Assembly: GCA_022844275.1 (NCBI GenBank)
Contig: JALHMB010000006.1
Location: forward strand, 277,001 to 341,000
DNA: 64,000 nucleotides
Source of the DNA: Hyphomicrobiaceae bacterium
GTDB taxonomy: Bacteria > Pseudomonadota > Alphaproteobacteria > Rhizobiales > Hyphomicrobiaceae
Direction of reading: 5' to 3'
The translations under genes and the position numbers were made by a program. Shown one piece after another: positions 1-64,000 of this stretch. Every line of letters begins with the position of its first letter. The first letter of the stretch is position 1. A model generated the notes under the pieces. The model saw only the letters and a program-made list of their open reading frames with translations. It searched no databases and had not been told where the DNA came from.

Positions 1-1343
1 TTGCCGCAGCTCTCGATGGCGCAGAACTCGAAGGCGAAACGCGCCTGCTTGGCCATGTCGGCCGTGTCATCGAACACTGTGATGCCGCCGTGACCGATGA
101 GGCCATTCTTCGCGGTGAAAGCCTCGTAGTCGAAGGGTGTGTCGAAGAGTGCACGCGGGAAGTAGGCGCCGAGCGGGCCGCCGACCTGCACGGCCTTGAC
201 CGGGCGACCGCTGAACGTCCCGCCGCCGACATCGTCGACAAGCTCGCCGAGCGTCATGCCGAAGGCCGTCTCAAAGAGACCGCCGTGCTTGACGTTGCCC
301 GCGAGCTGAATGGGCATGGTGCCGCGCGAGCGCCCCATGCCGAGATCGGCATAGACCTTGGCGCCTTCCGAAAGAATGAAGGGCACGGCCGCCAGTGACA
401 GCACGTTGTTGATGACCGTCGGGCGGCCGAACAGACCCTTGTGCGCCGGCAGCGGCGGCTTGGCGCGCACGATGCCGCGCTTACCCTCGATGCTGTCGAG
501 AAGTGCCGTCTCCTCGCCGCAGACATAGGCGCCGGCGCCCGTGCGCACATCGAGATCGAAAGCCTGCTTCGATGCCGCGACGCTCGCGCCGAGCAAACCT
601 GCCTTGCGCGCGATGCCAATCGCTTCCTTCAGCGTCGCGATCGCGTGCGGGTATTCCGAGCGGACATAGATGTAGCCCTTGGTCGCGCCGACGGCGAGGC
701 CGGCAATGGTCATGCCTTCGATGAGCAGGAAGGGATCGCCTTCCATGATCATGCGGTCGGCGAAGGTCGCGCTGTCGCCTTCGTCGGCATTACAGACGAT
801 GTACTTCTGCTCGCCGGGCGTATCGTGGACCGTCTTCCACTTGATGCCTGTCGGGAAGCCCGCACCGCCACGTCCGCGCAAGCCGGACTTCGCGACGACA
901 TCGACGATGCCCGCACCGCCGAGCCCGAGGGCCTGTTCAAGACCGACGTAACCACCGTGCGCACGATAGTCGTCGAGCGAGAGCGGATCGATGATCCCAC
1001 AGCGGGCGAACGTGAGCCGCGTCTGCCGGGCAAAGAAGCCGATCTGCTCGACGGGACCGAGCGTCCTTGCGTGCAGCCCCATGGTCGCCGGATCGCCATC
1101 GAGCAGGCCCGCGGCGACGAGACCCGGCACATCGTCGGCATCGACCGGTCCGAAGCCATGGCGCACACCCTGGCTCTCGACTTCGAGCAGCGGCTCCAGC
1201 CACATCATGCCGCGCGAGCCCGTGCGGACAATCTCGATCGCGCGGCCCGCGACCTGCGCCGCCTTGGCAAGTGCCGTTGCTACCTGGTCAGCACCGACCG
1301 CGATTGCGGCGGCATCTCTGGGAATGAAGAAGCGAACTGTCAT
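1..1343 (-). CDS. fdsB: NAD-dependent formate dehydrogenase, beta (flavin) subunit; 3' part cut off by the window edge
   Basis: NuoF-like subunit of soluble molybdenum formate dehydrogenase. It passes electrons from formate oxidation through FMN and iron-sulfur centres to NAD+ in the cytoplasm. The protein starts MTVRFFIPRDAAAIAVGAD, the N-terminus typical of FdsB rather than of complex I NuoF. It carries the glycine-rich FMN/NADH motif GLRGRGGAGFPTG, then CNADEGDSATFADR and GAYVCGEETALL. The final readable residues, CAIESCG, begin the 4Fe-4S motif. The ATG overlaps the fdsG stop in an ATGA junction, so the two are translationally coupled. The catalytic subunit fdsA and accessory fdsC/fdsD are expected just beyond position 1. 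About 447 codons are present. What is seen is the family signature; the substrate is inferred from the FdsB-type N-terminus and the fdsG pairing. Confidence 0.9.
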   Translation of the reverse strand, partial: MTVRFFIPRDAAAIAVGADQVATALAKAAQVAGRAIEIVRTGSRGMMWLEPLLEVESQGVRHGFGPVDADDVPGLVAAGLLDGDPATMGLHARTLGPVEQIGFFARQTRLTFARCGIIDPLSLDDYRAHGGYVGLEQALGLGGAGIVDVVAKSGLRGRGGAGFPTGIKWKTVHDTPGEQKYIVCNADEGDSATFADRMIMEGDPFLLIEGMTIAGLAVGATKGYIYVRSEYPHAIATLKEAIGIARKAGLLGASVAASKQAFDLDVRTGAGAYVCGEETALLDSIEGKRGIVRAKPPLPAHKGLFGRPTVINNVLSLAAVPFILSEGAKVYADLGMGRSRGTMPIQLAGNVKHGGLFETAFGMTLGELVDDVGGGTFSGRPVKAVQVGGPLGAYFPRALFDTPFDYEAFTAKNGLIGHGGITVFDDTADMAKQARFAFEFCAIESCG

Positions 1344-1807
1344 GCCCCGGCCTCCTTCAGCAGAGCATCGAGCCGTTCGGCGGTCATGCGGCCGACGACG
1401 CGGCCGTCGATCATGGCCGATGGCGCCGTCGCGCAGAGACCGAGGCAGTAGATCGGCTCAAGCGTCACGCGACCGTCGGCGCTCGTCTCGCCGCAGGACA
1501 CGCCGAGGCGATGCTCAGCCAGCTCGACAATGGCCTCGCCGCCCATGGACTGGCAGGCCTCGGCCCGGCAGAGCTTCAGCACGTGGCGGCCAGCCGGCTT
1601 GGCGCGGAAGTCATGGTAGAAAGTGACGACGCCATGCACCTCGGCGCGGGAGAGGTTCAGCGCCTGGGCCAACACCGGCACCACAGCCTCCGGCACATAG
1701 CCGAGTGCGGACTGAACATCGTGCAGGATTTCGATCAGCTCGTCGGGACGGTTGCCGTGTTCGGCGGCAATGGCCCGCGCGGTCTCATCGGCAGTCGTAT
1801 CAGGCAT
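1340..1807 (-). CDS. fdsG: NAD-dependent formate dehydrogenase, gamma subunit (2Fe-2S, NuoE-like)
   Basis: Thioredoxin-fold ferredoxin subunit of the soluble formate dehydrogenase, relaying electrons together with FdsB. About 155 residues, as usual for the family. The four cluster ligands are visible as CRAEAC (Cys80 and Cys85) and CLGLC (Cys121 and Cys125). A GTG at 1816 would add three residues, but the ATG at 1807 has the better Shine-Dalgarno (GGAAAGG, about 8 nt upstream). It is the first gene of fdsG-fdsB and overlaps fdsB by 4 bp. Two inverted repeats lie in the leader and could be regulator sites. Family assignment is firm. The choice of formate dehydrogenase over complex I rests on the FdsB-type partner and the nearby LysR gene. 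Confidence 0.88.
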   Translation of the reverse strand: MPDTTADETARAIAAEHGNRPDELIEILHDVQSALGYVPEAVVPVLAQALNLSRAEVHGVVTFYHDFRAKPAGRHVLKLCRAEACQSMGGEAIVELAEHRLGVSCGETSADGRVTLEPIYCLGLCATAPSAMIDGRVVGRMTAERLDALLKEAGA

Positions 1808-1846
1808 AAAGGGCACCTTTCCGAGCGGCGCTCATGGCGCCTAAAC

Positions 1847-1878
1847 CTTTCATCCGTCGCATTAATTTCGGATGAAAG
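1847..1878. promoter_or_regulatory. Perfect 10-bp inverted repeat upstream of fdsG (candidate operator)
   Basis: CTTTCATCCG at 1847-1856 is repeated exactly as CGGATGAAAG at 1869-1878. The 12-bp AT-rich spacer contains ATTAAT. It lies about 40-70 bp upstream of the fdsG ATG, where an activator or repressor site, or a leader hairpin, would be expected. LysR-type regulators of fds operons are known; that the LysR at 2015-2914 binds here is inference. Confidence 0.5.
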
Positions 1879-1919
1879 CGTACACGATGGCACCCTGGCA
1901 CCGCGCACCTAAAATGATT

Positions 1920-1936
1920 CCAGAAAGGCATTCTGG
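1920..1936. promoter_or_regulatory. 6-bp inverted repeat in the fdsG upstream region
   Basis: CCAGAA at 1920-1925 and TTCTGG at 1931-1936 form a dyad with a 5-bp spacer, between the LysR stop and fdsG. The geometry suits a dimeric regulator. Arms this short occur by chance, so support is modest. The rest of 1817-2014 shows nothing further. Confidence 0.3.
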
Positions 1937-2014
1937 CCCGAACTTGTATGCCAATCCAATTGGTTGTTCCGATGAGTCAATCGGGGGCGCCGATGGTGCA
2001 GTGCGGTACAGACC

Positions 2015-2914
2015 TTAGGTTTCACCGGCCGTTTGCCGAGCGCTCTCGAACACTGCGAGCACAAGCGGGGAGACAGGATCGCGGTCGACGGCTACGAGGC
2101 CTACGCTGTGCTCGATCTCGGGACTGACCAGCGGCACGGCGCGAATGTCCGACATGGGCCCGAGTATCTTAAGGAAGTACTCCGGCACGATGCTGGCGAG
2201 CCCCATGAGGTGCACGTTCGCATAGAGGTTGATCACCGAGTTGGTTTCCAACCGGATCGTGGGCGAGCTGTTAGCCGTGCGGAAGGCGCGGTCGATGATG
2301 CGCCGGTTCTGCATGTTCGGCGTCAGCAGGCAGAGAGGCTGCTTCGCCGCCTCGGCCCAGGTCACGGATGTCTTGTCCGCGAGCGCGTGATCCGCGCGCA
2401 CAAGCAGACAGTATCGCTCCATGTAGATCGCCTCAGCGCGCATCCCCTCAATCGGCTCGTTGTCGAGGTACGTGAGGCCGACATCAATCGAGAAATCCTC
2501 GAGATTGCGCAGAATCTCGACCGAGCTTTGCGAGAGTACCGTCAGCTCGATGCCGGCGTGGCGATCCTGAATGGCCTTTGTGATGAGCGCCGCCATGGGA
2601 AGCGCTGAGGGCACGACGCCGAGCGAAAGACGGCCGATGAGGGCACCCTTGGTGCCGCGAAAAGTCGAGATCTCCTGCTGCAGGGATGTCCAGTTGTCGA
2701 GAATGGCGTGCGCCCACTTGAGCACGCGCTCGCCCTCGGCTGTCAGACCATGAAAGCGCTGACCGCGCTCGACGATCGGCACCCCGAGTTCCTGCTCAAG
2801 CTGGCGGATGCGCCCGGAGAGCGTCGGCTGCGTGACGTTGCAGGCCTTGGCGGCACGCGTGAAATGCTTCTCGCGTGCGAGGGCCGAGAGGTACTGGAGC
2901 TGGCGGATATCCAT
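2015..2914 (-). CDS. LysR-family transcriptional regulator (possibly FdsR-like)
   Basis: A 299-residue regulator of normal LysR length. The N-terminal winged helix-turn-helix is clear (MDIRQLQYLSALAREKHFTR, then TQPTLSGRIRQLEQELG), followed by a periplasmic-binding-protein-like effector domain. It is co-directional with and upstream of fdsG (gap about 200 bp) and 79 bp downstream of the oxoprolinase-like gene. It could therefore control the formate dehydrogenase operon, as FdsR does in Cupriavidus (there from a divergent position), or the oxoprolinase/TRAP unit. The sequence does not decide between these. The inverted repeats at 1847-1878 and 1920-1936 are candidate binding sites. Confidence 0.88.
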   Translation of the reverse strand: MDIRQLQYLSALAREKHFTRAAKACNVTQPTLSGRIRQLEQELGVPIVERGQRFHGLTAEGERVLKWAHAILDNWTSLQQEISTFRGTKGALIGRLSLGVVPSALPMAALITKAIQDRHAGIELTVLSQSSVEILRNLEDFSIDVGLTYLDNEPIEGMRAEAIYMERYCLLVRADHALADKTSVTWAEAAKQPLCLLTPNMQNRRIIDRAFRTANSSPTIRLETNSVINLYANVHLMGLASIVPEYFLKILGPMSDIRAVPLVSPEIEHSVGLVAVDRDPVSPLVLAVFESARQTAGET

Positions 2915-2993
2915 GGGCCCAGTATATCAACCCATTCTAAGGACGACACATCCGACGGCAGCCCTCCTCAGCGGAAGGTAAGCGTTCCTGGCC

Positions 2994-5900
2994 CTACCTC
3001 GGCGCCCCATACCCACCCCCGGCCGGCGTCTCCATGTGGTAGAGATCGCCGGGTTGCATCTCCCGCCGGTCATTGCCTTCGAGATGCTCCCTCGTGCCGT
3101 CGGCACGCTCGACGATGTCCACACCGCAGACGCCAGGCTCGCCACCCGCGAGACCGAACGGCGGCACCTTGCGATGCGAGCCGAGCGTCGTGACCGTCAT
3201 GGCTTCGAGAAAGCGCATCCGCCGAACCGCACCATCGCCGCCGCGCCAGCGTCCGGCACCACCCGAGCCGCGCCGGATGCCGAAGGCTTCGAGCCGCACG
3301 GGGAAACGCCATTCGAGGATTTCCGGATCGGTCATGCGCGTGTTCGTCATGTGCGTCTGCACGGCGCTCGCGCCGTCGAAGCCATTTCCCGCACCCGTGC
3401 CGCCGCAGATGGTCTCGTAGTTCTGCAAGCGCTCATTGCCCCAGACGAAATTGTTCATGGTCGCCTGCGAGCCCGCCAAGACGCCGAGCGCGCCGAGCAG
3501 CGCATTGGTCGCGGCCTGCGAGACCTCGGTATTGCCTGCGATCACCGCCGCCGGATAGCGCGGATTGAGCATCGTGCCTTCGGGCGTGATGATCGTCAGC
3601 GGCTTCAGACAGCCCTCGTTCAACGGGATCTCGCTCTCCGAGAGCGTGCGGAACACATACAGCACCACCGCGCGGCACACGGCGAGCGGCGCGTTGTAGT
3701 TGAACTCGCTCTGCGCGGACGTGCCCGTGAAGTCGATGATCGCCGCGCGCGTTTTGCGATCGACGCGGACCGCGACGTGGATCGCCGAACCGCTGTCCAT
3801 GGGATAATGAAACTCACCGTCGCGCAGCGTATCGATCGCCTTACGCACGGCGACTTCGGCATTGTCCTGCACGTGGCGCATGTAAGCATCGACGACGGGC
3901 TGACCGAACTGCTCGACCATGCGCAGGATCTCGCGCACGCCTGTCTCGTTCGACGCGATCTGAGCTCGTAGGTCCGCCATGTTCTGGTCGATGTTGCGGC
4001 AGGGATAGCGCCCCGAAGCGAGCAGCGCTCGCGTCTCAGCATCCCTGAGACGACCCTGATCGACCATCTTGAAGTTATCGATGAGGACGCCTTCCTCGTC
4101 GATATGACGACTGTCCGGCGGCGCCGAGCCCGGCGTCCTGCCACCGATATCCGCGTGATGACCGCGCGAGGCGACGACGAAGAGAATGCTTGCACCATCA
4201 CGACTAAAGACTGGCGTGATTACGGTCACATCGGGCAGATGCGTGCCACCCCGGTATGGATTGTTCAGCATGATGCTGTCGCCGGGACGCAGACTGCCTG
4301 CATTGAGGCGCAGCACCGTACGCACAGCCTCGCTCATGGAGCCGAGATGCACGGGCACGTGCGGCGCGTTGGCGACGAGATTGCCTTCCGGATCGAAGAG
4401 CGCGCACGAGAAATCCAGCCGCTCCTTGATGTTCACCGAATAGGCCGTGTTCTCCAGCGTCGCGCCCATCTGCTCGGCAATGGACATGAAGAGATTGTTG
4501 AACACCTCCAGCATGATCGGATCGACTGCCGTGCCGAGCTGCTCGCGGCGCGCCTGGGCCGCCGTGCGTGTGAGCACGAGATGGCCGAGGTTGGTGATCG
4601 CGGCCGACCAACCTTCCTCCACGACATTCGTACCGGTCGGCTCGATGATGATCGCCGGGCCTTCGATCGCATCGCCAGGGCCGAGCCTCGCTCGATCATA
4701 GAGCGGCGTATTCACCCAACCCGTGCGCGTGTGCATGCGTACGTTTGCAATCGGGCGTGCATCGGTGTCAGGTGAGCGCGTAATAGGCCGCTCGACGATC
4801 GCGTCGCTGGCGCCGATTGCCTCCAGTGCCACGGCTTCGACGATCAGATCGTCACGCTCCACGGCAAAGCCGAAGCGCGCACGATGCACCTCTGCAAACG
4901 TCTGGCGGAGCTCGACCTCATTGCCGTACGCGACGGCCAGCGGCTGATGCGCGCCCTCATAGCGCACGTGCACACGACGCTCGACGGTGGTGCGCTCACG
5001 GGCAATATCCTGGCCCAACACTTCCTCGACGGCGCTTGCCTCGAGCTCGGCGAGTGCCTCGGCCAGGGCCGCTGCAGAACCGCTCAGCGGCCGCTCGACC
5101 TGACGCTCGCGTAGAGCGCGCACCTCGGCGAGACCCATCCCGTAAGCCGACAGCACGCCCGCATAGGGATGCAGCAGCACGCGCGTAATACCGAGCACAT
5201 CGGCGATGGCGCAGGCATGCTGCCCGCCGGCACCACCGAAACAATTGAGCGTGTAGCGCGTCACGTCATAGCCGCGCTGGACCGAGATCTTTTTGATCGC
5301 ATTGGCCATGTTCTCGACGGCAATGCGCAGGAAACCTTCCGCCACTTCCTCGGGTGTGTACGTGGTCCCGCTTGCGGCGTTGATCTCAGCCGTCATGCGC
5401 GCGAAGCCCGCGCGCGCGGCTTCGACGTCGAGTGGTTCGTCGCCACCAAGGCCGAACACGCTCGGGAAATGGTCCGGTTGGATCTTGCCGAGCAGGACAT
5501 TGCAGTCGGTGACGGAGAGCGGTCCGCCGCGCCGGTAGCAGGCAGGTCCCGGATTGGCGCCGGAGCTTTCTGGGCCGACCTGAAAGCGGCCGTCCTCGAA
5601 CTTCAGGATCGAGCCACCGCCCGCAGCGATCGTGTGGATGCGCATCATGGGCGCACGCATCCGCACGCCGGCGACTTCCGTCTCGAAGGAGCGCTCGTAC
5701 TGGCCGTCGAAGTGCGTGACGTCCGTCGACGTGCCGCCCATGTCGAAGCCGATGAGCTTGTCGAAGCCGGCCATGGTGCCGGTCCTGACCATCCCCACGA
5801 CCCCGCCCGCAGGCCCGGACAGGATCGAGTCCTTGCCCTGGAAAAGTGCCGCGTCGATCAGGCCGCCGTTCGACTGCATGAACTGCAGGCGCCGGCAGCC

Positions 5901-6596
5901 GCCGCGATCGGCGCCGAGCTCGTCGCGCACCTGATCGACATAGCGCCTGAGCACCGGCGAGAGATAGGCGTCGGCGACGGCGGTATCGCCGCGCGAGACG
6001 AGCTTGATGAGCGGGCTCGCAAGATGGCTTGGCGAGACTTGCGTAAAGCCGACCTCGCGCGCGATCTCGGCAACGCGCTGCTCGTGCGCGGGATAGCGGT
6101 AGGAATGCATGAAAGCGATCGCGACCGCGCGAATGCCGGCGGCATAGGCTTCGTTGAGTGCCGTGCGCGCCGTTGCCTCATCGAGTGGCTGGACGACCTC
6201 GCCGCGCGGGCCCATGCGCTCGTCGACCTCCGCGACGCGGGCATAGAGCACTTCAGGCAGCTTGATGTGCAGGTCGAAGAGGCGTGGACGATTCTGGTAG
6301 CCGATGCGCAGGAGATCGGCGAAGCCCTTCGTTATGAGGAGAAGCGTCGGATCGCCTTTGCGCTCGAGGAGCGCGTTGGTCGCAACCGTCGTACCCATGC
6401 GCACGGTGTCGATGAGACCCGGCGGAATCGCCTCGCCGGGTTTGAGGCCGAGCAGATCGCGGACACCCTGCACGGCGGCGTCGCGATAGCGCTCGGGATT
6501 CTCGGAGAGCACCTTGTGGCAGAGAATCTCGCCGTCAGGCCGCCGCGCGACGATGTCCGTGAACGTGCCGCCACGATCGATCCAGAACTGCCACAT
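2994..6596 (-). CDS. 5-oxoprolinase / hydantoinase family protein (fused HyuA-HyuB)
   Basis: A 1200-residue cytoplasmic enzyme of the ATP-dependent 5-oxoprolinase type, which opens a lactam or hydantoin ring (5-oxo-L-proline to L-glutamate in the founding member). The start at 6596 gives [20 protein letters not shown], the classic N-terminal phosphate-binding motif, preceded by a good Shine-Dalgarno (GAGGTGGAG); an upstream ATG at 6641 has none. HyuA-like part: residues 1 to about 680, with the [10 protein letters not shown] phosphate loop near residue 300. HyuB-like part: from about residue 690 ([20 protein letters not shown]) to the end. Length fits the fused family. It is the last enzyme of a unit with a TRAP transporter and a DUF1445 protein, which supports an amino-acid-lactam substrate. 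Hydantoin or another lactam cannot be excluded. Confidence 0.88.
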
Positions 6597-6674
6597 GTCT
6601 CCACCTCGATCGCGACTGCTAAAGCAGCCACGATCGTACATCGTCTCGCGCGATCAGAACAACGGAGCGGTCAC

Positions 6675-7961
6675 TCACCCCATAACCGCTTTCGGCAGCC
6701 AGAGCGCCAACTCCGGCCAAGCCATCAGCATTGCGACGAGCCCGAGCATGGCGAACACGAACGGCAGCGCACCCCAGATCACGTCCGACACCGGCCCTCG
6801 GTCCCGCATGCCCTGGACGACATAGAGATTGAGCCCCACAGGCGGCGTAATGAGCGCCACCTCGATCATGACCGTGAGCACGATGCCCCACCAGATCGGA
6901 TCCCAACCCAACGCGAACACGATTGGTGCGATGAACGGCGTTGTCAGGATCATCATGGAGATGGTCTCCATGAAGCAGCCGAGGACGATGTAGAAGGCGA
7001 TGATGAGTACCATCGTTCCATACTTGCCGAGGCCTAGACTCTCGATCCATTGCCCGAGACCGTCGGTGAGACCGATCGCAGCAAGTACGAAATTCAGGAA
7101 CTGCGCTGCCAGAATGATCAGCATGATCATCGCGGTGGTGCGCATGGTTCCTTCGGCTACCGCACGCAGCATCGAGAGGTTCAGACGGCGCTCCCAGGCC
7201 GCAAGGAAAAGAGCCGCGATCACGCCAAGGGACGCCGCCTCCGTCGGCGTCGCCCAGCCGGCATAGATCGAGCCCACCACTGCCAGGAAGACGAACATCG
7301 GCGGCAGCAGGTCCGGCAACACGCGGATTCGGTTGGCCCAGGTCGTCTCCATGGGAGTACCGCCCTTGCGGCGATCCACTAGGCAGAAAATCAGGATGAT
7401 CAGCATGAACAGCCCGGCCAGTATCGCACCAGGAATGAAGCCTGCGAGATAAAGTCTCGGCACCGAGGTGTTCGTAAGCAGACCGTACAAGATGAAGTTG
7501 ATGGAGGGCGGAATGAGAATGCCGAGTGTGCCGCCTGCAGCGATACTGCCGAGAAACAGACGCTCGTCATAGCCGCGCTGCCTGATCTGGGGAATGGCGA
7601 CCGTGCTGATGGTCGCGGCGGTGGCAACGCTCGAGCCCGATGTCGCGGCGAACATAGCCGATGTGCCGATGTTGGCGTGCATGAGCCCGCCGGGCAACCA
7701 CGAGAGCCACTGCGCGGCGGCGTTGTAGACCCTCTCGGCAATGCCGGCGCGGAGCAGGATCTCGCCGAGCATCACGAAGAGCGGGATCGCAATCAGGATA
7801 TACTCGCTGGAGGCATTCCAGATGATCTCGCCCATGGCCCGCTGTAGCGGCATGAAGGCGAACATGTCGTTGAGGGCTAGCCCAAGCACGCCCATGACGG
7901 CGGCAACAGGCACACTGATGGCCAGCAAGCCCAGCAGGAGAAGCAGCGTCGTCGCGAGCAT
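6675..7961 (-). CDS. dctM: TRAP transporter large permease subunit (DctM)
   Basis: Large membrane subunit of a sodium-coupled tripartite periplasmic transporter. At 428 residues it matches the DctM family, and it is almost wholly hydrophobic with about a dozen membrane segments. Family motifs include SGSSVATAATISTVAIPQ, GTLGILIPPSI and GWATPTEAASLG. I chose the start MLATTLLLLLG at 7961, which has GGAGAA upstream and lies 4 bp after the dctQ stop. Upstream in-frame starts would add an arginine-rich stretch that overlaps dctQ. It is followed 78 bp later by the oxoprolinase-like gene. Confidence 0.92.
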   Translation of the reverse strand: MLATTLLLLLGLLAISVPVAAVMGVLGLALNDMFAFMPLQRAMGEIIWNASSEYILIAIPLFVMLGEILLRAGIAERVYNAAAQWLSWLPGGLMHANIGTSAMFAATSGSSVATAATISTVAIPQIRQRGYDERLFLGSIAAGGTLGILIPPSINFILYGLLTNTSVPRLYLAGFIPGAILAGLFMLIILIFCLVDRRKGGTPMETTWANRIRVLPDLLPPMFVFLAVVGSIYAGWATPTEAASLGVIAALFLAAWERRLNLSMLRAVAEGTMRTTAMIMLIILAAQFLNFVLAAIGLTDGLGQWIESLGLGKYGTMVLIIAFYIVLGCFMETISMMILTTPFIAPIVFALGWDPIWWGIVLTVMIEVALITPPVGLNLYVVQGMRDRGPVSDVIWGALPFVFAMLGLVAMLMAWPELALWLPKAVMG

Positions 7962-7965
7962 GGCG

Positions 7966-8673
7966 CTAGTTCTCCGTCCGCGACGTGCGGTTGCGTACAT
8001 CGAGCCCCTTGATCTCGGCCTCGATCTCCTCCTCCGTGGTCGAAACGCCTGCAATAGCGTTCACGACGGCAAAATTCCCGCTCAGCAGCGCCGCCGTCGA
8101 ACGGAAGATTGCCAGTAGAATGACCACGAAGAACAGTCCGATACCGAACGCCCACGGAATCTGCGACCAGGCTAGTGGAATGCGAAGCTGCGTATTCGAT
8201 CGGATCTGCTCGACATAGCTCGTGGTCGCGACATCAATTGCGCGCTCGAGCATCGCGGCGACAAAGATCGCCAGGACGACAAGCGCGATCATATCCATGG
8301 TGGCGCGCGCCTTGGGCCCAAACTGGGCATAGAGAACGTCGATGCGCACGTGGCCTTTCGTCACCATCACATAGGCCATGGAAAGGCTGGTCCCGACGGC
8401 GAAGAGATAACCGGAGATCTCGTCCGAGCCGGAAAACATGAAGCTCGTGCCGAGCAGCGCGCCGGTGCCCTTGCGCAGCAATACCTCGGCTGTGACGATG
8501 ATGGCGGCCGTGAACAGCAGAGTGCCGCCGAGCCAGACGCCGACAAGCGCGACGGCGCTCGTCACGCGCCAGAGCACTTCACGGAACAGCACCATGAGTA
8601 CGAGCACGATTGCGACCGCCGCGAACTGCCAGAGCGGCATCGCGGACAGGATCGTGCGAAGCATATCGACCAT
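7966..8673 (-). CDS. dctQ: TRAP transporter small permease subunit (DctQ)
   Basis: Small four-helix membrane subunit that joins DctM. About 235 residues, on the long side because of a charged C-terminal tail (TTEEEIEAEIKGLDV). The segment VTKGHVRIDVLYAQF is the usual DctQ signature. The start is uncertain: ATG at 8673 or 8664 are both possible with weak Shine-Dalgarno. The ATG at 8715 would make the ribosome read through the terminator-like stem at 8685-8707, so I rejected it. It lies between dctP and dctM and is tightly coupled to dctM. Confidence 0.85.
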   Translation of the reverse strand: MVDMLRTILSAMPLWQFAAVAIVLVLMVLFREVLWRVTSAVALVGVWLGGTLLFTAAIIVTAEVLLRKGTGALLGTSFMFSGSDEISGYLFAVGTSLSMAYVMVTKGHVRIDVLYAQFGPKARATMDMIALVVLAIFVAAMLERAIDVATTSYVEQIRSNTQLRIPLAWSQIPWAFGIGLFFVVILLAIFRSTAALLSGNFAVVNAIAGVSTTEEEIEAEIKGLDVRNRTSRTEN

Positions 8674-8684
8674 TGCAAACAAAA

Positions 8685-8707
8685 GGCCCGGGAGATTATC
8701 CCGGGCC
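8685..8707 (-). terminator. Strong hairpin with T-run between dctP and dctQ (attenuating terminator)
   Basis: GGCCCGGGA (8685-8693) and TCCCGGGCC (8699-8707) form a perfect 9-bp GC stem with a 5-nt loop. On the minus strand the stem is followed by TTTTGTTT, as in an intrinsic terminator. It sits just after the dctP stop and before dctQ. Partial termination here would make much more binding protein than permease, a common arrangement in binding-protein-dependent transporters. Confidence 0.8.
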
Positions 8708-8727
8708 TCCCCCATCTGTGAGACGTT

Positions 8728-9780
8728 TTACTCAGCTTTGGCCGTCAAGCCGTAGGTCTTGCCGACAAGCTCATTCCACGTCGAAGCGCACTCGGCTCCG
8801 CAGCGCTTCGCCCAGCGCGCCAGCACGACCTCATTGAGGGCTTTGTCGCGCGCCTTGAAGTCTTCCGCAGACGGCTTGACCAGTTTGAGCTTGCCCGTCG
8901 GGCCGACCGAGCAGGTGCCGCCGGTGTTGCAGGCGACGCCCTCTTCCGTCTCGGCTTCGATGACCGCCCAGGACTTGTCCTCGAGCTTCTTCATCTCGGC
9001 CTGGATGGCATCCTTGGTCGGCTGCGACAGCTTGTTCCATGTATTCAGGTTCACGGCCCAGATGCCGACCGTGTAGCCGACCGGCAGGCGGAACAACGTG
9101 TCTACCACCTCGCCCCACTTGGCCTTGTAGCCGGGCATAGTGCCGGTGATACCGCAATCGGTGACGCCCTTCTCGAGCGCCGGCACGACCTCGCCGAACG
9201 CGATTGTCACGCCGACGCCACCGAGCGCGGCGACGAAATCGGATTGTGACGTACCTTGAACTCGGACTTTCTTGCCCTTCAGATCGGCGATGCTCTTGAT
9301 ATCGCCCTTGCAGTAGAAGACCTGCTCAGGGAAGGGGAACGTGCCGAGGATCATCGCGCCGTTGCGCGCCATGGCCTTCTGCATCTCGGGAAGCCAGGCG
9401 GTGACGACTGCACGGCCCATCTTGAAGTCGCGCGCGACGCCCGCAATGTCCGATGCCTCGATGATTGCGCCGCCGTCCTCGACGTAGATCGGAAGAGCCG
9501 CGGCAAAGTCGAACACGCCCTGCTTGAGCAGGCGAATGACCTCGGTGCCCTTCAGGTTCACTTCGGTGATCGACTTGATATTGCCCTTGAGCTTGCCGCC
9601 CGTCGCCTTCGGCAGATCTTCCGTCCAGAAAGGCTGCTCCAGTTTCTGCCAGTTGGTCAGGAAGTTCCAGGTACCGACGGCATTGAATGTGCGTGTATCG
9701 ACGTCCTGTGCCCACACGGGAATGGACACCGCGGCCGCGAGGGTCGCAGCTACGCAGGCAGCAGGCAGTTTGAACTTCAT
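8728..9780 (-). CDS. dctP: TRAP transporter substrate-binding protein (DctP family)
   Basis: Periplasmic solute receptor of the TRAP system, 350 residues from the ATG at 9780 (GGGAGG upstream; a GTG at 9786 is the alternative). A clear signal peptide, MKFKLPAACVAATLAAAVSI, is predicted to be cut after VWA. The mature part has DctP motifs such as SIADLKGKKVRVQG. It contains several cysteines in the C-terminal half (VACNTGGTC, KRCGAEC), unusual for DctP proteins and perhaps forming disulfides. Its ligand is unknown; the neighbouring oxoprolinase and DUF1445 genes suggest 5-oxoproline or a similar organic acid. Confidence 0.9.
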   Translation of the reverse strand: MKFKLPAACVAATLAAAVSIPVWAQDVDTRTFNAVGTWNFLTNWQKLEQPFWTEDLPKATGGKLKGNIKSITEVNLKGTEVIRLLKQGVFDFAAALPIYVEDGGAIIEASDIAGVARDFKMGRAVVTAWLPEMQKAMARNGAMILGTFPFPEQVFYCKGDIKSIADLKGKKVRVQGTSQSDFVAALGGVGVTIAFGEVVPALEKGVTDCGITGTMPGYKAKWGEVVDTLFRLPVGYTVGIWAVNLNTWNKLSQPTKDAIQAEMKKLEDKSWAVIEAETEEGVACNTGGTCSVGPTGKLKLVKPSAEDFKARDKALNEVVLARWAKRCGAECASTWNELVGKTYGLTAKAE

Positions 9781-9825
9781 CAGCACTTCCTCCCTTTGGA
9801 AAATTGCAATCAGATCGGCAGGTTC

Positions 9826-10638
9826 CTACAACGCCGCCAGCTTGTTGTTCAGCCGATCTGTTATAAGCATCGATCCCGGCTTGTGGGTGATGCAGAGCGG
9901 CGGGCGCGCATTCAGAACGACGGACTGGGGCGTTACACCGCACGCCCAGAATACGGGAAGCATTCCCTTATCGACAACCGGCGGCGGGTCGCCGTAGTCG
10001 GGCTTCATGATGTCATTGATGCCGATCGCCTCGGGAATACCGATGTGCACGGGCGCGCCATGCACGGCGGGAAAGCGGGATGTCACCTGTACGGCGCGGA
10101 TAGCATCGGCCGGCGTCATCATGCGCATCGATACGATCATCTTGCCGCTGAACGGCCCGGCCGGCTCGCAGTCGATCGACGTGCGATACATCGGCACGAC
10201 CGTGTCACGCCCGATGTGATGGAGCGGGATGCCCTCGTCGAGCAGCGGCTGCTCGAAGGAGAAGGAGCACCCGAGCACGAACGACACGAGATCGTCCGTC
10301 CAGTAGGCGCGGATATCGGTCGGCTCGTCGACGCACACGCCATCCTTGAAGACGCGATAGCGCGGCACGTCCGTACGAATGTCGATGTCGCCGAGATCGG
10401 GTAGCGACGGATCGCCGACCGCACTCATGCCGATCACTGGGCACGGCTTGGGATTGCGCTGGCAGAAGGCGGCGAAGTCCATCGCATAGGCCTTCGGCAG
10501 AATGCAGAGATTGCCCTGCACATAGCCCGGCGCCTGCCCTGCCGTATGCCCCGTGAACTCGCCCGCGCGGCAACGCAGCCGCGCTGCCTCGGACGGCAGC
10601 ACGCTGGTATCGCCCGCACTTACCGGTCGATCCTGCAT
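9826..10638 (-). CDS. DUF1445 / UPF0317 family protein (putative hydro-lyase, YcsI-like)
   Basis: A 270-residue cytoplasmic protein of the UPF0317 family. Signature segments are [34 protein letters not shown] and FWACGVTPQ. The start has an excellent Shine-Dalgarno (GGGGAGG). It is the first gene of the minus-strand unit DUF1445-dctP-dctQ-dctM-oxoprolinase. In Bacillus the homologue YcsI lies in the operon encoding the prokaryotic 5-oxoprolinase PxpABC, and in human DGLUCY a UPF0317 region is joined to the D-glutamate cyclase domain. Both links point to glutamate/5-oxoproline chemistry. The actual reaction is not established, so no enzyme name is given. Confidence 0.9.
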
Positions 10639-10710
10639 CTAAAGGCCTCCCCAGACCTCGTTTGGTCCATGCGTGCCGGCATCAATGACCACACCCGCGC
10701 GAACGGGCGC

Positions 10711-10739
10711 AAGATTGCATTGGTACGGACATACGTCAA
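10711..10739 (-). promoter_or_regulatory. Possible sigma-70-like promoter for the DUF1445-TRAP-oxoprolinase unit
   Basis: On the minus strand TTGACG (10739-10734) is followed after exactly 17 bp by AATCTT (10716-10711), about 75 bp upstream of the DUF1445 start. The -35 is good and the -10 weak. The rest of the divergent gap 10639-10928 shows no clear operator. Confidence 0.3.
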
Positions 10740-10928
10740 TTTGAGAATTCCAGATTCGGGAGCCCTGCCAGTGGATTGAGCATGATGGCGCGAGCTTCGT
10801 CGCAAACCCCGGCGGTTGCACCGATCGTGCGTATGCCGATCAGGCCGCGCAGTTGACGGGCTGATATCGCCGGATGAAGCTCGCACGAGAGCGCATAACC
10901 AAAACCGCGGCGCAAACGGAGCTAAAGT

Positions 10929-11810
10929 ATGAAGGGTTTAAAGCCCGGCTGGCACCTCGGCAGGATGCTAGTTCTCATTGGGACGATCGTCCTACTCGGC
11001 GCGGCAACGCGCGCTGACGCCGACGAGCCGATCGAGATCTTCGACGCCCATCTTCACTACAACTGGGAGCCGAAGCCCTACTTCCAGCTCGACGAAGTGC
11101 TGGCGCTCTTCCGCAAGCATCGCGTCACCGGTATCCTCGCGACGAGCCGGCCTAATACCGGCACCCACGCCCTGGTCGCCGCGCAGGCAGAGGGCAAAGC
11201 CGGCGGCCTTTGGGTCGTCCCGTTCATCCGGCCTTACCGCATTCGCGCCGACATCGGCAGCTGGTTCAACGATCCGTCGATCCAGGACCTCGTGCGCGAA
11301 GAGTACAAACGCGGCGGCTATCGCGGGGTCGGCGAGTTCCATCTCACGGGGCGCGCCGCTGCCACCGACTGGGTCCGAAAGACCGTCGACTTCGCCGTGG
11401 CGCACGATCTCTATCTGCACGCCCACGCAGATGCCGAGGCCGTCGAGATCCTGTTCGCGCACAACCCCAAGAGCCGCATCATCTGGGCGCACACCGGCTT
11501 CTCGCTCGATCCGGCACGCGTTGCGGAGCTGCTCGACAAACACCCGACACTCTGGGGCGAGCTCTCGTACCGCGGCGGCATCACCGAGGGTGGTCGCCTG
11601 TCGCCCACGTGGCGCGCCATGTTCGAGCGCTATCCCGACCGCTTCCTGATCGGCTCGGATACCTGGATCAATGAACGCTGGGCAAGCTACGGCGATATCA
11701 TCGCCGGATATCGGCGCTGGCTCGCGGATCTGTCGCCAGAGATCGCAGCGAAGATCGCGCATGGCAATGCCCGTGCGCTGTTCAAGGACGCGGCACCGCC
11801 GGTGAGATAG
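10929..11810 (+). CDS. Secreted amidohydrolase-family protein
   Basis: A 293-residue metal-dependent hydrolase of the amidohydrolase-2 type with an N-terminal signal (MLVLIGTIVLLGAATRADAD), so probably periplasmic. Barrel motifs are visible in order: FDAHLHY after the signal, HLTGR, LHAHAD (strand 5 His), IWAHTGFSLD (strand 6 His) and LIGSDTW (strand 8 Asp). GGAG precedes the ATG by 8 nt. It is divergent from the DUF1445 gene and ends 3 bp before the convergent NTF2-like gene. Family and metal site are seen; the substrate is unknown. Confidence 0.82.
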   Translation: MKGLKPGWHLGRMLVLIGTIVLLGAATRADADEPIEIFDAHLHYNWEPKPYFQLDEVLALFRKHRVTGILATSRPNTGTHALVAAQAEGKAGGLWVVPFIRPYRIRADIGSWFNDPSIQDLVREEYKRGGYRGVGEFHLTGRAAATDWVRKTVDFAVAHDLYLHAHADAEAVEILFAHNPKSRIIWAHTGFSLDPARVAELLDKHPTLWGELSYRGGITEGGRLSPTWRAMFERYPDRFLIGSDTWINERWASYGDIIAGYRRWLADLSPEIAAKIAHGNARALFKDAAPPVR

Positions 11811-11813
11811 GGC

Positions 11814-12212
11814 TCACGGCGCGAAGCTGGAGCGAAGCTGCGCCCCCCACCTGCCATCGATGCGGGTAACGATCCAGATCGAGCGGTAGCTCGCTATCGC
11901 CGAACCATCGGCACGGTAGCGCGTGAACTGGACGTCTAGGTGCACCTTCTCTGCCGAGGCCGCAATGAAATTGCGGAAGTCCCAGGCACTGTGGTGCCAG
12001 TCACCTCCGGCTCGTTCGCGGAAATCGTCGAAGTACCGATCAGGCGTCCCCCAGATGCGCATGCCGGCCCCCGAGAGCCGGTAATGCGGAAAATGGAGCG
12101 TCGCGGCGAGCGCCTCGGCGTCCCGCGCATTGAGAGCGGCCATGTGGCGGTCGAGGACATCGAGCGCAGCGACCGTCGCTTTGTCCAACTCTCCTGCCGC
12201 GGGATCGCTCAT
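11814..12212 (-). CDS. Small NTF2-like / SnoaL-like protein
   Basis: A 132-residue protein from the ATG at 12212, with a fine Shine-Dalgarno (GAGGTGGAG). The open frame continues upstream to 12695, but that part is antisense to the AhpD-like gene. The fold is suggested by LDRHMAALNARDAEALAATL at the N-terminus, a long helix typical of NTF2-like proteins, and by a C-terminal beta-sheet pattern ending SYRSIWIVTRIDGRWG. It has no signal peptide. It is divergent from the AhpD-like gene and convergent with the amidohydrolase gene. Function unknown. Confidence 0.75.
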   Translation of the reverse strand: MSDPAAGELDKATVAALDVLDRHMAALNARDAEALAATLHFPHYRLSGAGMRIWGTPDRYFDDFRERAGGDWHHSAWDFRNFIAASAEKVHLDVQFTRYRADGSAIASYRSIWIVTRIDGRWGAQLRSSFAP

Positions 12213-12290
12213 GGCTGTCTCCACCTCATTGACGCGCGCCGACACTCTGCGGGACAGTCGGCCGAAACTTGACCCTGGAAGGAGCATCCG

Positions 12291-12683
12291 ATGAAGCCCG
12301 TCGATCCCCGCACTGCAAGCGCCGAGGTGCGCGCCGTCTTCGACGACATCATGACGACGCGCAAGGTCAAGTCGGTCAACAACTTCTGGCGCTACCTCGC
12401 GCACGAGCCGCGCATGCTCAAGCACACCTGGGAAAGCCTCAAGGCGATCATGGGACCGGGGCATCTCGATCCCCTGACCAAGGAGCTCGTCTACGTCGCC
12501 ATCTCGATCACGAACAACTGCGAGTACTGCATGGCCTCGCACACGGCGGCGGCCCGGGCCAAGGGTGCGACCGACGCTCAGATCAATGAGCTCTATGCGG
12601 TCGTCGGCCTCGCCAACATGACCAACCGGCTCGCGAACGCCTACAAAGTCCCCGTTGACGCACAATTCAAGGATGCGACCTGA
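12291..12683 (+). CDS. Carboxymuconolactone decarboxylase / AhpD-like family protein
   Basis: A 130-residue protein with the AhpD-type redox motif CEYCMASH (Cys77, Cys80 and His84), preceded by LTKELVYVAISITNN, typical of alkylhydroperoxidase-like proteins. GAAGGAG lies 7 nt before the ATG. In AhpD the two cysteines are the peroxidase-active pair. Decarboxylase activity is less likely because that motif is retained. The 244 bp that follow (12684-12927) show no gene. Confidence 0.85.
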   Translation: MKPVDPRTASAEVRAVFDDIMTTRKVKSVNNFWRYLAHEPRMLKHTWESLKAIMGPGHLDPLTKELVYVAISITNNCEYCMASHTAAARAKGATDAQINELYAVVGLANMTNRLANAYKVPVDAQFKDAT

Positions 12684-12927
12684 GGCCTCTGCCACCTGGA
12701 TGCCGCGGTTGTTGCCTAGCTTGGCTCGAGCGGTCTAATGCGCGCGTCCACTTGGGCGGCGGATGATCGCGCCGGCGCAAAACTTCTGAATTTTGCCGCA
12801 ATGGGCGACGATGCGTCGTCAGGTGTGGTAATAGAGGCACGCGCGCCGCGTTCGGCCAGCGTTTCCGGCAGCATGCCCGCCGAGTCGGGTATGACCGGCC
12901 AACAGCACTTCGAGAACAACGGGACTC

Positions 12928-14439
12928 ATGTCGCAAGCCGATCAAGCCCCTGAATGGTATTTGGCGCGCGACGGGCAGCAGCACGGTCCGATCAGCGCCG
13001 CCGAGATGGAGAAGATCATCGAGCTCGGCTACCTGCTGCCGACAGATCTCGTGTGGCGTCAAGGCTTTGACGAGTGGAAGCCGGCAGCTGAGGCATTCCC
13101 CAAGAAGGCAGAGACACCAACCCCACCGGCACCTCCACGAGCTCCAGCTCAGTCCCCGGCGACATCCGCTCCAGCGCCGAGTTCTGCGCGCCCGTCAGAC
13201 AGCACGAGCGCCGCGCCCAGTGCCAAGGATCCTGCAGACACGCCGCGCGATCGCGCGCCAATTGCAAAGGAACCGGCCGGCCGAGAGGGCGGGCTACTGG
13301 ACAAGACCGACCGGGCAGCGGCGGGCACGCGCGAGGTGGTCGCCGCCGAGGCCGCCCGGCGCGAGGAAGCCGCACGTCGCGCGCGCGACGTTGCCGCACG
13401 CCAATCTGGTGCTGCCGCGCCTCTAAGCCGCCAGCCGATCGCCGGCCAACCGAGAACCGAGCCGGGTGCGCCGCGCGCCGAGCCCGCTGACCTCGGACGC
13501 ACTTCCCAGCAGGCAGGCGGCAATTCCATGCCGCCGCGCGCTGGTGAAGAGGATGACGCCTGGGCTGACGAGCCGCCCCGCCGCCGCTTTCCCAAGATGG
13601 CCATTGCCGCGCTCGTCCTGATCATCCTCGTTGGCGGCGTCTATGCGCTGCACGCTACGGGTCAGCTCGATCCGCTCATGAACCGCGTCTCATCGGCGAC
13701 CGCCCCCGAAACCAAGGGGGGGCCGCCGGTCGTCGCAGCCATTCCCGAGAGCCGCAAGCCGACGGCGGCCGACTATGCGAGCGATCCGAACGAGGTCGAT
13801 CGCCAGTTCCAGCGGGTCGCGCTCTGGCAGCTTCTCAAGTCCGAGTTCCCCGACTGGTACAAAGAGCGCGTGCGCGACACTGCGCGCCTCAAGGGAGAGG
13901 GCAAGGCAGACAAGGCCATCGCCCAGCATCTCGCCGAGCAGCTTGTCGCGCTGCGCCGCAAGCACGTCACCGACGCGCTCGCCGCAAGCCCGCAGCAGCT
14001 AAAATCGGTGGCGACGACATTCCTCGACAATCTCGAGCGCCTCTCGCGACACAGCGTCGATGCCTGCTACGGCTTCATCTCGCAGGGCGAGACCGACCCG
14101 CTGATCGTCGAGCTGACGCGGTCATCCGAGCACATGCCTGCACTTCAGAAACAGGCCGCCGCCATCTTCTCGGCCATTGCCGAGGGCCGCCGTACTCCGG
14201 CACAGCATCGCCAGCCGACGCGCGAGGACTACGACCAGCTCGCGATGCAGCTCGCCAAACGCGGCTGGAGCCCGATGGACCTTCAGCTCTTCTCGGATGC
14301 CCGCTCGCTTGCGCGGGCCCCGCCGGAGCGGGTCTGCCGCATGGTGCAGGATTGGTTCGCGGCCCAGCTCGCCGTCGGCGATGAGGGCGTGCAGGTGCGT
14401 CTGCTGATCGAGGCGCTGAAGCCCGTCGTCGCGGGCTGA
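12928..14439 (+). CDS. GYF_2-domain single-pass membrane protein
   Basis: A 503-residue protein with three parts. Residues about 9-55 form a GYF_2 domain (WYLARDGQQHGPISAAEMEK, then LVWRQGFDEWKPA). Residues about 60-215 are a low-complexity Pro/Ala/Arg-rich linker. One transmembrane helix lies near residues 223-243 (MAIAALVLIILVGGVYALHA). The remaining 260 residues form a helical domain, presumably periplasmic. The Shine-Dalgarno is weak. The gene lies 92 bp upstream of ccmC on the same strand, which may be accidental. GYF_2 domains often bind partner proteins; no enzymatic motif is seen. Confidence 0.8.
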   Translation: MSQADQAPEWYLARDGQQHGPISAAEMEKIIELGYLLPTDLVWRQGFDEWKPAAEAFPKKAETPTPPAPPRAPAQSPATSAPAPSSARPSDSTSAAPSAKDPADTPRDRAPIAKEPAGREGGLLDKTDRAAAGTREVVAAEAARREEAARRARDVAARQSGAAAPLSRQPIAGQPRTEPGAPRAEPADLGRTSQQAGGNSMPPRAGEEDDAWADEPPRRRFPKMAIAALVLIILVGGVYALHATGQLDPLMNRVSSATAPETKGGPPVVAAIPESRKPTAADYASDPNEVDRQFQRVALWQLLKSEFPDWYKERVRDTARLKGEGKADKAIAQHLAEQLVALRRKHVTDALAASPQQLKSVATTFLDNLERLSRHSVDACYGFISQGETDPLIVELTRSSEHMPALQKQAAAIFSAIAEGRRTPAQHRQPTREDYDQLAMQLAKRGWSPMDLQLFSDARSLARAPPERVCRMVQDWFAAQLAVGDEGVQVRLLIEALKPVVAG

Positions 14440-14531
14440 CCCCGCGGGTGATATGGGGCCGGGGGGCCCGGGAATGCGCGCGAATGCCGCGACCGCTTGC
14501 CGGGTGGTTCAACCGTATCTAAGTGAGCGCC

Positions 14532-15296
14532 ATGCAGACGACCGCCCAAAGTCTCGCAAATCCAACCCGGTTCATGTCGCTGAGCGCGACCCTGCTGCCC
14601 TGGGTCGGCGGACTTGCCGCTAGCCTCATTGCGGTGGGGCTCTACCTCGCATTCTTCTCGGCGCCGCCCGACTACCAGCAGGGCCAAACCGTCAAGATCA
14701 TGTTCATTCACGTGCCCTCGGCGTGGCTCGCCATGGGCATTTATCTTCTGGTCGCGATCTCGAGCTTCGGCCTCCTCGTGTTCCGCCATCCGCTCGCGGA
14801 CGTCTCGGCGAAGGCAGCGGTGCCGCTCGGCGCAGCGTTCACATTCCTGGCGCTCGTCACGGGCGCGCTCTGGGGCCGGCCCATGTGGGGCGCGTACTGG
14901 GTGTGGGATGCGCGACTGACCTCGGTCCTGATCCTCTTCTTTCTCTATCTCGGGCTCATGGCGCTGCGCTCCTCGCTCGATGACGAGACGCTGGCCGGCA
15001 AGTTGACCGCGATCCTCGCCCTCGTCGGTGTCGTGCTGCTGCCGATCATCAAGTTCTCGGTGGACTGGTGGAATACGCTGCATCAGCCGGCGAGCGTCCT
15101 GCGCATCGGCGGGCCGAGCATTCACTCATCGATCCTGGTGCCGCTGCTCGTCATGGCCGTCGGCTTCATGCTCGCGTTCATCGCCATGCATCTGACGGCC
15201 ATGCGCAACGAGATCCTCCGCCGACGCGTCAAGGCACTGACGCTCGCCCATGTCAGCCACGCAGGCAGTAGAGTGCCTGCGACCGCGAAAGGCTGA
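14532..15296 (+). CDS. ccmC: Heme exporter / heme handling protein CcmC
   Basis: Polytopic inner-membrane protein of system I cytochrome c maturation. It presents heme to CcmE in the periplasm. 254 residues with six membrane segments. The tryptophan-rich heme-handling motif WGAYWVWDARLTS is intact, and the two periplasmic histidine ligands are seen in MFIHVPSAW and NTLHQPAS. The start is either ATG 14532 or GTG 14523; neither has a strong Shine-Dalgarno. It is followed 5 bp later by ccmD and then ccmG. CcmA and CcmB are encoded 28 kb away at 43268-44568. Confidence 0.95.
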   Translation: MQTTAQSLANPTRFMSLSATLLPWVGGLAASLIAVGLYLAFFSAPPDYQQGQTVKIMFIHVPSAWLAMGIYLLVAISSFGLLVFRHPLADVSAKAAVPLGAAFTFLALVTGALWGRPMWGAYWVWDARLTSVLILFFLYLGLMALRSSLDDETLAGKLTAILALVGVVLLPIIKFSVDWWNTLHQPASVLRIGGPSIHSSILVPLLVMAVGFMLAFIAMHLTAMRNEILRRRVKALTLAHVSHAGSRVPATAKG

Positions 15297-15301
15297 GCAT
15301 C

Positions 15302-15478
15302 ATGGATCTTGGACCGCACGCCGCTTTCATCATCGCGTCCTATGCCGTCGTCGCAATCGTGATGGCCGGATTGATAACGTGGCTGATCCTCGACGGTCGA
15401 CGCCATCAGCGCGCCCTCGACGCGCTCGAAGCGCGCGGCGTGCGCCGGCGCTCGCAGGCGGAGGACAGTGCGCGATGA
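15302..15478 (+). CDS. ccmD: Heme exporter small protein CcmD
   Basis: A 58-residue single-pass membrane protein: MDLGPHAAFIIASYAVVAIV leads the helix, followed by a basic, arginine-rich cytoplasmic tail. This layout, and its place between ccmC and ccmG, identify CcmD, which stabilises CcmC and releases holo-CcmE. The start lies 5 bp after the ccmC stop. Its stop overlaps the ccmG ATG in an ATGA junction. Confidence 0.9.
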   Translation: MDLGPHAAFIIASYAVVAIVMAGLITWLILDGRRHQRALDALEARGVRRRSQAEDSAR

Positions 15479-16086
15479 CGGATCAAGTCACCGAGGCACC
15501 GCCGGCTTCAGGTCGCAAGCGCCCCCTGCTCATCCTGGCGCCGCTTCTCCTGTTCGGCGCTATGGCCGTTTTGTTCGCGTTCGCGTTGACCAAGGGCGAC
15601 CCGTCGAAACTTCCCTCGGCTCTGATCGGTAGGCCGGCGCCGCCGCTCGCGCTCACCGCGATCGACGGACTGCAGGAAGGGCAACGCACTGTGCCGCTGC
15701 TCACCTCCGAGCTTCTCCAGAAGGGCGAGGTGACGGTCGTCAATTTCTGGGCCTCGTGGTGCGGGCCATGCATAGAGGAGCATCCACTGCTCATCGAGCT
15801 TGCGCAGAAGACGAAGGTGCCCGTGGTCGGCGTCAACTACAAGGATGCTGCCGCAAATGCGCGCCGCTTCCTCAGCCGCTACGGCAATCCATTCGCCGCC
15901 ATTGGCGCCGACACGACCGGGCGCACAGCGATCGAGTGGGGTGTCTACGGGATGCCGGAAACCTTCGTCATCGATGGGCAGGGGCGCGTGGCCTACAAGC
16001 ACGTCGGCCCGATCTCGCGAAGCACGCTCGACCGCAACATCTTGCCGACGATCGCGCGGCTGCGCGCGCAGAAGCCGGGGTCGTAG
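15475..16086 (+). CDS. ccmG: Thiol:disulfide interchange protein CcmG (DsbE)
   Basis: Membrane-anchored periplasmic thioredoxin that keeps the haem-binding cysteines of apocytochrome c reduced. 203 residues. The N-terminal anchor is LLILAPLLLFGAMAVLFAFA. The thioredoxin active site is WCGPC (Cys96 and Cys99), and the cis-proline loop GMPETFVIDGQG is intact. The start overlaps the ccmD stop, so the three ccm genes are translationally coupled. A family A repeat begins 8 bp after the stop. Confidence 0.94.
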   Translation: MTDQVTEAPPASGRKRPLLILAPLLLFGAMAVLFAFALTKGDPSKLPSALIGRPAPPLALTAIDGLQEGQRTVPLLTSELLQKGEVTVVNFWASWCGPCIEEHPLLIELAQKTKVPVVGVNYKDAAANARRFLSRYGNPFAAIGADTTGRTAIEWGVYGMPETFVIDGQGRVAYKHVGPISRSTLDRNILPTIARLRAQKPGS

Positions 16087-16093
16087 CCCACTT

Positions 16094-16211
16094 CCCCTTC
16101 TCCCCGTCGTTCACGGGGAGAAGGTCGGGATGAGGGGCCGGAACTTGCGCGACGTTTGCGTTTGCCGCCGCCCCTCACCCTAACCCTCTCCCCGCGCGCT
16201 GGGAGAGGGGA
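16094..16211. repeat. Family A palindromic repeat, copy 1
   Basis: A composite palindrome of about 118 bp. Hairpin one is CTTCTCCCCGT (16097-16107) with ACGGGGAGAAG (16113-16123). The inner arms TGAGGGGC and GCCCCTCA pair across the centre. Hairpin two is CCCTCTCCC (16184-16192) with GGGAGAGGG (16201-16209). The left and right halves are inverted copies of each other, as in a MITE-like or REP-like element. Other copies lie at 21895-22011 and 34502-34620. It may also end the ccm transcript. Confidence 0.85.
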
Positions 16212-16217
16212 ACAGTT

Positions 16218-16748
16218 TCACTTACAGTTCGTCGTGACCGCCTGAAGCGCCTGCGAAATGCCGGCGAGCGAGTAGGTGTCGGTGGTCGTCGTGCCCCGCT
16301 CGGACGTGCCGACCACGGTCATCGTCGAGCCCTTGCGCATGATATCGAGCAGCTTCAGCTCGTCGCCCGCGTCGGCGATATAAGCACGATCATTATGCGC
16401 GAAGAGCTTGAAGCTCGTGTTGCCGACCGACAGCGTCACCTCGCTGCCGCCTTTCAGCGGATAACCGACGCGCACGCTTACCTCGGCTTTCACGCCGTCC
16501 TTCGGCCAGCTCGACACGTAGATGAAGGCGGGGCTGCGCTTGGCGCCAGCCGGCTCCTGCTTGGTGGGCTGCGCCGTCGCGAAGCACAAGAGGCTCGTGC
16601 CTTCACCGTGCGTGAAAGCCGTCCAGCTCGAAAACGTGCCGATGGATTTGACGTTCTGCGCGAGTGCGATGCTGCCTGCGAGCGCCACGGCCGCCACCGT
16701 AGCGGCGGTTCGCAATACCGCGGCGCGCGTCCATCCCCGATGAGACAT
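16218..16748 (-). CDS. Invasion-associated locus B (IalB) family protein
   Basis: A 176-residue exported protein with an Ala-rich signal peptide ending GSIALAQN. The mature part resembles IalB-like proteins common in Hyphomicrobiales: GTFSSWTAFTHGEGTSLLCF near the N-terminus and GTSERGTTTTDTYSLAG near the C-terminus. An upstream ATG at 16766 would only lengthen the signal peptide. Despite the name, most IalB-like proteins have no known role in invasion. Convergent with ccmG, with a family A repeat between them. Confidence 0.82.
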   Translation of the reverse strand: MSHRGWTRAAVLRTAATVAAVALAGSIALAQNVKSIGTFSSWTAFTHGEGTSLLCFATAQPTKQEPAGAKRSPAFIYVSSWPKDGVKAEVSVRVGYPLKGGSEVTLSVGNTSFKLFAHNDRAYIADAGDELKLLDIMRKGSTMTVVGTSERGTTTTDTYSLAGISQALQAVTTNCK

Positions 16749-16807
16749 GTGCCTGCAAATCTCCATTCTCGTACGGCGTCCCTCGACGCACTACGTCCGC
16801 GGTGCGG

Positions 16808-17365
16808 CTATTGTTCCTCGCGGCGGATCATGCGCCCACCCTGCACGTGCGGCTCAGGGCCGACGATCGGCCCGCCCTCTCCGACCGGCCGCGCCGCGAA
16901 TCGGCCGAGCGAACGTACGCGATCATACATGACGATGGCCCCCGCCATGGCCACGTTGATACAGAACGTCGTCGGTATTTTGACGGTGTAGTCGCAACGT
17001 GCAAGCATCTCGGGCGAGAGCGAGCCCCGCTCCGGCCCCACCACATAAGCCGCGCGCAGCGGATGGCGGAAGCTCGGTAGCTCGATCGCCTCGTCGATCA
17101 GCTCGACGCCGACCAACCTGCAGCCCTGCGGCAACACCATGTCCTCGATGCGCGCCCAGTTGTAGTGGGGCAGATGCTGGACGCCCTTGGAGGTATCGGC
17201 AGCGGCCTCGCGCGCCTGATACGTTGCCCCGACGGTGAACGTGAAGCTCGCGCCGAACCCGTGCGCCGAGCGCATGAGGTTGCCGATGTTGAGGCTTTTG
17301 GATATGCGCTCGGCACCAATGCCGAAGTAGCCGCGGTTGACGGGCTGGGCCGGGACCGTGCTCAT
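16808..17365 (-). CDS. TrmH/SpoU-family RNA methyltransferase
   Basis: A 185-residue SPOUT-class methyltransferase predicted to transfer a methyl group from SAM to a ribose 2'-OH in tRNA or rRNA. The three SpoU motifs are present: NIGNLMRSAHGFGA (motif 1), YVVGPERGSLSPEM (motif 2) and IPTTFCINVAMAGAIVMYDR (motif 3, forming the knot). I chose the ATG at 17365 because the frame upstream runs into the family B repeat beginning at 17395. The target nucleotide is not known. Confidence 0.85.
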   Translation of the reverse strand: MSTVPAQPVNRGYFGIGAERISKSLNIGNLMRSAHGFGASFTFTVGATYQAREAAADTSKGVQHLPHYNWARIEDMVLPQGCRLVGVELIDEAIELPSFRHPLRAAYVVGPERGSLSPEMLARCDYTVKIPTTFCINVAMAGAIVMYDRVRSLGRFAARPVGEGGPIVGPEPHVQGGRMIRREEQ

Positions 17366-17394
17366 AGGGTGGGCGCTCCCGCTCGGTGGGCACT

Positions 17395-17560
17395 CTATTG
17401 TGATGATCGAGAAATTCGCCACGTCTCGCGGCTCGGTACTGAGCGAATTTCTCGATCTGAATCACACTAGGAACAACATGGCTCTAGTGTCCCTTTTGAT
17501 TCCGAAGTTCGCTCGACGCGTCAATATTGAGGTATGGCGACTTCGGAATCGGGACACTAG
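17395..17560 (-). repeat. Family B double-hairpin repeat, copy 1 (inverted relative to copies 2 and 3)
   Basis: 166 bp made of two long imperfect hairpins. Hairpin B (17395-17470) has ends CTATTGTGAT and ATCACACTAG. Hairpin A (17484-17560) has ends CTAGTGTCCC and GGGACACTAG. A 13-bp linker joins them. It lies between the divergent SpoU methyltransferase and quinone oxidoreductase genes and ends only 20 bp before the latter's ATG. Copies 2 (29640-29807) and 3 (60949-61116) have hairpin A first. Confidence 0.9.
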
Positions 17561-17580
17561 ATTCGAAGAGGAGGTGTCAC

Positions 17581-18555
17581 ATGAAGGCCGCCCTGTGCAA
17601 GTCGCTGGACGGACCCGCGGCTATCGTGATCGAGGAGATCGCCGATCCCCAGCCCGGCCCCGACGAGGTCGTGGTACGGGTCCGTGCGGCAGCCCTGAAC
17701 TTCCTCGATACGCTGATCACGCGCGGGAAATACCAGTTCAAACCGGACCTTCCGTTCTCACCGGCGGCCGAGATCGCGGGCGTGGTCGAGGCCGTGGGCA
17801 CGGGTGTCGGCGACCTGAAGCCGGGCCAGCGCGTGTGCGGCTACATCGCCTGGGGTGGCGCGCGCGAGAAGGTGGCTGTGCCCGCCAAGCTCATGATCCC
17901 GATACCTGATGGCGTCAGCGATGCGACCGCCGCCGGCATCAGCGTCACCTACGGTACGGCCATGCATGGCCTCAAGGATCGAGGCAGCCTCAGGGCTGAC
18001 GAGAGCGTGGCCGTGCTCGGTGCCTCGGGTGGCGCGGGCCTCGCCGCCGTCGAGATCGCCAAGCTCATGGGCGCGCGCGTGATCGCGGTCGCCTCGAGTG
18101 CGGAGAAGCTCGCCGTATGCCGCGATCATGGTGCCGATGAGCTGCTGAACTACGCGACGACGGACCTCAAGAACGGCCTGCGCGAACTCACCAGCGGCAA
18201 GGGCGTCGATGTCGTCTATGACTGCGTCGGTGGCGATTATTCCGAGTTGGCACTGCGCTCCATTGCCTGGGGCGGCCGCCTGCTCGTGATCGGCTTTGCG
18301 GCAGGCAGCATCCCGAAGATCCCGCTCAATCTCTTCCTGCTCAAGAACGCCGCTGCCGTCGGCGTCTTCTGGGGCGAGATGATCATGCGTGAGCCCGAAC
18401 AGCACCGCGCGAACATGATCGAGGTTCTCGATTGGTGCGCCAAGGGCCGGCTCAAGCCGCACGTTCATGCCTCCTACCCGCTCGCGCGTATCGGCGAAGC
18501 CATCACGGCGCTCGACAAGCGGCAGGTCACGGGCAAGCTGATCGTCGAGATCTGA
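17581..18555 (+). CDS. NADPH:quinone oxidoreductase (zinc-free MDR family)
   Basis: A 324-residue zinc-independent medium-chain dehydrogenase of the quinone oxidoreductase type. N-terminal GroES-like domain (ALCKSLDGPAAIVIEEIADP), then the Rossmann motif LGASGGAGLAAVEIAK near residue 145. The start at 17581 has an ideal Shine-Dalgarno (AGGAGG). The short leader between the repeat and the ATG means transcription must start in or before the family B element, so hairpin A may be part of the 5' leader. Exact substrate unknown. Confidence 0.88.
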   Translation: MKAALCKSLDGPAAIVIEEIADPQPGPDEVVVRVRAAALNFLDTLITRGKYQFKPDLPFSPAAEIAGVVEAVGTGVGDLKPGQRVCGYIAWGGAREKVAVPAKLMIPIPDGVSDATAAGISVTYGTAMHGLKDRGSLRADESVAVLGASGGAGLAAVEIAKLMGARVIAVASSAEKLAVCRDHGADELLNYATTDLKNGLRELTSGKGVDVVYDCVGGDYSELALRSIAWGGRLLVIGFAAGSIPKIPLNLFLLKNAAAVGVFWGEMIMREPEQHRANMIEVLDWCAKGRLKPHVHASYPLARIGEAITALDKRQVTGKLIVEI

Positions 18556-18572
18556 ACTCTGTGGCTGTACAG

Positions 18573-19331
18573 ATGGCTCTCTACGATACGATCGGAAGAA
18601 ACTATGCTGAGGCGCGGCTGCCGGACCAGCGGATCGCATCCGCTATCCATGCTGCGCTCGGAGACGCAACAAGCGTAGCCAACATTGGTGCCGGTACCGG
18701 TTCATACGAGCCGCTGGATCGCGCTGTCATCGCGATCGAGCCGTCCGAAGTGATGATAACGCAACGTCCGGCTGGAGCCCCGCCGTGCATACAGGGGTCG
18801 GCCGAGGCGCTGCCGCTGGAGACGGCCTCGGTCGATGCGGCCATGGCGATTCTCACCATCCACCACTGGTCCGACTTGGAGCTCGGCCTCAGCGAGATGG
18901 CGCGCGTCGTGAGCAAACGCGCCGTCCTGTTCACATGGGTGCCGGATGCAGCACCATTCTGGCTGACGGAAGACTACTTCCCGGAAATCGCAGCCAACGA
19001 CCGCAAGATCTTCCCCAGCGCGGACACGCTCACTCGGATACTGGCACGCGGGATCGGGCCTGCGCGCATCCTGCCCGTTCTCATCCCTCATGATTGCACC
19101 GACGGGCTGCTCTGCGCCTATTGGCGCAGACCGGAAGCCTATCTGAGCGCCAAAGTACGCAACGCCATGTCTGCCTTCGCGCGGATCGATGCTGAGGCCG
19201 GCTTGGCAAAGTTGCAGGCCGACCTTTCGAGCGGCCGCTGGGCACAACGGAACAAACATCTTCTGGAACTCGACAGTGTGGATTGGGGCTATCGCCTCGT
19301 TTGCTGCGAAATCGAAGGCAACACCAGGTAA
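18573..19331 (+). CDS. Class I SAM-dependent methyltransferase
   Basis: A 252-residue protein. Motif I is NIGAGTGSYEP (residues about 36-46), followed by the acidic AIEPSE strand and MAILTIHHWSDLELGLSEM (motifs of the UbiE/small-molecule type). The start MALYDTIGRNYAEARLPD is taken from the ATG at 18573; a GTG at 18561 is possible, and neither has a good Shine-Dalgarno. It lies 17 bp after the quinone oxidoreductase gene, so probably shares its transcript. Substrate unknown. Confidence 0.82.
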   Translation: MALYDTIGRNYAEARLPDQRIASAIHAALGDATSVANIGAGTGSYEPLDRAVIAIEPSEVMITQRPAGAPPCIQGSAEALPLETASVDAAMAILTIHHWSDLELGLSEMARVVSKRAVLFTWVPDAAPFWLTEDYFPEIAANDRKIFPSADTLTRILARGIGPARILPVLIPHDCTDGLLCAYWRRPEAYLSAKVRNAMSAFARIDAEAGLAKLQADLSSGRWAQRNKHLLELDSVDWGYRLVCCEIEGNTR

Positions 19332-19425
19332 GCCTTCGCATCACCTGCCGGCGCCCTGCCGGTTCCTCCCCGCTCCACGCCGGGCCTAGCCCCGGCTTCA
19401 AGCCAAACCAATCGGCTGCCACCTC

Positions 19426-20157
19426 ATGACTGCGGAAATGCTGCTCATCATTGCCGGCGCCTTCGCGGGCGGGCTCGTCAACGGGCTGACCGGCTTCGGT
19501 ACAGGCATGACGGCGCTCGTGCTCTGGCTGCACGCGCTGCCCGTCACCGTCGCAGCGACGCTCGTCCTCGTCTGCTCCGTCGTCGCGCAGCTTCAGTCGC
19601 TGCCCTCGATCTGGCACGCGCTCGACTGGCGCCGCCTCACGCCATTTCTGATCGGCGGCCTCATCGGCATTCCGCTCGGGACATGGCTGCTCGTGGTCGT
19701 GTCGGTACAGACGGTGAAGCTCGGCGTCGGGCTCGTGGTCACGACCTATTGCGCGATCATGCTGCTCGGTAGCTTTCGCCCGACCATCCATTGGGGCGGT
19801 CGCATCGCGGACGGTATCGTCGGACTCGCAGGCGGCGTTCTCGGTGGACTTGCGGGCCTCTCGGGCGCGCTTCCAACCATCTGGGCGAGCCTCCGCGGTT
19901 GGGACAAGGATGCGCGCCGCGCCGTCTTCCAGGGTTTCAATCTGACGATCTTGAGCGTGTCGCTGATGGCGCACGCGGCAGCCGGCCTCGTGACGGCAGA
20001 ACTCGGCCACGCGGCACTGCTCGCGCTGCCCGGAACGCTCGTCGGCGCTTTCATCGGGCAGCGCATTTACCGCCTACTCGATGATCACCGCTATGACCGG
20101 CTCGTCCTCGCGATCCTGCTCGTCGCGGGCCTCACCCTGCTCTGGTCGAGCTTCTAG
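19426..20157 (+). CDS. TauE/SafE-family sulfite/organosulfonate exporter-like permease
   Basis: A 243-residue integral membrane protein with about seven or eight helices. Both halves carry the family's glycine-rich repeat: GAFAGGLVNGLTGFGTGM at the N-terminus and GLAGGVLGGLAGLSGALPTI in the middle. The family moves sulfite, sulfonates or other organic anions. The substrate here is not predictable. Its last 26 bp overlap the convergent MFS gene. Confidence 0.85.
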   Translation: MTAEMLLIIAGAFAGGLVNGLTGFGTGMTALVLWLHALPVTVAATLVLVCSVVAQLQSLPSIWHALDWRRLTPFLIGGLIGIPLGTWLLVVVSVQTVKLGVGLVVTTYCAIMLLGSFRPTIHWGGRIADGIVGLAGGVLGGLAGLSGALPTIWASLRGWDKDARRAVFQGFNLTILSVSLMAHAAAGLVTAELGHAALLALPGTLVGAFIGQRIYRLLDDHRYDRLVLAILLVAGLTLLWSSF

Positions 20158-21424
20158 CGTCGCTCAGCGGCGAGGCGGCACCTGTCGATGGCTCTTCAGT
20201 GCGATCCCCGCGCGGATCCAGTTCGAAGACGGCGGGTGTCGTCTTCGGCACGATGACGAACGGCTCTGATCGCTCTGTCGGCGGTTTCGGCCGCATCTGC
20301 GCACGCAACAGCATGACGAGTGCAATGCTGGCATGGGCCACCGCGGTGTGAAGGTACAATCCGCCATGCCCGAAGGCTTGCATCATAGCCGAAGCCAACA
20401 TCGGCCCGAGGATGGCACCTGCCGAGAAGACAAGCAGCAGGCCGCTCGACACCTCGACCGCGCGCTTCCTGTGCACGAGGTCATTCGCGTGCGCGACGCA
20501 GAGCGTGTAGACGGTGAACGCCATGCTGCCATAGAGAACGGCAAGGCCGAACAAAGCTGCCACACCGGCGCTCGACATTGCATAGAGGGATGTGCCGGCC
20601 AAGGCCGCGACCACACACACGACAATCGCCACGGCCCGTCGTCCCACCTTGTCCGACAGCCGGCCGATCGGCCACTGGCTGACGGCACCCCCGAGCACGG
20701 CCAGCGACATGAAGAATGACGTATTGCGTACCGATAGCCCCGCGCCTTGCGCGAACAGCGGCGAGAACGTCCAGAAAGCGGAGTTCACGAGCCCCGCGGC
20801 GAAGCAGCCGAACACAGAAGCGGGCGATACCGTAATCAACCATCCGAGCCGCATCTTGGCTCTTGGAGGCGGCTGCGGCGCACTCTGCCGCGTCAGCGCG
20901 ATAGGAACGGCCGCGAGCGAGTACAGGATGGCGACGAGCGAGAAGAGCTCGAAGCTCGCCGGCTGCCCGGCGGACACGAGCAGCATGCCGACCGTGACGA
21001 CCGTCAGGTTGGTCATCGCATAAGCGCCGAGGACGCGGCCGCGGTTCTCGGGCTGCGATGCACCGGTCAGCCAGCTTTCGATGATCATGAACAGGCCGGC
21101 GAACACGAGGCCGTTGATCGCCCTCAGCCCCCACCACATCCACGGCGCCGTCCACATGGCGTGCATGAGCGGCGTCATCGTCGCCAGTGCCGTCGAGGCG
21201 GCAAAGGCACGTATGTGGCCGACCGTGGCAATGACACGCGGCCAGAGCAGGCAGCCGATCATGAGGCCAGCAAAGTGAAACGAGCCCATGAGGCCGATAT
21301 CGAAAGACGAGAAGTGCTCGATATCGGCACGGATCGGCACGAGTACGCCGAACAGCCCATTGCCCATCATCAGGATCGAGGCACTGAGCAACAACGCCGT
21401 AACCGGCCGGAGAATTCCGGTCAT
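20132..21424 (-). CDS. MFS transporter (YcaD-like)
   Basis: A 430-residue major facilitator with 12 predicted helices. The loop 2-3 motif is degenerate, but the second-half equivalent GRLSDKVGRRAVAI is clear. The start is the ATG at 21424 (GGGA about 6 nt upstream; a GTG at 21427 is adjacent). The hydrophilic C-terminal tail (about 45 residues) includes the part antisense to the end of the TauE-like gene. Substrate unknown. Confidence 0.88.
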   Translation of the reverse strand: MTGILRPVTALLLSASILMMGNGLFGVLVPIRADIEHFSSFDIGLMGSFHFAGLMIGCLLWPRVIATVGHIRAFAASTALATMTPLMHAMWTAPWMWWGLRAINGLVFAGLFMIIESWLTGASQPENRGRVLGAYAMTNLTVVTVGMLLVSAGQPASFELFSLVAILYSLAAVPIALTRQSAPQPPPRAKMRLGWLITVSPASVFGCFAAGLVNSAFWTFSPLFAQGAGLSVRNTSFFMSLAVLGGAVSQWPIGRLSDKVGRRAVAIVVCVVAALAGTSLYAMSSAGVAALFGLAVLYGSMAFTVYTLCVAHANDLVHRKRAVEVSSGLLLVFSAGAILGPMLASAMMQAFGHGGLYLHTAVAHASIALVMLLRAQMRPKPPTERSEPFVIVPKTTPAVFELDPRGDRTEEPSTGAASPLSDARSSTRAG

Positions 21425-21457
21425 CACCTATCCCAGTTCTATTGAAGCACTGTGCGC

Positions 21458-21883
21458 TCAGGCGCCGGTCGACAGTTTGTCGAGGAGGCGCATGGCATCA
21501 CGCAGGATGATGTTGTGATCGAACGCCAGATCCACCTTGCGCCAGTCGTCGATCCACTCCACCGCCGCAGCATCGTCCCCAGCCGTCGCCTTCGGCGCAC
21601 GCACACGCGTCAGATAGGCAACGGCCGCCGAATGAAAGCGCGGGTCGCGTTTGGGATCGGAGTAGACGCCGACGAGGTGGAGCTTGCCGGCCTTGACGCC
21701 CGTCTCCTCCATGAGCTCGCGGCGGCAGGCATCATCCACTGTCTCGCCGATATCGACGAAGCCGCCGGGCAGCGCGTAGTGGCCGACGTAAGGCGGATGT
21801 CCGCGCTTAATCAGCAGCACGCGCCCTTTGGCATCGACCGCAATGCAGTCCGTGCAAAGGCGCGGTGTAACAGGCTTCGGCAT
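21458..21883 (-). CDS. Nudix hydrolase
   Basis: A 141-residue pyrophosphohydrolase. The full Nudix box is present: GGFVDIGETVDDACRRELME followed by ETGV, matching Gx5Ex7REUxEExGU. The surroundings (GHYALPGG, LHLVGVYSDPKRDPR) resemble ADP-ribose or dNTP pyrophosphatases. The only Shine-Dalgarno-like stretch (GGGAGAAG, about 9 nt upstream) overlaps the edge of the family A repeat, copy 2. Substrate not determined. Confidence 0.88.
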   Translation of the reverse strand: MPKPVTPRLCTDCIAVDAKGRVLLIKRGHPPYVGHYALPGGFVDIGETVDDACRRELMEETGVKAGKLHLVGVYSDPKRDPRFHSAAVAYLTRVRAPKATAGDDAAAVEWIDDWRKVDLAFDHNIILRDAMRLLDKLSTGA

Positions 21884-21894
21884 AGTGATCTTCT

Positions 21895-22011
21895 CCCTCT
21901 CCCCATTCCTTCAATGGGGAGAGGGTCGGCGTGAGGGGCGGCGGCAAACGCAAACGTTGCTCAAGTTCCCGCCCCTCACCCTAACCCTCTCCCCGCTTGC
22001 GGGGAGAGGGG
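21895..22011. repeat. Family A palindromic repeat, copy 2
   Basis: About 117 bp. It opens with CCCTCTCCCC (21895-21904), which pairs with the nearby GGGGAGAGGG, and closes with CCCTCTCCCCGC pairing with GCGGGGAGAGGG. The inner arms GTGAGGGGCGG and CGCCCCTCAC also match. It lies between the Nudix gene (12 bp away) and the DUF1244 gene (31 bp away), both on the minus strand. Confidence 0.85.
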
Positions 22012-22041
22012 ACTCTCCCGCGCTGGCGTGTGTGCGAATTC

Positions 22042-22350
22042 TCAGTGACTTTGCGGCTTGGACTTCTCGAAGGCGGCCTTCTGCTCGGAAGAGGCCTCCT
22101 TCTGATGCTTGGCCTGCCATTCCTTGTACGGCATCCCGTAGACGATCTCGCGCGCCTCGTCCTTGCTGATGTCCTGCCCCTTTGCGCTGGCTGCCTCCTG
22201 ATACCAGTTCGAGAGGCAGTTGCGGCAGAAGCCGGCGAGGTTCATCAGGTCGATGTTCTGAACGTCACTGCGCGTGCGCAGGTGCTCGACGAGCCGGCGG
22301 AAGGCCGCCGCTTCGAGCTCGGTCGTAGTCGCCTTGTCGAATTTCGCCAT
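22042..22350 (-). CDS. DUF1244 domain protein
   Basis: A 102-residue soluble protein. The conserved core FRRLVEHLRTRSDVQNIDLM followed by NLAGFCRNCLSNWY is diagnostic for DUF1244, a family common in alphaproteobacteria, with the invariant CRNC motif. The Shine-Dalgarno AGGAGAAG is well placed. The C-terminal 30 residues are lysine- and glutamate-rich. Function unknown. Confidence 0.9.
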   Translation of the reverse strand: MAKFDKATTTELEAAAFRRLVEHLRTRSDVQNIDLMNLAGFCRNCLSNWYQEAASAKGQDISKDEAREIVYGMPYKEWQAKHQKEASSEQKAAFEKSKPQSH

Positions 22351-22379
22351 GGCTTACTTCTCCTGTGCTCAATGCCGCA

Positions 22380-23189
22380 TCACAGGCGGTCGAGATTGAT
22401 ATACGGCCGCCCTTTCAACGCATGAACCAGCGCAATGATCCGTTCGGCCCACTGCCGCTGACCCTGGGCATCGCGGATCAGATCCTGACGGATCTCGATG
22501 AGCGCGTTCGGAAGCCCGCGCGCGGTTGCATGCTGCCATAGACAGTCGCCTTCGAGGCTCCCCTTGTAAGGCTCGTTATCGCCGACGATAAGACCACCAT
22601 CGGCGTGGAAATAGTCGAGCATGGGGCCTGAAAGCCGCGCATCGCGATCCCAGAGAATGCCGACATGCCACGGCCGCGGCGCGCCCTTCCAGCTCTCGGT
22701 GAAACTGTGGATCGAGATGATTGATGGAGGCACGCCTGCGCCAACGCAGCGCTCGATCACGTTCTCAATGTTGTCGTGATAGGGCCGATAGTAGCGCGCC
22801 GCGCGCTTCTCCCGCTCGGCCGCATCGAGATGTCGGTTGCCGGGGATCACGGCACCATCCGAGAGCCGCATGATCAGCGTCGGATCATCGGCTCCGCGAT
22901 TGGGATCGATGAGGAGGCGCGAGAAGCGCGTCAGTACGGCCGGCACGTCGAGCGCCGCGGCGATCGCGCGCGTGACGGCGGCCGCGCCGATGTCATAGGC
23001 GATGTGGCGGCGAAGCTGCGACTCCGGCAGGCCGAGCGTGCCGTACTCCGGCGGGAAAGCATTGCCGGCGTGGTCGCATAAGAGGATGAGCCCGGCATCG
23101 GCGCGTCCAGGTACGACGATAAAGCTCTCGGCCTCGACGGCCGCGATTCTCGAGCCCGCTTGGGGTGTTTCTCCGGTGGCATCGCGCAT
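22380..23189 (-). CDS. N-formylglutamate amidohydrolase family protein
   Basis: About 269 residues from the ATG at 23189; the Shine-Dalgarno is weak and the frame stays open to 23261. Family motifs: LILLCDHAGNAFPPEYG near the N-terminus, HIAYDIGA, TRFSRLLIDPNR, and IISIHSFTESWKG with the metal-binding histidine. The classic enzyme cuts N-formylglutamate to formate and glutamate in histidine degradation, but no hut genes are near. Many members act on other N-formyl compounds. It lies 29 bp upstream of DUF1244 on the same strand. Confidence 0.85.
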   Translation of the reverse strand: MRDATGETPQAGSRIAAVEAESFIVVPGRADAGLILLCDHAGNAFPPEYGTLGLPESQLRRHIAYDIGAAAVTRAIAAALDVPAVLTRFSRLLIDPNRGADDPTLIMRLSDGAVIPGNRHLDAAEREKRAARYYRPYHDNIENVIERCVGAGVPPSIISIHSFTESWKGAPRPWHVGILWDRDARLSGPMLDYFHADGGLIVGDNEPYKGSLEGDCLWQHATARGLPNALIEIRQDLIRDAQGQRQWAERIIALVHALKGRPYINLDRL

Positions 23190-23315
23190 GGCGCGGCACT
23201 CTACATCCAAGCCGCGGGCATGGCGACCCGGCGCGACGTTCCGTGCACTCAGAGAAGCCATCCGCCGTCATCATGGCTTCACAAGGTCGCATCATCCGGC
23301 TGCGAGCCGGCAGGT

Positions 23316-23756
23316 TCAATGTCCGGACGCGCGCAGTCGCATCGGCGAGCAGTATAACTCGCTGAGCCCTGCGAGCCCGAGCTTGCCACTGACGAACAGC
23401 ATGAGATGCCGAGTGATCATAGCCGCGAGCGTCAGGCGGTGTCCGGCATCGCGATGATCCGGCTCGAGGGCAATGAGATTGCAGTGATAGACCAACTCGC
23501 GGCAGGTCTCGCGACAGGCGTCGAATGACGGCTCACCCCGCGCGCCCTGGCGATGCAGCGCCAACAGACGGAACCCCCCGTTGCTCGCTTCCGTCGGCGC
23601 CTCGCCCCGCGCGCGCACCCAGGCTTCGAGCACACGCTCGCCGATGGCGAGCAACTCGGCCGCAGCGCACGCCGGCTCGCTACCGCCATCCATGGCAATA
23701 GAGTCGATGCGCTCTTCGATGCCGGCAAATGCCGGATAGGCCACCTCACCGCTCAT
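23316..23756 (-). CDS. Hypothetical protein
   Basis: A 146-residue protein I do not recognise. It is mostly helical and contains CRETCRELVYHCNLIAL near residues 80-95 with three cysteines. No signal peptide or membrane helix. Its ATG overlaps the stop of the upstream methyltransferase in an ATGA junction, which supports it being real and co-translated. Confidence 0.65.
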   Translation of the reverse strand: MSGEVAYPAFAGIEERIDSIAMDGGSEPACAAAELLAIGERVLEAWVRARGEAPTEASNGGFRLLALHRQGARGEPSFDACRETCRELVYHCNLIALEPDHRDAGHRLTLAAMITRHLMLFVSGKLGLAGLSELYCSPMRLRASGH

Positions 23757-24400
23757 GCCGCCCTCCGCGCGATCAAACGAACAACCGGCGCCCGGCCCTG
23801 ATGCCGGGAGCCCTCGTCGAGCGTCACTTCCTCCTCACGAAGCAGCTCGACGTCCGCACCAGCCAGATCATCGCGCAGCATGTCGGCGGTGTACAGCATT
23901 TCAGAAGGCGGACCGCCACGACTGCCGGCCTTGCGGTTCTCGACATGCTTCGGCGTGAAGGCTTCGAGCAGCAGAATGCCGCCCGGCTTGAGCGCCGAAA
24001 GCATGCGTCGGTGCATAATCGAGCGCACAAGCGGCTCGAAATGCACAAAAATAGACGCAACTCCGTCGAATATGGCTACTGGCCAACCCCAGAAATCGAG
24101 ATTGGCATTTTGAATATCGAGGTGCGCACCACGTTCGGCTGCGAGTGAGCGCGCCTTGGCGACTCCGACGCTAGATGCCTCGACGGTTGTTACGTCAAAG
24201 CCCTGGCCCGCCAGCCAAATTCCATTGCGACCCTCGCCATCACCCGGCACGAGAATACGGCCGCGAGGTGCAAAGCGATGCGCCTCGATGGCCAGAAATG
24301 TATTCGGCGCCGTCCCGAAGATGTAGCCCGGCTCGGCGTAGTGACCATCCCACTTCGGACCCGTCACGATATCGCGCGAACCCGTATCGCCGCTCGTCAT
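23753..24400 (-). CDS. Class I SAM-dependent methyltransferase (TehB/thiopurine-like)
   Basis: A 215-residue protein. The N-terminal WDGHYAEPGYIFGTAPNTFL is typical of a TehB-like subgroup. Motif I is ILVPGDGEGRNGIWLAGQGF, and the next strand VTTVEASSVG carries the acidic ribose-binding residue. The family methylates tellurite, selenite or small thiols. It is translationally coupled to the following hypothetical gene. Confidence 0.83.
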   Translation of the reverse strand: MTSGDTGSRDIVTGPKWDGHYAEPGYIFGTAPNTFLAIEAHRFAPRGRILVPGDGEGRNGIWLAGQGFDVTTVEASSVGVAKARSLAAERGAHLDIQNANLDFWGWPVAIFDGVASIFVHFEPLVRSIMHRRMLSALKPGGILLLEAFTPKHVENRKAGSRGGPPSEMLYTADMLRDDLAGADVELLREEEVTLDEGSRHQGRAPVVRLIARRAA

Positions 24401-24412
24401 GTCAGGCGCTTT

Positions 24413-24697
24413 CTATTGTGGGTCGCCGAGCTTGCTCTCGACGAGTTCTCGGGTCTGCTTCGACGGCACCACGGGCACGATCTCGAAGGAGGCGAGATCA
24501 CCCCAGTGCAGGATCCATTCCTGCAGCAGCCGCGGGTCGTCGCATTCCATGATCTGGAAACAGCGATCGAAATTCGGCTCGATCCAGCTGTCGATGTACT
24601 TGAGGCCATCGGGGAGTCCGCGACCCCTGTCACGCAAGTGACGATAGATTGGCTTGGGATCGCAATCTTTGAAGCGCTCGATGATCATGAACAGCAT
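24413..24697 (-). CDS. DUF3303 family protein
   Basis: A 94-residue protein from the ATG at 24697 (GTGAGAG upstream; an upstream ATG at 24721 would overlap the OsmC gene). MLFMIIERFKDCDPKPIYRH, FDRCFQIMECDD and the WILHWGDLASFEIVPV ending are characteristic of DUF3303, small ferredoxin-fold-like proteins. Function unknown. It lies between the methyltransferase and OsmC genes on the same strand. Confidence 0.82.
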   Translation of the reverse strand: MLFMIIERFKDCDPKPIYRHLRDRGRGLPDGLKYIDSWIEPNFDRCFQIMECDDPRLLQEWILHWGDLASFEIVPVVPSKQTRELVESKLGDPQ

Positions 24698-24704
24698 TGT
24701 TCTC

Positions 24705-25097
24705 TCACTCGCCGAGTTCACTGCGTACCACCGTCATCGGCTTCGACAGTGCCTTGTGCACGGGACAGGCCGTCGCGACGCGCAGCAGCCGCTCGCGAAT
24801 GTCCGGTCCGAGATTGGTGACGCCAAAGTCGATGTCGTAGTGCAGCACAGGCGCATCGGTGCGCGAAGGATCATACTTCGCCCGCACTATGAGACCCGGT
24901 AGCGCCCAGCCGTGGCGATCTGCATACATGCGGATCGTCATCGCCGTGCAGGTCGCAAGCGAAGCTTCGAGCAGCGCGAAGGGCTTGAAGCCAGCCTCGC
25001 GTCCACCATCAGCCACGATCGCATCGGAAAGCCCTGTGTGCTTGCCGTCACTGAACTCGACGGCATAGGGCTCTGGCCGACTGTGCGTCACGATCAT
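24705..25097 (-). CDS. OsmC family peroxiredoxin-like protein
   Basis: A 130-residue OsmC/Ohr-type protein. Both redox cysteines are present: Cys50 in LLEASLATCTAMT and Cys111 in ATACPVHKALSKP. Such proteins reduce organic hydroperoxides in the cytoplasm. The ATG at 25097 lies just after the stop of the LysE gene. The upstream frame to 25175 is antisense-like filler within lysE. Confidence 0.88.
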   Translation of the reverse strand: MIVTHSRPEPYAVEFSDGKHTGLSDAIVADGGREAGFKPFALLEASLATCTAMTIRMYADRHGWALPGLIVRAKYDPSRTDAPVLHYDIDFGVTNLGPDIRERLLRVATACPVHKALSKPMTVVRSELGE

Positions 25098-25099
25098 GT

Positions 25100-25738
25100 T
25101 CAAAGGCTCCGCTGCAGAAAGGCCAGCCTGACGCCAATCAACACGAACAGCCCGCCGAGTGCGCGCTCGATCCACGTGCGCATGACGCTACCCGCGCCGA
25201 GCGCTGCAGAAGCGCGCGCCGTGAACCACGCGATCGAGAGGCACACTACAGTACCGGTCGTGCAAAAGATAAGCCCGAGAACGATGAAGGCCAACGGCTT
25301 CGATGGCGCCGTCGCCGATATGAACTGCGGCAAGAAGGCGAGGAAGAACAGCGCCACCTTGGGATTGAGCGCGTTGGTGAGAAAACCCTGTAGGAAGATG
25401 CCGCGTAGTGAGATCGCGGCCTTTCCGTTGGCGCCATTGGCTGCACTCGCACCCGCGTGGCGCAGCAGCGAGATACCGACCCACACGAGATAGGCCGCAC
25501 CGACGAGCTTCAGGATGAAGAAGGCTTCAGCCGAAGTCGCGAGGATCGCGGAAAGGCCGAGCGCAGCCGCCGCAATATGCACCGAGCAGCCCGCCGTGAT
25601 GCCGAGTGCCGCAACGGCCCCAGCCCGCGCGCCGAGCTGCGCACTACGCCCCATGATGTACGCCATGTCCGGACCGGGTGTGATGTTGAGCAGCAGACCC
25701 GCGACAACGAACAGCCAGAGATCGGTCAATCCGAGCAT
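25100..25738 (-). CDS. LysE/RhtB family amino-acid exporter
   Basis: A 212-residue membrane protein with six predicted helices. The family's N-terminal LLLNITPGPDMAYIMGRSAQ and the LGAAYLVWVGISLLR-type segment in helix three are present, as is FLTNALNPKVALFFLAFLPQ. The substrate (a basic or neutral amino acid, or homoserine lactone) cannot be told. Followed by the OsmC gene with a 2-bp gap. Confidence 0.9.
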   Translation of the reverse strand: MLGLTDLWLFVVAGLLLNITPGPDMAYIMGRSAQLGARAGAVAALGITAGCSVHIAAAALGLSAILATSAEAFFILKLVGAAYLVWVGISLLRHAGASAANGANGKAAISLRGIFLQGFLTNALNPKVALFFLAFLPQFISATAPSKPLAFIVLGLIFCTTGTVVCLSIAWFTARASAALGAGSVMRTWIERALGGLFVLIGVRLAFLQRSL

Positions 25739-25771
25739 TGCATGGGTTCCTGCGGCCGGCCGTCCGTCGGA

Positions 25772-26302
25772 TCAGGCCTTGCTTTTGGCGCGTGGCTTGG
25801 GTTTTTGCGCCGGCTTGGGCTTCGGCTTTGCCTGCGGCGCACCGGCCATCATGGCATCGAGACGCTTCTGCATTTTCTTCGGCGAAACATCCTCCATGCG
25901 CGTCTGGATCATCCAGACATAACCGAAGGGATCTTCCACCTGTCCGGTGCGGTCGCCGTAGAACTCGTCCTGCACAGGCCGCTTGATCGTGGCGCCGGCC
26001 GCGAGCGCGCGCTCGACCACCGCATCCACATCAGCGACGTACAGGCACATGGTCACGGTCGTGCCCCCGAGACTGCGCGGGCCGACGACGCCCATCTCGG
26101 GAAACTCGGCTGAGAGCATCACGCAGCTTTCGCCGAACTCGAGCTCGGCATGACCAACGCAATCGCCCATGGTGAGCCGATAGCGTTCCTTGGCATCGAA
26201 TGCCTTCTCATAGAAGTCGATGGCCGCGGCGGCATCGTGCACGCGCAGATAGGCCATGGCATCGCTGTAGCCTTTCGGCGGCTTGTATTTGACTTTGCCC
26301 AT
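25772..26302 (-). CDS. VOC-family (glyoxalase/bleomycin-resistance-like, PhnB-type) protein
   Basis: A 176-residue protein from the ATG at 26302. One VOC repeat pair: YSDAMAYLRVHDAAAAIDFY at the start and YGDRTGQVEDPFGYVWMIQT at the end of the domain. This is the PhnB-like layout, with GHAELEFGESCVML between. The last 20 residues are a basic proline-lysine tail (KPKPKPAQKPKPRAKSKA), probably disordered and not part of the fold. Substrate unknown. Confidence 0.83.
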   Translation of the reverse strand: MGKVKYKPPKGYSDAMAYLRVHDAAAAIDFYEKAFDAKERYRLTMGDCVGHAELEFGESCVMLSAEFPEMGVVGPRSLGGTTVTMCLYVADVDAVVERALAAGATIKRPVQDEFYGDRTGQVEDPFGYVWMIQTRMEDVSPKKMQKRLDAMMAGAPQAKPKPKPAQKPKPRAKSKA

Positions 26303-26554
26303 AACGCTCACTCGCCTCGATGACGCGCGCTCTCTCTGGATATTCCTACGCCGCCACGCCGCATCCGCATAGCTGCCGAGCTTCGCTTCCGCCACCCCGG
26401 AGATCGGCTTGTTGGGACATCTGCAAATCCATATACAGTGGCCGCGCCGGGCGGCAACCGAACATTCGCATGTGTGAATACTGACGGCGCCGCGCAATGG
26501 TCGCCGAACAATCGAGCGCGCCTCAGTCCGAGCGCCGTGGGGAGGAAGTCTGGA

Positions 26555-27478
26555 ATGCCCGTCGAGGCCACGGCCCCGCTGGATCATCGCGGGCGCATTG
26601 TCTGGGCTGTGATCTGGATGATCGGCGCGATTGTCTCCTTTACCGCGATGGCGGTAGCGGGGCGCGCCGCATCGCGCAGCATGGATGCCGTTCAGATCAC
26701 AGTATGGCGGACGCTCATCGGCCTCATCATCCTCGCCGTGATCGTGAAGGCGCAGGGCCTGGCCTTCAGCGGCCTCAATTCGAGACGGCCAGGACTTCAG
26801 CTCGTGCGCAGCCTCATTCATTTCGCGGCGCAACTCTCGTGGCTCTATGCATTGACCCGCATGACGCTCGCCGAGCTGACCGCGATCGAGTTCACGGCGC
26901 CACTGTGGGTGGCGCTCCTCGCCCCTTTTCTGCTGAGCGAGCAAATGACGGTGCGGCGGGCCGGGGCTGCCGCGCTCGGCTTCATCGGCGTGCTCATCGT
27001 CGTTCGCCCAGGCGCGATCCCACTCAGCGAAGGCACGCCATTCGGCATGATCGCCGCGGTCGGCTATGCCCTTTCGATGGTGATGACCAAGCGCCTTCTC
27101 AGGGGGGACAGCGCCTTTACGATCCTATTCTGGATGCAGGGCTTGCAGCTCTTGATCGGTCTCGCGATCGTCCTCGGCAGTGCCTTGGCCGGGTACGGTC
27201 ACGGCCTCGTTCTTCCTGATCAGGTAACGTTCGCCTGGCTCGTCGCCCTCGGCATACTCGGCCTCACCGCGCACTATGCGCTCACCAAGGCCTTCACATT
27301 CGCCGATGCCACGATCGTCGCGCCCATGGACTTTCTGCGCCTGCCGCTCATCGCGGCCGTCGGGATGATCGTCTATGCCGAACCGCTCGATTTCTGGGTC
27401 CTTGGCGGCGGCGCCGTCGTGGTGCTCGCAAACATCTTGAACATTCGCGGCGAGCGCGCTCGCGCGGGCAACATATGA
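26555..27478 (+). CDS. EamA/DMT-family transporter, first of a tandem pair
   Basis: A 307-residue drug/metabolite transporter with ten helices and two EamA halves. The ATG at 26555 has GGGGAGG at a proper distance; upstream frame to 26438 lacks one. TAIEFTAPLWVALLAPFLLS and ALTKAFTFADATIVAPMDFL are the half-ending signatures. The next gene is a paralogue 18 bp downstream with the same signatures. Substrate unknown. Confidence 0.88.
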   Translation: MPVEATAPLDHRGRIVWAVIWMIGAIVSFTAMAVAGRAASRSMDAVQITVWRTLIGLIILAVIVKAQGLAFSGLNSRRPGLQLVRSLIHFAAQLSWLYALTRMTLAELTAIEFTAPLWVALLAPFLLSEQMTVRRAGAAALGFIGVLIVVRPGAIPLSEGTPFGMIAAVGYALSMVMTKRLLRGDSAFTILFWMQGLQLLIGLAIVLGSALAGYGHGLVLPDQVTFAWLVALGILGLTAHYALTKAFTFADATIVAPMDFLRLPLIAAVGMIVYAEPLDFWVLGGGAVVVLANILNIRGERARAGNI

Positions 27479-27496
27479 TGATCGTGATGCGCGCCG

Positions 27497-28393
27497 ATGA
27501 GAACTGAAATCGCACCACCACGAAGCGCCGTGCAATCGGCCGTGCTGGCTGCTTTCTGGATGGCCGGCACGCTCGCCTCGATCTCGCTTCTAGCCGTCGC
27601 AGGCCGCGAGACCATGCGTACGCTTCCGACAATGGACATGATCTTCTATCGGAGCTGGACTTCGCTGCCGATCGTCGTGCTCATTGCGCTGGCAACCGGC
27701 CACTCGTTGTCGATCTTCAGAACGCAGCGGCTCGGCATGCACGCCTGGCGCAACGCCACGCACTTCGCCGGCCAGTTCACCTGGTTCTGGGCCATCACGC
27801 AGATCCCGCTCGCCGAAGTTTTCGCGCTGGAATTCACGACGCCGCTCTGGGTCGCGCTGCTGGCACCCATCATTCTTCGCGAGCACATGACGCTGCCGCG
27901 GCTTGCGACCGTCGCGCTCGGCTTTGTCGGCGCGCTCATCGTCATCCGGCCGGTCGGCATGACCATCAGCGCCGGCACGGCCTCGGCCCTCGCCTGCGCG
28001 GTCGGCTACGCGTTCTCCTATATAGGGATGAAGCAGCTCACGCAGACCGAACGGCCACTCACCATTCTATTCTGGCTGTGCATCTTCCAGGGTTTCTATG
28101 CGACCGTCCTGACGCTCGGGCAGCTGACCTGGCCAACGCCCACCGCCTGGGCATGGCTCGGGCTCGTCTCGCTGAGCGGCCTTGCGGCCCACTACTGCAT
28201 GGCCCGCGCCTTCGCGCTCGCCGATGCTACGATCGTGACGCCCATGGACTACCTGCGCGTGCCGTTGATCGCCTTCGTGGGCTGGTTCGCCTATGCCGAG
28301 GTGCTGGACCCGTTCGTCCTCCTTGGCGGGGCCGTCATCGCGGTCGCCAACATCATCAATTTGCTCGCCGAGCGGCGATCCGCGCGGCCCTGA
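27497..28393 (+). CDS. EamA/DMT-family transporter, second of a tandem pair
   Basis: A 298-residue ten-helix transporter, paralogous to the preceding gene: FALEFTTPLWVALLAPIILR and CMARAFALADATIVTPMDYL match the corresponding segments almost residue by residue. Start at the ATG of MRTEIAPPRS; no strong Shine-Dalgarno, so translation may be coupled to the first gene. The pair might work as a heterodimer or as two specificities after duplication. Confidence 0.87.
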   Translation: MRTEIAPPRSAVQSAVLAAFWMAGTLASISLLAVAGRETMRTLPTMDMIFYRSWTSLPIVVLIALATGHSLSIFRTQRLGMHAWRNATHFAGQFTWFWAITQIPLAEVFALEFTTPLWVALLAPIILREHMTLPRLATVALGFVGALIVIRPVGMTISAGTASALACAVGYAFSYIGMKQLTQTERPLTILFWLCIFQGFYATVLTLGQLTWPTPTAWAWLGLVSLSGLAAHYCMARAFALADATIVTPMDYLRVPLIAFVGWFAYAEVLDPFVLLGGAVIAVANIINLLAERRSARP

Positions 28394-28467
28394 ACCCACC
28401 GCGATCCGGGATTCCGCCGGCCCAGGGAGATGCTATAAGCGCTGGATGATTTTCCCGGAGCCCGCGC

Positions 28468-29643
28468 ATGTTCGTCACCTTCTTCCATGAGCTCAAGGCC
28501 GCCAAGGTGCCCGTCACCTTGAAGGAATACCTGACGCTGATGGAAGCCCTCCAGGCCGACCTCGCCGACCAGCGCGTCGAGCACTTCTACTATCTTTCGC
28601 GGGCGGCCCTCGTGAAGGACGAGCGCCACCTCGACAAATTCGACCAGGTCTTCGGCCACGTCTTCAAGGGCCTCGAGCTCATGAGCGACGCGGCCGAAGC
28701 GAACATCCCCGAGGAATGGCTCAAGGCCATCTCGAGCCTCTATCTCTCCGAGGAGGAGAAGAAGAAGATCGAGGCGCTCGGCGGCTGGGACAAGATCATG
28801 GAGGAGCTGAAGAAGCGCCTTGCCGAGCAGAAGGGTCGTCACCAGGGCGGCAGCAAGTGGATCGGAACGGGCGGCACCTCGCCTTACGGCGCCGAAGGCT
28901 ACAATCCTGCCGGCGTGCGCATTGGCCAGAAGGAGAACCGCAACTTCCGTGCCTTGAAGGTGTGGGACAAGCGTGAGTTCAAGGATCTCGACGACAAGGT
29001 CGAGCTCGGCACCCGCAACATCAAGGTAGCGCTGAGGCGTCTACGCAAGTTCGCGCGCGAGGGCGCGGCCGACGAACTCGATCTCGACGGCACCATCAAG
29101 GGCACCGCGCGCAAGGGCTATCTCGACATCCAGATGCGGCCAGAGCGGCGCAATGCCGTGAAGGTCCTCATGTTCTTCGATATCGGCGGCTCGATGGATT
29201 ATCACATCAAGCTCGCCGAGGAGCTTTTCTCGGCGGCGCGTGCCGAGATGAAGCACATGGAGTATTTCTACTTCCACAACTGCCTCTATGAGTTTCTGTG
29301 GAAGGACAACAAGCGCCGCTGGACGGAACGGACCCCGACCTGGGACGTCCTGCACAAGTATCCATCCGACTACAAGGTTGTCTTCGTCGGTGATGCCTCC
29401 ATGAGTCCCTACGAGATCAGCGTACCCGGAGGCTCCGTCGAGCACATGAACGAGGAGCCGGGCTCAGCCTGGATCAAGCGTGTGACCGACATCTACGAGC
29501 ACGCTGTATGGCTCAATCCGGTGCCGGAGCAGCACTGGAGTTGGACGCCCTCGATCAAGCTCATGAGTGATCTCATGGAAGGGCGCATGTTCCCGCTGAC
29601 GCTCGACGGCCTCGACAAGGCCATGAAGGAGCTGATGCGCTAG
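28468..29643 (+). CDS. CoxE-like von Willebrand factor A domain protein
   Basis: A 391-residue cytoplasmic protein of the VWA/CoxE-like family that usually works with a MoxR AAA+ ATPase in assembling or activating metalloenzymes. The N-terminal helical part (MFVTFFHELKAAKVPVTLKE) is typical. The VWA domain starts near residue 228, with the metal-site motif FDIGGSMD (Asp238 and Ser242) in its DxGxS form. CCCGGAG precedes the ATG. No MoxR gene is adjacent, which is unusual. The stop codon TAG is the first part of family B repeat copy 2, so the C-terminus (LDKAMKELMR) abuts the element exactly. Confidence 0.85.
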   Translation: MFVTFFHELKAAKVPVTLKEYLTLMEALQADLADQRVEHFYYLSRAALVKDERHLDKFDQVFGHVFKGLELMSDAAEANIPEEWLKAISSLYLSEEEKKKIEALGGWDKIMEELKKRLAEQKGRHQGGSKWIGTGGTSPYGAEGYNPAGVRIGQKENRNFRALKVWDKREFKDLDDKVELGTRNIKVALRRLRKFAREGAADELDLDGTIKGTARKGYLDIQMRPERRNAVKVLMFFDIGGSMDYHIKLAEELFSAARAEMKHMEYFYFHNCLYEFLWKDNKRRWTERTPTWDVLHKYPSDYKVVFVGDASMSPYEISVPGGSVEHMNEEPGSAWIKRVTDIYEHAVWLNPVPEQHWSWTPSIKLMSDLMEGRMFPLTLDGLDKAMKELMR

Positions 29644-29807
29644 TGTCCCGATTCCGAAGTTCGCCATACCTCGATGCTCGTGTCTCGAGCGAACTTTGGA
29701 ATCAAAAGGGACACTAGAATCATAAGCTTGCTAGTGTGATCCAGATCGAGCAAATTCGCTGGATACCGTGCCGCGAGATTGGGCGAAATTCTCGATCATC
29801 ACACTAG
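29640..29807 (+). repeat. Family B double-hairpin repeat, copy 2
   Basis: 168 bp. Hairpin A (29640-29717) has ends CTAGTGTCCC and GGGACACTAG. A 13-bp linker follows, then hairpin B (29731-29807) with ends CTAGTGTGAT and ATCACACTAG. Hairpin A has a conserved unpaired ATCAAAA stretch in its right arm. The first TAG is the stop codon of the VWA gene. The remaining gap to terC (29808-29903) shows nothing else. Confidence 0.92.
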
Positions 29808-29903
29808 CGTCCCCCTTGCACGAACGCCCGCTAGACCACACATCCCTGAAATTCCCGCGTCTTCCGATCCGCACCCGATGGACCTGAAAGGGCCCCTCCT
29901 CTG

Positions 29904-30662
29904 ATGGATTACCTGCTGACACTCGCCGCCGATCCCGCGGCGTGGGCCGCTCTCGTGACACTCGTGGTGATGGAGGTCGTGCTCGGCATCGACAACCTCA
30001 TCTTCATCGCCATCCTCACCAACAAGCTCCCCGAAGAGAACCGCGCAATGGCGCGCCGCATCGGCATCGGCGGGGCGCTCATCCTGCGCCTGCTGCTGCT
30101 CGGCACGATCGCGATCATCGTCAAGCTCACGGCACCGCTCTTCACGATCTTCGGGCAGGGCTTTTCCTGGCGCGATCTCATCCTCATCGCCGGCGGCCTG
30201 TTCCTCGTGTGGAAGGCGACGAAGGAAATTCATCACCGCGTCGATCCCGACCCGAACCCCGATGCCTACGGCAAGGTCGCCGGCCTGACCATCGGCGCCG
30301 CGATCGTCCAGATCCTGCTGCTCGATCTCGTGTTCTCGATCGACAGCATCATCACGGCCGTCGGCATGACGGATCATGTGCCGATCATGGTGATCGCGGT
30401 CGTCATCGCGGTCATAACCATGCTGGTCGCCGCGACACCGCTGTCGAACTTCATCGGGCGCAACCCGACGATCGTGATGCTCGCTCTCGGCTTCCTTCTC
30501 ATGATTGGCACGGTGCTGATCGCGGAAGGCTTCGGCGCGCACGTGCCCAAGGGCTACATCTACGCGGCCATGGCCTTCTCGGCGCTCATCGAGGGCCTCA
30601 ACATGCTCGACCGGCGCGCCCGCCAGCGCCGGAAAGAAGCCGGCATGAAGGACACACACTGA
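29904..30662 (+). CDS. TerC-family integral membrane protein
   Basis: A 252-residue membrane protein with seven or eight helices. The two family motifs with intramembrane acidic residues are present: [18 protein letters not shown] near residue 22 and [17 protein letters not shown] near residue 140. TerC-like proteins are linked to manganese export and to metal loading of exported proteins. No tellurite-resistance neighbours. The Shine-Dalgarno is poor. A basic tail follows the last helix. Confidence 0.88.
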
Positions 30663-30678
30663 GAGGTGGCGCGGGCCC

Positions 30679-31272
30679 TCACTTCTTGGAGAGGGCCTGC
30701 AGCCCGGCGATCGCGATATCGTGCTGACGCTCGATCTTCAGGGCCGCCTGGAAATCGGCCTTGGCCTTAGCCGGCGCGCCAAGCTGGCGATGGAGATCAC
30801 CCCGATTGGCGAAGAGATCGGCGCTGTTGCCGTCGAAGGAAATTGCCGTGTCGTAGGCTGCCAGCGCATCCTTGAGCTGACCACGTGCCTTGAAAACCTC
30901 GCCCCTGTAGGCATGCGCCGTGGGATCGTGCGGATTGAGCACGATCGACGCCTCGAAGTCGGCCATCGCCAAGTTCACGTGGCCATCGTCGAGCAGAACG
31001 ATGCCGCGATACACCAAGGCTTCCGCGCGTACGGCGGCGGGAAGCAGGGTATTGCCGACCAACTCCGTGCATATGTGCTGCCGCTCGACAGCCTTGATCT
31101 CATCGTCCTTGCAGTCGTCGATTAGGGCCGCCACCTCGTTCGGAACTGCGACGGAGTTCTTGCTCGCCACTGTTCCAGGCGCCGCGCCCTGCGCCGAACT
31201 CAGAACTGGGCCGGAGATCAGCAGCACGACTGCCGTCATCCCGGTTACGATTCCAATCTGCCAATCCCTCAT
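30679..31272 (-). CDS. Exported TPR-repeat protein
   Basis: A 197-residue protein with a signal peptide (MTAVVLLISGPVLSSAQG). About three tetratricopeptide repeats span residues 80-185; AYRGEVFKARGQLKDALAAY and LFANRGDLHRQLGAPAKAKA are clear. One cysteine pair precedes them (DDCKDDEIKAVERQHIC). GAGAGGTGAG precedes the ATG. Probably a periplasmic scaffold; partner unknown. Convergent with terC. Confidence 0.83.
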   Translation of the reverse strand: MRDWQIGIVTGMTAVVLLISGPVLSSAQGAAPGTVASKNSVAVPNEVAALIDDCKDDEIKAVERQHICTELVGNTLLPAAVRAEALVYRGIVLLDDGHVNLAMADFEASIVLNPHDPTAHAYRGEVFKARGQLKDALAAYDTAISFDGNSADLFANRGDLHRQLGAPAKAKADFQAALKIERQHDIAIAGLQALSKK

Positions 31273-31571
31273 GGCTCACCTCTCTGCGCACGCGCCATTT
31301 CAAAGGGTTGCCGCAATAGGCAAACCCCATCTTTCCCGGCGAGTTCCAACTGCCGAAACGCAATACTGAATTTGTGATCGGGACTGAGAACCACCGCTGC
31401 GCTGCGGTCCGCGAAGCCCACGCTCAAGAGCTAGATCCATGCCCCAATCCGGACAAGCACGATTGCGCACTGCACAGCGTGCACGACCGATGAACTTATC
31501 CACAGTGTTGCAGTGGCCACATTCCCGCGCGCGCGTCTATCCGGCATTGTCCCCATTCTGTGGGGGATGCG
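31273..31571. other. Divergent intergenic region, 299 bp
   Basis: The gap between the TPR gene and the HExxH protein gene. The only motif I can point to is TTATCCACA at 31496-31504, an exact DnaA-box consensus, but it stands alone. No ORF with a Shine-Dalgarno, no hairpin with a T-run. Promoters for both genes must lie here. Confidence 0.5.
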
Positions 31572-32303
31572 ATGGCGGGCTCGGACGACGGCGTCCGCAT
31601 TGATATCGACTTAGGCGAAGCCGAGCGCGAGGCGGAGCGCATCCGCACGTGGCTCGCCGCGCTGCGTCGCCGCCATAATCTCGAACGCTTCGAATACACG
31701 CGTCATGTTCGCATCGTGCCTGCTGGACCGACCTACAGCCACCCGATCCTGACGCTCGGTACGCGATTTACGGAGACGGAAGATCTTCTGCTCTCCACGT
31801 ATCTGCACGAGCAGATGCACTGGTATCTCTGGCTGCTCGGTGGGCCAGATCATGATCCAGTCGCGCCCATCTTTGACGAGCTTGTGCGCCGCTATCCGCA
31901 AGCGCCTATCTGGCTCCCCGAGGGCGCGCGTAGCTACGAGCAGACGTACGTCCACCTCGTCGTGTGCTGGCTGGAGATCGAGGCCGCGGCTGCCGTGATC
32001 GGGCGTGAGCGGGCAAACCGCATGGCCGACACGACGTGGGGCTATCGCTGGATCTATCGCACGGTCGTCATGGATCGCGATCCACTCTGCGCACTGTTCA
32101 CCGAAAACGGAATCTTTCCGATGATGCCGGCCCCGGAGCTGATCGCGATCGAAGCCGAGCGGCGGCGGGCGGAGCTCGAAGGCGAGGATGGAGAATCTAG
32201 CTCTCGCGCAAGCCCGCGAAAAAGCGCTCGAGCAAAGCGCGCGCCTCGCTCTCGCCAAGGCCGGGGTAGATCTCCGGCGCGTGGTGGCAAGTCGCGTGGC
32301 TGA
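31572..32303 (+). CDS. HExxH-motif (putative metallopeptidase-like) protein
   Basis: A 243-residue soluble protein with a zincin-type motif, STYLHEQMHWYLWLL (HEQMH at residues 79-83), and a downstream conserved segment WLPEGARSYEQTYVHLVVCW with acidic residues that could provide the third ligand. The ATG at 31572 is preceded by GGGGGA (a GTG at 31560 is the alternative). The last 35 residues (from SSSRASPRKSARAKRAPRSR onward) are extremely basic and are encoded antisense to the 3' end of tadA. Peptidase activity is inferred only from the motif. Confidence 0.7.
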   Translation: MAGSDDGVRIDIDLGEAEREAERIRTWLAALRRRHNLERFEYTRHVRIVPAGPTYSHPILTLGTRFTETEDLLLSTYLHEQMHWYLWLLGGPDHDPVAPIFDELVRRYPQAPIWLPEGARSYEQTYVHLVVCWLEIEAAAAVIGRERANRMADTTWGYRWIYRTVVMDRDPLCALFTENGIFPMMPAPELIAIEAERRRAELEGEDGESSSRASPRKSARAKRAPRSRQGRGRSPARGGKSRG

Positions 32304-32661
32304 AGACGCGCGCGCCGTGCTCGACACCACCACTCTTGGGATCGGCGGCGCCGTAGTAAAGACGGCGCACGCGTGCGAATGAGATGGCAGCGGCGCACAT
32401 GGGGCAGGGCTCAAGCGATACGTAGAGATCACAGCCGATCAGGCGCTCGGACTGCAGGATCTGCGCGGCCTGCTGAATGGCGAGCATTTCCGCGTGCGCC
32501 GTCGGGTCCTTGCGCGTACGCGTGAGATTGTACGCCTCCGCAATAGGGCTGCCATCGGGCGCGACAATAACCGCGCCGACCGGTACCTCGCCGAGATCGG
32601 CGGCGGCACGCGCTAGCACAAGTGCGCGATCCATATGGCTTGCGGCGTTCGGTGATGTCAT
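32197..32661 (-). CDS. tadA: tRNA-specific adenosine-34 deaminase TadA
   Basis: A 154-residue enzyme converting A34 to inosine in tRNA-Arg(ACG). Zinc/catalytic motifs HAEM (His56 and Glu58) and PCPMCA (Cys86 and Cys89) are intact. The C-terminal GGVEHGARVFSHATCHHAPE region is the tRNA-binding part characteristic of TadA. The start is the ATG at 32661, and the open frame upstream overlaps rluB in antisense. It overlaps the HExxH gene by 107 bp, tail to tail, and is divergent from rluB. Confidence 0.93.
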   Translation of the reverse strand: MTSPNAASHMDRALVLARAAADLGEVPVGAVIVAPDGSPIAEAYNLTRTRKDPTAHAEMLAIQQAAQILQSERLIGCDLYVSLEPCPMCAAAISFARVRRLYYGAADPKSGGVEHGARVFSHATCHHAPEIYPGLGESEARALLERFFAGLRES

Positions 32662-32734
32662 AAGCTGTCGGCCCAGTTCATGAGAGCGGGCGATACAGCC
32701 AACAGAAGCGCCCCTCAAGCCCGGAGTTCCTACA

Positions 32735-33919
32735 ATGCGCCCGCCACGATCCTTTTCCCCCCGGTCCGGGGGCCGGGTCGCCGGCCGGAGAGCGGACCAC
32801 AGGCCCAGCCAAAAAGCGGGCGAGAACCCAGCCGGGGGGCAGGCAGAACGGGACCATAAACCGGGGCCGAGACCGGATCGCAAGCCCGGCCAAGGCGCTG
32901 GCCTCAAACCGCGCTCCAGTACTGGCCAGAAATCTGGTGCGCGGTCGGACCGGAAAGCCGATCCTGCCGGCAACGCGTGGCGGCCCGAGCGCCCTGCAGG
33001 CCCGGGCGTTAGGAAGTCCGGTCGGCCGTCACTCCAGAAGGCAGAACCAGAACGGGCGCCGCACATCGTCACGTCGCAGCGCCGGCCGCGCTATATGCCG
33101 CCGCCCTCCGGTCGCCCGACTGAGGAAATGCGCATCGCCAAGGCGTTGGCCCGTGCCGGGCTTTGCTCACGCCGTGAAGCCGAGCGCTGGATCGAGGAAG
33201 GCCGCGTCCGCGTCAATGGCAAGACGATCAAGAGCCCCGCGCTCGATGTCGGACCGAGCGATCGCATCGAGGTGAACGGCAAGCCGCTCCCCGATGCCGA
33301 GCCTGTGCGCCTCTGGCGCTATCACAAGCCGCGCGGCCTCGTGACGACGCACCGCGATCCGGAAGGCCGCCCGACGGTCTTCGAGAAGCTGCCGCCCGAA
33401 ATGCCGCGCGTCATGTCCATTGGCCGCCTTGACCTCAACACCGAGGGCCTGCTGCTGCTGACCAACGATGGCGCCCTCGCCCGCCATCTCGAGCTGCCGG
33501 CGACGGGATGGCTGCGCCGCTATCGCGTGCGCGCGTACGGCAAGGTCGATCAGGCGGCGCTCGACAAGCTGAAGAACGGCGTCGAGATCGAAGGCGTGCG
33601 CTACGGCCCCGTCGAGGCAACGGTAGACCGCGAGCAGGGTCACAACATCTGGATCACCATGGCGCTCCGCGAAGGCAAGAACCGCGAGGTGCGCAAGATC
33701 CTCAACGTGCTCGGGCTCGACGTGAACCGCCTGATCCGCGTGTCATATGGACCTTTCCAGCTTCTCGACCTCGCGCCCGGCGCTGTCGAGACTGTGCGCC
33801 GCAAGGTCATTGCTGATCAGCTCGGGCCGGCCGTCGCGCGTGAGCTCGGCCTCACCGATCGTGAGAACGACGCCGAGGCGCGACGCACACGATCGAAGAA
33901 GCCCAAGGACGAGACATGA
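32735..33919 (+). CDS. rluB: 23S rRNA pseudouridine synthase (RluB-like)
   Basis: A 394-residue enzyme making pseudouridine in 23S rRNA helix 80-89 loops (U2605 in E. coli RluB). Residues about 1-128 are a disordered Arg/Gly/Pro-rich extension. The S4 RNA-binding domain follows (MRIAKALARAGLCSRREAER). The catalytic domain has SIGRLDLNTEGLLLLTNDG with the catalytic Asp, and LREGKNREVRKIL. CCGGAG lies 9 nt before the ATG, which supports the long N-terminus. The stop overlaps the rsmD start (ATGA). Confidence 0.92.
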   Translation: MRPPRSFSPRSGGRVAGRRADHRPSQKAGENPAGGQAERDHKPGPRPDRKPGQGAGLKPRSSTGQKSGARSDRKADPAGNAWRPERPAGPGVRKSGRPSLQKAEPERAPHIVTSQRRPRYMPPPSGRPTEEMRIAKALARAGLCSRREAERWIEEGRVRVNGKTIKSPALDVGPSDRIEVNGKPLPDAEPVRLWRYHKPRGLVTTHRDPEGRPTVFEKLPPEMPRVMSIGRLDLNTEGLLLLTNDGALARHLELPATGWLRRYRVRAYGKVDQAALDKLKNGVEIEGVRYGPVEATVDREQGHNIWITMALREGKNREVRKILNVLGLDVNRLIRVSYGPFQLLDLAPGAVETVRRKVIADQLGPAVARELGLTDRENDAEARRTRSKKPKDET

Positions 33920-34479
33920 GAGTCGTCGGCGGCAAGCTGCGCGGACGCAATCTCGCAACGCCGAGCGACGATGCCATCCGGCCGACATCGGACCGTGTCC
34001 GCGAAGCCGTCTTCAACTGGCTCCTGCACGGCGATCCCGTTGCGCGCATCGACGGCGGGCGCGTGATCGACCTTTTTGCCGGCACCGGCGCCTTGGGGCT
34101 AGAAGCCCTCTCGCGCGGCGCGGCCTTCTGCCTGTTCGTCGAGGAAGCGGCCGAAGCGCGCGGGCTCATCCGGCGCAACATCGAAGCCTTCGGACTGACC
34201 GGCGTGACCAAGCTCTGGCGGCGCGATGCCACCGATCTCGGGCCGGCCGGCAACATGGCGCCTTATGACGTCGCTTTCCTCGATCCGCCCTATGGCAAGG
34301 GCCTTGGCGAGAAGGCGCTCGCGGCGCTGGCGAAGGGTGGGTGGCTGGTACCCGACGCATTGTGTGTGCTCGAAGAGCGCAAGGGCGTGGATGTCGTCGT
34401 CCCTGAAGCCTACGACGTCGTCGATCAGCGCACGTGGGGCGACACGCAGGCGGTGCTGCTGCGGTTCAGGGGCAAGTAG
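33916..34479 (+). CDS. rsmD: 16S rRNA (guanine-966-N2)-methyltransferase RsmD
   Basis: A 187-residue SAM-dependent methyltransferase acting on G966 in the 30S head. MRVVGGKLRGRNLATP and the RPTSDRVREAVFNWL segment are standard. Motif I is DLFAGTGALGLEALSRGA, and the catalytic motif is FLDPPYGKG. It is coupled to rluB by ATGA overlap, so the two rRNA-modifying enzymes share a transcript. A family A repeat lies between its stop and the convergent mutL. Confidence 0.95.
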   Translation: MRVVGGKLRGRNLATPSDDAIRPTSDRVREAVFNWLLHGDPVARIDGGRVIDLFAGTGALGLEALSRGAAFCLFVEEAAEARGLIRRNIEAFGLTGVTKLWRRDATDLGPAGNMAPYDVAFLDPPYGKGLGEKALAALAKGGWLVPDALCVLEERKGVDVVVPEAYDVVDQRTWGDTQAVLLRFRGK

Positions 34480-34501
34480 CTCGCAACGAGCGCCTCCTTG
34501 T

Positions 34502-34620
34502 CCCTTCTCCCCGTCGTTCACGGGGAGAAGGTTAGGATGAGGGGCGGCGGCATACGTCAACGTCAGCACAAGCGGCCGCCCCTCACCCCGACCCTCTCCC
34601 CGCAAGCGGGGAGAGGGGGA
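34502..34620. repeat. Family A palindromic repeat, copy 3
   Basis: About 119 bp. Its first hairpin (CTTCTCCCCGT, 5-nt loop, ACGGGGAGAAG) is identical to that of copy 1 at 16097-16123, and the second is CCCTCTCCCCGC with GCGGGGAGAGGG. It fills the gap between the convergent rsmD and mutL genes and ends 2 bp before the mutL stop, so it could serve as a bidirectional transcription stop. Confidence 0.87.
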
Positions 34621-34622
34621 GA

Positions 34623-36425
34623 TCAACGCCTGCCGAACAATCGCTCGATGTCGGCGCGGGAGAGCGAGACATATGTCGGGCGGCCGTGATTGCACTGGCC
34701 AGCACGCGGCGTCGCCTCCATTTCGCGGAGCAGCGCATTCATCTCAGGCCCCGTAAGGCGGCGCCCGGCGCGGACGCTGCCGTGGCACGAGATCGTGCCC
34801 AGAATCGCTTCGAGACGCGCTTCGAGCAGACCGGTCGTGCCTTCGGTCAACACCTCGCGCGCAAGGTCCTTCACAAGTGTCGCGACATCGCATTGGCCGA
34901 GCAGCGCCGGCGTCTCGCGCACGAGGATCGCGCTCGCTCCGAACTGTTCGAGCACGAGCCCCAGCTCGGCGAGCTGATCCGCGGCTTCACCGAGAGCTGC
35001 GGCCTCGTCCGCATCGAGGTCGACGATCTCGGGGATCAGCAGGCCCTGGCGCTTGACGCCGCCGTTCGCCAGCATGGCCTTCATGCGTTCAAGCACGAGG
35101 CGCTCGTGCGCGGCGTGTTGATCGACGATGACGATGCCGTCACTCGTCTCCGTGACGATGTACGTGCCATGGAGCTGCGCGCGGGCCGCACCGAGCGGAT
35201 GGTCTGCGGTTTCCGCCTCTGAGACGGGCGGGGCGTCGAAATCGTGCGGAGGAACCGGCGCACCTGGCGCCACCACGAAATCCGCGAGCGGCGCCTGCAT
35301 GGCCTCGCCGAAGCCGGCGGAATAACTCGGCCGCGGCGGCGGCACCCACGATGGAGGCGTTGCGGACGTTTCGTTGCGTCGCGCCAGCACATCGAGCATC
35401 CGTGCGCCGCCCTCGGCACTCGCGCGATGACCGGCGCGCTCCAGGACCTCGCGAATGCCACCGACGAGCAGCGATCGCACCGCGCCGGCATCGCGGAAAC
35501 GCACCTCGGACTTCGCGGGGTGCACATTGACGTCGACATTGCGCGCATCGAGCTCGACGAAGAGCGCGACCAGCGGATGCCGACCCTTCGGGACCATATC
35601 GCCATAAGCCCCGCGCAGCGCGCCGAGCAGCAGACGATCCCGCACGGGCCGGCCATTGACGAACAGGAACTGCAGGCCCGCATCGGGGCGGTTCAGCGTC
35701 GGCAGGCCAACGAAGCCGTGCAGGCGGACGCCCTCACGCGAGCCATCGAGGGGAAGCGCATCGGCCATGAACTCGCGGCCCATGATGCGACCGAGGCGGT
35801 TCAGCAGCCCGTCCGGCCCCGGCGCACACGCTGGAAGGCGCAGGCTTATGCGCTCGCCCGTCGTCAGCGAGAAGCCGATCTCGGGATGCGCCATGGCGAG
35901 CCGCTTCACCATCTCGGAGATAGCGAGGTTCTCCGCGCGCTCCGACTTCATGAACTTCAAGCGCGCGGGCGTCGCCGAGAAGAGGTCGCGCACCTCGACG
36001 ATGGTGCCGGGATTGAGCGCTGCGGGGCGAACCTGGCCCTTGCGCCCACGATCGACGGTGATCGCCATGCCATGCGCGGCCGCGGATTGGCGCGTGCGGA
36101 TCTCGAGGTGCGCGATGGAGCCGATGGAGGGCAGGGCCTCACCGCGAAAGCCGAGCGTCGTAATGTTGAAGAGATCCTCGTCGCGCAGCTTCGAGGTCGC
36201 ATGGCGCTCGACGGCAAGCGTCAAATCGCGCTCGTCCATCCCCGAGCCATCGTCGGTGATGCGGATGAGCGAGAGGCCGCTGCCGGCTGTGACGATCTCG
36301 ATCTCGCGCGCGCCGGCGTCTATGGCGTTCTCGACGAGTTCCTTGACGACGCTCGCCGGACGCTCAACGACCTCGCCGGCCGCGATCCGGTTGATCGTCT
36401 CGGGTGTGAGCTGGCGCACGGCCAT
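34623..36425 (-). CDS. mutL: DNA mismatch repair protein MutL
   Basis: A 600-residue GHKL ATPase that links MutS mismatch recognition to strand removal. ATPase motifs: ELVENAIDAGA, ITDDGSGM and TTLGFRGEALPSIG near the N-terminus. The C-terminal dimerisation domain holds DQHAAHERLVLE, matching the DQHAx2Ex4E metal-binding endonuclease motif, and SCHGSVRAG and CNHGRP. It is therefore expected to nick DNA itself, as in bacteria lacking MutH. The middle linker is Pro-rich. Its stop abuts a family A repeat. Confidence 0.97.
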   Translation of the reverse strand: MAVRQLTPETINRIAAGEVVERPASVVKELVENAIDAGAREIEIVTAGSGLSLIRITDDGSGMDERDLTLAVERHATSKLRDEDLFNITTLGFRGEALPSIGSIAHLEIRTRQSAAAHGMAITVDRGRKGQVRPAALNPGTIVEVRDLFSATPARLKFMKSERAENLAISEMVKRLAMAHPEIGFSLTTGERISLRLPACAPGPDGLLNRLGRIMGREFMADALPLDGSREGVRLHGFVGLPTLNRPDAGLQFLFVNGRPVRDRLLLGALRGAYGDMVPKGRHPLVALFVELDARNVDVNVHPAKSEVRFRDAGAVRSLLVGGIREVLERAGHRASAEGGARMLDVLARRNETSATPPSWVPPPRPSYSAGFGEAMQAPLADFVVAPGAPVPPHDFDAPPVSEAETADHPLGAARAQLHGTYIVTETSDGIVIVDQHAAHERLVLERMKAMLANGGVKRQGLLIPEIVDLDADEAAALGEAADQLAELGLVLEQFGASAILVRETPALLGQCDVATLVKDLAREVLTEGTTGLLEARLEAILGTISCHGSVRAGRRLTGPEMNALLREMEATPRAGQCNHGRPTYVSLSRADIERLFGRR

Positions 36426-36472
36426 GAGTCGCGCAATCCCCGTCGCCTGCGCGGGATGCGGCCGACCGTGCC

Positions 36473-37858
36473 CTACTTGGACAGCCGCTCGCGCGTGAGC
36501 ACCTTGGCGAGCTCGACGGCCGGCTGATCGAAGGGATCGAGATCCATGAGCCAGCCAGCGAGAATCGTCTCGATCATGAAGTGCATCATCAAGCCGCCGA
36601 GCGCTGTCGCGTCAAGCCGCTCGATGTCGATTGTCCGCACTGGCCTGCCGGCGCGGCTCAGCGCCTCGGGCACGGCCTGGGCCTGGGCGGCCACCAGCTC
36701 GCCCACCGTGCGCCCAGCCATCACGTCGAGACCGGCGATCTTGGCGAGCTTCGGGTCAATGACGGGACCTGATTCGGCATTCTTCACACGCAGCACGGTG
36801 AGCGCGTGCTCGCGCGGGCCGTCCATAAAGAGCTGGAGCTGGCTATGCTGGTCGAGCGGGCCGAGACAGCCGAGCGGCGTCGTGCCCTGCCCGCCCTTGC
36901 CGAGGCTCTCCGCCCAAAGCTGCACGTACCAGGCGCCGAGACGCTGCAGGCGGTCGGCATAGGACATAAAGGCTATGACTTTGATGGCCTTCTCGCGCGC
37001 GAGGGCGACAGCTAGCGCGGCGCCGACAGCAGGCGCCGATGCCGAGGGATGCGGTGCCGCGAGCGCCTGCTGGAGCACGGCATCGGCTCCGGCGCGCAAG
37101 GCCCGCGGATCGAGTCCGCGGGCCATGGCCGGGATGAGCCCGACGACGGTCAGCGCAGAATAGCGGCCGCCAATGGCAGTCGGATGATCGAGCATCGGGA
37201 TGCCGCGGCTCGAGAATAGATCACGCAAGCCATTGCGTACGCCAGGGCGCGCCGGCTCGGTAATGCCGAGAAAGAGCTCTGCCGAACGGGCGCCGAGCCC
37301 CGCCGCATCGATAGCCTGCAGTGCGGCCAGCGCCTGAGTGAGCGTCTCCGAGGTCCCGCCAGATTTGGACGTAACGACAAAACGCGTGCTCGCGAGGTCG
37401 ATGCCCTCGAAGGCAAGCGCCAGGGTCGAGGCATCGAGATTGTCGTAGAAGCGCGTGCGCGGGCGCTTGCGCTGCTCGGCATCGGCCCCCCCGGGGATGT
37501 TCCAGCCACCGAGCTGAGCGAGAGTCTGCCCGCCGAGGCTCGAGCCACCAATGCCGAGGAAGATGATCATCTTCGCGCCGGCCGAGAGCTTCTTCAGCGC
37601 GGCCTCTGCAGCAACGATATCGGCATCCTCGCGCGGCAGGCGCAGGAGCGGCAGGCTGCCGTCGGCGTATGCAGTCTTGAGCTTCACGAGTGGTGCAGCG
37701 GTCTTGTCGAGCCAGCGGGCCAGCGTCGCGCTGTCTAGTCCGTGCGCGCCGATGCGCCCATCGAGACATCCGGCGATGCTTTGATGATACAGCCGCTGAG
37801 GGGCGGAACCTGAACCCGACACGGCACCGGATACATCCAGCTCGACGGGGTCGGTCAT
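36473..37858 (-). CDS. pgi: Glucose-6-phosphate isomerase
   Basis: A 461-residue cytoplasmic enzyme interconverting glucose-6-phosphate and fructose-6-phosphate. Sugar-phosphate motifs: FLGIGGSSLGGQTLAQLG, VVTSKSGGTSETLTQALAAL, and GTTPLGCLGPLDQHSQLQLF with the catalytic region. It is the shorter alphaproteobacterial type. Start at the ATG 37858 (GGGAG 7 nt upstream), rather than the TTG at 37861. The 133-bp gap to the next gene (37862-37994) shows no further feature. Confidence 0.93.
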   Translation of the reverse strand: MTDPVELDVSGAVSGSGSAPQRLYHQSIAGCLDGRIGAHGLDSATLARWLDKTAAPLVKLKTAYADGSLPLLRLPREDADIVAAEAALKKLSAGAKMIIFLGIGGSSLGGQTLAQLGGWNIPGGADAEQRKRPRTRFYDNLDASTLALAFEGIDLASTRFVVTSKSGGTSETLTQALAALQAIDAAGLGARSAELFLGITEPARPGVRNGLRDLFSSRGIPMLDHPTAIGGRYSALTVVGLIPAMARGLDPRALRAGADAVLQQALAAPHPSASAPAVGAALAVALAREKAIKVIAFMSYADRLQRLGAWYVQLWAESLGKGGQGTTPLGCLGPLDQHSQLQLFMDGPREHALTVLRVKNAESGPVIDPKLAKIAGLDVMAGRTVGELVAAQAQAVPEALSRAGRPVRTIDIERLDATALGGLMMHFMIETILAGWLMDLDPFDQPAVELAKVLTRERLSK

Positions 37859-37994
37859 CAAATCGCTCCCTCGCAGTCACGCCTCACATGCCAATCGAGA
37901 AGCCGGCGCTTTGCGAGCGCATCGACTTCTCGAAGTTGGCATCAAAATCTATAACGTCGTCCGGAACAAACAGGTTCCGAACTTTCGAACGCTA

Positions 37995-39362
37995 CTACTT
38001 CGTCATGCCCTGCGGCTTGCCGACAACCGTAACGATCAGCTCGTCAGCCTTCAACAGCCGCTGCGCGACGCGCTTGACGTCCGCCAGCGTCACCGCATTG
38101 ACGAGCGCATTGCGCTTGTCGATGTAGTCGATGCCATACCCCTCGAAGAGGAAGCCGAGGAGCTGGTTGGCTATCTTGGCGTTGGTATCGAAGCGAAGCG
38201 CGAACGAGCCGGTGAGATAATCCTTGGCGTTCTGCATCTCCTCGGGCGTCGGCCCTTCCTCGGCCATGCGGCGCAGCTCGCCCCGGATGACATCGAGCGA
38301 ACGGCCCACCTCTTCGTTCTTCGTCGCAACGCCGCCCGCGAAGATCGCTGCTCGACGATACGGCTGCAGATAGCTGTAGACCGAGTAGGCGAGCCCGCGC
38401 TTCTCGCGCACCTCCTCCGTCAGCCTCGAAGCGAAGCCGCCGCCGCCGAGGATCTGGTTCAGCACGAACGCCGCCATGAAGTCATCGTCGTCACGCGCAA
38501 TGCCAGGTGAACCGAACTGCACGACCGACTGCGGGACATCCATCGGGATCACCTGCACGCGCTCCTTCGCCGCCGGCGATGTCTGCGCCACAGGTGCGAG
38601 GTCCGCCTTGGCCGGCAGATCGCCGAACACGCGATCAAGGAGCGCGCCGAGCTGCTCAGGGGTGATGTCGCCGACAGCGACGACCTTCAGATTGTCGCGC
38701 GCGAAGTTGCGCTTACGGAAGCTCTCGAGATCATCGCGCGTGATCTTGGCGATGCTTTGCGGCGTCCCATCCGAGGGGAGGCCGTAGGGGTGCCCCGGGA
38801 AGGCTTGCGCGCTCCAGGCCGCGCCAGCAACGCGGTTCGGATTCTTGGCCGCGAAGGCGAGGCCGGAAAGGAGCTGCCGGCGTACGCGCTCCATGGCGTC
38901 GGCATCGAAGCGCGGCTGATTGACGGCCAGACGCAGCATCTCGATGGAAGGATCGCGATTGGTCGTGAGCGTCTCGAAGCTGCCGTACAGGCCGTCGCGC
39001 GCATCCTCGAAGCTCATGCGGAAGGCAAGCTCCTCCATGCGCTCCTGGAACTTGTGCGAGTCGAGATCGCCGGCACCTTCGTCCATCATGGCGGAGAGGA
39101 AATTGGCGACTCCCTCCTTGCCCGCGGGATTCTGCGAGCTGCCGCCCTCGAAGACGAAGCGCAGCGCGATGAGCGGCACAGCGTGCTCCTGGACGAGCCA
39201 CGCATCGATGCCGCCGGGGCTCTTGATCTGCTGGATCTTCATGGCGTGGGCCTTGGCAGTGAGAACAGGCGCTGCGAGGCAAAGCAGCATGGCTGAAGCG
39301 ACGACAGGAAGCTTAGCGGGACGGACGAAAAGCCTTCCACGAAGGGGAGCTGAGCTGGACAT
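37995..39362 (-). CDS. M16-family peptidase-like subunit lacking the zinc motif
   Basis: A 455-residue exported protein with the M16 (insulinase/PqqL) fold but no HxxEH. Where the motif should be, it reads KEGVANFLSAMMDEGAGD. It retains the substrate-binding C-terminal features (LTEEVREKRGLAYSVYSYLQ). The N-terminus has a signal peptide ending LTAKAHAM. It forms a co-directional pair with the next gene upstream, which keeps the zinc site, like known active/inactive M16B heterodimers of the periplasm. So it probably contributes binding, not catalysis. Confidence 0.85.
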   Translation of the reverse strand: MSSSAPLRGRLFVRPAKLPVVASAMLLCLAAPVLTAKAHAMKIQQIKSPGGIDAWLVQEHAVPLIALRFVFEGGSSQNPAGKEGVANFLSAMMDEGAGDLDSHKFQERMEELAFRMSFEDARDGLYGSFETLTTNRDPSIEMLRLAVNQPRFDADAMERVRRQLLSGLAFAAKNPNRVAGAAWSAQAFPGHPYGLPSDGTPQSIAKITRDDLESFRKRNFARDNLKVVAVGDITPEQLGALLDRVFGDLPAKADLAPVAQTSPAAKERVQVIPMDVPQSVVQFGSPGIARDDDDFMAAFVLNQILGGGGFASRLTEEVREKRGLAYSVYSYLQPYRRAAIFAGGVATKNEEVGRSLDVIRGELRRMAEEGPTPEEMQNAKDYLTGSFALRFDTNAKIANQLLGFLFEGYGIDYIDKRNALVNAVTLADVKRVAQRLLKADELIVTVVGKPQGMTK

Positions 39363-39489
39363 GATACTGGGCCTCGCTGTGTCGACGCGTTGAAACAAGA
39401 CGTGTCGGCGCTGGTGCGCCGGATGCTTAGTGTGCCTCTGGTGGTGCTCACCTCATTCCTTTCGGTTCATTTCTCTCCAGGGACGCCTC

Positions 39490-40866
39490 TCACGAGCGCG
39501 AGCCTGGCGGCTGATCGGGTGCCTCCGGCAGCAGCGTGCCGGTGACCGAGCGGAGAATGTCGAGGTGGCGGACGGCCGCCTTCACCTGATCGGCGGTGAC
39601 CTGGGAGAGCCGCTCGGGCCACTCCTCAATGTCCTTGACCGTCGAGCCGACGGTGAGGGCCCAACCATAGCGACGCGCGAGCGAAGCCTGGTTGTCGGTT
39701 TGGTAGATGTACTCGGCGAGATAAGCCTTCTTCGCGCGCTCGAGTTCTTCCTGGGTGACGCCTTTCGCAGCGACTTCGGCGATCACGCCGTCGATGAGTT
39801 GCTCGATCTTCGAGAACTCGACGCCGTCGTTCGGCACGGAGAAGAACGCGATCTTGCCGCTGTCGCGACCGGAGCCCGAATACCAGCCACCGGCGCTCGA
39901 AGCGACCTTCTCTTCGACGACGAGCTTCCTGTAGACGCGGCTCGTCGGACCAGAGGCGAGGATCTTGAGCAGAAGATCGAGCGCCTCGGCCTCTCCAGGG
40001 GCGGCCGTGGTGTAGGATGGCGCGATATACTGGCGGTGCCACGTGCGCCGGCCGGCGCGAGGATCCTTGAGCTCGATGCGGCGCGCAGCGCGGTGCGGCG
40101 GCTCGGCAGGACGCTCGACGGTCTTCACATTGGGATTGCGCGGAATCTTGCCGTAGGTCGCTTCGGCGAGTTTACGCACCTCTTCGGGCGTCACGTCGCC
40201 GGTCACGACCAGGATCGCGTTGTTGGGTGCATAGAAGCGTTTGTAGAAGGCCATCGCATCGGCGCGCGAGAGCTTGGCCATCTCGTGCTCCCACCCGATT
40301 ACGGGAATGCGGTAGGGATGCGCGAGGTAGAGCGCAGCGCCCAACTGCTCATCGAGGATGGCACTCGGGTTGTTCTCGACGCGGCTGCGGCGCTCCTCGA
40401 GAATGACATCGCGCTCTGTCAGCACCTCCTTCTCATCGAGCTTGAGGTTGACCATGCGGTCCGCCTCCATCTCCATGACCTTCGGGAGGCGATCCTTGGA
40501 GACGCGCTGGAAGTAGGCGGTGATGTCCTGCGCCGTGAAGGCATTGTCCTGGCCGCCGAGGCGCGAGACGATCTTGGAGAACTCGCCGGTGCCGATCTTC
40601 TCGGTCGCCTTGAACATCAGGTGCTCAAGGAAGTGAGCAATGCCGGATGTCCCCGGCGGCTCGTCGGCCGCGCCGACCCGGTACCACACCATATGCGTGA
40701 CGACGGGCGCCCGGTTGTCGGGGACGACAACGATATGCAGACCGTTTGGCAGTGTGAACTCGGTGGCGCGCGGACCAGTTTGCGCGAGCGAGGTAACGGG
40801 AGAGAGAGAAAGCATGAGCAATCCGATGATCAGGGGCCGAATATGGAAGAGGGCTCGCGTGAGCAT
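39490..40866 (-). CDS. M16-family zinc peptidase, active subunit
   Basis: A 458-residue exported metallopeptidase. From the ATG at 40866 (TAGGAAAG upstream) there is a signal peptide (LIIGLLMLSLSPVTSLAQTG). The inverted zinc motif HFLEH (His78, Glu81 and His82) is intact in GTSGIAHFLEHLMFKATE. A second conserved part, LLKILASGPTSRVYRKLVVE, lies in the C-terminal half. The open frame upstream of 40866 lacks a Shine-Dalgarno. It is 127 bp upstream of the inactive partner. Substrates are likely periplasmic peptides. Confidence 0.9.
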   Translation of the reverse strand: MLTRALFHIRPLIIGLLMLSLSPVTSLAQTGPRATEFTLPNGLHIVVVPDNRAPVVTHMVWYRVGAADEPPGTSGIAHFLEHLMFKATEKIGTGEFSKIVSRLGGQDNAFTAQDITAYFQRVSKDRLPKVMEMEADRMVNLKLDEKEVLTERDVILEERRSRVENNPSAILDEQLGAALYLAHPYRIPVIGWEHEMAKLSRADAMAFYKRFYAPNNAILVVTGDVTPEEVRKLAEATYGKIPRNPNVKTVERPAEPPHRAARRIELKDPRAGRRTWHRQYIAPSYTTAAPGEAEALDLLLKILASGPTSRVYRKLVVEEKVASSAGGWYSGSGRDSGKIAFFSVPNDGVEFSKIEQLIDGVIAEVAAKGVTQEELERAKKAYLAEYIYQTDNQASLARRYGWALTVGSTVKDIEEWPERLSQVTADQVKAAVRHLDILRSVTGTLLPEAPDQPPGSRS

Positions 40867-41324
40867 GGTCACTTTCCTACGCACAGGGATGCGGCAGGCC
40901 GCACCACATTCCGCACATCGCACCCCTCGCCGGCTCGGAACCGTAGTTCCGAGGCCTGCACCACTGGGCGGCCTGCTATCTCGCCACTCTACCGCGTCCG
41001 GCACCCGCGACGGCAGTTAACATCCCGTCATGTGGGGCGCCCACATCGGCGCTTGTCGCGCACGGGTAATCCGAGCAGGGCATTGCAGCGCAAGCGTGGC
41101 GAGATCACCACAAATTTCGCACGTCTTTGTGATCAGGTTGCACCACGAACATTACGGCGCGCAGTGATCATTGATTTCATTGGATTTTTACGCGAGGTTC
41201 TCGCGACCAGCGTTCAGAGAATGAGTGGCATAGCCACCACATCTCCAAGCCGGCGCCCCGAATTTCGGGCGGCTGACCCCTCAAGTCAACTGACAAGAAA
41301 TTCATGTTGGGAGCAGGTGTGCGC
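40867..41324. other. Intergenic region, 458 bp, no recognised feature
   Basis: It lies between the ABC-F stop and the M16 start, both on the minus strand. It must carry the M16 promoter. The stretch around 41100-41210 is AT-richer than its surroundings, with TGATCATTGATTTCATTGG-like sequence, but I find no clean -35/-10 pair, hairpin with T-run or conserved small ORF. Confidence 0.5.
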
Positions 41325-43223
41325 CTAGGACGCACCTGTTTCGGCCGCTTCCAAGGCCGCCGAGGCGGCCAGCCAGCCCTCCTCGGCAGAGGCGAGCTGC
41401 CGGCTGACATCGGCGCGGGCAATGGAGAGCTTCTGCGCCTTCGATGCATCCTCGTAAGCGCGCGGATCGGCGAGTGCTGAATCGATCTCGGCCCGCTTCG
41501 CCGTCAGCCGCTCGAGCTCTTTCTCCGCGGCCTGCACCGCGCGGCGCAGCGGCGCTGTCTCGGCGCGGCGCGCTGCCGCTTCGCGACGCTGATCGGCGCG
41601 CGCCGTCTTCGGAGAAGCAGGCGCGCCTTCCTCGCGTTGTGCCCGCGCGCGCTGACCGCGCTCCGCGAGCAGATCCGCGCGATAGCCATCGAGATCGCCG
41701 TCAAAGGCGCGAACGGTGCCGCCCTTCACGAGCCAGAGACGATCGACGCACGCCTCGATGAGATGGCGATCGTGACTGATGAGGATGACAGCACCGGGGA
41801 AGTCGTTGAGCGCCTGCACGAGCGCCTCGCGACTGTCGATGTCGAGATGGTTCGTCGGCTCGTCGAGAATGAGCATGTGCGGCGCGTGGAACGCCGTCAA
41901 CGCCAGCAGCAGGCGCGCCTTTTCGCCGCCCGAGAGGTTCGCGGCCTTGGTATCCGCCTTGTCGTGGGAGAAACCCCATGAACCGAGCCGCGTGCGCTTC
42001 TGGGCCTCTGTCGCGTCCGGCATGAGCGCTGCGATCTGGTCGTAGGGCGACCAGTTCGGGTTCAGGTCGTCGAGCTGGTGCTGAGCGAAGTAGCCGACGC
42101 TGACGCGCTGCGCGCCAAAGACGTTGCCATCGAGCGGCGCGAGGCGCCCGGCGAGCAACTTAGCGAACGTGCTCTTGCCATTGCCGTTCTGGCCGAGCAG
42201 CGCAATGCGGTCGTCCTGGTCGACATTGAGATTGAGCCCGGTCAGGACCGGCTCGCCGGGCGCATAGCCAACCGAGGCGCTCTCTATCTTGAGTAGTGGG
42301 CTCGCCAGTAGCTTCTGCGGTGCTGGCAGCCGGATCGGGACGACGCTCTCATCGACCTGCGCGGCAATGGGCTTCATGCGCGCGAGTGCCTTGATGCGAC
42401 TCTGCGCCTGCGTCGCCTTGGATGCCTTGGCCTTGAAGCGGATAATGAAGGCCTCGATGCGGGCGCGCTCTTCCTCCTGGCGCCTTGCGAGCTTCGATTC
42501 GAGCCGCTGCTTCTCGCGGCGTGCCTCCTCGAAATCGTCGTAGCCGCCCGCGTAGAGCGTCAGCTTCCCGCGATCGAGGTGAAGAATGTGGTTCACCGCG
42601 CGATTGAGCAGATCGCGGTCATGGCTGATGATGACGACCGTGTGCGGATACGTGCGCAGGTACGTTTCGAGCCACAGCGTGCCTTCGAGGTCGAGATAGT
42701 TCGTCGGCTCGTCGAGCAGCAGGATGTCCGGCTCGAGGAAAAGGATGGCGCCAAGCGCCACCCGCATCCGCCAGCCGCCGGAGAATTCCCGGCACGCACG
42801 CGCCTGCGCCTCCTCGTCGAAGCCAAGACCGGACAGGATCTGCGCCGCCCGCGACGGGGCCGAATGCGCGTCGATATCGCCGAGGCGCTCGTGGATGGCG
42901 GCAATACGGTGTGGATCAGTGGCCGTCTCGGCCTCGGCGAGGAGCGACGCGCGCTCCTTATCCTGCGTCAACACCCACTCGATGAGCGTCTCCGACCCGC
43001 CCGGCGCTTCCTGCGCGACATGGCCGACCTTGAGCCCGCGCTGGATCGTAATCGAGCCATCGTCGGGAGCCAGATCGCCGATGATGAGCTTGAAGAGCGT
43101 AGTCTTGCCAGCGCCATTGCGCCCGACGAGCCCGACCTTATGGCCTGACGGAATGGCGCAGGTGGCGCCCGACAGGATCGGCCGGCCCTCGATGCGGTAA
43201 GTGAGTTCATTGACGTGCAGCAT
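41325..43223 (-). CDS. ABC-F family ATPase (Uup/YheS-like)
   Basis: A 632-residue soluble protein with two ABC domains and no membrane part, a translation-factor type of ATPase acting at the ribosome. First half: Walker A GRNGAGKTTLFK, signature EFSGGWRMRVAL, Walker B ILLLDEPTNYLDL. Second half: GQNGNGKSTFAK, NLSGGEKARLLLA and MLILDEPTNHLDI. The inter-domain linker has a charged helical hairpin. The C-terminal extension (about 90 residues) is a coiled coil, which suggests the Uup or YheS branch. It is not linked to a resistance gene. Confidence 0.9.
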   Translation of the reverse strand: MLHVNELTYRIEGRPILSGATCAIPSGHKVGLVGRNGAGKTTLFKLIIGDLAPDDGSITIQRGLKVGHVAQEAPGGSETLIEWVLTQDKERASLLAEAETATDPHRIAAIHERLGDIDAHSAPSRAAQILSGLGFDEEAQARACREFSGGWRMRVALGAILFLEPDILLLDEPTNYLDLEGTLWLETYLRTYPHTVVIISHDRDLLNRAVNHILHLDRGKLTLYAGGYDDFEEARREKQRLESKLARRQEEERARIEAFIIRFKAKASKATQAQSRIKALARMKPIAAQVDESVVPIRLPAPQKLLASPLLKIESASVGYAPGEPVLTGLNLNVDQDDRIALLGQNGNGKSTFAKLLAGRLAPLDGNVFGAQRVSVGYFAQHQLDDLNPNWSPYDQIAALMPDATEAQKRTRLGSWGFSHDKADTKAANLSGGEKARLLLALTAFHAPHMLILDEPTNHLDIDSREALVQALNDFPGAVILISHDRHLIEACVDRLWLVKGGTVRAFDGDLDGYRADLLAERGQRARAQREEGAPASPKTARADQRREAAARRAETAPLRRAVQAAEKELERLTAKRAEIDSALADPRAYEDASKAQKLSIARADVSRQLASAEEGWLAASAALEAAETGAS

Positions 43224-43267
43224 GGCGGGCGAGATAGCCTAAGTGCGCCGCTCCTGTCACCTTCAAC

Positions 43268-43933
43268 CTATCCGAGCTGTGCGCGCAGAGCCGCCGCCGC
43301 CGCGATCGGCGCCAGAACGAGCGCGCCGAGCGAGATCGCGCCGAGGATCATCAGCGAAGGCCCAGCACCACCAGGGCCCAACAACGAGGCAATGGCGCCG
43401 ATGCCGAAGATGAGCGTCGGCACGTAGAGAGGCAGCACGAGCAGCGCGATGAGCAGACTGCCGCGACGGCTGCGCAAGGTAAGCGCGGCGCCGATTGTGC
43501 CGATGAAGCTGATGGCCGGCGTGCCGATGAGCATGGTCGCGACGAGCGGGGGGAAGGCAGCGAAATCCAGATTGAGCATCAGCCCGAGCATGGGCGCGAG
43601 CAACGTCAGCGGCAGGGCCGTCGAGAGCCAGTGCGCGAGGCCCTTGGCGACGACGACCGCTTCGAGCGGCAAGGTGCCCGTCGCCATCACATCGAGTGAG
43701 CCGTCCTCGAGATCGGCCTCGAAGAGGCGCCCGAGGGTCAGCAGTGCCGAGAGCAGCAGGGCGAGCCACAGCAGACCCGGCGCGATGCGCGAAAGGAGCG
43801 CCATGTCCGGACCGAGGCCCAGCGGCAGCATGGTGACGACGATGAGATAGAAGCCGAGAGCCGCACCGAGCGCGCTCCCTTCCCGGAAAGCAAGGCGGAG
43901 GTCCCGCGCGAGAAGAGCGAGGAAGGCGCTCAT
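43268..43933 (-). CDS. ccmB: Heme exporter membrane subunit CcmB
   Basis: A 221-residue six-helix membrane protein, partner of the CcmA ATPase in system I cytochrome c maturation. MSAFLALLARDLRLAFREGS, LLLSALLTLGRLFEADLEDG and MLIGTPAISFIGTIGAALTL are the usual CcmB segments. The ATG overlaps the ccmA stop (ATGA). With CcmA it uses ATP to release holo-CcmE from CcmC/CcmD; those partners are encoded 28 kb away at 14532-15478. Confidence 0.94.
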   Translation of the reverse strand: MSAFLALLARDLRLAFREGSALGAALGFYLIVVTMLPLGLGPDMALLSRIAPGLLWLALLLSALLTLGRLFEADLEDGSLDVMATGTLPLEAVVVAKGLAHWLSTALPLTLLAPMLGLMLNLDFAAFPPLVATMLIGTPAISFIGTIGAALTLRSRRGSLLIALLVLPLYVPTLIFGIGAIASLLGPGGAGPSLMILGAISLGALVLAPIAAAAALRAQLG

Positions 43934-44568
43934 GAGACCTCGCCGGAGGCCATGGCCTCGTCGGAGATCGCTGGGGCAAGCTCCAGAATGCGCGCGTCGG
44001 CGAGACCGAGCGGCCCATGTGTAGCAGCGACCAACATCCCGCCGCCGTCGAGATGGCGCTGCATGAAACCGGACAGCAGCGCCTGCGAGGCGACATCCAA
44101 CGCCGCCGTCGGCTCGTCAAGGAGCCACAGCGGTCGCTCGGCCAGCAGCAGGCGCACGAGGCCGAGTCGCCGCTTCTGTCCGGCTGAAAGATAACCCGCT
44201 GGCACCTCGGCGATCTCAGCGAGATACAGGTTTTCGAGTACGGCCTCGACGTTCGACACGTCGCCGACCAGGTAGCGCACCCAGAAGCGGGCATTCTCGC
44301 GCACGGTGAGGCCGGCTTTCACGCCGTTGGCATGGCCGACGTAGTGCGCGAGTTCGCCGACTGACGCCTCATCCACCGCGCCTTCGAGACGAACAGCGCC
44401 CGCGTTGGGCGGGATGAAACCAGCAAGCACCCTGAGCAGCGTCGTCTTGCCGACACCATTGGGCCCGGTCAGCACGAGCGCCTCGCCCGCATCCACCGCA
44501 AACGACAGCCCCTGGATCAGCCGCCGCTCGCCGCGCGAGATCGATATGTCGTCGGCCACCAGCCGCAT
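43930..44568 (-). CDS. ccmA: Heme exporter ATP-binding protein CcmA
   Basis: A 212-residue ABC ATPase. Walker A LTGPNGVGKTTLLRVLAG, signature LSAGQKRRLGL and Walker B LWLLDEPTAALD are intact. It energises CcmB in cytochrome c maturation. It is the first gene of ccmA-ccmB. The Shine-Dalgarno is weak. It lies just downstream of the second TRAP operon, separated by a GC hairpin at 44594-44611. Confidence 0.93.
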   Translation of the reverse strand: MRLVADDISISRGERRLIQGLSFAVDAGEALVLTGPNGVGKTTLLRVLAGFIPPNAGAVRLEGAVDEASVGELAHYVGHANGVKAGLTVRENARFWVRYLVGDVSNVEAVLENLYLAEIAEVPAGYLSAGQKRRLGLVRLLLAERPLWLLDEPTAALDVASQALLSGFMQRHLDGGGMLVAATHGPLGLADARILELAPAISDEAMASGEVS

Positions 44569-44593
44569 GCGGATGCCATACCCAAAATGGAGA

Positions 44594-44611
44594 GGGGGCC
44601 GGATGGCCCCC
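44594..44611 (-). terminator. GC hairpin at the end of the second TRAP operon
   Basis: GGGGGCC (44594-44600) pairs with GGCCCCC (44605-44611) around a 4-nt loop, just after the dctM stop. Minus-strand transcripts leaving it read TCTCCATTTTG, a weak T-run. It may end the TRAP transcript before ccmA. Confidence 0.5.
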
Positions 44612-44619
44612 TACCGCCC

Positions 44620-46002
44620 TCAGTCGATGAAGCCCCATCGTCGGGGAAGATAGAAGACCAGCTCAGGATTATAGAGACAAAACGCCAGCGCCAAGATCTG
44701 AAGCATGACAAACGGAATGATGCCGCGGTAGATGTCGCCCATGGTGATCGACGGCGGCACGGTGCCCTTCATGTAGAACAGAGCAAAGCCGAACGGTGGC
44801 GTCAGGAAGGCGGTTTGCATATTGACCGCCAGCAGGATGGCGAACCACAACAGGACGAGCTGCGGGCCATCCACGAACCCGACGAACGACGCCTTGGCGA
44901 GTATGGGCGAGAAGATCGGCAGCACGATCAGGCAGATTTCCAACCAATCGAAGAAGAAGCCCATAAGGAACACCAGCACCATCGTGAAGATGAGAACTTC
45001 CCACCCCGTATTGATGCCGGCCAGCTTCAGGATGTCGACCACGACCTCGTCGCCGCCGAGCGCGCGGAAGACGTAGGAAAACAATGTCGCGCCGAAGATG
45101 ATGAAGAATACGAGCGCGTTGGTAAGCGCCGCACTCTCAATGATCTCCAACATCATTTTCATGTTGAGGCGCCCGCTGTGCCACGCGAGCAGCAAGGCAC
45201 CCGCAGAACCGACGCCCGCCGCTTCGGTCGGTGTTGCCCATCCTCCGAAGATCGAGCCCAGCACCAGCACGATGAGGAACGCCGGCGGCGCAAAGCTCCA
45301 GACCACCATCTTAAGCAGCTCACCGGTATTCTGAGGCCCCTCGAGGGCACTGAGCGGCGGCGCCAGATGGGGCCGCATAAACGCAAGGATCATGATGTAG
45401 ACGACATAGGTGCCCGACATGACGAGACCGGGAATGATGGCCGCGGCGAACAACGTACCGACTGGGATCTGCATCAGGTCACCCATGATCACGAGCATGA
45501 TCGAGGGCGGAATCAGTATCCCGAGCGTGCCAGATGCGGCGATCGCACCGACCGAAAGCCGCTTATCGTACCCGCGCTCCAGCATCACCGGCAACGCGAT
45601 GAGCGTCAGCATGACTACCGAGGCACCGACAATACCCGTCGTCGCCGCCATGATCGTGCCGAGGATCACGACCGAGAGCGCCAACCCACCGGGAATGCCG
45701 CGCAGCAGGACCTGCAGGCAGTGCAGCAGCGTTTCGGCAACGCCGCTTTTTTCAAGAATGGTTCCCATGAGAATGAACATGGGAACGGCCACCAGCACCT
45801 GATTTTCCACCGCCTGCCCGTAGACCCGCGGCAGCAGGTTGGCGAACTGGACCATTTGGAAGACGCCGAAGTAGACGCCGATGAACCCAAAGATGATGCC
45901 GATCGCGCCGAGAACGAACGCGACTGGATAGCCGATGAACATAATGAACGTCAGCACGAGGAACATGAAGATCGCGAGGTGGTCGATCATCCAATCGATC
46001 AT
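44620..46002 (-). CDS. dctM: TRAP transporter large permease subunit (chloroaromatic/mannitol type)
   Basis: A 460-residue DctM-family membrane subunit with about 13 helices. Motifs: AATTGIVGASVVMLTLIALP, GTLGILIPPSIMLVIMGD and GGWATPTEAAGVGSAGALLL. The longer length and the sequence type match the COG4664 group (FcbT3, TakM) rather than classic C4-dicarboxylate DctM. It has an excellent Shine-Dalgarno (GAGGAGG) and lies 12 bp after the dctQ stop. Confidence 0.9.
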   Translation of the reverse strand: MIDWMIDHLAIFMFLVLTFIMFIGYPVAFVLGAIGIIFGFIGVYFGVFQMVQFANLLPRVYGQAVENQVLVAVPMFILMGTILEKSGVAETLLHCLQVLLRGIPGGLALSVVILGTIMAATTGIVGASVVMLTLIALPVMLERGYDKRLSVGAIAASGTLGILIPPSIMLVIMGDLMQIPVGTLFAAAIIPGLVMSGTYVVYIMILAFMRPHLAPPLSALEGPQNTGELLKMVVWSFAPPAFLIVLVLGSIFGGWATPTEAAGVGSAGALLLAWHSGRLNMKMMLEIIESAALTNALVFFIIFGATLFSYVFRALGGDEVVVDILKLAGINTGWEVLIFTMVLVFLMGFFFDWLEICLIVLPIFSPILAKASFVGFVDGPQLVLLWFAILLAVNMQTAFLTPPFGFALFYMKGTVPPSITMGDIYRGIIPFVMLQILALAFCLYNPELVFYLPRRWGFID

Positions 46003-46014
46003 GGATCGTCCTCC

Positions 46015-46593
46015 TCAATGTGCCGCGGCGGGGCGCTGTGGCATCGCCCGCTCGGAAACATCGGGATCACCGAACAAGAAAACGATCCGGCGGATGGCCA
46101 CTGAAATCACCGCGAGCAACACGCTCGCGAAGCCGAAAAAGAGAAACGCCTTGATGACCCACCGCAAAGGGAGGCCGTTGGGCGCGGAAGATGATTCGCC
46201 CTGAAAGTATGATGTGAGAAAGAAGCTATAGGCGTATGGCAGCGCGACCAGCAAATATGGCGCTGCAAAGATCAAGCAGCCAATCAGCTCGAGCCATGCC
46301 GTCTTTCTTTCGGACAAGCCCGCCGTAAAGACGTCAATGCGGACGTGGGCATTGCGCACGTATGCGTAACCGATCCAGGTCAGAAACAGCATGCCGTGGA
46401 GATGCCACTCTATCTCCTGGAGACGCGTCGAGCCGAAATCGATCCCGAAAATACTGAGCTGATAGCCGATCTTTCGTGTGACGACGTCGAAGACGATCAC
46501 CGCCACAAGCGCGAAGAAGCCCCAACCGAATGTGAAGGCCACCGCCCTCAGCACGCGGTCGATCATGTTGCTGATTTCCAAGAGAGCACGCAA
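46015..46593 (-). CDS. dctQ: TRAP transporter small permease subunit (chloroaromatic/mannitol type)
   Basis: A 192-residue four-helix protein of the FcbT2/TakQ group. HVRIDVFTAGLSERKTAWLE is the conserved loop. It starts at a TTG at 46593, chosen because GGAGG lies 5 nt upstream; the next ATG at 46566 has no Shine-Dalgarno. It is followed directly by dctM. A strong 13-bp hairpin (46750-46778) lies between dctP and this gene. Confidence 0.86.
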   Translation of the reverse strand: MRALLEISNMIDRVLRAVAFTFGWGFFALVAVIVFDVVTRKIGYQLSIFGIDFGSTRLQEIEWHLHGMLFLTWIGYAYVRNAHVRIDVFTAGLSERKTAWLELIGCLIFAAPYLLVALPYAYSFFLTSYFQGESSSAPNGLPLRWVIKAFLFFGFASVLLAVISVAIRRIVFLFGDPDVSERAMPQRPAAAH

Positions 46594-46749
46594 TTCAACC
46601 TCCGTCGGCAGCAGCCGAGTGCGCGCGGCGATTTTGGAGGGCAGTCAGATACCCACGCCGCTCTGAGCCAAGATTTGGATTGATCGCCAACGGATAAGCC
46701 GCTCACCGAGCCGTGGCAGCGGGGCAGAGCCCGCTCTCCCAAGTGGTCA

Positions 46750-46778
46750 GGACGGCAGCCGCGCTGCGGCTGCCGTCC
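46750..46778 (-). promoter_or_regulatory. Perfect 13-bp hairpin in the dctP-dctQ gap
   Basis: GGACGGCAGCCGC (46750-46762) pairs exactly with GCGGCTGCCGTCC (46766-46778), leaving a 3-nt loop, 6 bp after the dctP stop on the minus strand. No T-run follows, so it is more likely an mRNA 3'-end stabiliser or partial block than a full terminator. It sits at the same place as the hairpin in the first TRAP operon (8685-8707). Confidence 0.75.
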
Positions 46779-46784
46779 CCGCGA

Positions 46785-47831
46785 CTATTTCAGATAACCG
46801 TGATCCTTCCAGATCTTGTAGTCGGCGCGGAACTTCTGGAAGTGGTCCCAGACCTTCTTGAAATCCGGGCTCTTGTCGGATTGCTCTTTGGCAACCTCGA
46901 GCCATTTCGCTTGGAAAGCGTCGAGGAAGGTCTTGTCCCAGAACTTGATCTGGACCCCGTGCTTTTCAGTCAGTTCCTTCATGGCGGAGAACTGGCGGAA
47001 CTCGCCTTCAGCCAGCTGATTGAGCATCTGAGCATCGCAGGACGACTTGACGATCGCCTTCTGCGTGGCCGAGAACTCGGCCCACTTGCTCTCTGAGACG
47101 AACAGATGCGAGAGCGTCGCCATCTGGTGCCAGCCGGGGAAGTAGTAGAACTTGGCGACCTGATGGAAGCCGAGCGTGAGATCCATGGCGGGCATGGAGA
47201 ACTCGGTCGCATCGATGGTTCCGAGTTGCAGCGCCTGGAATATCTCGCCGGCCTGGAGTAGCTGCGTTGCAACGCCGAGCTTCTGCATGACATTGGCGCC
47301 GAGACCGAAGAACCGCATCTTCAGGCCCTTGAGATCATCGAGGGTCTTGATCTCCTTGCGGAACCATCCGGACGCTTCGGGCGGGATCAGGCCGCAGTTT
47401 ATGATGACGATCTTGTGCGGCTTGTACATCTCCTCCATCAACTGCTCGCCGCCGCCGAAGCGCATCCAGGCCATGTATTCGCCGGCCTCGGGACCAAACG
47501 GCACGGTCGAGAAGATGGCGAATGCGATGTTCTTGCCGGTGAAGAAACCAGACACGGTCCATGCCATATCCAATGAGCCATTGGATACGGCGTCGAAGTA
47601 CTGACCGGCCGGAACCAATGCTCCTGGCTCAAATAGCTTCACATCGATGGAGCCGCCCGACATGCTGCGCATCATGTCGACGGTGCGTTGCTGGGCAGGC
47701 CCTAGGATGGCGGTCGATGAGGGGAACGCGCCTCCCATCTGCACACGCACGCGTTTGTCTTGAGCCTCGACGGCAGTCGTGCCGAGAACGGCCACGGACA
47801 GAGCCGCAGCCAGCCACTTCGTGACTTTCAT
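46785..47831 (-). CDS. dctP: TRAP transporter substrate-binding protein (keto-acid/lactate-like, TakP/FcbT1 type)
   Basis: A 348-residue periplasmic receptor. Start at the ATG 47831 (GGGAGG 6 nt upstream). Signal peptide MKVTKWLAAALSVAVLGTTA, cut near VEAQD. IDATEFSMPAMDLTLGFHQV and KFYYFPGWHQ are typical of the TakP/FcbT1 group, whose members bind alpha-keto acids, lactate or chloroaromatic acids. It is the first gene of the dctPQM unit. The keto-acid ligand is an inference from the family. Confidence 0.9.
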   Translation of the reverse strand: MKVTKWLAAALSVAVLGTTAVEAQDKRVRVQMGGAFPSSTAILGPAQQRTVDMMRSMSGGSIDVKLFEPGALVPAGQYFDAVSNGSLDMAWTVSGFFTGKNIAFAIFSTVPFGPEAGEYMAWMRFGGGEQLMEEMYKPHKIVIINCGLIPPEASGWFRKEIKTLDDLKGLKMRFFGLGANVMQKLGVATQLLQAGEIFQALQLGTIDATEFSMPAMDLTLGFHQVAKFYYFPGWHQMATLSHLFVSESKWAEFSATQKAIVKSSCDAQMLNQLAEGEFRQFSAMKELTEKHGVQIKFWDKTFLDAFQAKWLEVAKEQSDKSPDFKKVWDHFQKFRADYKIWKDHGYLK

Positions 47832-48052
47832 TGAGAACCTCCCTTTTGACACTTCTTAGTTTCTTAGCCGGGGTGCGGATTGTTTAACGGACCGCATTTC
47901 CCGGAATGGTTCGGACAGCGCGCGTGAAGCGTCATTCTATGATGTCGTCTTCCCGCGTCCGGCAGAACGTGGCACGCAGCGCGAAAGTTGTCAAAAGGGG
48001 AAAGAGCTGAAACCCTTGCCCATTCAATATCCCATACCGGATAACACCGCCT

Positions 48053-49228
48053 TCACGCTGTCTCGTTGAAGATCTCGCGGCCGATGAGCATACGGCGGAT
48101 CTCGCTCGTGCCAGCGCCGATCTCGTAGAGCTTGGCGTCGCGCAGCAGGCGACCGGTCGGCGACTCGTTAATATAGCCCGTGCCGCCGAGAAGCTGGATG
48201 GCATCGAGGGCAATCTTGGTCGCACGCTCGGCCGCGAAAAGGATTGCGCCGGCCGCATCCTTGCGCGTCGTCTGTCCGCGGTCGCACGCCTTGGCAACGG
48301 CGTACACATAGGCGCGCGCCGCGTTCATCTCGGTGTACATATCGGCGACCTTGCCTTGCACGAGCTGGAAAGTGCCGATTGGCGCCCCAAACTGCTTGCG
48401 CTCGTGAATGTACGGCAGCACCACATCCATGGCCGCCTGCATGATGCCGATCGGCCCACCAGCGAGCACTGAACGCTCGTAGTCGAGCCCGCTCATGAGC
48501 ACGTTCACACCCTTACCGATGCCGCCGAGCACGTTTTCCGCCGGGATCTCGCAATCCTCGAACACGAGCTCGCCAGTGGAGGAGCCGCGCATGCCGAGCT
48601 TGTCGAGCTTCTGCGCCACCTTGAAGCCCGGCGTATTGGTCTCGACGAGGAAAGCCGTGATGCCGCGCGGGCCGGCAGCCGGATCGGTCTTGGCGTAGAC
48701 GACAATGACCTGCGCGTCCGGCGAATTGGTGATCCACATCTTCGTGCCGTTGAGGATGTAGCGGTCGCCCTTCTTCTCGGCGCGGAGCTGCATCGAGACG
48801 ACGTCGGAGCCGGCACCTGCCTCGCTCATGGCGAGCGAGCCGACATGCTCACCCGAGATGAGCTTCGGAAGATACTTCCGCTTCTGTACTTCCGAGCCAT
48901 TGCGACTGATCTGGTTCACGCAGAGATTGGAGTGTGCGCCGTAGGAAAGGCCGACCGAAGCCGATCCGCGCGAGACCTCCTCCATTGCGACGACGTGCTC
49001 GAGATAGCCGAGGCCGGAACCGCCGAATTCCTCATCGACCGTGATGCCGTGAAGCCCGAGCGCGCCCATGCGCGGCCACAGCTCGCGGGGGAAGCGGTCC
49101 GTGCGGTCGATCTCGGCCGCAATGGGCGCGATCTCGTCGGCGGTGAACGAGCGGACTGTGTCGCGAAGCTGATCCGCCGTCTCGCCGAGGTCGAAGTCGA
49201 GCGTCGGGTACTGGTTGGAGATCGACAT
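48053..49228 (-). CDS. ivd: Isovaleryl-CoA dehydrogenase
   Basis: A 391-residue FAD flavoprotein oxidising isovaleryl-CoA to 3-methylcrotonyl-CoA in leucine breakdown, passing electrons to [23 protein letters not shown] and [18 protein letters not shown] surround the flavin. The catalytic glutamate sits in [20 protein letters not shown], the position specific to isovaleryl-CoA dehydrogenases. [20 protein letters not shown] is standard. ATG at 49228 with GAGG 8 nt upstream. The rest of the liu pathway is not adjacent. Confidence 0.9.
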
Positions 49229-49515
49229 GATAGGCCTCGTGATGGCTTGGAGCCGGAAGCAATGCGCGGCGCCGCTCAATGTCGGTATCCGGGCACGGCG
49301 GTCAGCGCAAGCGGGCGGCAGCTCGGCGGACAGAACTATGCAAGAGCGCACGGCCTGCTGCGGCGCAGCGCCCAGTCACCGCGCAAATCGGCAACACACC
49401 CGCGGATAGTGTTGATTGGAGAATAATTCACCCTGGACGCGTGGAAACGCGGTTTTGCATAGTCCGCACCTGCACTTGCGTCCCGACCGCCATCACAGAT
49501 CTCCAGGAGCCCCGA

Positions 49516-50367
49516 ATGATCAGGCTTTCGCTGTCCGCCATGGTGCTCGGACTCGGCATTGCCCTCGGAAGCCTGATCGCGTCACTGCCATTGTCGGCGC
49601 AGCCCGCGTCGGAGGCAGCCGAGACGGCATTCTGGGATAGCGTGAAGGACTCGCGCGATCCGGCGGAGGTCCGCGCCTACCTCGAGAAGTTCCCCAACGG
49701 TCTGTTCGCGCCGCTGGCCAAGATCCGGATCAGAAATCTGGAGGCGGCCAAGTCCCCCGCACCGGCGCCGAGCACGGCGTCGAGTACGCCGCCGAGTGCA
49801 CCGCCGCAGCCGCCAGCTTCGGCGCCGGCGCTAACGAGCGAATCGGTGATCCGCGAGGTTCAGGACCGCCTGTTTAATCTCAACTACCAGATCGCGACGC
49901 GCAACGGTCGCATGAATGACCAGACGCGCACCGCCATTCGCGAGTGGCAGGCGAATATAAAGCAGCCGGTGACGGGCGACATGGACATGGCGCAGCTCGC
50001 GCTGCTCCGTCGTGCGATCCTTCCGACCACATGGGGCGCGATCGCGTACTACTCAAAGGGAGCGACGGCGACGATATGGAACCGCCCGACGCGCGAGATC
50101 GCTGAAAAGGAAGCTCTGGCGGCATGCCGCAAGAATGCCGGGGCCACGTGCAATGTGCTGAGTGTCGCGAACAAGATCTGCGGCGCGCTCGGCTTCTACA
50201 ATGCCGTCATTAGTGGCCGCCAGCACTGGGGCGCCTATGCGTCGGTCCGCCCGACACTGGGTCAGGCGACGGAGTCCGCTTTGCAAGAATGCCGAAAGCA
50301 CGCCCGCCAGCCGAATGCCTGCGGCGTGCGCACGACCGTATGTGCGGACGGGAGCCATCAGCGATAG
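49516..50367 (+). CDS. Exported peptidoglycan-binding and DUF4189 protein
   Basis: A 283-residue exported protein. Signal peptide MIRLSLSAMVLGLGIALGSL, cut near SAQPA. Residues about 30-75 are a short helical repeat (FWDSVKDSRDPAEVRAYLEK). A Pro/Ser-rich linker follows, then a PG_binding_1-like domain (VIREVQDRLFNLNYQIATRN) and a C-terminal DUF4189 domain (WGAIAYYSKGATATIWNRPT) with conserved cysteines. AGGAG precedes the ATG. Probably bound to the cell wall; no catalytic motif. Confidence 0.82.
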   Translation: MIRLSLSAMVLGLGIALGSLIASLPLSAQPASEAAETAFWDSVKDSRDPAEVRAYLEKFPNGLFAPLAKIRIRNLEAAKSPAPAPSTASSTPPSAPPQPPASAPALTSESVIREVQDRLFNLNYQIATRNGRMNDQTRTAIREWQANIKQPVTGDMDMAQLALLRRAILPTTWGAIAYYSKGATATIWNRPTREIAEKEALAACRKNAGATCNVLSVANKICGALGFYNAVISGRQHWGAYASVRPTLGQATESALQECRKHARQPNACGVRTTVCADGSHQR

Positions 50368-50395
50368 CTCCCGCTCGACAGTATCGGTGCGTGCG

Positions 50396-50644
50396 TCAGG
50401 CCACGCGTTTCATCGGGTGGGCGCACAGGGCATCTGCGATGATCTCGACAGCGCGGCCCCAATCGAGGACGCCTTCTGCCTTGACGCCGAATGCGGCGAC
50501 GGCATCCGTTGGGCTGCCGCCGTCGCGGAACACGCGCGCGCAGGCCTGGCGGGCATAGCCGACCGACTGGTGCCAGTGCGCAGGGTTCACGCTGCGCGGG
50601 GCGCGGGCGGAGAGATCGGCGTTGGTCGTGACGGTCATCGTCAT
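50396..50644 (-). CDS. Small hypothetical protein
   Basis: An 82-residue soluble protein: MTMTVTTNADLSARAPRSVN, then PAHWHQSVGYARQACARVFR and DGGSPTDAVAAFGVKAEG. A good Shine-Dalgarno (CGGAGG, 8 nt upstream) fixes the ATG at 50644; the longer open frame to 50791 lacks one. The helical middle looks like a conserved small family, but I cannot name it. Convergent with the DUF4189 gene. Confidence 0.7.
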   Translation of the reverse strand: MTMTVTTNADLSARAPRSVNPAHWHQSVGYARQACARVFRDGGSPTDAVAAFGVKAEGVLDWGRAVEIIADALCAHPMKRVA

Positions 50645-50857
50645 GGCAGTGCCTCCGTAAGCAGGTGACCTCGTCATGAGGCCGGTTACTGAATGGCCCA
50701 ACGTCGCGGGCAGATACTCGTTGCCGCCCGGAATACGCGGGCTTGTGGAGAAATAAGAGGCCGGCGAGCACACCAGAGCCGTGCGACACAACGCACAACT
50801 TTGATACGCGCCGCGCTCATGGACCGCAGGGTCCGCGCTCCAGCGCGCTCGCCGGTA

Positions 50858-50894
50858 TTTTGGAGCCCTTGGGGGGGAGGACGGGGCTCCAAAA
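50858..50894. repeat. Perfect 11-bp inverted repeat
   Basis: TTTTGGAGCCC (50858-50868) and GGGCTCCAAAA (50884-50894) with a G-rich 15-nt loop. The A/T tracts are on the wrong sides for an intrinsic terminator. It might be a protein site or the stem of a structured RNA within the otherwise unexplained region. Confidence 0.55.
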
Positions 50895-51124
50895 GGAATT
50901 CAGTTGGGGGCAGAACGCGCGGGGCGGGGCAAACCCGTCTCACCACGCTTCGACTCGACGCTCGACATCACCGCACGAAACACTTCACCGATCGGACGCC
51001 ACTCGGTACTCGCAGCAGGACCGGGCTTGAGATCGGTAACTCGAAGACGCGTGGACACGACTGTACATCCTTCCCGGACAGTACCCTGCGGGACGAACGC
51101 GGAACTAAGCCAACAAGGCGGAGA

Positions 51125-51520
51125 CTAAGACAGAAGACGGGAACGCTGACGCAACGCTACTGGACGCAACTTCACTGGCGCCGGCACCTTCAAGGCGGCG
51201 AGCCGCGACGCAATACTGGTGAACAGCTCGTCACGTGCGACTCGCCTTGCCTTGAGGAGCGCGTTAGTGATGACGCTCTTAGGGGTGATCGGCCGACCTG
51301 GGGCGGTGGCCTTTGGCTGGACGCTACGCAACTGAGACGCAAACTCGGACGCAACACGACGCGACGCGACTGAACGCGAACTCGAACGCTTACTCTTGGG
51401 CGACTTCTGTACGCGGTCCGATACGCTGACCGAACTGGACTGCCCTGACGCAACGCTACGAACGAAAATCACCGAACTGGGCGCAACGCGGGGCTGGGAC
51501 GCAGACTTGAACTCACTCAC
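51125..51520 (-). CDS. Possible small basic protein (weak candidate)
   Basis: An open frame of 131 codons from a GTG at 51520, which has AAGGAG exactly 7 nt upstream; an ATG at 51526 lies too close to it. The protein is rich in Ser, Arg and Val (SKRSSSRSVASRRVASEFAS), with a helical-looking C-terminal half (VITNALLKARRVARDELFTS). Third codon positions are less GC-rich than in neighbouring genes, which argues either for recent arrival or against coding. The repeated GACGCAAC words on the other strand give the recurring Ser-Val-Ala units. I do not recognise a family. Confidence 0.35.
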   Translation of the reverse strand: MSEFKSASQPRVAPSSVIFVRSVASGQSSSVSVSDRVQKSPKSKRSSSRSVASRRVASEFASQLRSVQPKATAPGRPITPKSVITNALLKARRVARDELFTSIASRLAALKVPAPVKLRPVALRQRSRLLS

Positions 51521-51831
51521 ACCCATGCTCCTTCCGGCTCACTTACGCTTGACTGAGAACCGTGCTCGGCGAACAAGTGCACTTAACCGTTGTTTTGTGG
51601 CGACACCCGGACGCAAAATTGGTGAATCGGAGAAATCGCATTGACATCCATTCATCCTGTTTCGTTCTCCACAGGAAGGTGCCTTTCGGGGCCTTTTTCG
51701 GGGGTTTTCGAAGCCTCCCCCTGTGGAAAAGGCGGCCTCTGCAACGGTGCATACCCAATGGAAATTGGCGCTTGCAGCCTCGGCTATGCCGATTCGTGTC
51801 ACGAGCGCGGCTGCAATAGATCCTCCACGGC

Positions 51832-52614
51832 ATGAATCGACATAAATCCTCAGCTCAGCATCGCGCCTCGCCGCACCGCACGACCGACGATCAGGGGCCC
51901 GTGCGGCTCTATGGCATCCACGCCGTCGCGGCGGCGCTGGCCAACCCGGCGCGCGAGATCGGACGGCTCTTGCTGACGGACAATGCCGAGAATCGATTGG
52001 CGCCCGCGATCACGGCGCGCAAGGCGAGGCCACAGAAGGTGACGCCGCGCGACCTCGACCGCCTGCTCGGCGCCGATACCGTCCATCAGGGCGCGCTGCT
52101 CGAGACGGCCGATCTTGAAGAGCCAACGCTCGAGGATCTCGCAACCGCGTGCGTCGATCGAGGACCGCTGATCGTGCTCGATCAGGTCACCGACCCGCAC
52201 AACGTGGGTGCGATCCTCCGATCGGCGGCCGTGCTCGGGGCCGGGGGGCTCATCATGACGCGGCGGCACAGCCCACCGCTCTCGGGGGCACTTGCCAAGG
52301 CGGCCTCTGGCGGCCTCGAAGTTGTACCGGTCACCTTGGTCGGAAACCTCGCGCGCGCGCTCGAGGAGCTGGGCGAGCTCGGCGTGCGCCGCATCGGCCT
52401 CGATGGCGATGGCGACATTACGATTAACGCTGCCGACTTCACGGGGGCCGTCGCCCTGGTGCTCGGTGCCGAAGGCAAGGGTCTGCGCCGCCTCACGCGC
52501 GAGAGCTGCGATATTCTCGCGCGCGTCCCGGCAGCGGGCGGCTTCGCGTCGCTCAATGTCTCGAACGCAGCGGCCGTTGCGCTCTATGCCGCCGCCCGCG
52601 CGCGCTCTCCGTGA
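51832..52614 (+). CDS. rlmB: 23S rRNA (guanosine-2'-O-)-methyltransferase RlmB
   Basis: A 260-residue SpoU methyltransferase modifying G2251 of 23S rRNA. An N-terminal basic tail is followed by the substrate-binding domain (VRLYGIHAVAAALANPAREI). The SPOUT motifs are DPHNVGAILRSAAVLGA, ALVLGAEGKGLRRLTRE and VPAAGGFASLNVSNAAAVAL. No strong Shine-Dalgarno. In related genomes this gene often precedes tRNA genes and the secE-nusG region; here it is followed by a secreted hypothetical gene. Confidence 0.93.
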   Translation: MNRHKSSAQHRASPHRTTDDQGPVRLYGIHAVAAALANPAREIGRLLLTDNAENRLAPAITARKARPQKVTPRDLDRLLGADTVHQGALLETADLEEPTLEDLATACVDRGPLIVLDQVTDPHNVGAILRSAAVLGAGGLIMTRRHSPPLSGALAKAASGGLEVVPVTLVGNLARALEELGELGVRRIGLDGDGDITINAADFTGAVALVLGAEGKGLRRLTRESCDILARVPAAGGFASLNVSNAAAVALYAAARARSP

Positions 52615-52629
52615 AAGCGATTACGCGCA

Positions 52630-52649
52630 CTCTCTATATATATAGAGAG
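52630..52649. repeat. Perfect 20-bp AT-rich palindrome downstream of rlmB
   Basis: CTCTCTATAT followed directly by its complement ATATAGAGAG, 15 bp after the rlmB stop, in a GC-rich setting. It could extrude as a cruciform or act as a protein site. It lacks the T-run of an intrinsic terminator. Confidence 0.7.
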
Positions 52650-52761
52650 AGAGGACACTCCACGCTGTGCCGTTCGTGAACGCGCGAAAGAATTGGCACA
52701 GCCGCGGCAATCTGCAATGCCGAGCGGCGCCGTAACACTCTAGGAAAGCAGAGATTTTCGG

Positions 52762-53127
52762 CTACTTCTTAGGTGCCGGGCTCGCCGGAGGGGGAGCGCT
52801 TGGCGGTATGGAACCACCGCTGTCTGGTTTGCTGGGATCGTCGGGACCGTCGTAGTAGAGGAACCCATCCTCGATCGCCACGATGTCCTCGGCATCGACC
52901 TCGTACTCGTCCTCTTCTCCATCATCGAGACGGACGATGCATCCACTCATGCAAACCTTGTCGAGCACCTCCGACGGTCGGATCGTGTGCTCGGTCGAGG
53001 TCTCTCCTTCGGAGATGGTGACCTTGACGTCTTTGGTGTCGCGATTGGTGATGCTGGCGGCATCGGCAGCGATACTTGTGAAGAGCAGCGCTGCCGCGCC
53101 AGACATCGAGACGAGCCTCGAAGGCAT
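52762..53127 (-). CDS. Small exported hypothetical protein with acidic middle
   Basis: A 121-residue protein with a signal peptide (MPSRLVSMSGAAALLFTSIA, cut near ADA). The mature part ASITNRDTKDVKVTISEGET looks beta-rich. It has a cysteine pair (KVCMSGC), a strongly acidic stretch (RLDDGEEDEYEVDAEDIVAI) and a Pro-rich tail. CGGAG lies 9 nt upstream of the ATG. Of the type seen as small periplasmic proteins in Hyphomicrobiales; function unknown. Confidence 0.72.
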   Translation of the reverse strand: MPSRLVSMSGAAALLFTSIAADAASITNRDTKDVKVTISEGETSTEHTIRPSEVLDKVCMSGCIVRLDDGEEDEYEVDAEDIVAIEDGFLYYDGPDDPSKPDSGGSIPPSAPPPASPAPKK

Positions 53128-53165
53128 TCAATCATTCTCCGTTGCACAGGACAACGGAGACACTC

Positions 53166-53339
53166 TTACCGCTTTGCGGCTTTCTTCGCACGCTTCACGG
53201 CAGTCTTTCTTGCCTTCTTCGCCGGCTTCTTGGCCTTCTTCGCAGCGGTCTTCTTCGCTACCTTCTTCGCAGCGCTCTTCTTCTTCGCGCTCTTCGTGGC
53301 GACTTTTTTCGCCGCGACCTTCTTCGCTCTCATTGCCAT
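53166..53339 (-). CDS. Histone H1-like lysine/alanine-rich small protein
   Basis: A 57-residue protein, nearly all Lys, Ala, Arg, Val and Ser, in repeating AAKK-type units (MAMRAKKVAAKKVATKSAKK at the start, TAVKRAKKAAKR at the end). This matches the bacterial histone-H1-like tail proteins (HctB/AlgP-type repeats) that bind and compact DNA. AAGGA lies 8 nt before the first ATG. It is transcribed away from the LysR gene at 53498 and towards the secreted protein gene. The open frame is uninterrupted, and the repeat pattern with lysine codons makes it very unlikely to be chance. Confidence 0.78.
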   Translation of the reverse strand: MAMRAKKVAAKKVATKSAKKKSAAKKVAKKTAAKKAKKPAKKARKTAVKRAKKAAKR

Positions 53340-53440
53340 TGCAAGGGTCCTTTCCTGCTATTCATTTGTAGTGTGGTGCCGATGCATCATCTAATGTGTG
53401 CAATCCGTAGCCATCGCAAACGCAAAATTTCGCTGTCATC

Positions 53441-53457
53441 TATCGATTCTTTCGATA
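53441..53457. promoter_or_regulatory. LysR-type T-N11-A dyad upstream of the LysR gene
   Basis: TATCGA (53441-53446) and TCGATA (53452-53457) with a 5-bp spacer contain TCGATTCTTTCGA, a T-N11-A motif. A third TATCGA lies at 53467-53472, exactly 26 bp after the first. Position 41-57 bp upstream of the LysR ATG, and between it and the divergent H1-like gene, suits autoregulation. Confidence 0.5.
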
Positions 53458-53497
53458 CATCGCGCGTATCGACATCACTAGAGCGAGATCACGCAGC

Positions 53498-54346
53498 ATG
53501 GACATCGCGCTCGCACGCACGTTCCTGATGATCGCAGAAACAGGCAGTTTTATTGAGGCTGCGCGACGTATGAACGTTACGCAATCGACTGTCTCATCGC
53601 GCGTTCGCAACCTCGAATCGATGCTCGGAAGACAGCTCTTCGAGCGCTCAAAAGTAGGCGCGCAGATCACGCCAGCCGGTGAACAATTTCAAAAACACGC
53701 GCTCGCGATGGTGCGAGTCTGGCAGCAAGCGCAGCTCGATGTGGGCTTCTCGGGGCAGCACGATCAGCACCTCGCAGTGGGTGCGGAGGCGACTCTCTGG
53801 CAAGGTTTGCTCATCTCCTGGATCGCCAATCTCAAGGCCGCCTATCCCGAATTGGCGCTCACTGCAGTCACGGAGACCGGCCCCAATCTGACCCAGCGCC
53901 TGCTCGACGGCACGCTCGACGTCGCCGTCGTTTACCAGCCGTTGCAGTCGCCGGGACTGCTCATCGAGCATCTCTTCGAGGAGGAACTCGTGCTCGTTTC
54001 GGCGGGGCGCGGCGATGCGCGACGCCGGACGGACGACTACATTCTTGTGGATTGGGGCCCTGATTTCCGTGAAGACCACGCCATGGCGTTCCCCAGGCGC
54101 TCCGGCGCGCGTCTCACGCTCGATATCGGCCCGATGGCCGTCGATTACCTCCTGAACAACGAAGGATCGGGGTATCTGCCCCACCGTCTCGTGCGCGGCC
54201 ACCTCTCGCGCGGACGCCTGAAGCTCGTCGCGCGCGCGCGCAAATTCACCGTGCCGGTCGGCGCGCTCTACCCTGAATCACGCGAAGAGTCGGACTTCGG
54301 CCCCATCCTCGACAGCCTCCGCGCCCGCGTTGCGCGATATGCGTGA
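53498..54346 (+). CDS. LysR-family transcriptional regulator
   Basis: A 282-residue LysR protein. Helix-turn-helix: MDIALARTFLMIAETGSFIE, AARRMNVTQSTVSSRVRNLE. The effector domain covers residues about 88-280. It is 64 bp upstream of the RraA-like gene on the same strand and could control that catabolic group. A T-N11-A dyad lies in its own upstream region. Confidence 0.9.
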   Translation: MDIALARTFLMIAETGSFIEAARRMNVTQSTVSSRVRNLESMLGRQLFERSKVGAQITPAGEQFQKHALAMVRVWQQAQLDVGFSGQHDQHLAVGAEATLWQGLLISWIANLKAAYPELALTAVTETGPNLTQRLLDGTLDVAVVYQPLQSPGLLIEHLFEEELVLVSAGRGDARRRTDDYILVDWGPDFREDHAMAFPRRSGARLTLDIGPMAVDYLLNNEGSGYLPHRLVRGHLSRGRLKLVARARKFTVPVGALYPESREESDFGPILDSLRARVARYA

Positions 54347-54410
54347 AGATTGCCAGCTCGTCCGCCGTATGGTTCGCTCGCCCTAACAATAGAGATGCGA
54401 GGGACGCCCA

Positions 54411-55130
54411 ATGAGCACAACGCTCACACCTGAGAACCGCGAGAGGCTGAAGAAGATCAGCGTCGCCACGATCACGACAGCGCTGTTCAAGCGCAACTTC
54501 CGCAATCAGTTCATCCAGGACGTCCGTCCTGTCGGAACCAAGGCGCCGCCAATGGTCGGTGAGGCCTATACGCTGCGCTACATCCCCGCGCGCGAGGATC
54601 TCGACCACATCGGCGTCTTCGAGGACCGTTCGCACCCGCAGCGTCGCTCCATCGAGGAATGCCCGCCGGGCCACGTCGTGGTGATCGACAGCCGCAAGGA
54701 CGCAAAGGCGGCATCTGCGGGCGGCATCCTGATCACGCGCCTTATGATGCGCGGTGCCGCCGGTATCGTCTCCGACGGCGGTTTCCGCGACTGTCCCGAG
54801 ATCGCGGAGATGGCCTTTCCTGTCTACCAGAACCGCCCGGCACCGCCGACCAACCTTACGCGCCAGCGCGCGATCGACATCAATGTACCGATCGGCTGCG
54901 GTGACGCGCCCGTCTTTCCCGGCGACATCATCGTCGGTGATGGCGAGGGCGTGGTGGTGATCCCGGCGCATCTCGCCAACGAGATCGCCGAGGAAGGCCA
55001 CGAGATGACGGCCTACGAGGACTTCGTCATGGAGAAGGTGCGCGAAGGCCGCGGCATCTTCGGCCTCTATCCCGGCAATGCGGAGACCAAGGCCGAGTTC
55101 GCTGCCTGGCGCAAAGCCAACGGACGCTGA
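54411..55130 (+). CDS. RraA-like protein (HMG/CHA-aldolase or oxaloacetate decarboxylase superfamily)
   Basis: A 239-residue cytoplasmic protein of the RraA-like fold. ISVATITTALFKR at the N-terminus and GAAGIVSDGGFRDCPEIAEM (with the conserved GxxRD metal/substrate residues) are characteristic, followed by VFPGDIIVGDGEGVVVIPAH. Plant-type RNase E inhibitor activity is unlikely; catabolic members are aldolases or 2-keto-acid lyases. GAGGGA precedes the ATG. It leads a plus-strand group with acyl-CoA dehydrogenases, denD and a 2-hydroxyacid dehydrogenase. Confidence 0.85.
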   Translation: MSTTLTPENRERLKKISVATITTALFKRNFRNQFIQDVRPVGTKAPPMVGEAYTLRYIPAREDLDHIGVFEDRSHPQRRSIEECPPGHVVVIDSRKDAKAASAGGILITRLMMRGAAGIVSDGGFRDCPEIAEMAFPVYQNRPAPPTNLTRQRAIDINVPIGCGDAPVFPGDIIVGDGEGVVVIPAHLANEIAEEGHEMTAYEDFVMEKVREGRGIFGLYPGNAETKAEFAAWRKANGR

Positions 55131-55138
55131 GATCGGGG

Positions 55139-56248
55139 ATGCCAGGTATGGCGCAGCCAACCGCCGGAGCCGGCCTCGTGCAGGGTATTCCGCCCAGCGA
55201 GAGTGCGCCGCGCGCCGTCGCAGACCTCTATCATGCTTACTTCACCGGCCTGATCCTGACCCTGGTCAGCCGCCGTGGCAGCTCCGATGCCGCGCGCTGG
55301 ATGCACGCCGTATTCCGCCACCAGCACCACGAGAAGTTCCTCTCGAGCTTCGAGAAGCTCGGCCTCTCCGGGATGCCGCACGCCGTCGCCTGCGCCGCCT
55401 ATCACTACCTCTCGAACAGCATTGGCGGCGTCGGCGTCGAGTTTATGAAGGAAAGCGACCGCAAGGCCTGGGTGCGCTTCGTGCCGCCGCGCTGGATCTA
55501 CATGGGCGCCGCCATCTGCGGCGTGCCGAGCGAGGTCTCGCGCGGCTTTCTCACTGGCTGGTACGCCCAGAACGGCGTCTCGCTCAAGAACCCGCGCCTT
55601 GGTTTCGTGTGCACGGCGCAGACGGTCGATGGCCAGCATGGTCTCGCGGGCTACTTCAGGGAATACGATCACGATCTCGCGCCCGAGGAGCGGCTCATCT
55701 TCCGCCCCGGCGAGTTGCCGCCGCCCTTCGATCCGGATGCCGCGCCGCGATTGCCGGCGGCCGACTGGACACCCGAGCGCCTCGCGCGCGCCTACCGCAA
55801 CTACGCCATGGAGTATGTCCGCTCAGGTCTGCCGCGCCTGATCGAGCTGTTCGGTGAGACCGAGGGCGCGCACCTCGGCCGCCTCACGGGCCGCCAGATC
55901 GGCGCGCAGTTCTACAAAGAGATCGCCAGCGCGGCGGGCGTTCAGCGGGACGATGCCGAAGCGCTGGCGGATCTCCTGGCATGGATCGCGGAAGGTGAGG
56001 GCGACAGCGCGACAGTCACCCGCGATGGCGACGCCGTACGGCTCTCGCGCACGGGATGGCGGCTCATGCGCGGGGTAGCCGATCCGTCGCCCGGCGTGAT
56101 GGAAGCCTGGAATGGCCTCATCGAAGGCCTCGCCATGGTGCACAACCGCTTCCTGACCATCGATATTGTCGCCCGCGTCGATCATGGAGCGCCACAAACC
56201 GTCTGGCGCATCCGTGAGCGGTCGCGCGGGGCGATCACGATCGCGTAG
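55139..56248 (+). CDS. Unrecognised conserved-looking protein in the RraA cluster
   Basis: A 369-residue soluble protein I cannot assign. It starts 8 bp after the RraA-like stop; an ATG at 55148 has the better Shine-Dalgarno (GGGGA). Seen in it: HAVFRHQHHEKFLSSFEKLG with a histidine cluster near residue 60, then FMKESDRKAWVRFVPPRWIY, then a long middle, GLSGMPHAVACAAYHYLSN, and a helical C-terminal third. No signal peptide or membrane helix. The gene order implies a role in the same pathway as the RraA-like enzyme and the acyl-CoA dehydrogenases. Confidence 0.75.
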   Translation: MPGMAQPTAGAGLVQGIPPSESAPRAVADLYHAYFTGLILTLVSRRGSSDAARWMHAVFRHQHHEKFLSSFEKLGLSGMPHAVACAAYHYLSNSIGGVGVEFMKESDRKAWVRFVPPRWIYMGAAICGVPSEVSRGFLTGWYAQNGVSLKNPRLGFVCTAQTVDGQHGLAGYFREYDHDLAPEERLIFRPGELPPPFDPDAAPRLPAADWTPERLARAYRNYAMEYVRSGLPRLIELFGETEGAHLGRLTGRQIGAQFYKEIASAAGVQRDDAEALADLLAWIAEGEGDSATVTRDGDAVRLSRTGWRLMRGVADPSPGVMEAWNGLIEGLAMVHNRFLTIDIVARVDHGAPQTVWRIRERSRGAITIA

Positions 56249-56263
56249 GCACCAACGTCATCG

Positions 56264-56287
56264 CTCTCCCGCTTGTGCGGGGAGAGG
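56264..56287. repeat. Half copy of the family A repeat
   Basis: CTCTCCCGC, a TTGT loop and GCGGGGAGAGG, matching the second hairpin of the family A elements with one base bulged. It lies 15 bp after the preceding stop. The rest of the gap to 56403 shows nothing further. Confidence 0.6.
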
Positions 56288-56403
56288 AAGAAGAAGAGCC
56301 ATGCGGCGGCGCCTCGCGCACGAATGCCATTTGGCACTTGTCGCCCCCACCACTGCAGGCTTACTCACTCCAACGACAAAGACAGCAGGAGTAGCCGTCC
56401 GCC

Positions 56404-57555
56404 ATGCCGGAGTTCCGCTTCGAGCCGGTGGTCATGCCGCCGGCCGCAACAAGCCTCAGGGCCGAAGTGCGCGCCTTCCTCGACGAGGAGAAAGCCAAGG
56501 GCACGTTCGTGCCGACCGTCGGCGCCATGGTCGCCGCCGATCCCGCCTTCAGCGCACGGCTCGGTGCGCGCGGCTATCTCGGCATGACGTGGCCCAAGCA
56601 GTATGGTGGCCATGAGCGCTCGGCGCTCGAACGCTACGTCGTCGTCGAGGAGCTGCTGGCGGCCGGTTCGCCGGTCATGGCGCACTGGATTGCCGACCGC
56701 CAGAGCGGCCCGCAAATCCTCAAGCACGGCGCCGAGCGCGTGAAGAAGATGATCCTGCCGGAGATCGCCGCGGGTCGCTGCTTCTTCGCCATCGGCATGA
56801 GCGAGCCGGATACCGGCTCCGATCTTGCGAGCGTCAAGACGCGCGCCGTGCCGGTCGAGGGCGGCTTCCGCGTGACGGGTCGCAAGGTGTGGACGAGCTA
56901 CGCGCACATGGCGCACTACGTCATTGCTCTGGTGCGAACGGGCGGGCGCCCCGAGGATCGCCACGTCGGCCTGACACAGCTCATCGTCGACATGAAGTCG
57001 CCGGGCATCGAGGTGCGCCCGATCATCAATGTCTACGGGTCGCACGAGTTCAACGAGGTGACCTTTGACGATGTGTTCGTGCCGGAGGACATGAGCGTCG
57101 GCGGCATCGGCAATGGCTGGGCCATGGTGACGTCGGAGCTCGCCTTCGAGCGCTCGGGTCCGGATCGCTTCATGTCCACCTATCCCCTGCTCGTCGAAGC
57201 CTTCCGCGAGATCGGTGAAAGCCCCAACGCGAGCGAAGCCGCCGAATTGGGCCGCCTCGTCGCGCATCTGGCGACGCTGCGGCGCATGTCGGGCTCCATT
57301 GCGGGAATGCTCAACGAGGGCAAATCGCCGGTCACGGAGGCGGCGTTGGTTAAAGACCTTGGCACGACATTCGAGCAGTCGATTCCGGAGATCACGCGGC
57401 GCCTGCTGCCGCTCGAGCCGCGCGGCGGTGGCAATGGACAGGTATATGACGGCCTGCAGCAGCTCGCGCAGATGCAGGCGCCCTGCTACTCGATCCGCGG
57501 CGGTACGCGCGAGATCCTGCGCGGCATGATTGCACGGGGGCTTGGCCTCAGATGA
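56404..57555 (+). CDS. Acyl-CoA dehydrogenase family protein, first of a coupled pair
   Basis: A 383-residue flavoprotein. Fold markers: GMTWPKQYGGHERSALERYV, FFAIGMSEPDTGSDLASVKT (FAD contact), VWTSYAHMAHYVIALVRT, and a C-terminal YSIRGGTREILRGMIARGLG. GGAG precedes the ATG. Its stop overlaps the start of a second, shorter acyl-CoA dehydrogenase (ATGA), as in heterodimeric alpha-2 beta-2 dehydrogenases of sterol and other ring or side-chain pathways. Substrate unknown. Confidence 0.87.
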   Translation: MPEFRFEPVVMPPAATSLRAEVRAFLDEEKAKGTFVPTVGAMVAADPAFSARLGARGYLGMTWPKQYGGHERSALERYVVVEELLAAGSPVMAHWIADRQSGPQILKHGAERVKKMILPEIAAGRCFFAIGMSEPDTGSDLASVKTRAVPVEGGFRVTGRKVWTSYAHMAHYVIALVRTGGRPEDRHVGLTQLIVDMKSPGIEVRPIINVYGSHEFNEVTFDDVFVPEDMSVGGIGNGWAMVTSELAFERSGPDRFMSTYPLLVEAFREIGESPNASEAAELGRLVAHLATLRRMSGSIAGMLNEGKSPVTEAALVKDLGTTFEQSIPEITRRLLPLEPRGGGNGQVYDGLQQLAQMQAPCYSIRGGTREILRGMIARGLGLR

Positions 57556-58565
57556 GTACGAACGAAGAAGCGGACGGCGTGCGCGACCTCATGCTGCGGT
57601 CGCTCGACCGCATCGTCGAGGAGAAGGCCGAGAACGCGGCACAGCGCGCCGACGGCAAGCCGGGCTTTCCTGCCGACCTCTGGTCGGCACTGGAGGAAGC
57701 GGGCATGACCGCTCTTGGCGAAGAGAACGAAGGCGATCTCGGCCTCGGCAATGCGGCAGCCCTCATCGAGCGCGCCGCCTATCAAACGCTGCCTGTGCCG
57801 CTCGCCGAGACGATCCTCGCGCGGCGCCTGCTCGCCAAGGCAGGTATCGATATTCCCGATGGGGCCCTTTCCGTGGCTCCACCATCGGCAAATCGAGACG
57901 GCAAGGCGGCGGGCGTACCCTGGGCCAGCTCGGTAGCAGGCGTCGTCGTCGCGAGCGGCCCCGATATGCTCGCCCTGGTGGATGCGCGTGAAGCATCGTC
58001 GCCCGGCTTCAACATGGCCGGCGAACCGCGCGAGACCATCGATCTCGGCCGCGCACGGGTCATCGCCTCGGCCAAAGTTGTCGATGCGCCTGGGGTCGCC
58101 GAGGCCGAAGGCGCGCTCATCCGGGCCGTGCAGATGTCCGGCGCCATGTCGCGCGTGCTGGAGCATGGGCTGACCTGGGCCAACGACCGCATCCAGTTCG
58201 GCCGGCCCATTGCGCGCTTCCAGGCTATTCAACATTTGATGGCCGAGCTGGCCGCCGAGGCTGCTGCGGGCAGCGCCTCCGCGCTCATGGCTGTGGAAGC
58301 CGTGGCCGAGCGTTCCGACCGTCTCGCAATCGCCATTGCCAAGGCGCGGACGGGGGAAGCGGCAGGGCGCGTGTGCGCGATCGCACACGAGGTGTTCGGC
58401 GCCATGGGCTTCACCCAGGAGCACACGCTTCACTATGCGACGCGGCGCCTCTGGAGCTGGCGCAACGAGTTCGGCTCGGAGGTTCATTGGCAAGCGGAAA
58501 TCGGCCGGGCGATTGCGGCCGGCGGCGCCGATAACCTATGGGCAACGCTGACCGCGCATGGCTGA
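57552..58565 (+). CDS. Acyl-CoA dehydrogenase family protein, second of a coupled pair
   Basis: A 337-residue, shorter partner. FPADLWSALEEAGMTALGEE at the N-terminus and FGRPIARFQAIQHLMAELAA in the C-terminal helical domain are clear family segments. The middle FAD-contacting loop is less well kept than in the partner, so the two may share active sites. Translational coupling supports a complex. HEVFGAMGFTQEHTLHYATR is standard. Confidence 0.83.
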   Translation: MSTNEEADGVRDLMLRSLDRIVEEKAENAAQRADGKPGFPADLWSALEEAGMTALGEENEGDLGLGNAAALIERAAYQTLPVPLAETILARRLLAKAGIDIPDGALSVAPPSANRDGKAAGVPWASSVAGVVVASGPDMLALVDAREASSPGFNMAGEPRETIDLGRARVIASAKVVDAPGVAEAEGALIRAVQMSGAMSRVLEHGLTWANDRIQFGRPIARFQAIQHLMAELAAEAAAGSASALMAVEAVAERSDRLAIAIAKARTGEAAGRVCAIAHEVFGAMGFTQEHTLHYATRRLWSWRNEFGSEVHWQAEIGRAIAAGGADNLWATLTAHG

Positions 58566-58662
58566 CGGGCGCCGGTCCAGCCGTCGGCAACCGAGTTAGG
58601 CCTTGCGTGGCGGCAGTGCTCTCCGCCACCTTAGAATGATGAATGACGTGGTTCACGCCCCC

Positions 58663-58725
58663 TAGAGCGCGATCGACCTAGATCGGGGCGCTCTTGCGCC
58701 GATCTAGGTCGTGAATCGCGCTCTA
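58663..58725. repeat. Family C long palindrome (TAGAGCGCGAT type)
   Basis: TAGAGCGCGAT (58663-58673) pairs with ATCGCGCTCTA (58715-58725), and the inner ACCTAGATCGG (58676-58686) with CCGATCTAGGT (58699-58709), leaving a 12-nt loop. Palindromes of this AGAGCGCGAT type are common intergenic repeats in Hyphomicrobiales. It lies 46 bp upstream of denD and about 100 bp after the acyl-CoA dehydrogenase, with no T-run on either side. Confidence 0.75.
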
Positions 58726-58771
58726 AACTTATGCTGTAGGGGCGATCGATGCGCGCGGGAGGAAGGCAATC

Positions 58772-59746
58772 ATGAAAGTTCTCATTATTGGTGGCGCCGG
58801 TATGGTCGGGCGCAAGCTCGCGGAGCGGCTGGCCAAGGACGGAACGCTCGGCGGCAAGACCATCACCTCGCTCGCGCTCTATGATGTGGTGCCGCCGCAG
58901 AAGCCGGCCGGCGCAACGTTCCCGGTCGAGATCACCACCGGCGATTTCCCGGCACCCGGCGAAAGCGACAAGCTCGTCGCCAACAAGCCCGACGTGATCT
59001 TCCATCTGGCGGCGATCGTCTCCGGCGAGGCCGAGCAGGAATTCGACAAGGGCTATCGCATCAACCTTCACGGCACGATGAATCTGCTCGAGAGCGTGCG
59101 CCGGGCCGGCAACAAGCCGCGTCTCGTCTTCACGAGTTCGATTGCCGTATTCGGCGCGCCCTTCCCCGAGAAGATCGGTGATGAGTTCTTCCAGACGCCA
59201 CTGACCTCGTACGGGACGCAGAAGGCCATCGGCGAGCTGCTGATTTCCGACTACACGCGCAAGGGGCTGCTCGACGGCGTCTCGATCCGGCTTCCCACCA
59301 TTTGCGTGCGCCCAGGCGCACCGAACAAGGCCGCATCCGGCTTCTTCTCGAACATCATGCGCGAGCCGCTCGCCGGCAAGGAAGCCGTGCTCCCCGTCTC
59401 CGAGGACGTCATGCACTGGCACGCCTCACCACGCGCCGCCGTCGGCTTCCTGTTGCACGCTGCAACAATCGATGGCGACAAGGTCGGTCCGCGCCGCGCG
59501 CTCTCCATGCCGGGCCTCGCCGTAACCGTCGGCGAGCAGATCGCGGCCTTGAAGAAGGTCGCGGGCGACAAGGTCGTGGCGCGCATCAAGCGCGAGCCCG
59601 ATGCCTTCATTCAGGGCATTGTCGCGGGCTGGCCGCGCAATTTCGACACACGCCGCGCGATCGAGTTGGGCTTCAAGCCGGACGCGAGCTTCGAGGAGAT
59701 CATCCGCATTCACGTGGAAGATGAGCTTGGCGGAAAGATCGCCTGA
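58772..59746 (+). CDS. denD: D-erythronate dehydrogenase (DenD-like NAD-dependent epimerase/dehydratase family)
   Basis: A 324-residue short-chain extended dehydrogenase that oxidises D-erythronate to 2-keto-D-erythronate in the characterised DenD family. MKVLIIGGAGMVGRKLAERL carries the GxxGxxG NAD site. FTSSIAVFGAPFPEKIGDEF provides the catalytic Ser, and SYGTQKAIGELLISDYTRKG the YxxxK pair. IRLPTICVRPGAPNKAASGF and SVRRAGNKPRLVFTSSIAV are typical of DenD. GGGAGGAAG precedes the ATG. Close homologues act on other four-carbon acid sugars, so the exact substrate is probable rather than sure. Confidence 0.82.
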   Translation: MKVLIIGGAGMVGRKLAERLAKDGTLGGKTITSLALYDVVPPQKPAGATFPVEITTGDFPAPGESDKLVANKPDVIFHLAAIVSGEAEQEFDKGYRINLHGTMNLLESVRRAGNKPRLVFTSSIAVFGAPFPEKIGDEFFQTPLTSYGTQKAIGELLISDYTRKGLLDGVSIRLPTICVRPGAPNKAASGFFSNIMREPLAGKEAVLPVSEDVMHWHASPRAAVGFLLHAATIDGDKVGPRRALSMPGLAVTVGEQIAALKKVAGDKVVARIKREPDAFIQGIVAGWPRNFDTRRAIELGFKPDASFEEIIRIHVEDELGGKIA

Positions 59747-59777
59747 GCCACCAGAGAAACGAGCCAAGGACGCCATC

Positions 59778-60737
59778 ATGAGCAACAAACTGCAGGCCCT
59801 GCTGTACCTGACCAATGCCAAACCTTATCTCGATCGGTTGGCGGCAGACGGCCTCAACGAGCGCGTGGACTTCAAGGTCGTCGCGACCGGGGAACAGGCA
59901 AGCGACGAGGATCTTGCAAAGGCCGAAGTCCTGTTCGCGCCGGGCATGCCGCCGGGCGCGCTCGCGAAGATGCCGCGCCTCAAGGTCATCCAGTCGCTGA
60001 CGGCAGGCGTCGATCATTGGCTCTCGCGCAAGGATCTGAAGCCCGAGCACACGCTCATTGCAGCGCGCGGCACGCACCGCATTCAGGTGCCCGAGAACAT
60101 TCTCGGCGCCCTCTTCCACATCACGAAGAAGTTCCACCAGATCGCACTTCAGCAGGCCGAGAGCCGCTGGAGCCGCAGCGTTTCCGAGACGCTCGCCGGC
60201 AAGACACTCGGCATTCTGGGCCTCGGCGCCATCGGCCAGCAGCTCGCCATGAAAGCCGCGGCTCTCGAGATGCGCGTGATGGGCACCAAGCGCACGCCGG
60301 AGCCCGTCACTGGAGTCGAGAAAGTCTATGGCTTTGATGAAACCGATAAAGTGCTCAGCCAGAGCGACTATGTCGTCGTGCTGCTGCCGGTGACGCCGCT
60401 GACCGAGAATTATCTAAACAAGACGCAAATTGCGAAAATGAAGCCGACGGCCTGGCTCATCAACTTCGCGCGCGGCGCCATCATCGTCGACCAGGACCTC
60501 ATTGCCGCCGTCAAGGCCAAGACGATCGCGGGCGCCGTACTGGATGTGTTCCGCACCGAGCCCCTGCCTGCGGACGATCCCTTCTGGACGACGCCGGGTA
60601 TCTGGGTTTTGCCCCATATTGGTGGCTTCCATCCCCAGCGAGACAGCTGGGTCGCCGAGCTTCTCTCCGACAATATCCGCCGCTACCTGGACGGCCTGCC
60701 GCTGCGCGAGGTCGTGGACCGCGAGAGGGGTTACTGA
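59778..60737 (+). CDS. D-2-hydroxyacid dehydrogenase (GhrA/SerA-like family)
   Basis: A 319-residue NAD(P)-dependent dehydrogenase reducing or oxidising a 2-keto/2-hydroxy acid. Nucleotide motif LGILGLGAIGQQLAMKAAAL. The catalytic triad is visible as INFARGAIIVD (Arg), DVFRTEPLPADD (Glu) and VLPHIGGFHPQR (His). AAGGA precedes the ATG at 59778; upstream frame overlaps denD. It follows denD by 31 bp, so the two likely act in one pathway. Confidence 0.88.
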   Translation: MSNKLQALLYLTNAKPYLDRLAADGLNERVDFKVVATGEQASDEDLAKAEVLFAPGMPPGALAKMPRLKVIQSLTAGVDHWLSRKDLKPEHTLIAARGTHRIQVPENILGALFHITKKFHQIALQQAESRWSRSVSETLAGKTLGILGLGAIGQQLAMKAAALEMRVMGTKRTPEPVTGVEKVYGFDETDKVLSQSDYVVVLLPVTPLTENYLNKTQIAKMKPTAWLINFARGAIIVDQDLIAAVKAKTIAGAVLDVFRTEPLPADDPFWTTPGIWVLPHIGGFHPQRDSWVAELLSDNIRRYLDGLPLREVVDRERGY

Positions 60738-60948
60738 ACACGGCGGCGATCTGTCGCGCGGTCGGGCGGTGATCATGGCGCTCATGGGGCGAAGAGAGCC
60801 GAAACGGAAAGTTGATGTGGGCCTGGGGCCGTGCTAGACGAACGCCGTCTTTCCGAGCATGGCGCCGCCGGTCTAAGCCGCGTGGGCACTATGTACTATC
60901 CCCACGCATAGGGGCGGCAACGACCCGTTCGGGCCGACCGCGCATGGG
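60738..60948. other. Intergenic region before the atp operon (5' part)
   Basis: No gene. GCGTGGG (60880-60886) and CCCACGC (60901-60907) form a stem with a 14-nt loop, possibly the end of the preceding transcript although no T-run follows. A family B repeat then occupies 60949-61116. The atp promoter was not identified by eye. Confidence 0.5.
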
Positions 60949-61116
60949 CTAGTGTCCCGATTTCGAAGTTCGCCTGACGTCGAACCTGGCGTCCCGAGCG
61001 AACTTCGAAATCATAAGGGACACTAGTAACCGTAACTTTGCTGGTGTGATTCAGATTGAGAAATTCGCTCGGCACCGTGCCGCGAGATCAGGCGAATTTC
61101 TCGATCATCACACCAG
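60949..61116 (+). repeat. Family B double-hairpin repeat, copy 3
   Basis: 168 bp. Hairpin A (60949-61026) has ends CTAGTGTCCC and GGGACACTAG. A 14-bp linker follows. Hairpin B (61041-61116) has ends CTGGTGTGAT and ATCACACCAG. Compared with copy 2, the third base of the left arm and its partner in the right arm of hairpin B have both changed (A-T pair to G-C pair), so pairing is kept. It ends 56 bp before atpH. Confidence 0.92.
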
Positions 61117-61172
61117 AGCGCCGGTCACGCGGCGCCGATGTTGAGCATTTTGAGAGGGGCTGAGCGCGACCA

Positions 61173-61732
61173 GTGGCCACGGACGACACCATCACAGGGG
61201 GCGTGGCGGGTCGCTACGCATCGGCCCTGTTCGATCTTGCCGAGGAAGCCAATCAGGTCCGGCAGGTCGAGAAGGATCTGATCGCACTTCAGGGCCTGCT
61301 CGACGGGAGCGCCGATCTGAAGCGCATGGTACGTAGCCCCGTCTTCTCGAGCGACGAACAGAGCCGCTCCATTGCCGCCGTCGCCGAGAAGGCCGGACTC
61401 GCGCCCCTCGTCGTGAACTTCCTCAAGGTGCTGGCTCGCAACCGGCGCCTTTTTGCCGTCAGCGAGATGATCCGCACATTCCTGGCGCTGGCCGCTCGTC
61501 AGCGTGGCGAGGTCAATGCCGAAGTTGCGAGCGCCCATCCGCTCAGTGATGAGCAGCTCGTAGCGCTCAAGGATACGCTCCGCGCCTCTGCCGGCAAGGA
61601 CGTCCAACTGATCACCAAGGTCGAGCCGACGCTGCTCGGTGGGCTCATCGTCAAGATGGGCTCGCGCATGATCGACAGCTCGCTTCGCACCAAGCTCACG
61701 TCACTCAAGACCGTCATGAAAGAGGTCCGCTG

Positions 61733-61733
<1 letters not shown>
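61173..61733 (+). CDS. atpH: ATP synthase F1 delta subunit
   Basis: A 186-residue delta subunit joining F1 to the peripheral stalk. It starts with GTG ([20 protein letters not shown]). The C-terminal [20 protein letters not shown] is the conserved signature. It is the first gene of atpH-atpA-atpG, as is usual in alphaproteobacteria, and its TGA overlaps the atpA ATG by one base. The leader includes or closely follows family B repeat copy 3. Confidence 0.95.
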
Positions 61734-63265
<1,532 letters not shown>

Positions 63266-63324
63266 CGGGTGCCATCAGGCTCAACTGAGACAGGGCCCAA
63301 CTCGGACAGGACAGCCGCGACGCC

Positions 63325-64000
63325 ATGGCATCACTGAAAGACATGCGCACGCGCATCGCCTCGGTCAAGGCGACGCGCAAGATCACCAAAGCCATGCAGA
63401 TGGTGGCTGCGGCGAAGCTTCGGCGCGCGCAGGAAGCGGCCCATGCCGCGCGCCCCTACGCCCAGCGCATGGACCAGATCCTGGCCAACCTGAACAGCCG
63501 CCTCGCCAGCAAGGAGGGCATGTCGCCACTCCTCGTCGGCACCGGCAAGGAAGACACGCACCTGCTGATCGTGATGACCGCCGAGCGCGGTCTTTGCGGC
63601 GGCTTCAACTCGAATATCTCGCGGCGCGCGCGACAGGACATCCGCCGCCTGGTCGCGGCCGGCAAGACGGTCAAGATCCTGACTGTCGGCCGCAAGGGCT
63701 TTGACAACCTGCGCCGCGACTACACGAGGCAAATTCTCGATCGGATCGACCTCAAGGGCGTCAAGCAGCTCGGCTTCGTCAATGCCGAGGAGATCGCCGA
63801 AAAGGTCATGGCGATGTTCGAGGCCGGCCAGTTCGACGTCGCGACGATGTACTACTCCGAGTTCCAGAACGTCATCACGCAGAAGCCGACGGCACTGCAG
63901 CTCATCCCCGCCAAGCTTCCCGAGAAGGCCGAGGGCACGCAGGCTGCCAAAGCTGAGGCCATCTACGAGTACGAGCCCTCCGAGGAAGAGATTCTCGGCC
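63325..64000 (+). CDS. atpG: ATP synthase F1 gamma subunit, 3' end cut by the window
   Basis: The first 225 residues of the rotor shaft. [20 protein letters not shown] and [19 protein letters not shown] form the N-terminal coiled coil. [19 protein letters not shown] is the conserved middle. The remaining C-terminal helix and atpD, atpC are expected beyond position 64000. Confidence 0.97.

Follow-up and report, generated by a model that had tools for sequence, protein, structure and literature searches.

What is the double-hairpin element that recurs in a single stretch of alphaproteobacterial DNA, and what moves it? The window analysed here, a 64,000-nucleotide stretch of a Hyphomicrobiaceae genome, carries three copies, for which the first-pass annotation had offered a TnpA-REP or IS630-type transposase, or a structural RNA, as explanations.

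Layout of the window copies

Direct reading confirms three double-hairpin elements at the annotated positions, each with hairpin A, a central linker and hairpin B (Table 1). The copy described as inverted as a whole is copy 1, which reads in the order B, linker, A. The unpaired AAAA-like bulge reported for hairpin A is present and lies in the linker-facing arm; hairpin B is also bulged, again in the arm that faces the linker. In copy 3, hairpin B does carry at its ends the proposed double change that preserves pairing (A-T to G-C). One detail had been misread, the outer end of hairpin B in copy 1 having the letters CTATTGTGAT, not CTAGTGTGAT. Folded as single-stranded DNA, copy 2 reaches -43.7 kcal/mol, whereas 200 shuffles average -19.8 (z in Table 1).

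Table 1. Coordinates of the three element copies, their parts and the gene that ends in copy 2
Feature	Position	Strand	Remarks
Element copy 1, whole	17395..17560	-	read directly; RNA-model match G000:C6:294395-294560, 170.7 bits
Copy 1 hairpin B	17395..17470	-	outer end CTATTG, a decayed CTAGTG; read directly
Copy 1 linker	17471..17483	-	AGCCATGTTGTTC on minus strand; poor IHF match by eye
Copy 1 hairpin A	17484..17560	-	read directly
Host ORF, 391 aa	28468..29643	+	TAG stop inside left terminal CTAG of copy 2
Element copy 2, whole	29640..29807	+	RNA-model match, 183.9 bits; single-stranded DNA fold z -8.3
Copy 2 hairpin A	29640..29717	+	outer arm like 3' (transposase stop) end of CTAG-bounded IS630 elements; own consensus compared
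Copy 2 linker	29718..29730	+	AATCATAAGCTTG; 8/9 specified letters of the IHF consensus WATCAANNNNTTR, by eye
Copy 2 hairpin B	29731..29807	+	outer arm like 5' end of CTAG-bounded IS630 elements; own consensus compared
Element copy 3, whole	60949..61116	+	site empty in G002, G003 and G004
Copy 3 hairpin A	60949..61026	+	ATAA-type bulge in linker-facing arm
Copy 3 linker	61027..61040	+	14 nt
Copy 3 hairpin B	61041..61116	+	ends CTGGTG/CACCAG, paired double change; from alignment

Copy number and distribution

That only these three copies exist is excluded. The same genome (G000) holds the element in at least 54 distinct places at 80 bits or more, all of at least 155 nt, and the sister species G003 in at least 99, 94 of them of at least 155 nt; 150 candidates were scored per genome and the counts are lower bounds. 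The element is short, non-coding and multi-copy, measuring 164-168 bp in 40 copies of its own genome.

The same double-hairpin layout occurs in nine families of the order. Matches were found in 25 genomes; ten with one match each were left out as carriers, eight of these having linkers that look unlike the element (G067 is doubtful), while the linkers of G041 and G122 are not listed. Three class-wide matches fall outside the order, as linker matches only. The consensus of the element in its own genome has no match among plasmids and phages, and plasmid copies were found with order-wide variants. The gap is in fact 57-58 nt long, which is why a pattern allowing 60-75 nt retrieved nothing from the own genome. 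A second family is marked by CTAAAG ends; it follows the same plan and has a linker of similar pattern. Fifteen partial model-match regions were considered as a possible longer autonomous relative and rejected, since they have the appearance of copies that have decayed, suffered deletions or diverged. No description of the element was found in the accessible parts of the open-licence literature.

Mobility and target site

Orthologous sites were compared within the genus, as the first-pass annotation had advised: each of the three window copies has an empty site in at least two sister species. At the insertion point of copy 2 (the stop region of the host ORF in Table 1) the sisters read CTGA in G003 and ATAA in G002; at the copy 3 site three letters, not four, lie between the flanks; and copy 1 carries two additional letters at its left end. 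Elsewhere, one element has inserted into the CTAG of another (L114), so that one CTAG becomes two, and two elements share one CTAG at L113 and, by coordinates, at G011:C2:894925-895253. The element is mobile, as the empty sister sites and the nested insertion show. Both borders are CTAG or a slightly decayed CTAG: in 40 own copies the left border letters are C40 T39 A39 G40 and the right ones C39 T36 A37 G34, the right being less conserved (last letter G in 34/40). The nested case, the borders and the empty sites together indicate insertion at TA or CTAG with duplication, the duplicated unit being either TA or CTAG.

This bears directly on whether the elements could be REP/BIME-like sequences copied as folded single strands by a RAYT, a Y1 HUH transposase. 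Two mirror-image bulged hairpins joined by a linker do resemble a BIME, and the stems covary. However, a REP or BIME inserts without target duplication, and after the nested insertion CTAG stands on both sides. The Y1 domain PF01797, sought over 36 genomes, was found in only two of 19 element-bearing genomes, one of the two with an internal stop; the 17 carriers in which it was not found include the own genome and all four same-genus genomes. The TnpA-REP proposal therefore fails, and we regard copying by a RAYT as very improbable indeed.

Matches between element ends and IS630 insertion sequences

CTAG-bounded IS630 elements match the element at both ends, and the two agree in how left and right differ: hairpin A has an outer arm like IS 3' ends, hairpin B one like IS 5' ends. 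Scanning 28 IS630 loci gave 13 with CTAG-bounded ends alike in at least 13 of 26 letters, and ten of these were used, L240, L250 and L292 being left out for their other end types. The A end of the own-genome element agrees at 17/18 letters with the 3' end of an IS of G006 and its B end at 15/18 with the 5' end of a Sinorhizobium IS, while the Roseibium A end agrees at 17/18 with a Rhizobium IS 3' end; the maximum for these ends in a control pool of 125 CTAG 26-mers, from which element matches had been removed, is 9/18. This pool replaced an unfiltered one whose best value of 17/18 probably came from an element copy in a flank. For 11 of 12 tested ends the IS match was equalled by none of 5000 best-of-20 control draws, the exception being the A end of G073 (P 0.29); GGAGC-type ends reach only 12-13/18 to IS ends. 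Both element ends of G006 match an IS of the same genome at 15/18, while the ISs that best match the ends of the own-genome element belong to other genera.

The three transposases tested from end-matching ISs are all IS630 equivalogs. Four ISs were read and are autonomous, and three of four translated frames close on the terminal CTAG (that of G029 does not). Each hairpin of the element consists of an IS end and an inverted inner copy of it.

The search for an IS630 enzyme with matching ends succeeded in other genomes and detected none in the own genome. The transposase domain PF13358 was not detected there or in G003, nor in 14 of 24 element-bearing genomes; it was detected in ten of the 24, nine of them over the curated cut-off. 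The partner in the own genome would then have been lost, be unassembled, be too diverged or be of another kind. The IS630 half of the original guess is supported by ends matched on both sides, the CTAG target, the empty sites and the nested insertion. We put at roughly 0.8 the probability that the element is a MITE mobilised in trans, the transposase coming from an IS630-family (IS870-like) IS that targets CTAG.

Position relative to genes

In 26 of the 94 copies checked, the stop codon of the host gene is the TAG of a terminal CTAG. Such a location was seen for 11/34 own and 15/60 G003 copies, against 2/28 other CTAGs of the window (Fisher p 0.02, pooled). No own copy (0/34) and 1/60 G003 copies are entirely contained in a predicted gene, against 13/28 window CTAGs. 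Insertion into the C+TAG end of a gene would regenerate the stop codon and so leave the host protein unharmed, which offers a simple reason for tolerance of the element.

Pairing of the stems

Stem cells are paired at 97.6% in 40 aligned own copies, and all five measures beat all 500 shuffles, which excludes the alternative that arm changes go uncompensated. Between lineages the stem sequences diverge widely yet remain paired; in this order-wide test the outer stem partner was the best of 11 positions, a choice that favours pairing and is absent from the shuffle control. Pairwise identity is 0.95 in stems and 0.67 in loops, and the unpaired bulges are kept across nine families.

Might each hairpin then be selected where it stands, as a domesticated structural RNA or transcription terminator? 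Stems so much more conserved than loops would suit this reading, as would the paired double changes at both sites shared with G003 (L004/L208 and L011/L192) and the position of three of four annotated plasmid loci between convergent genes, in a gene table that is incomplete. The shared-site changes fit subfamily replacement by gene conversion equally, however, and sharing itself is rare: 42 own loci represent 34 distinct copies, of which two have their exact site in common with the 60 G003 loci examined, a lower bound since these 60 regions cover part of at least 99 places. A further pair, L014/L164, was left uncounted, the alignment beside the element showing different positions. Only 3 of the 34 own copies lie between convergent genes, 21 being tandem, six divergent and four overlapping a predicted gene. 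The loops vary, and an Rfam search of the window yielded no family at or above its gathering score. The structural RNA suggestion is accordingly not favoured, and selection of the hairpins at each site appears quite improbable.

A separate question concerns the hairpins only: pairing could be kept by mutation bias, one arm being corrected from the other by template switching, with no need for selection. The orthologous copies L011/L192 differ by a two-base paired block (AA/TT vs GC/GC), which counts for this process because a single template switch would produce it. Arm-to-arm correction should also erase bulges, so their persistence across nine families counts against it. We consider mutation bias an unlikely cause of the pairing; it can be combined with mobilisation of a MITE by an IS630 transposase.

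The central linker

Scored against the IHF consensus (given in Table 1 as it appears in the consulted part of PMC5896051), 41 order-wide linkers average 7.8/9 against a maximum of 4.9 in 1000 shuffles, and 40 own linkers 6.4/9 against a maximum of 4.7; the shuffles average 4.1-4.4. All 41 order-wide linkers were kept, including L105 and L116, cut by contig ends, and L140 and L142, with a poor A partner; the G003 linkers were counted on both strands, 68 entries representing 34 sites. Linkers of the CTAAAG family score only 5.4/9. Among own-genome copies, linker and loops vary to the same extent (pairwise identity 0.63 vs 0.67), which weakens the IHF reading there. A GANTC site lies at the left linker edge in 48 of 82 distinct elements and could account for part of the linker conservation; GANTC is enriched overall, at 2.4 sites per own element where shuffles have 0.65. 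There is about an even chance that the 13-nt linker is an IHF site, bending a stiff 168-bp element so that its ends meet.

A possible mechanism

For a MITE moved by an IS630 transposase, we infer the following steps. The enzyme would bind the two outer arms, and insertion would duplicate TA or CTAG. Less surely, IHF bending at the linker would fold the 168-bp element and bring both ends together. Most conjecturally, the inner arms, as inverted end copies with about four extra bases, would make each end a hairpin, and these end hairpins might insulate transcription, making insertions benign, or act as a non-cleavable decoy. Overall, the elements are best seen as an unusual MITE family that targets CTAG and belongs with the IS630 (IS870-like) elements, possibly with an IHF hinge. 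Architecturally, a 168-bp element may thus carry its own hinge, and the covarying inner arms raise the general question of whether a transposon end must fold.

A broader reading, which we offer tentatively and would not bet on as a whole, is that mirror-ended hairpin elements form a distinct and old class of IS630-dependent parasites in Hyphomicrobiales. Its plan would be an IS end, an inverted inner copy with a four-base bulge, a central IHF hinge, an inner copy and an IS end, adapted repeatedly to different IS end sequences, and the CTAAAG family would share it. Inner arms would follow outer arms through a need for the hairpin as such, be it in synapsis or in shielding the host; CTAG targeting would make gene stop codons safe harbours; and the CIR, RIME and Bru-RS repeats would belong to this class.

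Comparison with known systems

IS870 is placed in the IS630 family. It is said, in the title of Fournier et al. 1993, to have a CTAG target supplying a stop codon. The CTAG-targeting ISs share this feature with the element and are likened to IS870 by description. They differ from the element in being autonomous (1146-1177 bp in the four read) and in that no inverted inner arms were seen in the ten CTAG-bounded ISs checked.

RUP of Streptococcus pneumoniae, which IS630-Spn1 is believed to mobilise, is likewise a short, non-coding intergenic element with about 100 copies, IS630-like ends and a TA-containing target (PMC2229807). RUP differs in its length of 107 bp and its terminal repeats of 9 bp, and the relevant excerpt of that review reports no functional DNA motif for it; the element described here has bulged hairpin ends, a 13-nt IHF-like central linker, a CTAG target and an order-wide layout. 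The Correia/NEMIS elements of Neisseria are also MITEs that have TA at their ends and contain an IHF site, putative in our case and with IHF binding in vitro reported in theirs (PMC2229807, in part). Their ends are 24-bp terminal inverted repeats, in contrast to two separate hairpins, and their IHF site lies in an internal 50-bp segment of the 155-bp form.

Among alphaproteobacterial repeats, Bru-RS1/2 of Brucella are palindromic and intergenic. Compared by description in the passages available from PMC3163539 and PMC2267715, they differ in their 103-105 bp and as a reported IS711 target, Bru-RS1 containing the YTAR site that IS711 uses. The CIR elements of Caulobacter and Brucella are likewise intergenic, with two arms and a linker, GANTC and TA termini; their mobility mechanism, according to the section consulted of the 2007 review (PMC2229807), needs more work. 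The element could accordingly fall into one class with CIR, RIME or Bru-RS repeats, which would leave just the partner enzyme and the hinge as new features; its GANTC enrichment would agree. However, CIR are likened to it by description alone, measure about 110 bp against 164-168 bp (about 168) here, and have GANTC at the terminal loop, whereas here it is found at the base of the stem and the edge of the linker; we judge identity of class somewhat unlikely. For two-armed alphaproteobacterial repeats, the end matches described here offer a concrete candidate partner, the CTAG-targeting IS630 transposases.

A repeated, folded element

The first-pass annotation had described three elements in the window, each consisting of hairpin A (77-78 nt), a linker of 13-14 nt and hairpin B (76-77 nt), and all three are present as described. 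Direct reading also confirms that copy 1 is inverted as a whole relative to copies 2 and 3, and the double change from A-T to G-C reported for the hairpin B ends of copy 3 is there; the outer end given for hairpin B in copy 1 was wrong, the actual letters being CTATTG. The fold of copy 2 is much stronger than that of shuffles (z -8.3).

Coordinates of the elements and other repeats (window positions unless a genome, G000 for the window's own and G003 for a sister species, is named)
Feature	Position	Strand
Element, copy 1	17395-17560	-
Element, copy 2	29640-29807	+
Element, copy 3	60949-61116	+
Different element subfamily, hairpin CTAGTGTCCTTTCGATCGCGAAGTTCG	locus L280 (G000:C3:178921-183029), about 2001-2109	
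CTAAAG family, example	G003:C2:2682277-2682300	
CTAAAG family, one of 8 own pattern hits	G000:C6:470283-470306	
CCCCTCACCCTAACCCTCTCCCC-type inverted repeat (repeated also in sister genomes G002 and G004)	16095-16213	
CCCCTCACCCTAACCCTCTCCCC-type inverted repeat	21916-21994	
CCCCTCACCCTAACCCTCTCCCC-type inverted repeat	34521-34602	

A DNA search of the window's own genome (6.08 Mb) gave at least 40 full copies, with 40 of its 77 candidates scored. A covariance model made from 40 own full copies (cut-off at least 80 bits, 150 candidates scored per genome) places the element at a minimum of 54 distinct sites there and at 99 or more in the sister species G003, at least 94 of the latter spanning 155 nt or more. 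Stem pairing holds in 97.6% of cells over the 40 own copies, likeness between copies is 95% in stems, 67% in loops and 63% in the linker, and each of the five covariation measures is higher than in any of the 500 shuffles or any slid control. In 66 distinct elements, pairing holds in 1242 of 1320 cells for the first ten pairs of the A and B stems, whereas shuffled partners average 1020 and peak at 1076; taking the outer partner as the best of 11 positions somewhat favours pairing in this count. Stem positions 7-10 of these elements alternate between TA, GC, CG and AT pairs.

Insertion at CTAG

The sites of copies 1 and 3 are empty in the sister genomes G002, G003 and G004, and that of copy 2 in G002 and G003. 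The host gene beside copy 2 ends in CGC-TAG in the window's genome, compared with CGC-TGA in G003 and CGA-TAA in G002, so the terminal CTAG of this copy is positioned exactly at the stop codon. An element at locus L114 of G188 is inserted precisely into the CTAG that joins linker and hairpin B of another, and one CTAG thus became two. Neighbouring elements with a single common CTAG occur at L113 and, by coordinates, in G011. No duplication longer than CTAG was detectable at element borders. At the empty copy 3 sites the flanks are three letters apart, one fewer than expected from duplication of CTAG; copy 1 carries two extra letters at its left end.

Only two of 34 distinct own copies share an exact site with G003 when flanks are compared with 60 loci of that species. 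At two insertion sites common to two species (L004/L208 and L011/L192) the copies differ at stem pairs by double changes that preserve pairing, reflecting either in-place compensation or gene conversion. By flank coordinates, L027 and L203 lie in one homologous region, each species having an element at a point that is empty in the other.

CTAG is rare in the window: base composition would predict 211 occurrences, and 28 lie outside elements (about 7.5-fold depletion). With genes called by a simple codon-usage caller, the terminal CTAG forms the host stop codon in 11/34 own and 15/60 G003 copies, compared with 2/28 other window CTAGs (Fisher p 0.02, element copies pooled). No own copy (0/34) and one of 60 in G003 lie wholly within predicted genes, as against 13/28 CTAGs (p 4e-9); on a looser count, 4/34 own copies overlap a predicted gene.

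Distribution and a second family

Matches to the own consensus occur in 19 of 60 genomes, the window's own included, all within its family; none of 24 genomes from other families matched. The linker pattern CACTAG-N10-17-CTAGTG, run against 199 genomes of the order, matched 25, of which 15, across nine families, have an element-like linker. Forty stretches around such linkers mostly follow the same plan, the stems differing in sequence (L105 and L116 are truncated, L140 and L142 poor). Complete copies are also found on replicons of Rhizobium, Martelella, Roseibium, Aminobacter and Ochrobactrum; the Agrobacterium vitis match is a B-type hairpin only. Named Hyphomicrobiales records with the element comprise Hyphomicrobiaceae, Hyphomicrobium and a MAG titled Bradyrhizobium (14 stretches). 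In a class-wide sample a strict linker pattern matched 4/385 genomes, the window's own and three outside the order (linkers only).

A second family in the same genus has CTAAAG/CTTTAG ends and linkers like AGTCATAGTGTT, with 8 pattern hits in the window's genome (2 with the reversed pattern), 9 (7) in G002 and 17 (4) in G003. One G003 copy, whose layout by eye is likewise two bulged hairpins (bulges AAA/TTT), occupies the intergenic gap where the window's genome has copy 2.

A candidate transposase

Two types of enzyme were considered as movers. The Y1 transposase (PF01797) of RAYT/TnpA-REP systems matches in 5 of 36 genomes, only 2 of the 19 element carriers among them. The IS630 domain DDE_3 (PF13358) matches in 10 of 24 carriers, 9 above cut-off. 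Insertion sequences (ISs) of 1146-1177 bp that start with CTAGTG and end with CACTAG come from four of these matching genomes, G170, G006, G004 (of the window's genus) and G029; the transposase frame closes on the terminal TAG in three of the four, that of G029 stopping earlier. All three transposases tested from CTAG-bounded ISs are IS630 equivalogs. Plasmids of Sinorhizobium, Bradyrhizobium, Rhizobium and Pseudomonas supplied further CTAG-bounded ISs.

The outer arm of own hairpin A agrees with the 3' end of the G006 IS at 17/18 letters after CTAG, and that of hairpin B with the 5' end of a Sinorhizobium IS at 15/18, the best among 125 control CTAG 26-mers being 9. In G006 both element ends score 15/18 against that genome's own IS, and Roseibium hairpin A reaches 17/18 against the 3' end of a Rhizobium IS. 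Eleven of 12 ends tested, all except A of G073, lie above all control draws. Two observations count against an IS630 partner: a profile search found no DDE_3 in the window's genome or G003, and the ISs that best match the own element belong to other genera. An inner inverted arm was not seen in 10 ISs (best 5-7/10 and 5-9/12 letters), compared with 10 and 12 letters in the element by the same measure. By eye, a GANTC (CcrM-type) motif is present in 9 of 10 IS630 3' ends used (L248, L254, L255, L259, L285-L288 and L290) and missing from the Pseudomonas end (L293).

The linker and known systems

In length the linker equals the IHF consensus, given in PMC5896051 as WATCAANNNNTTR. Mean IHF scores are 7.8/9 in 41 order-wide elements (7.7 in 28 distinct), 7.2/9 in 34 G003 sites and 6.4/9 in 40 own copies, with shuffled linkers at 4.1-4.4 (maximum 5.1); own-genome linkers are as variable as loops. 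GANTC at the linker's left edge, present in 48/82 distinct elements, may explain part of the IHF-like signal; in G188, linkers such as AAAACAATATCTTG lack GANTC and retain the IHF-like part. IHF bends DNA, from which we infer that a putative IHF hinge in the linker would bring the two ends of the 168-bp element together.

An IHF feature would be common to the element, with its IHF-like linker, and the Correia elements. CIR has a reported two-arm layout similar to that of the element. In mode of working we liken the element to RUP: by analogy with what a review outlines, it is an element that works like RUP with IS630-Spn1.
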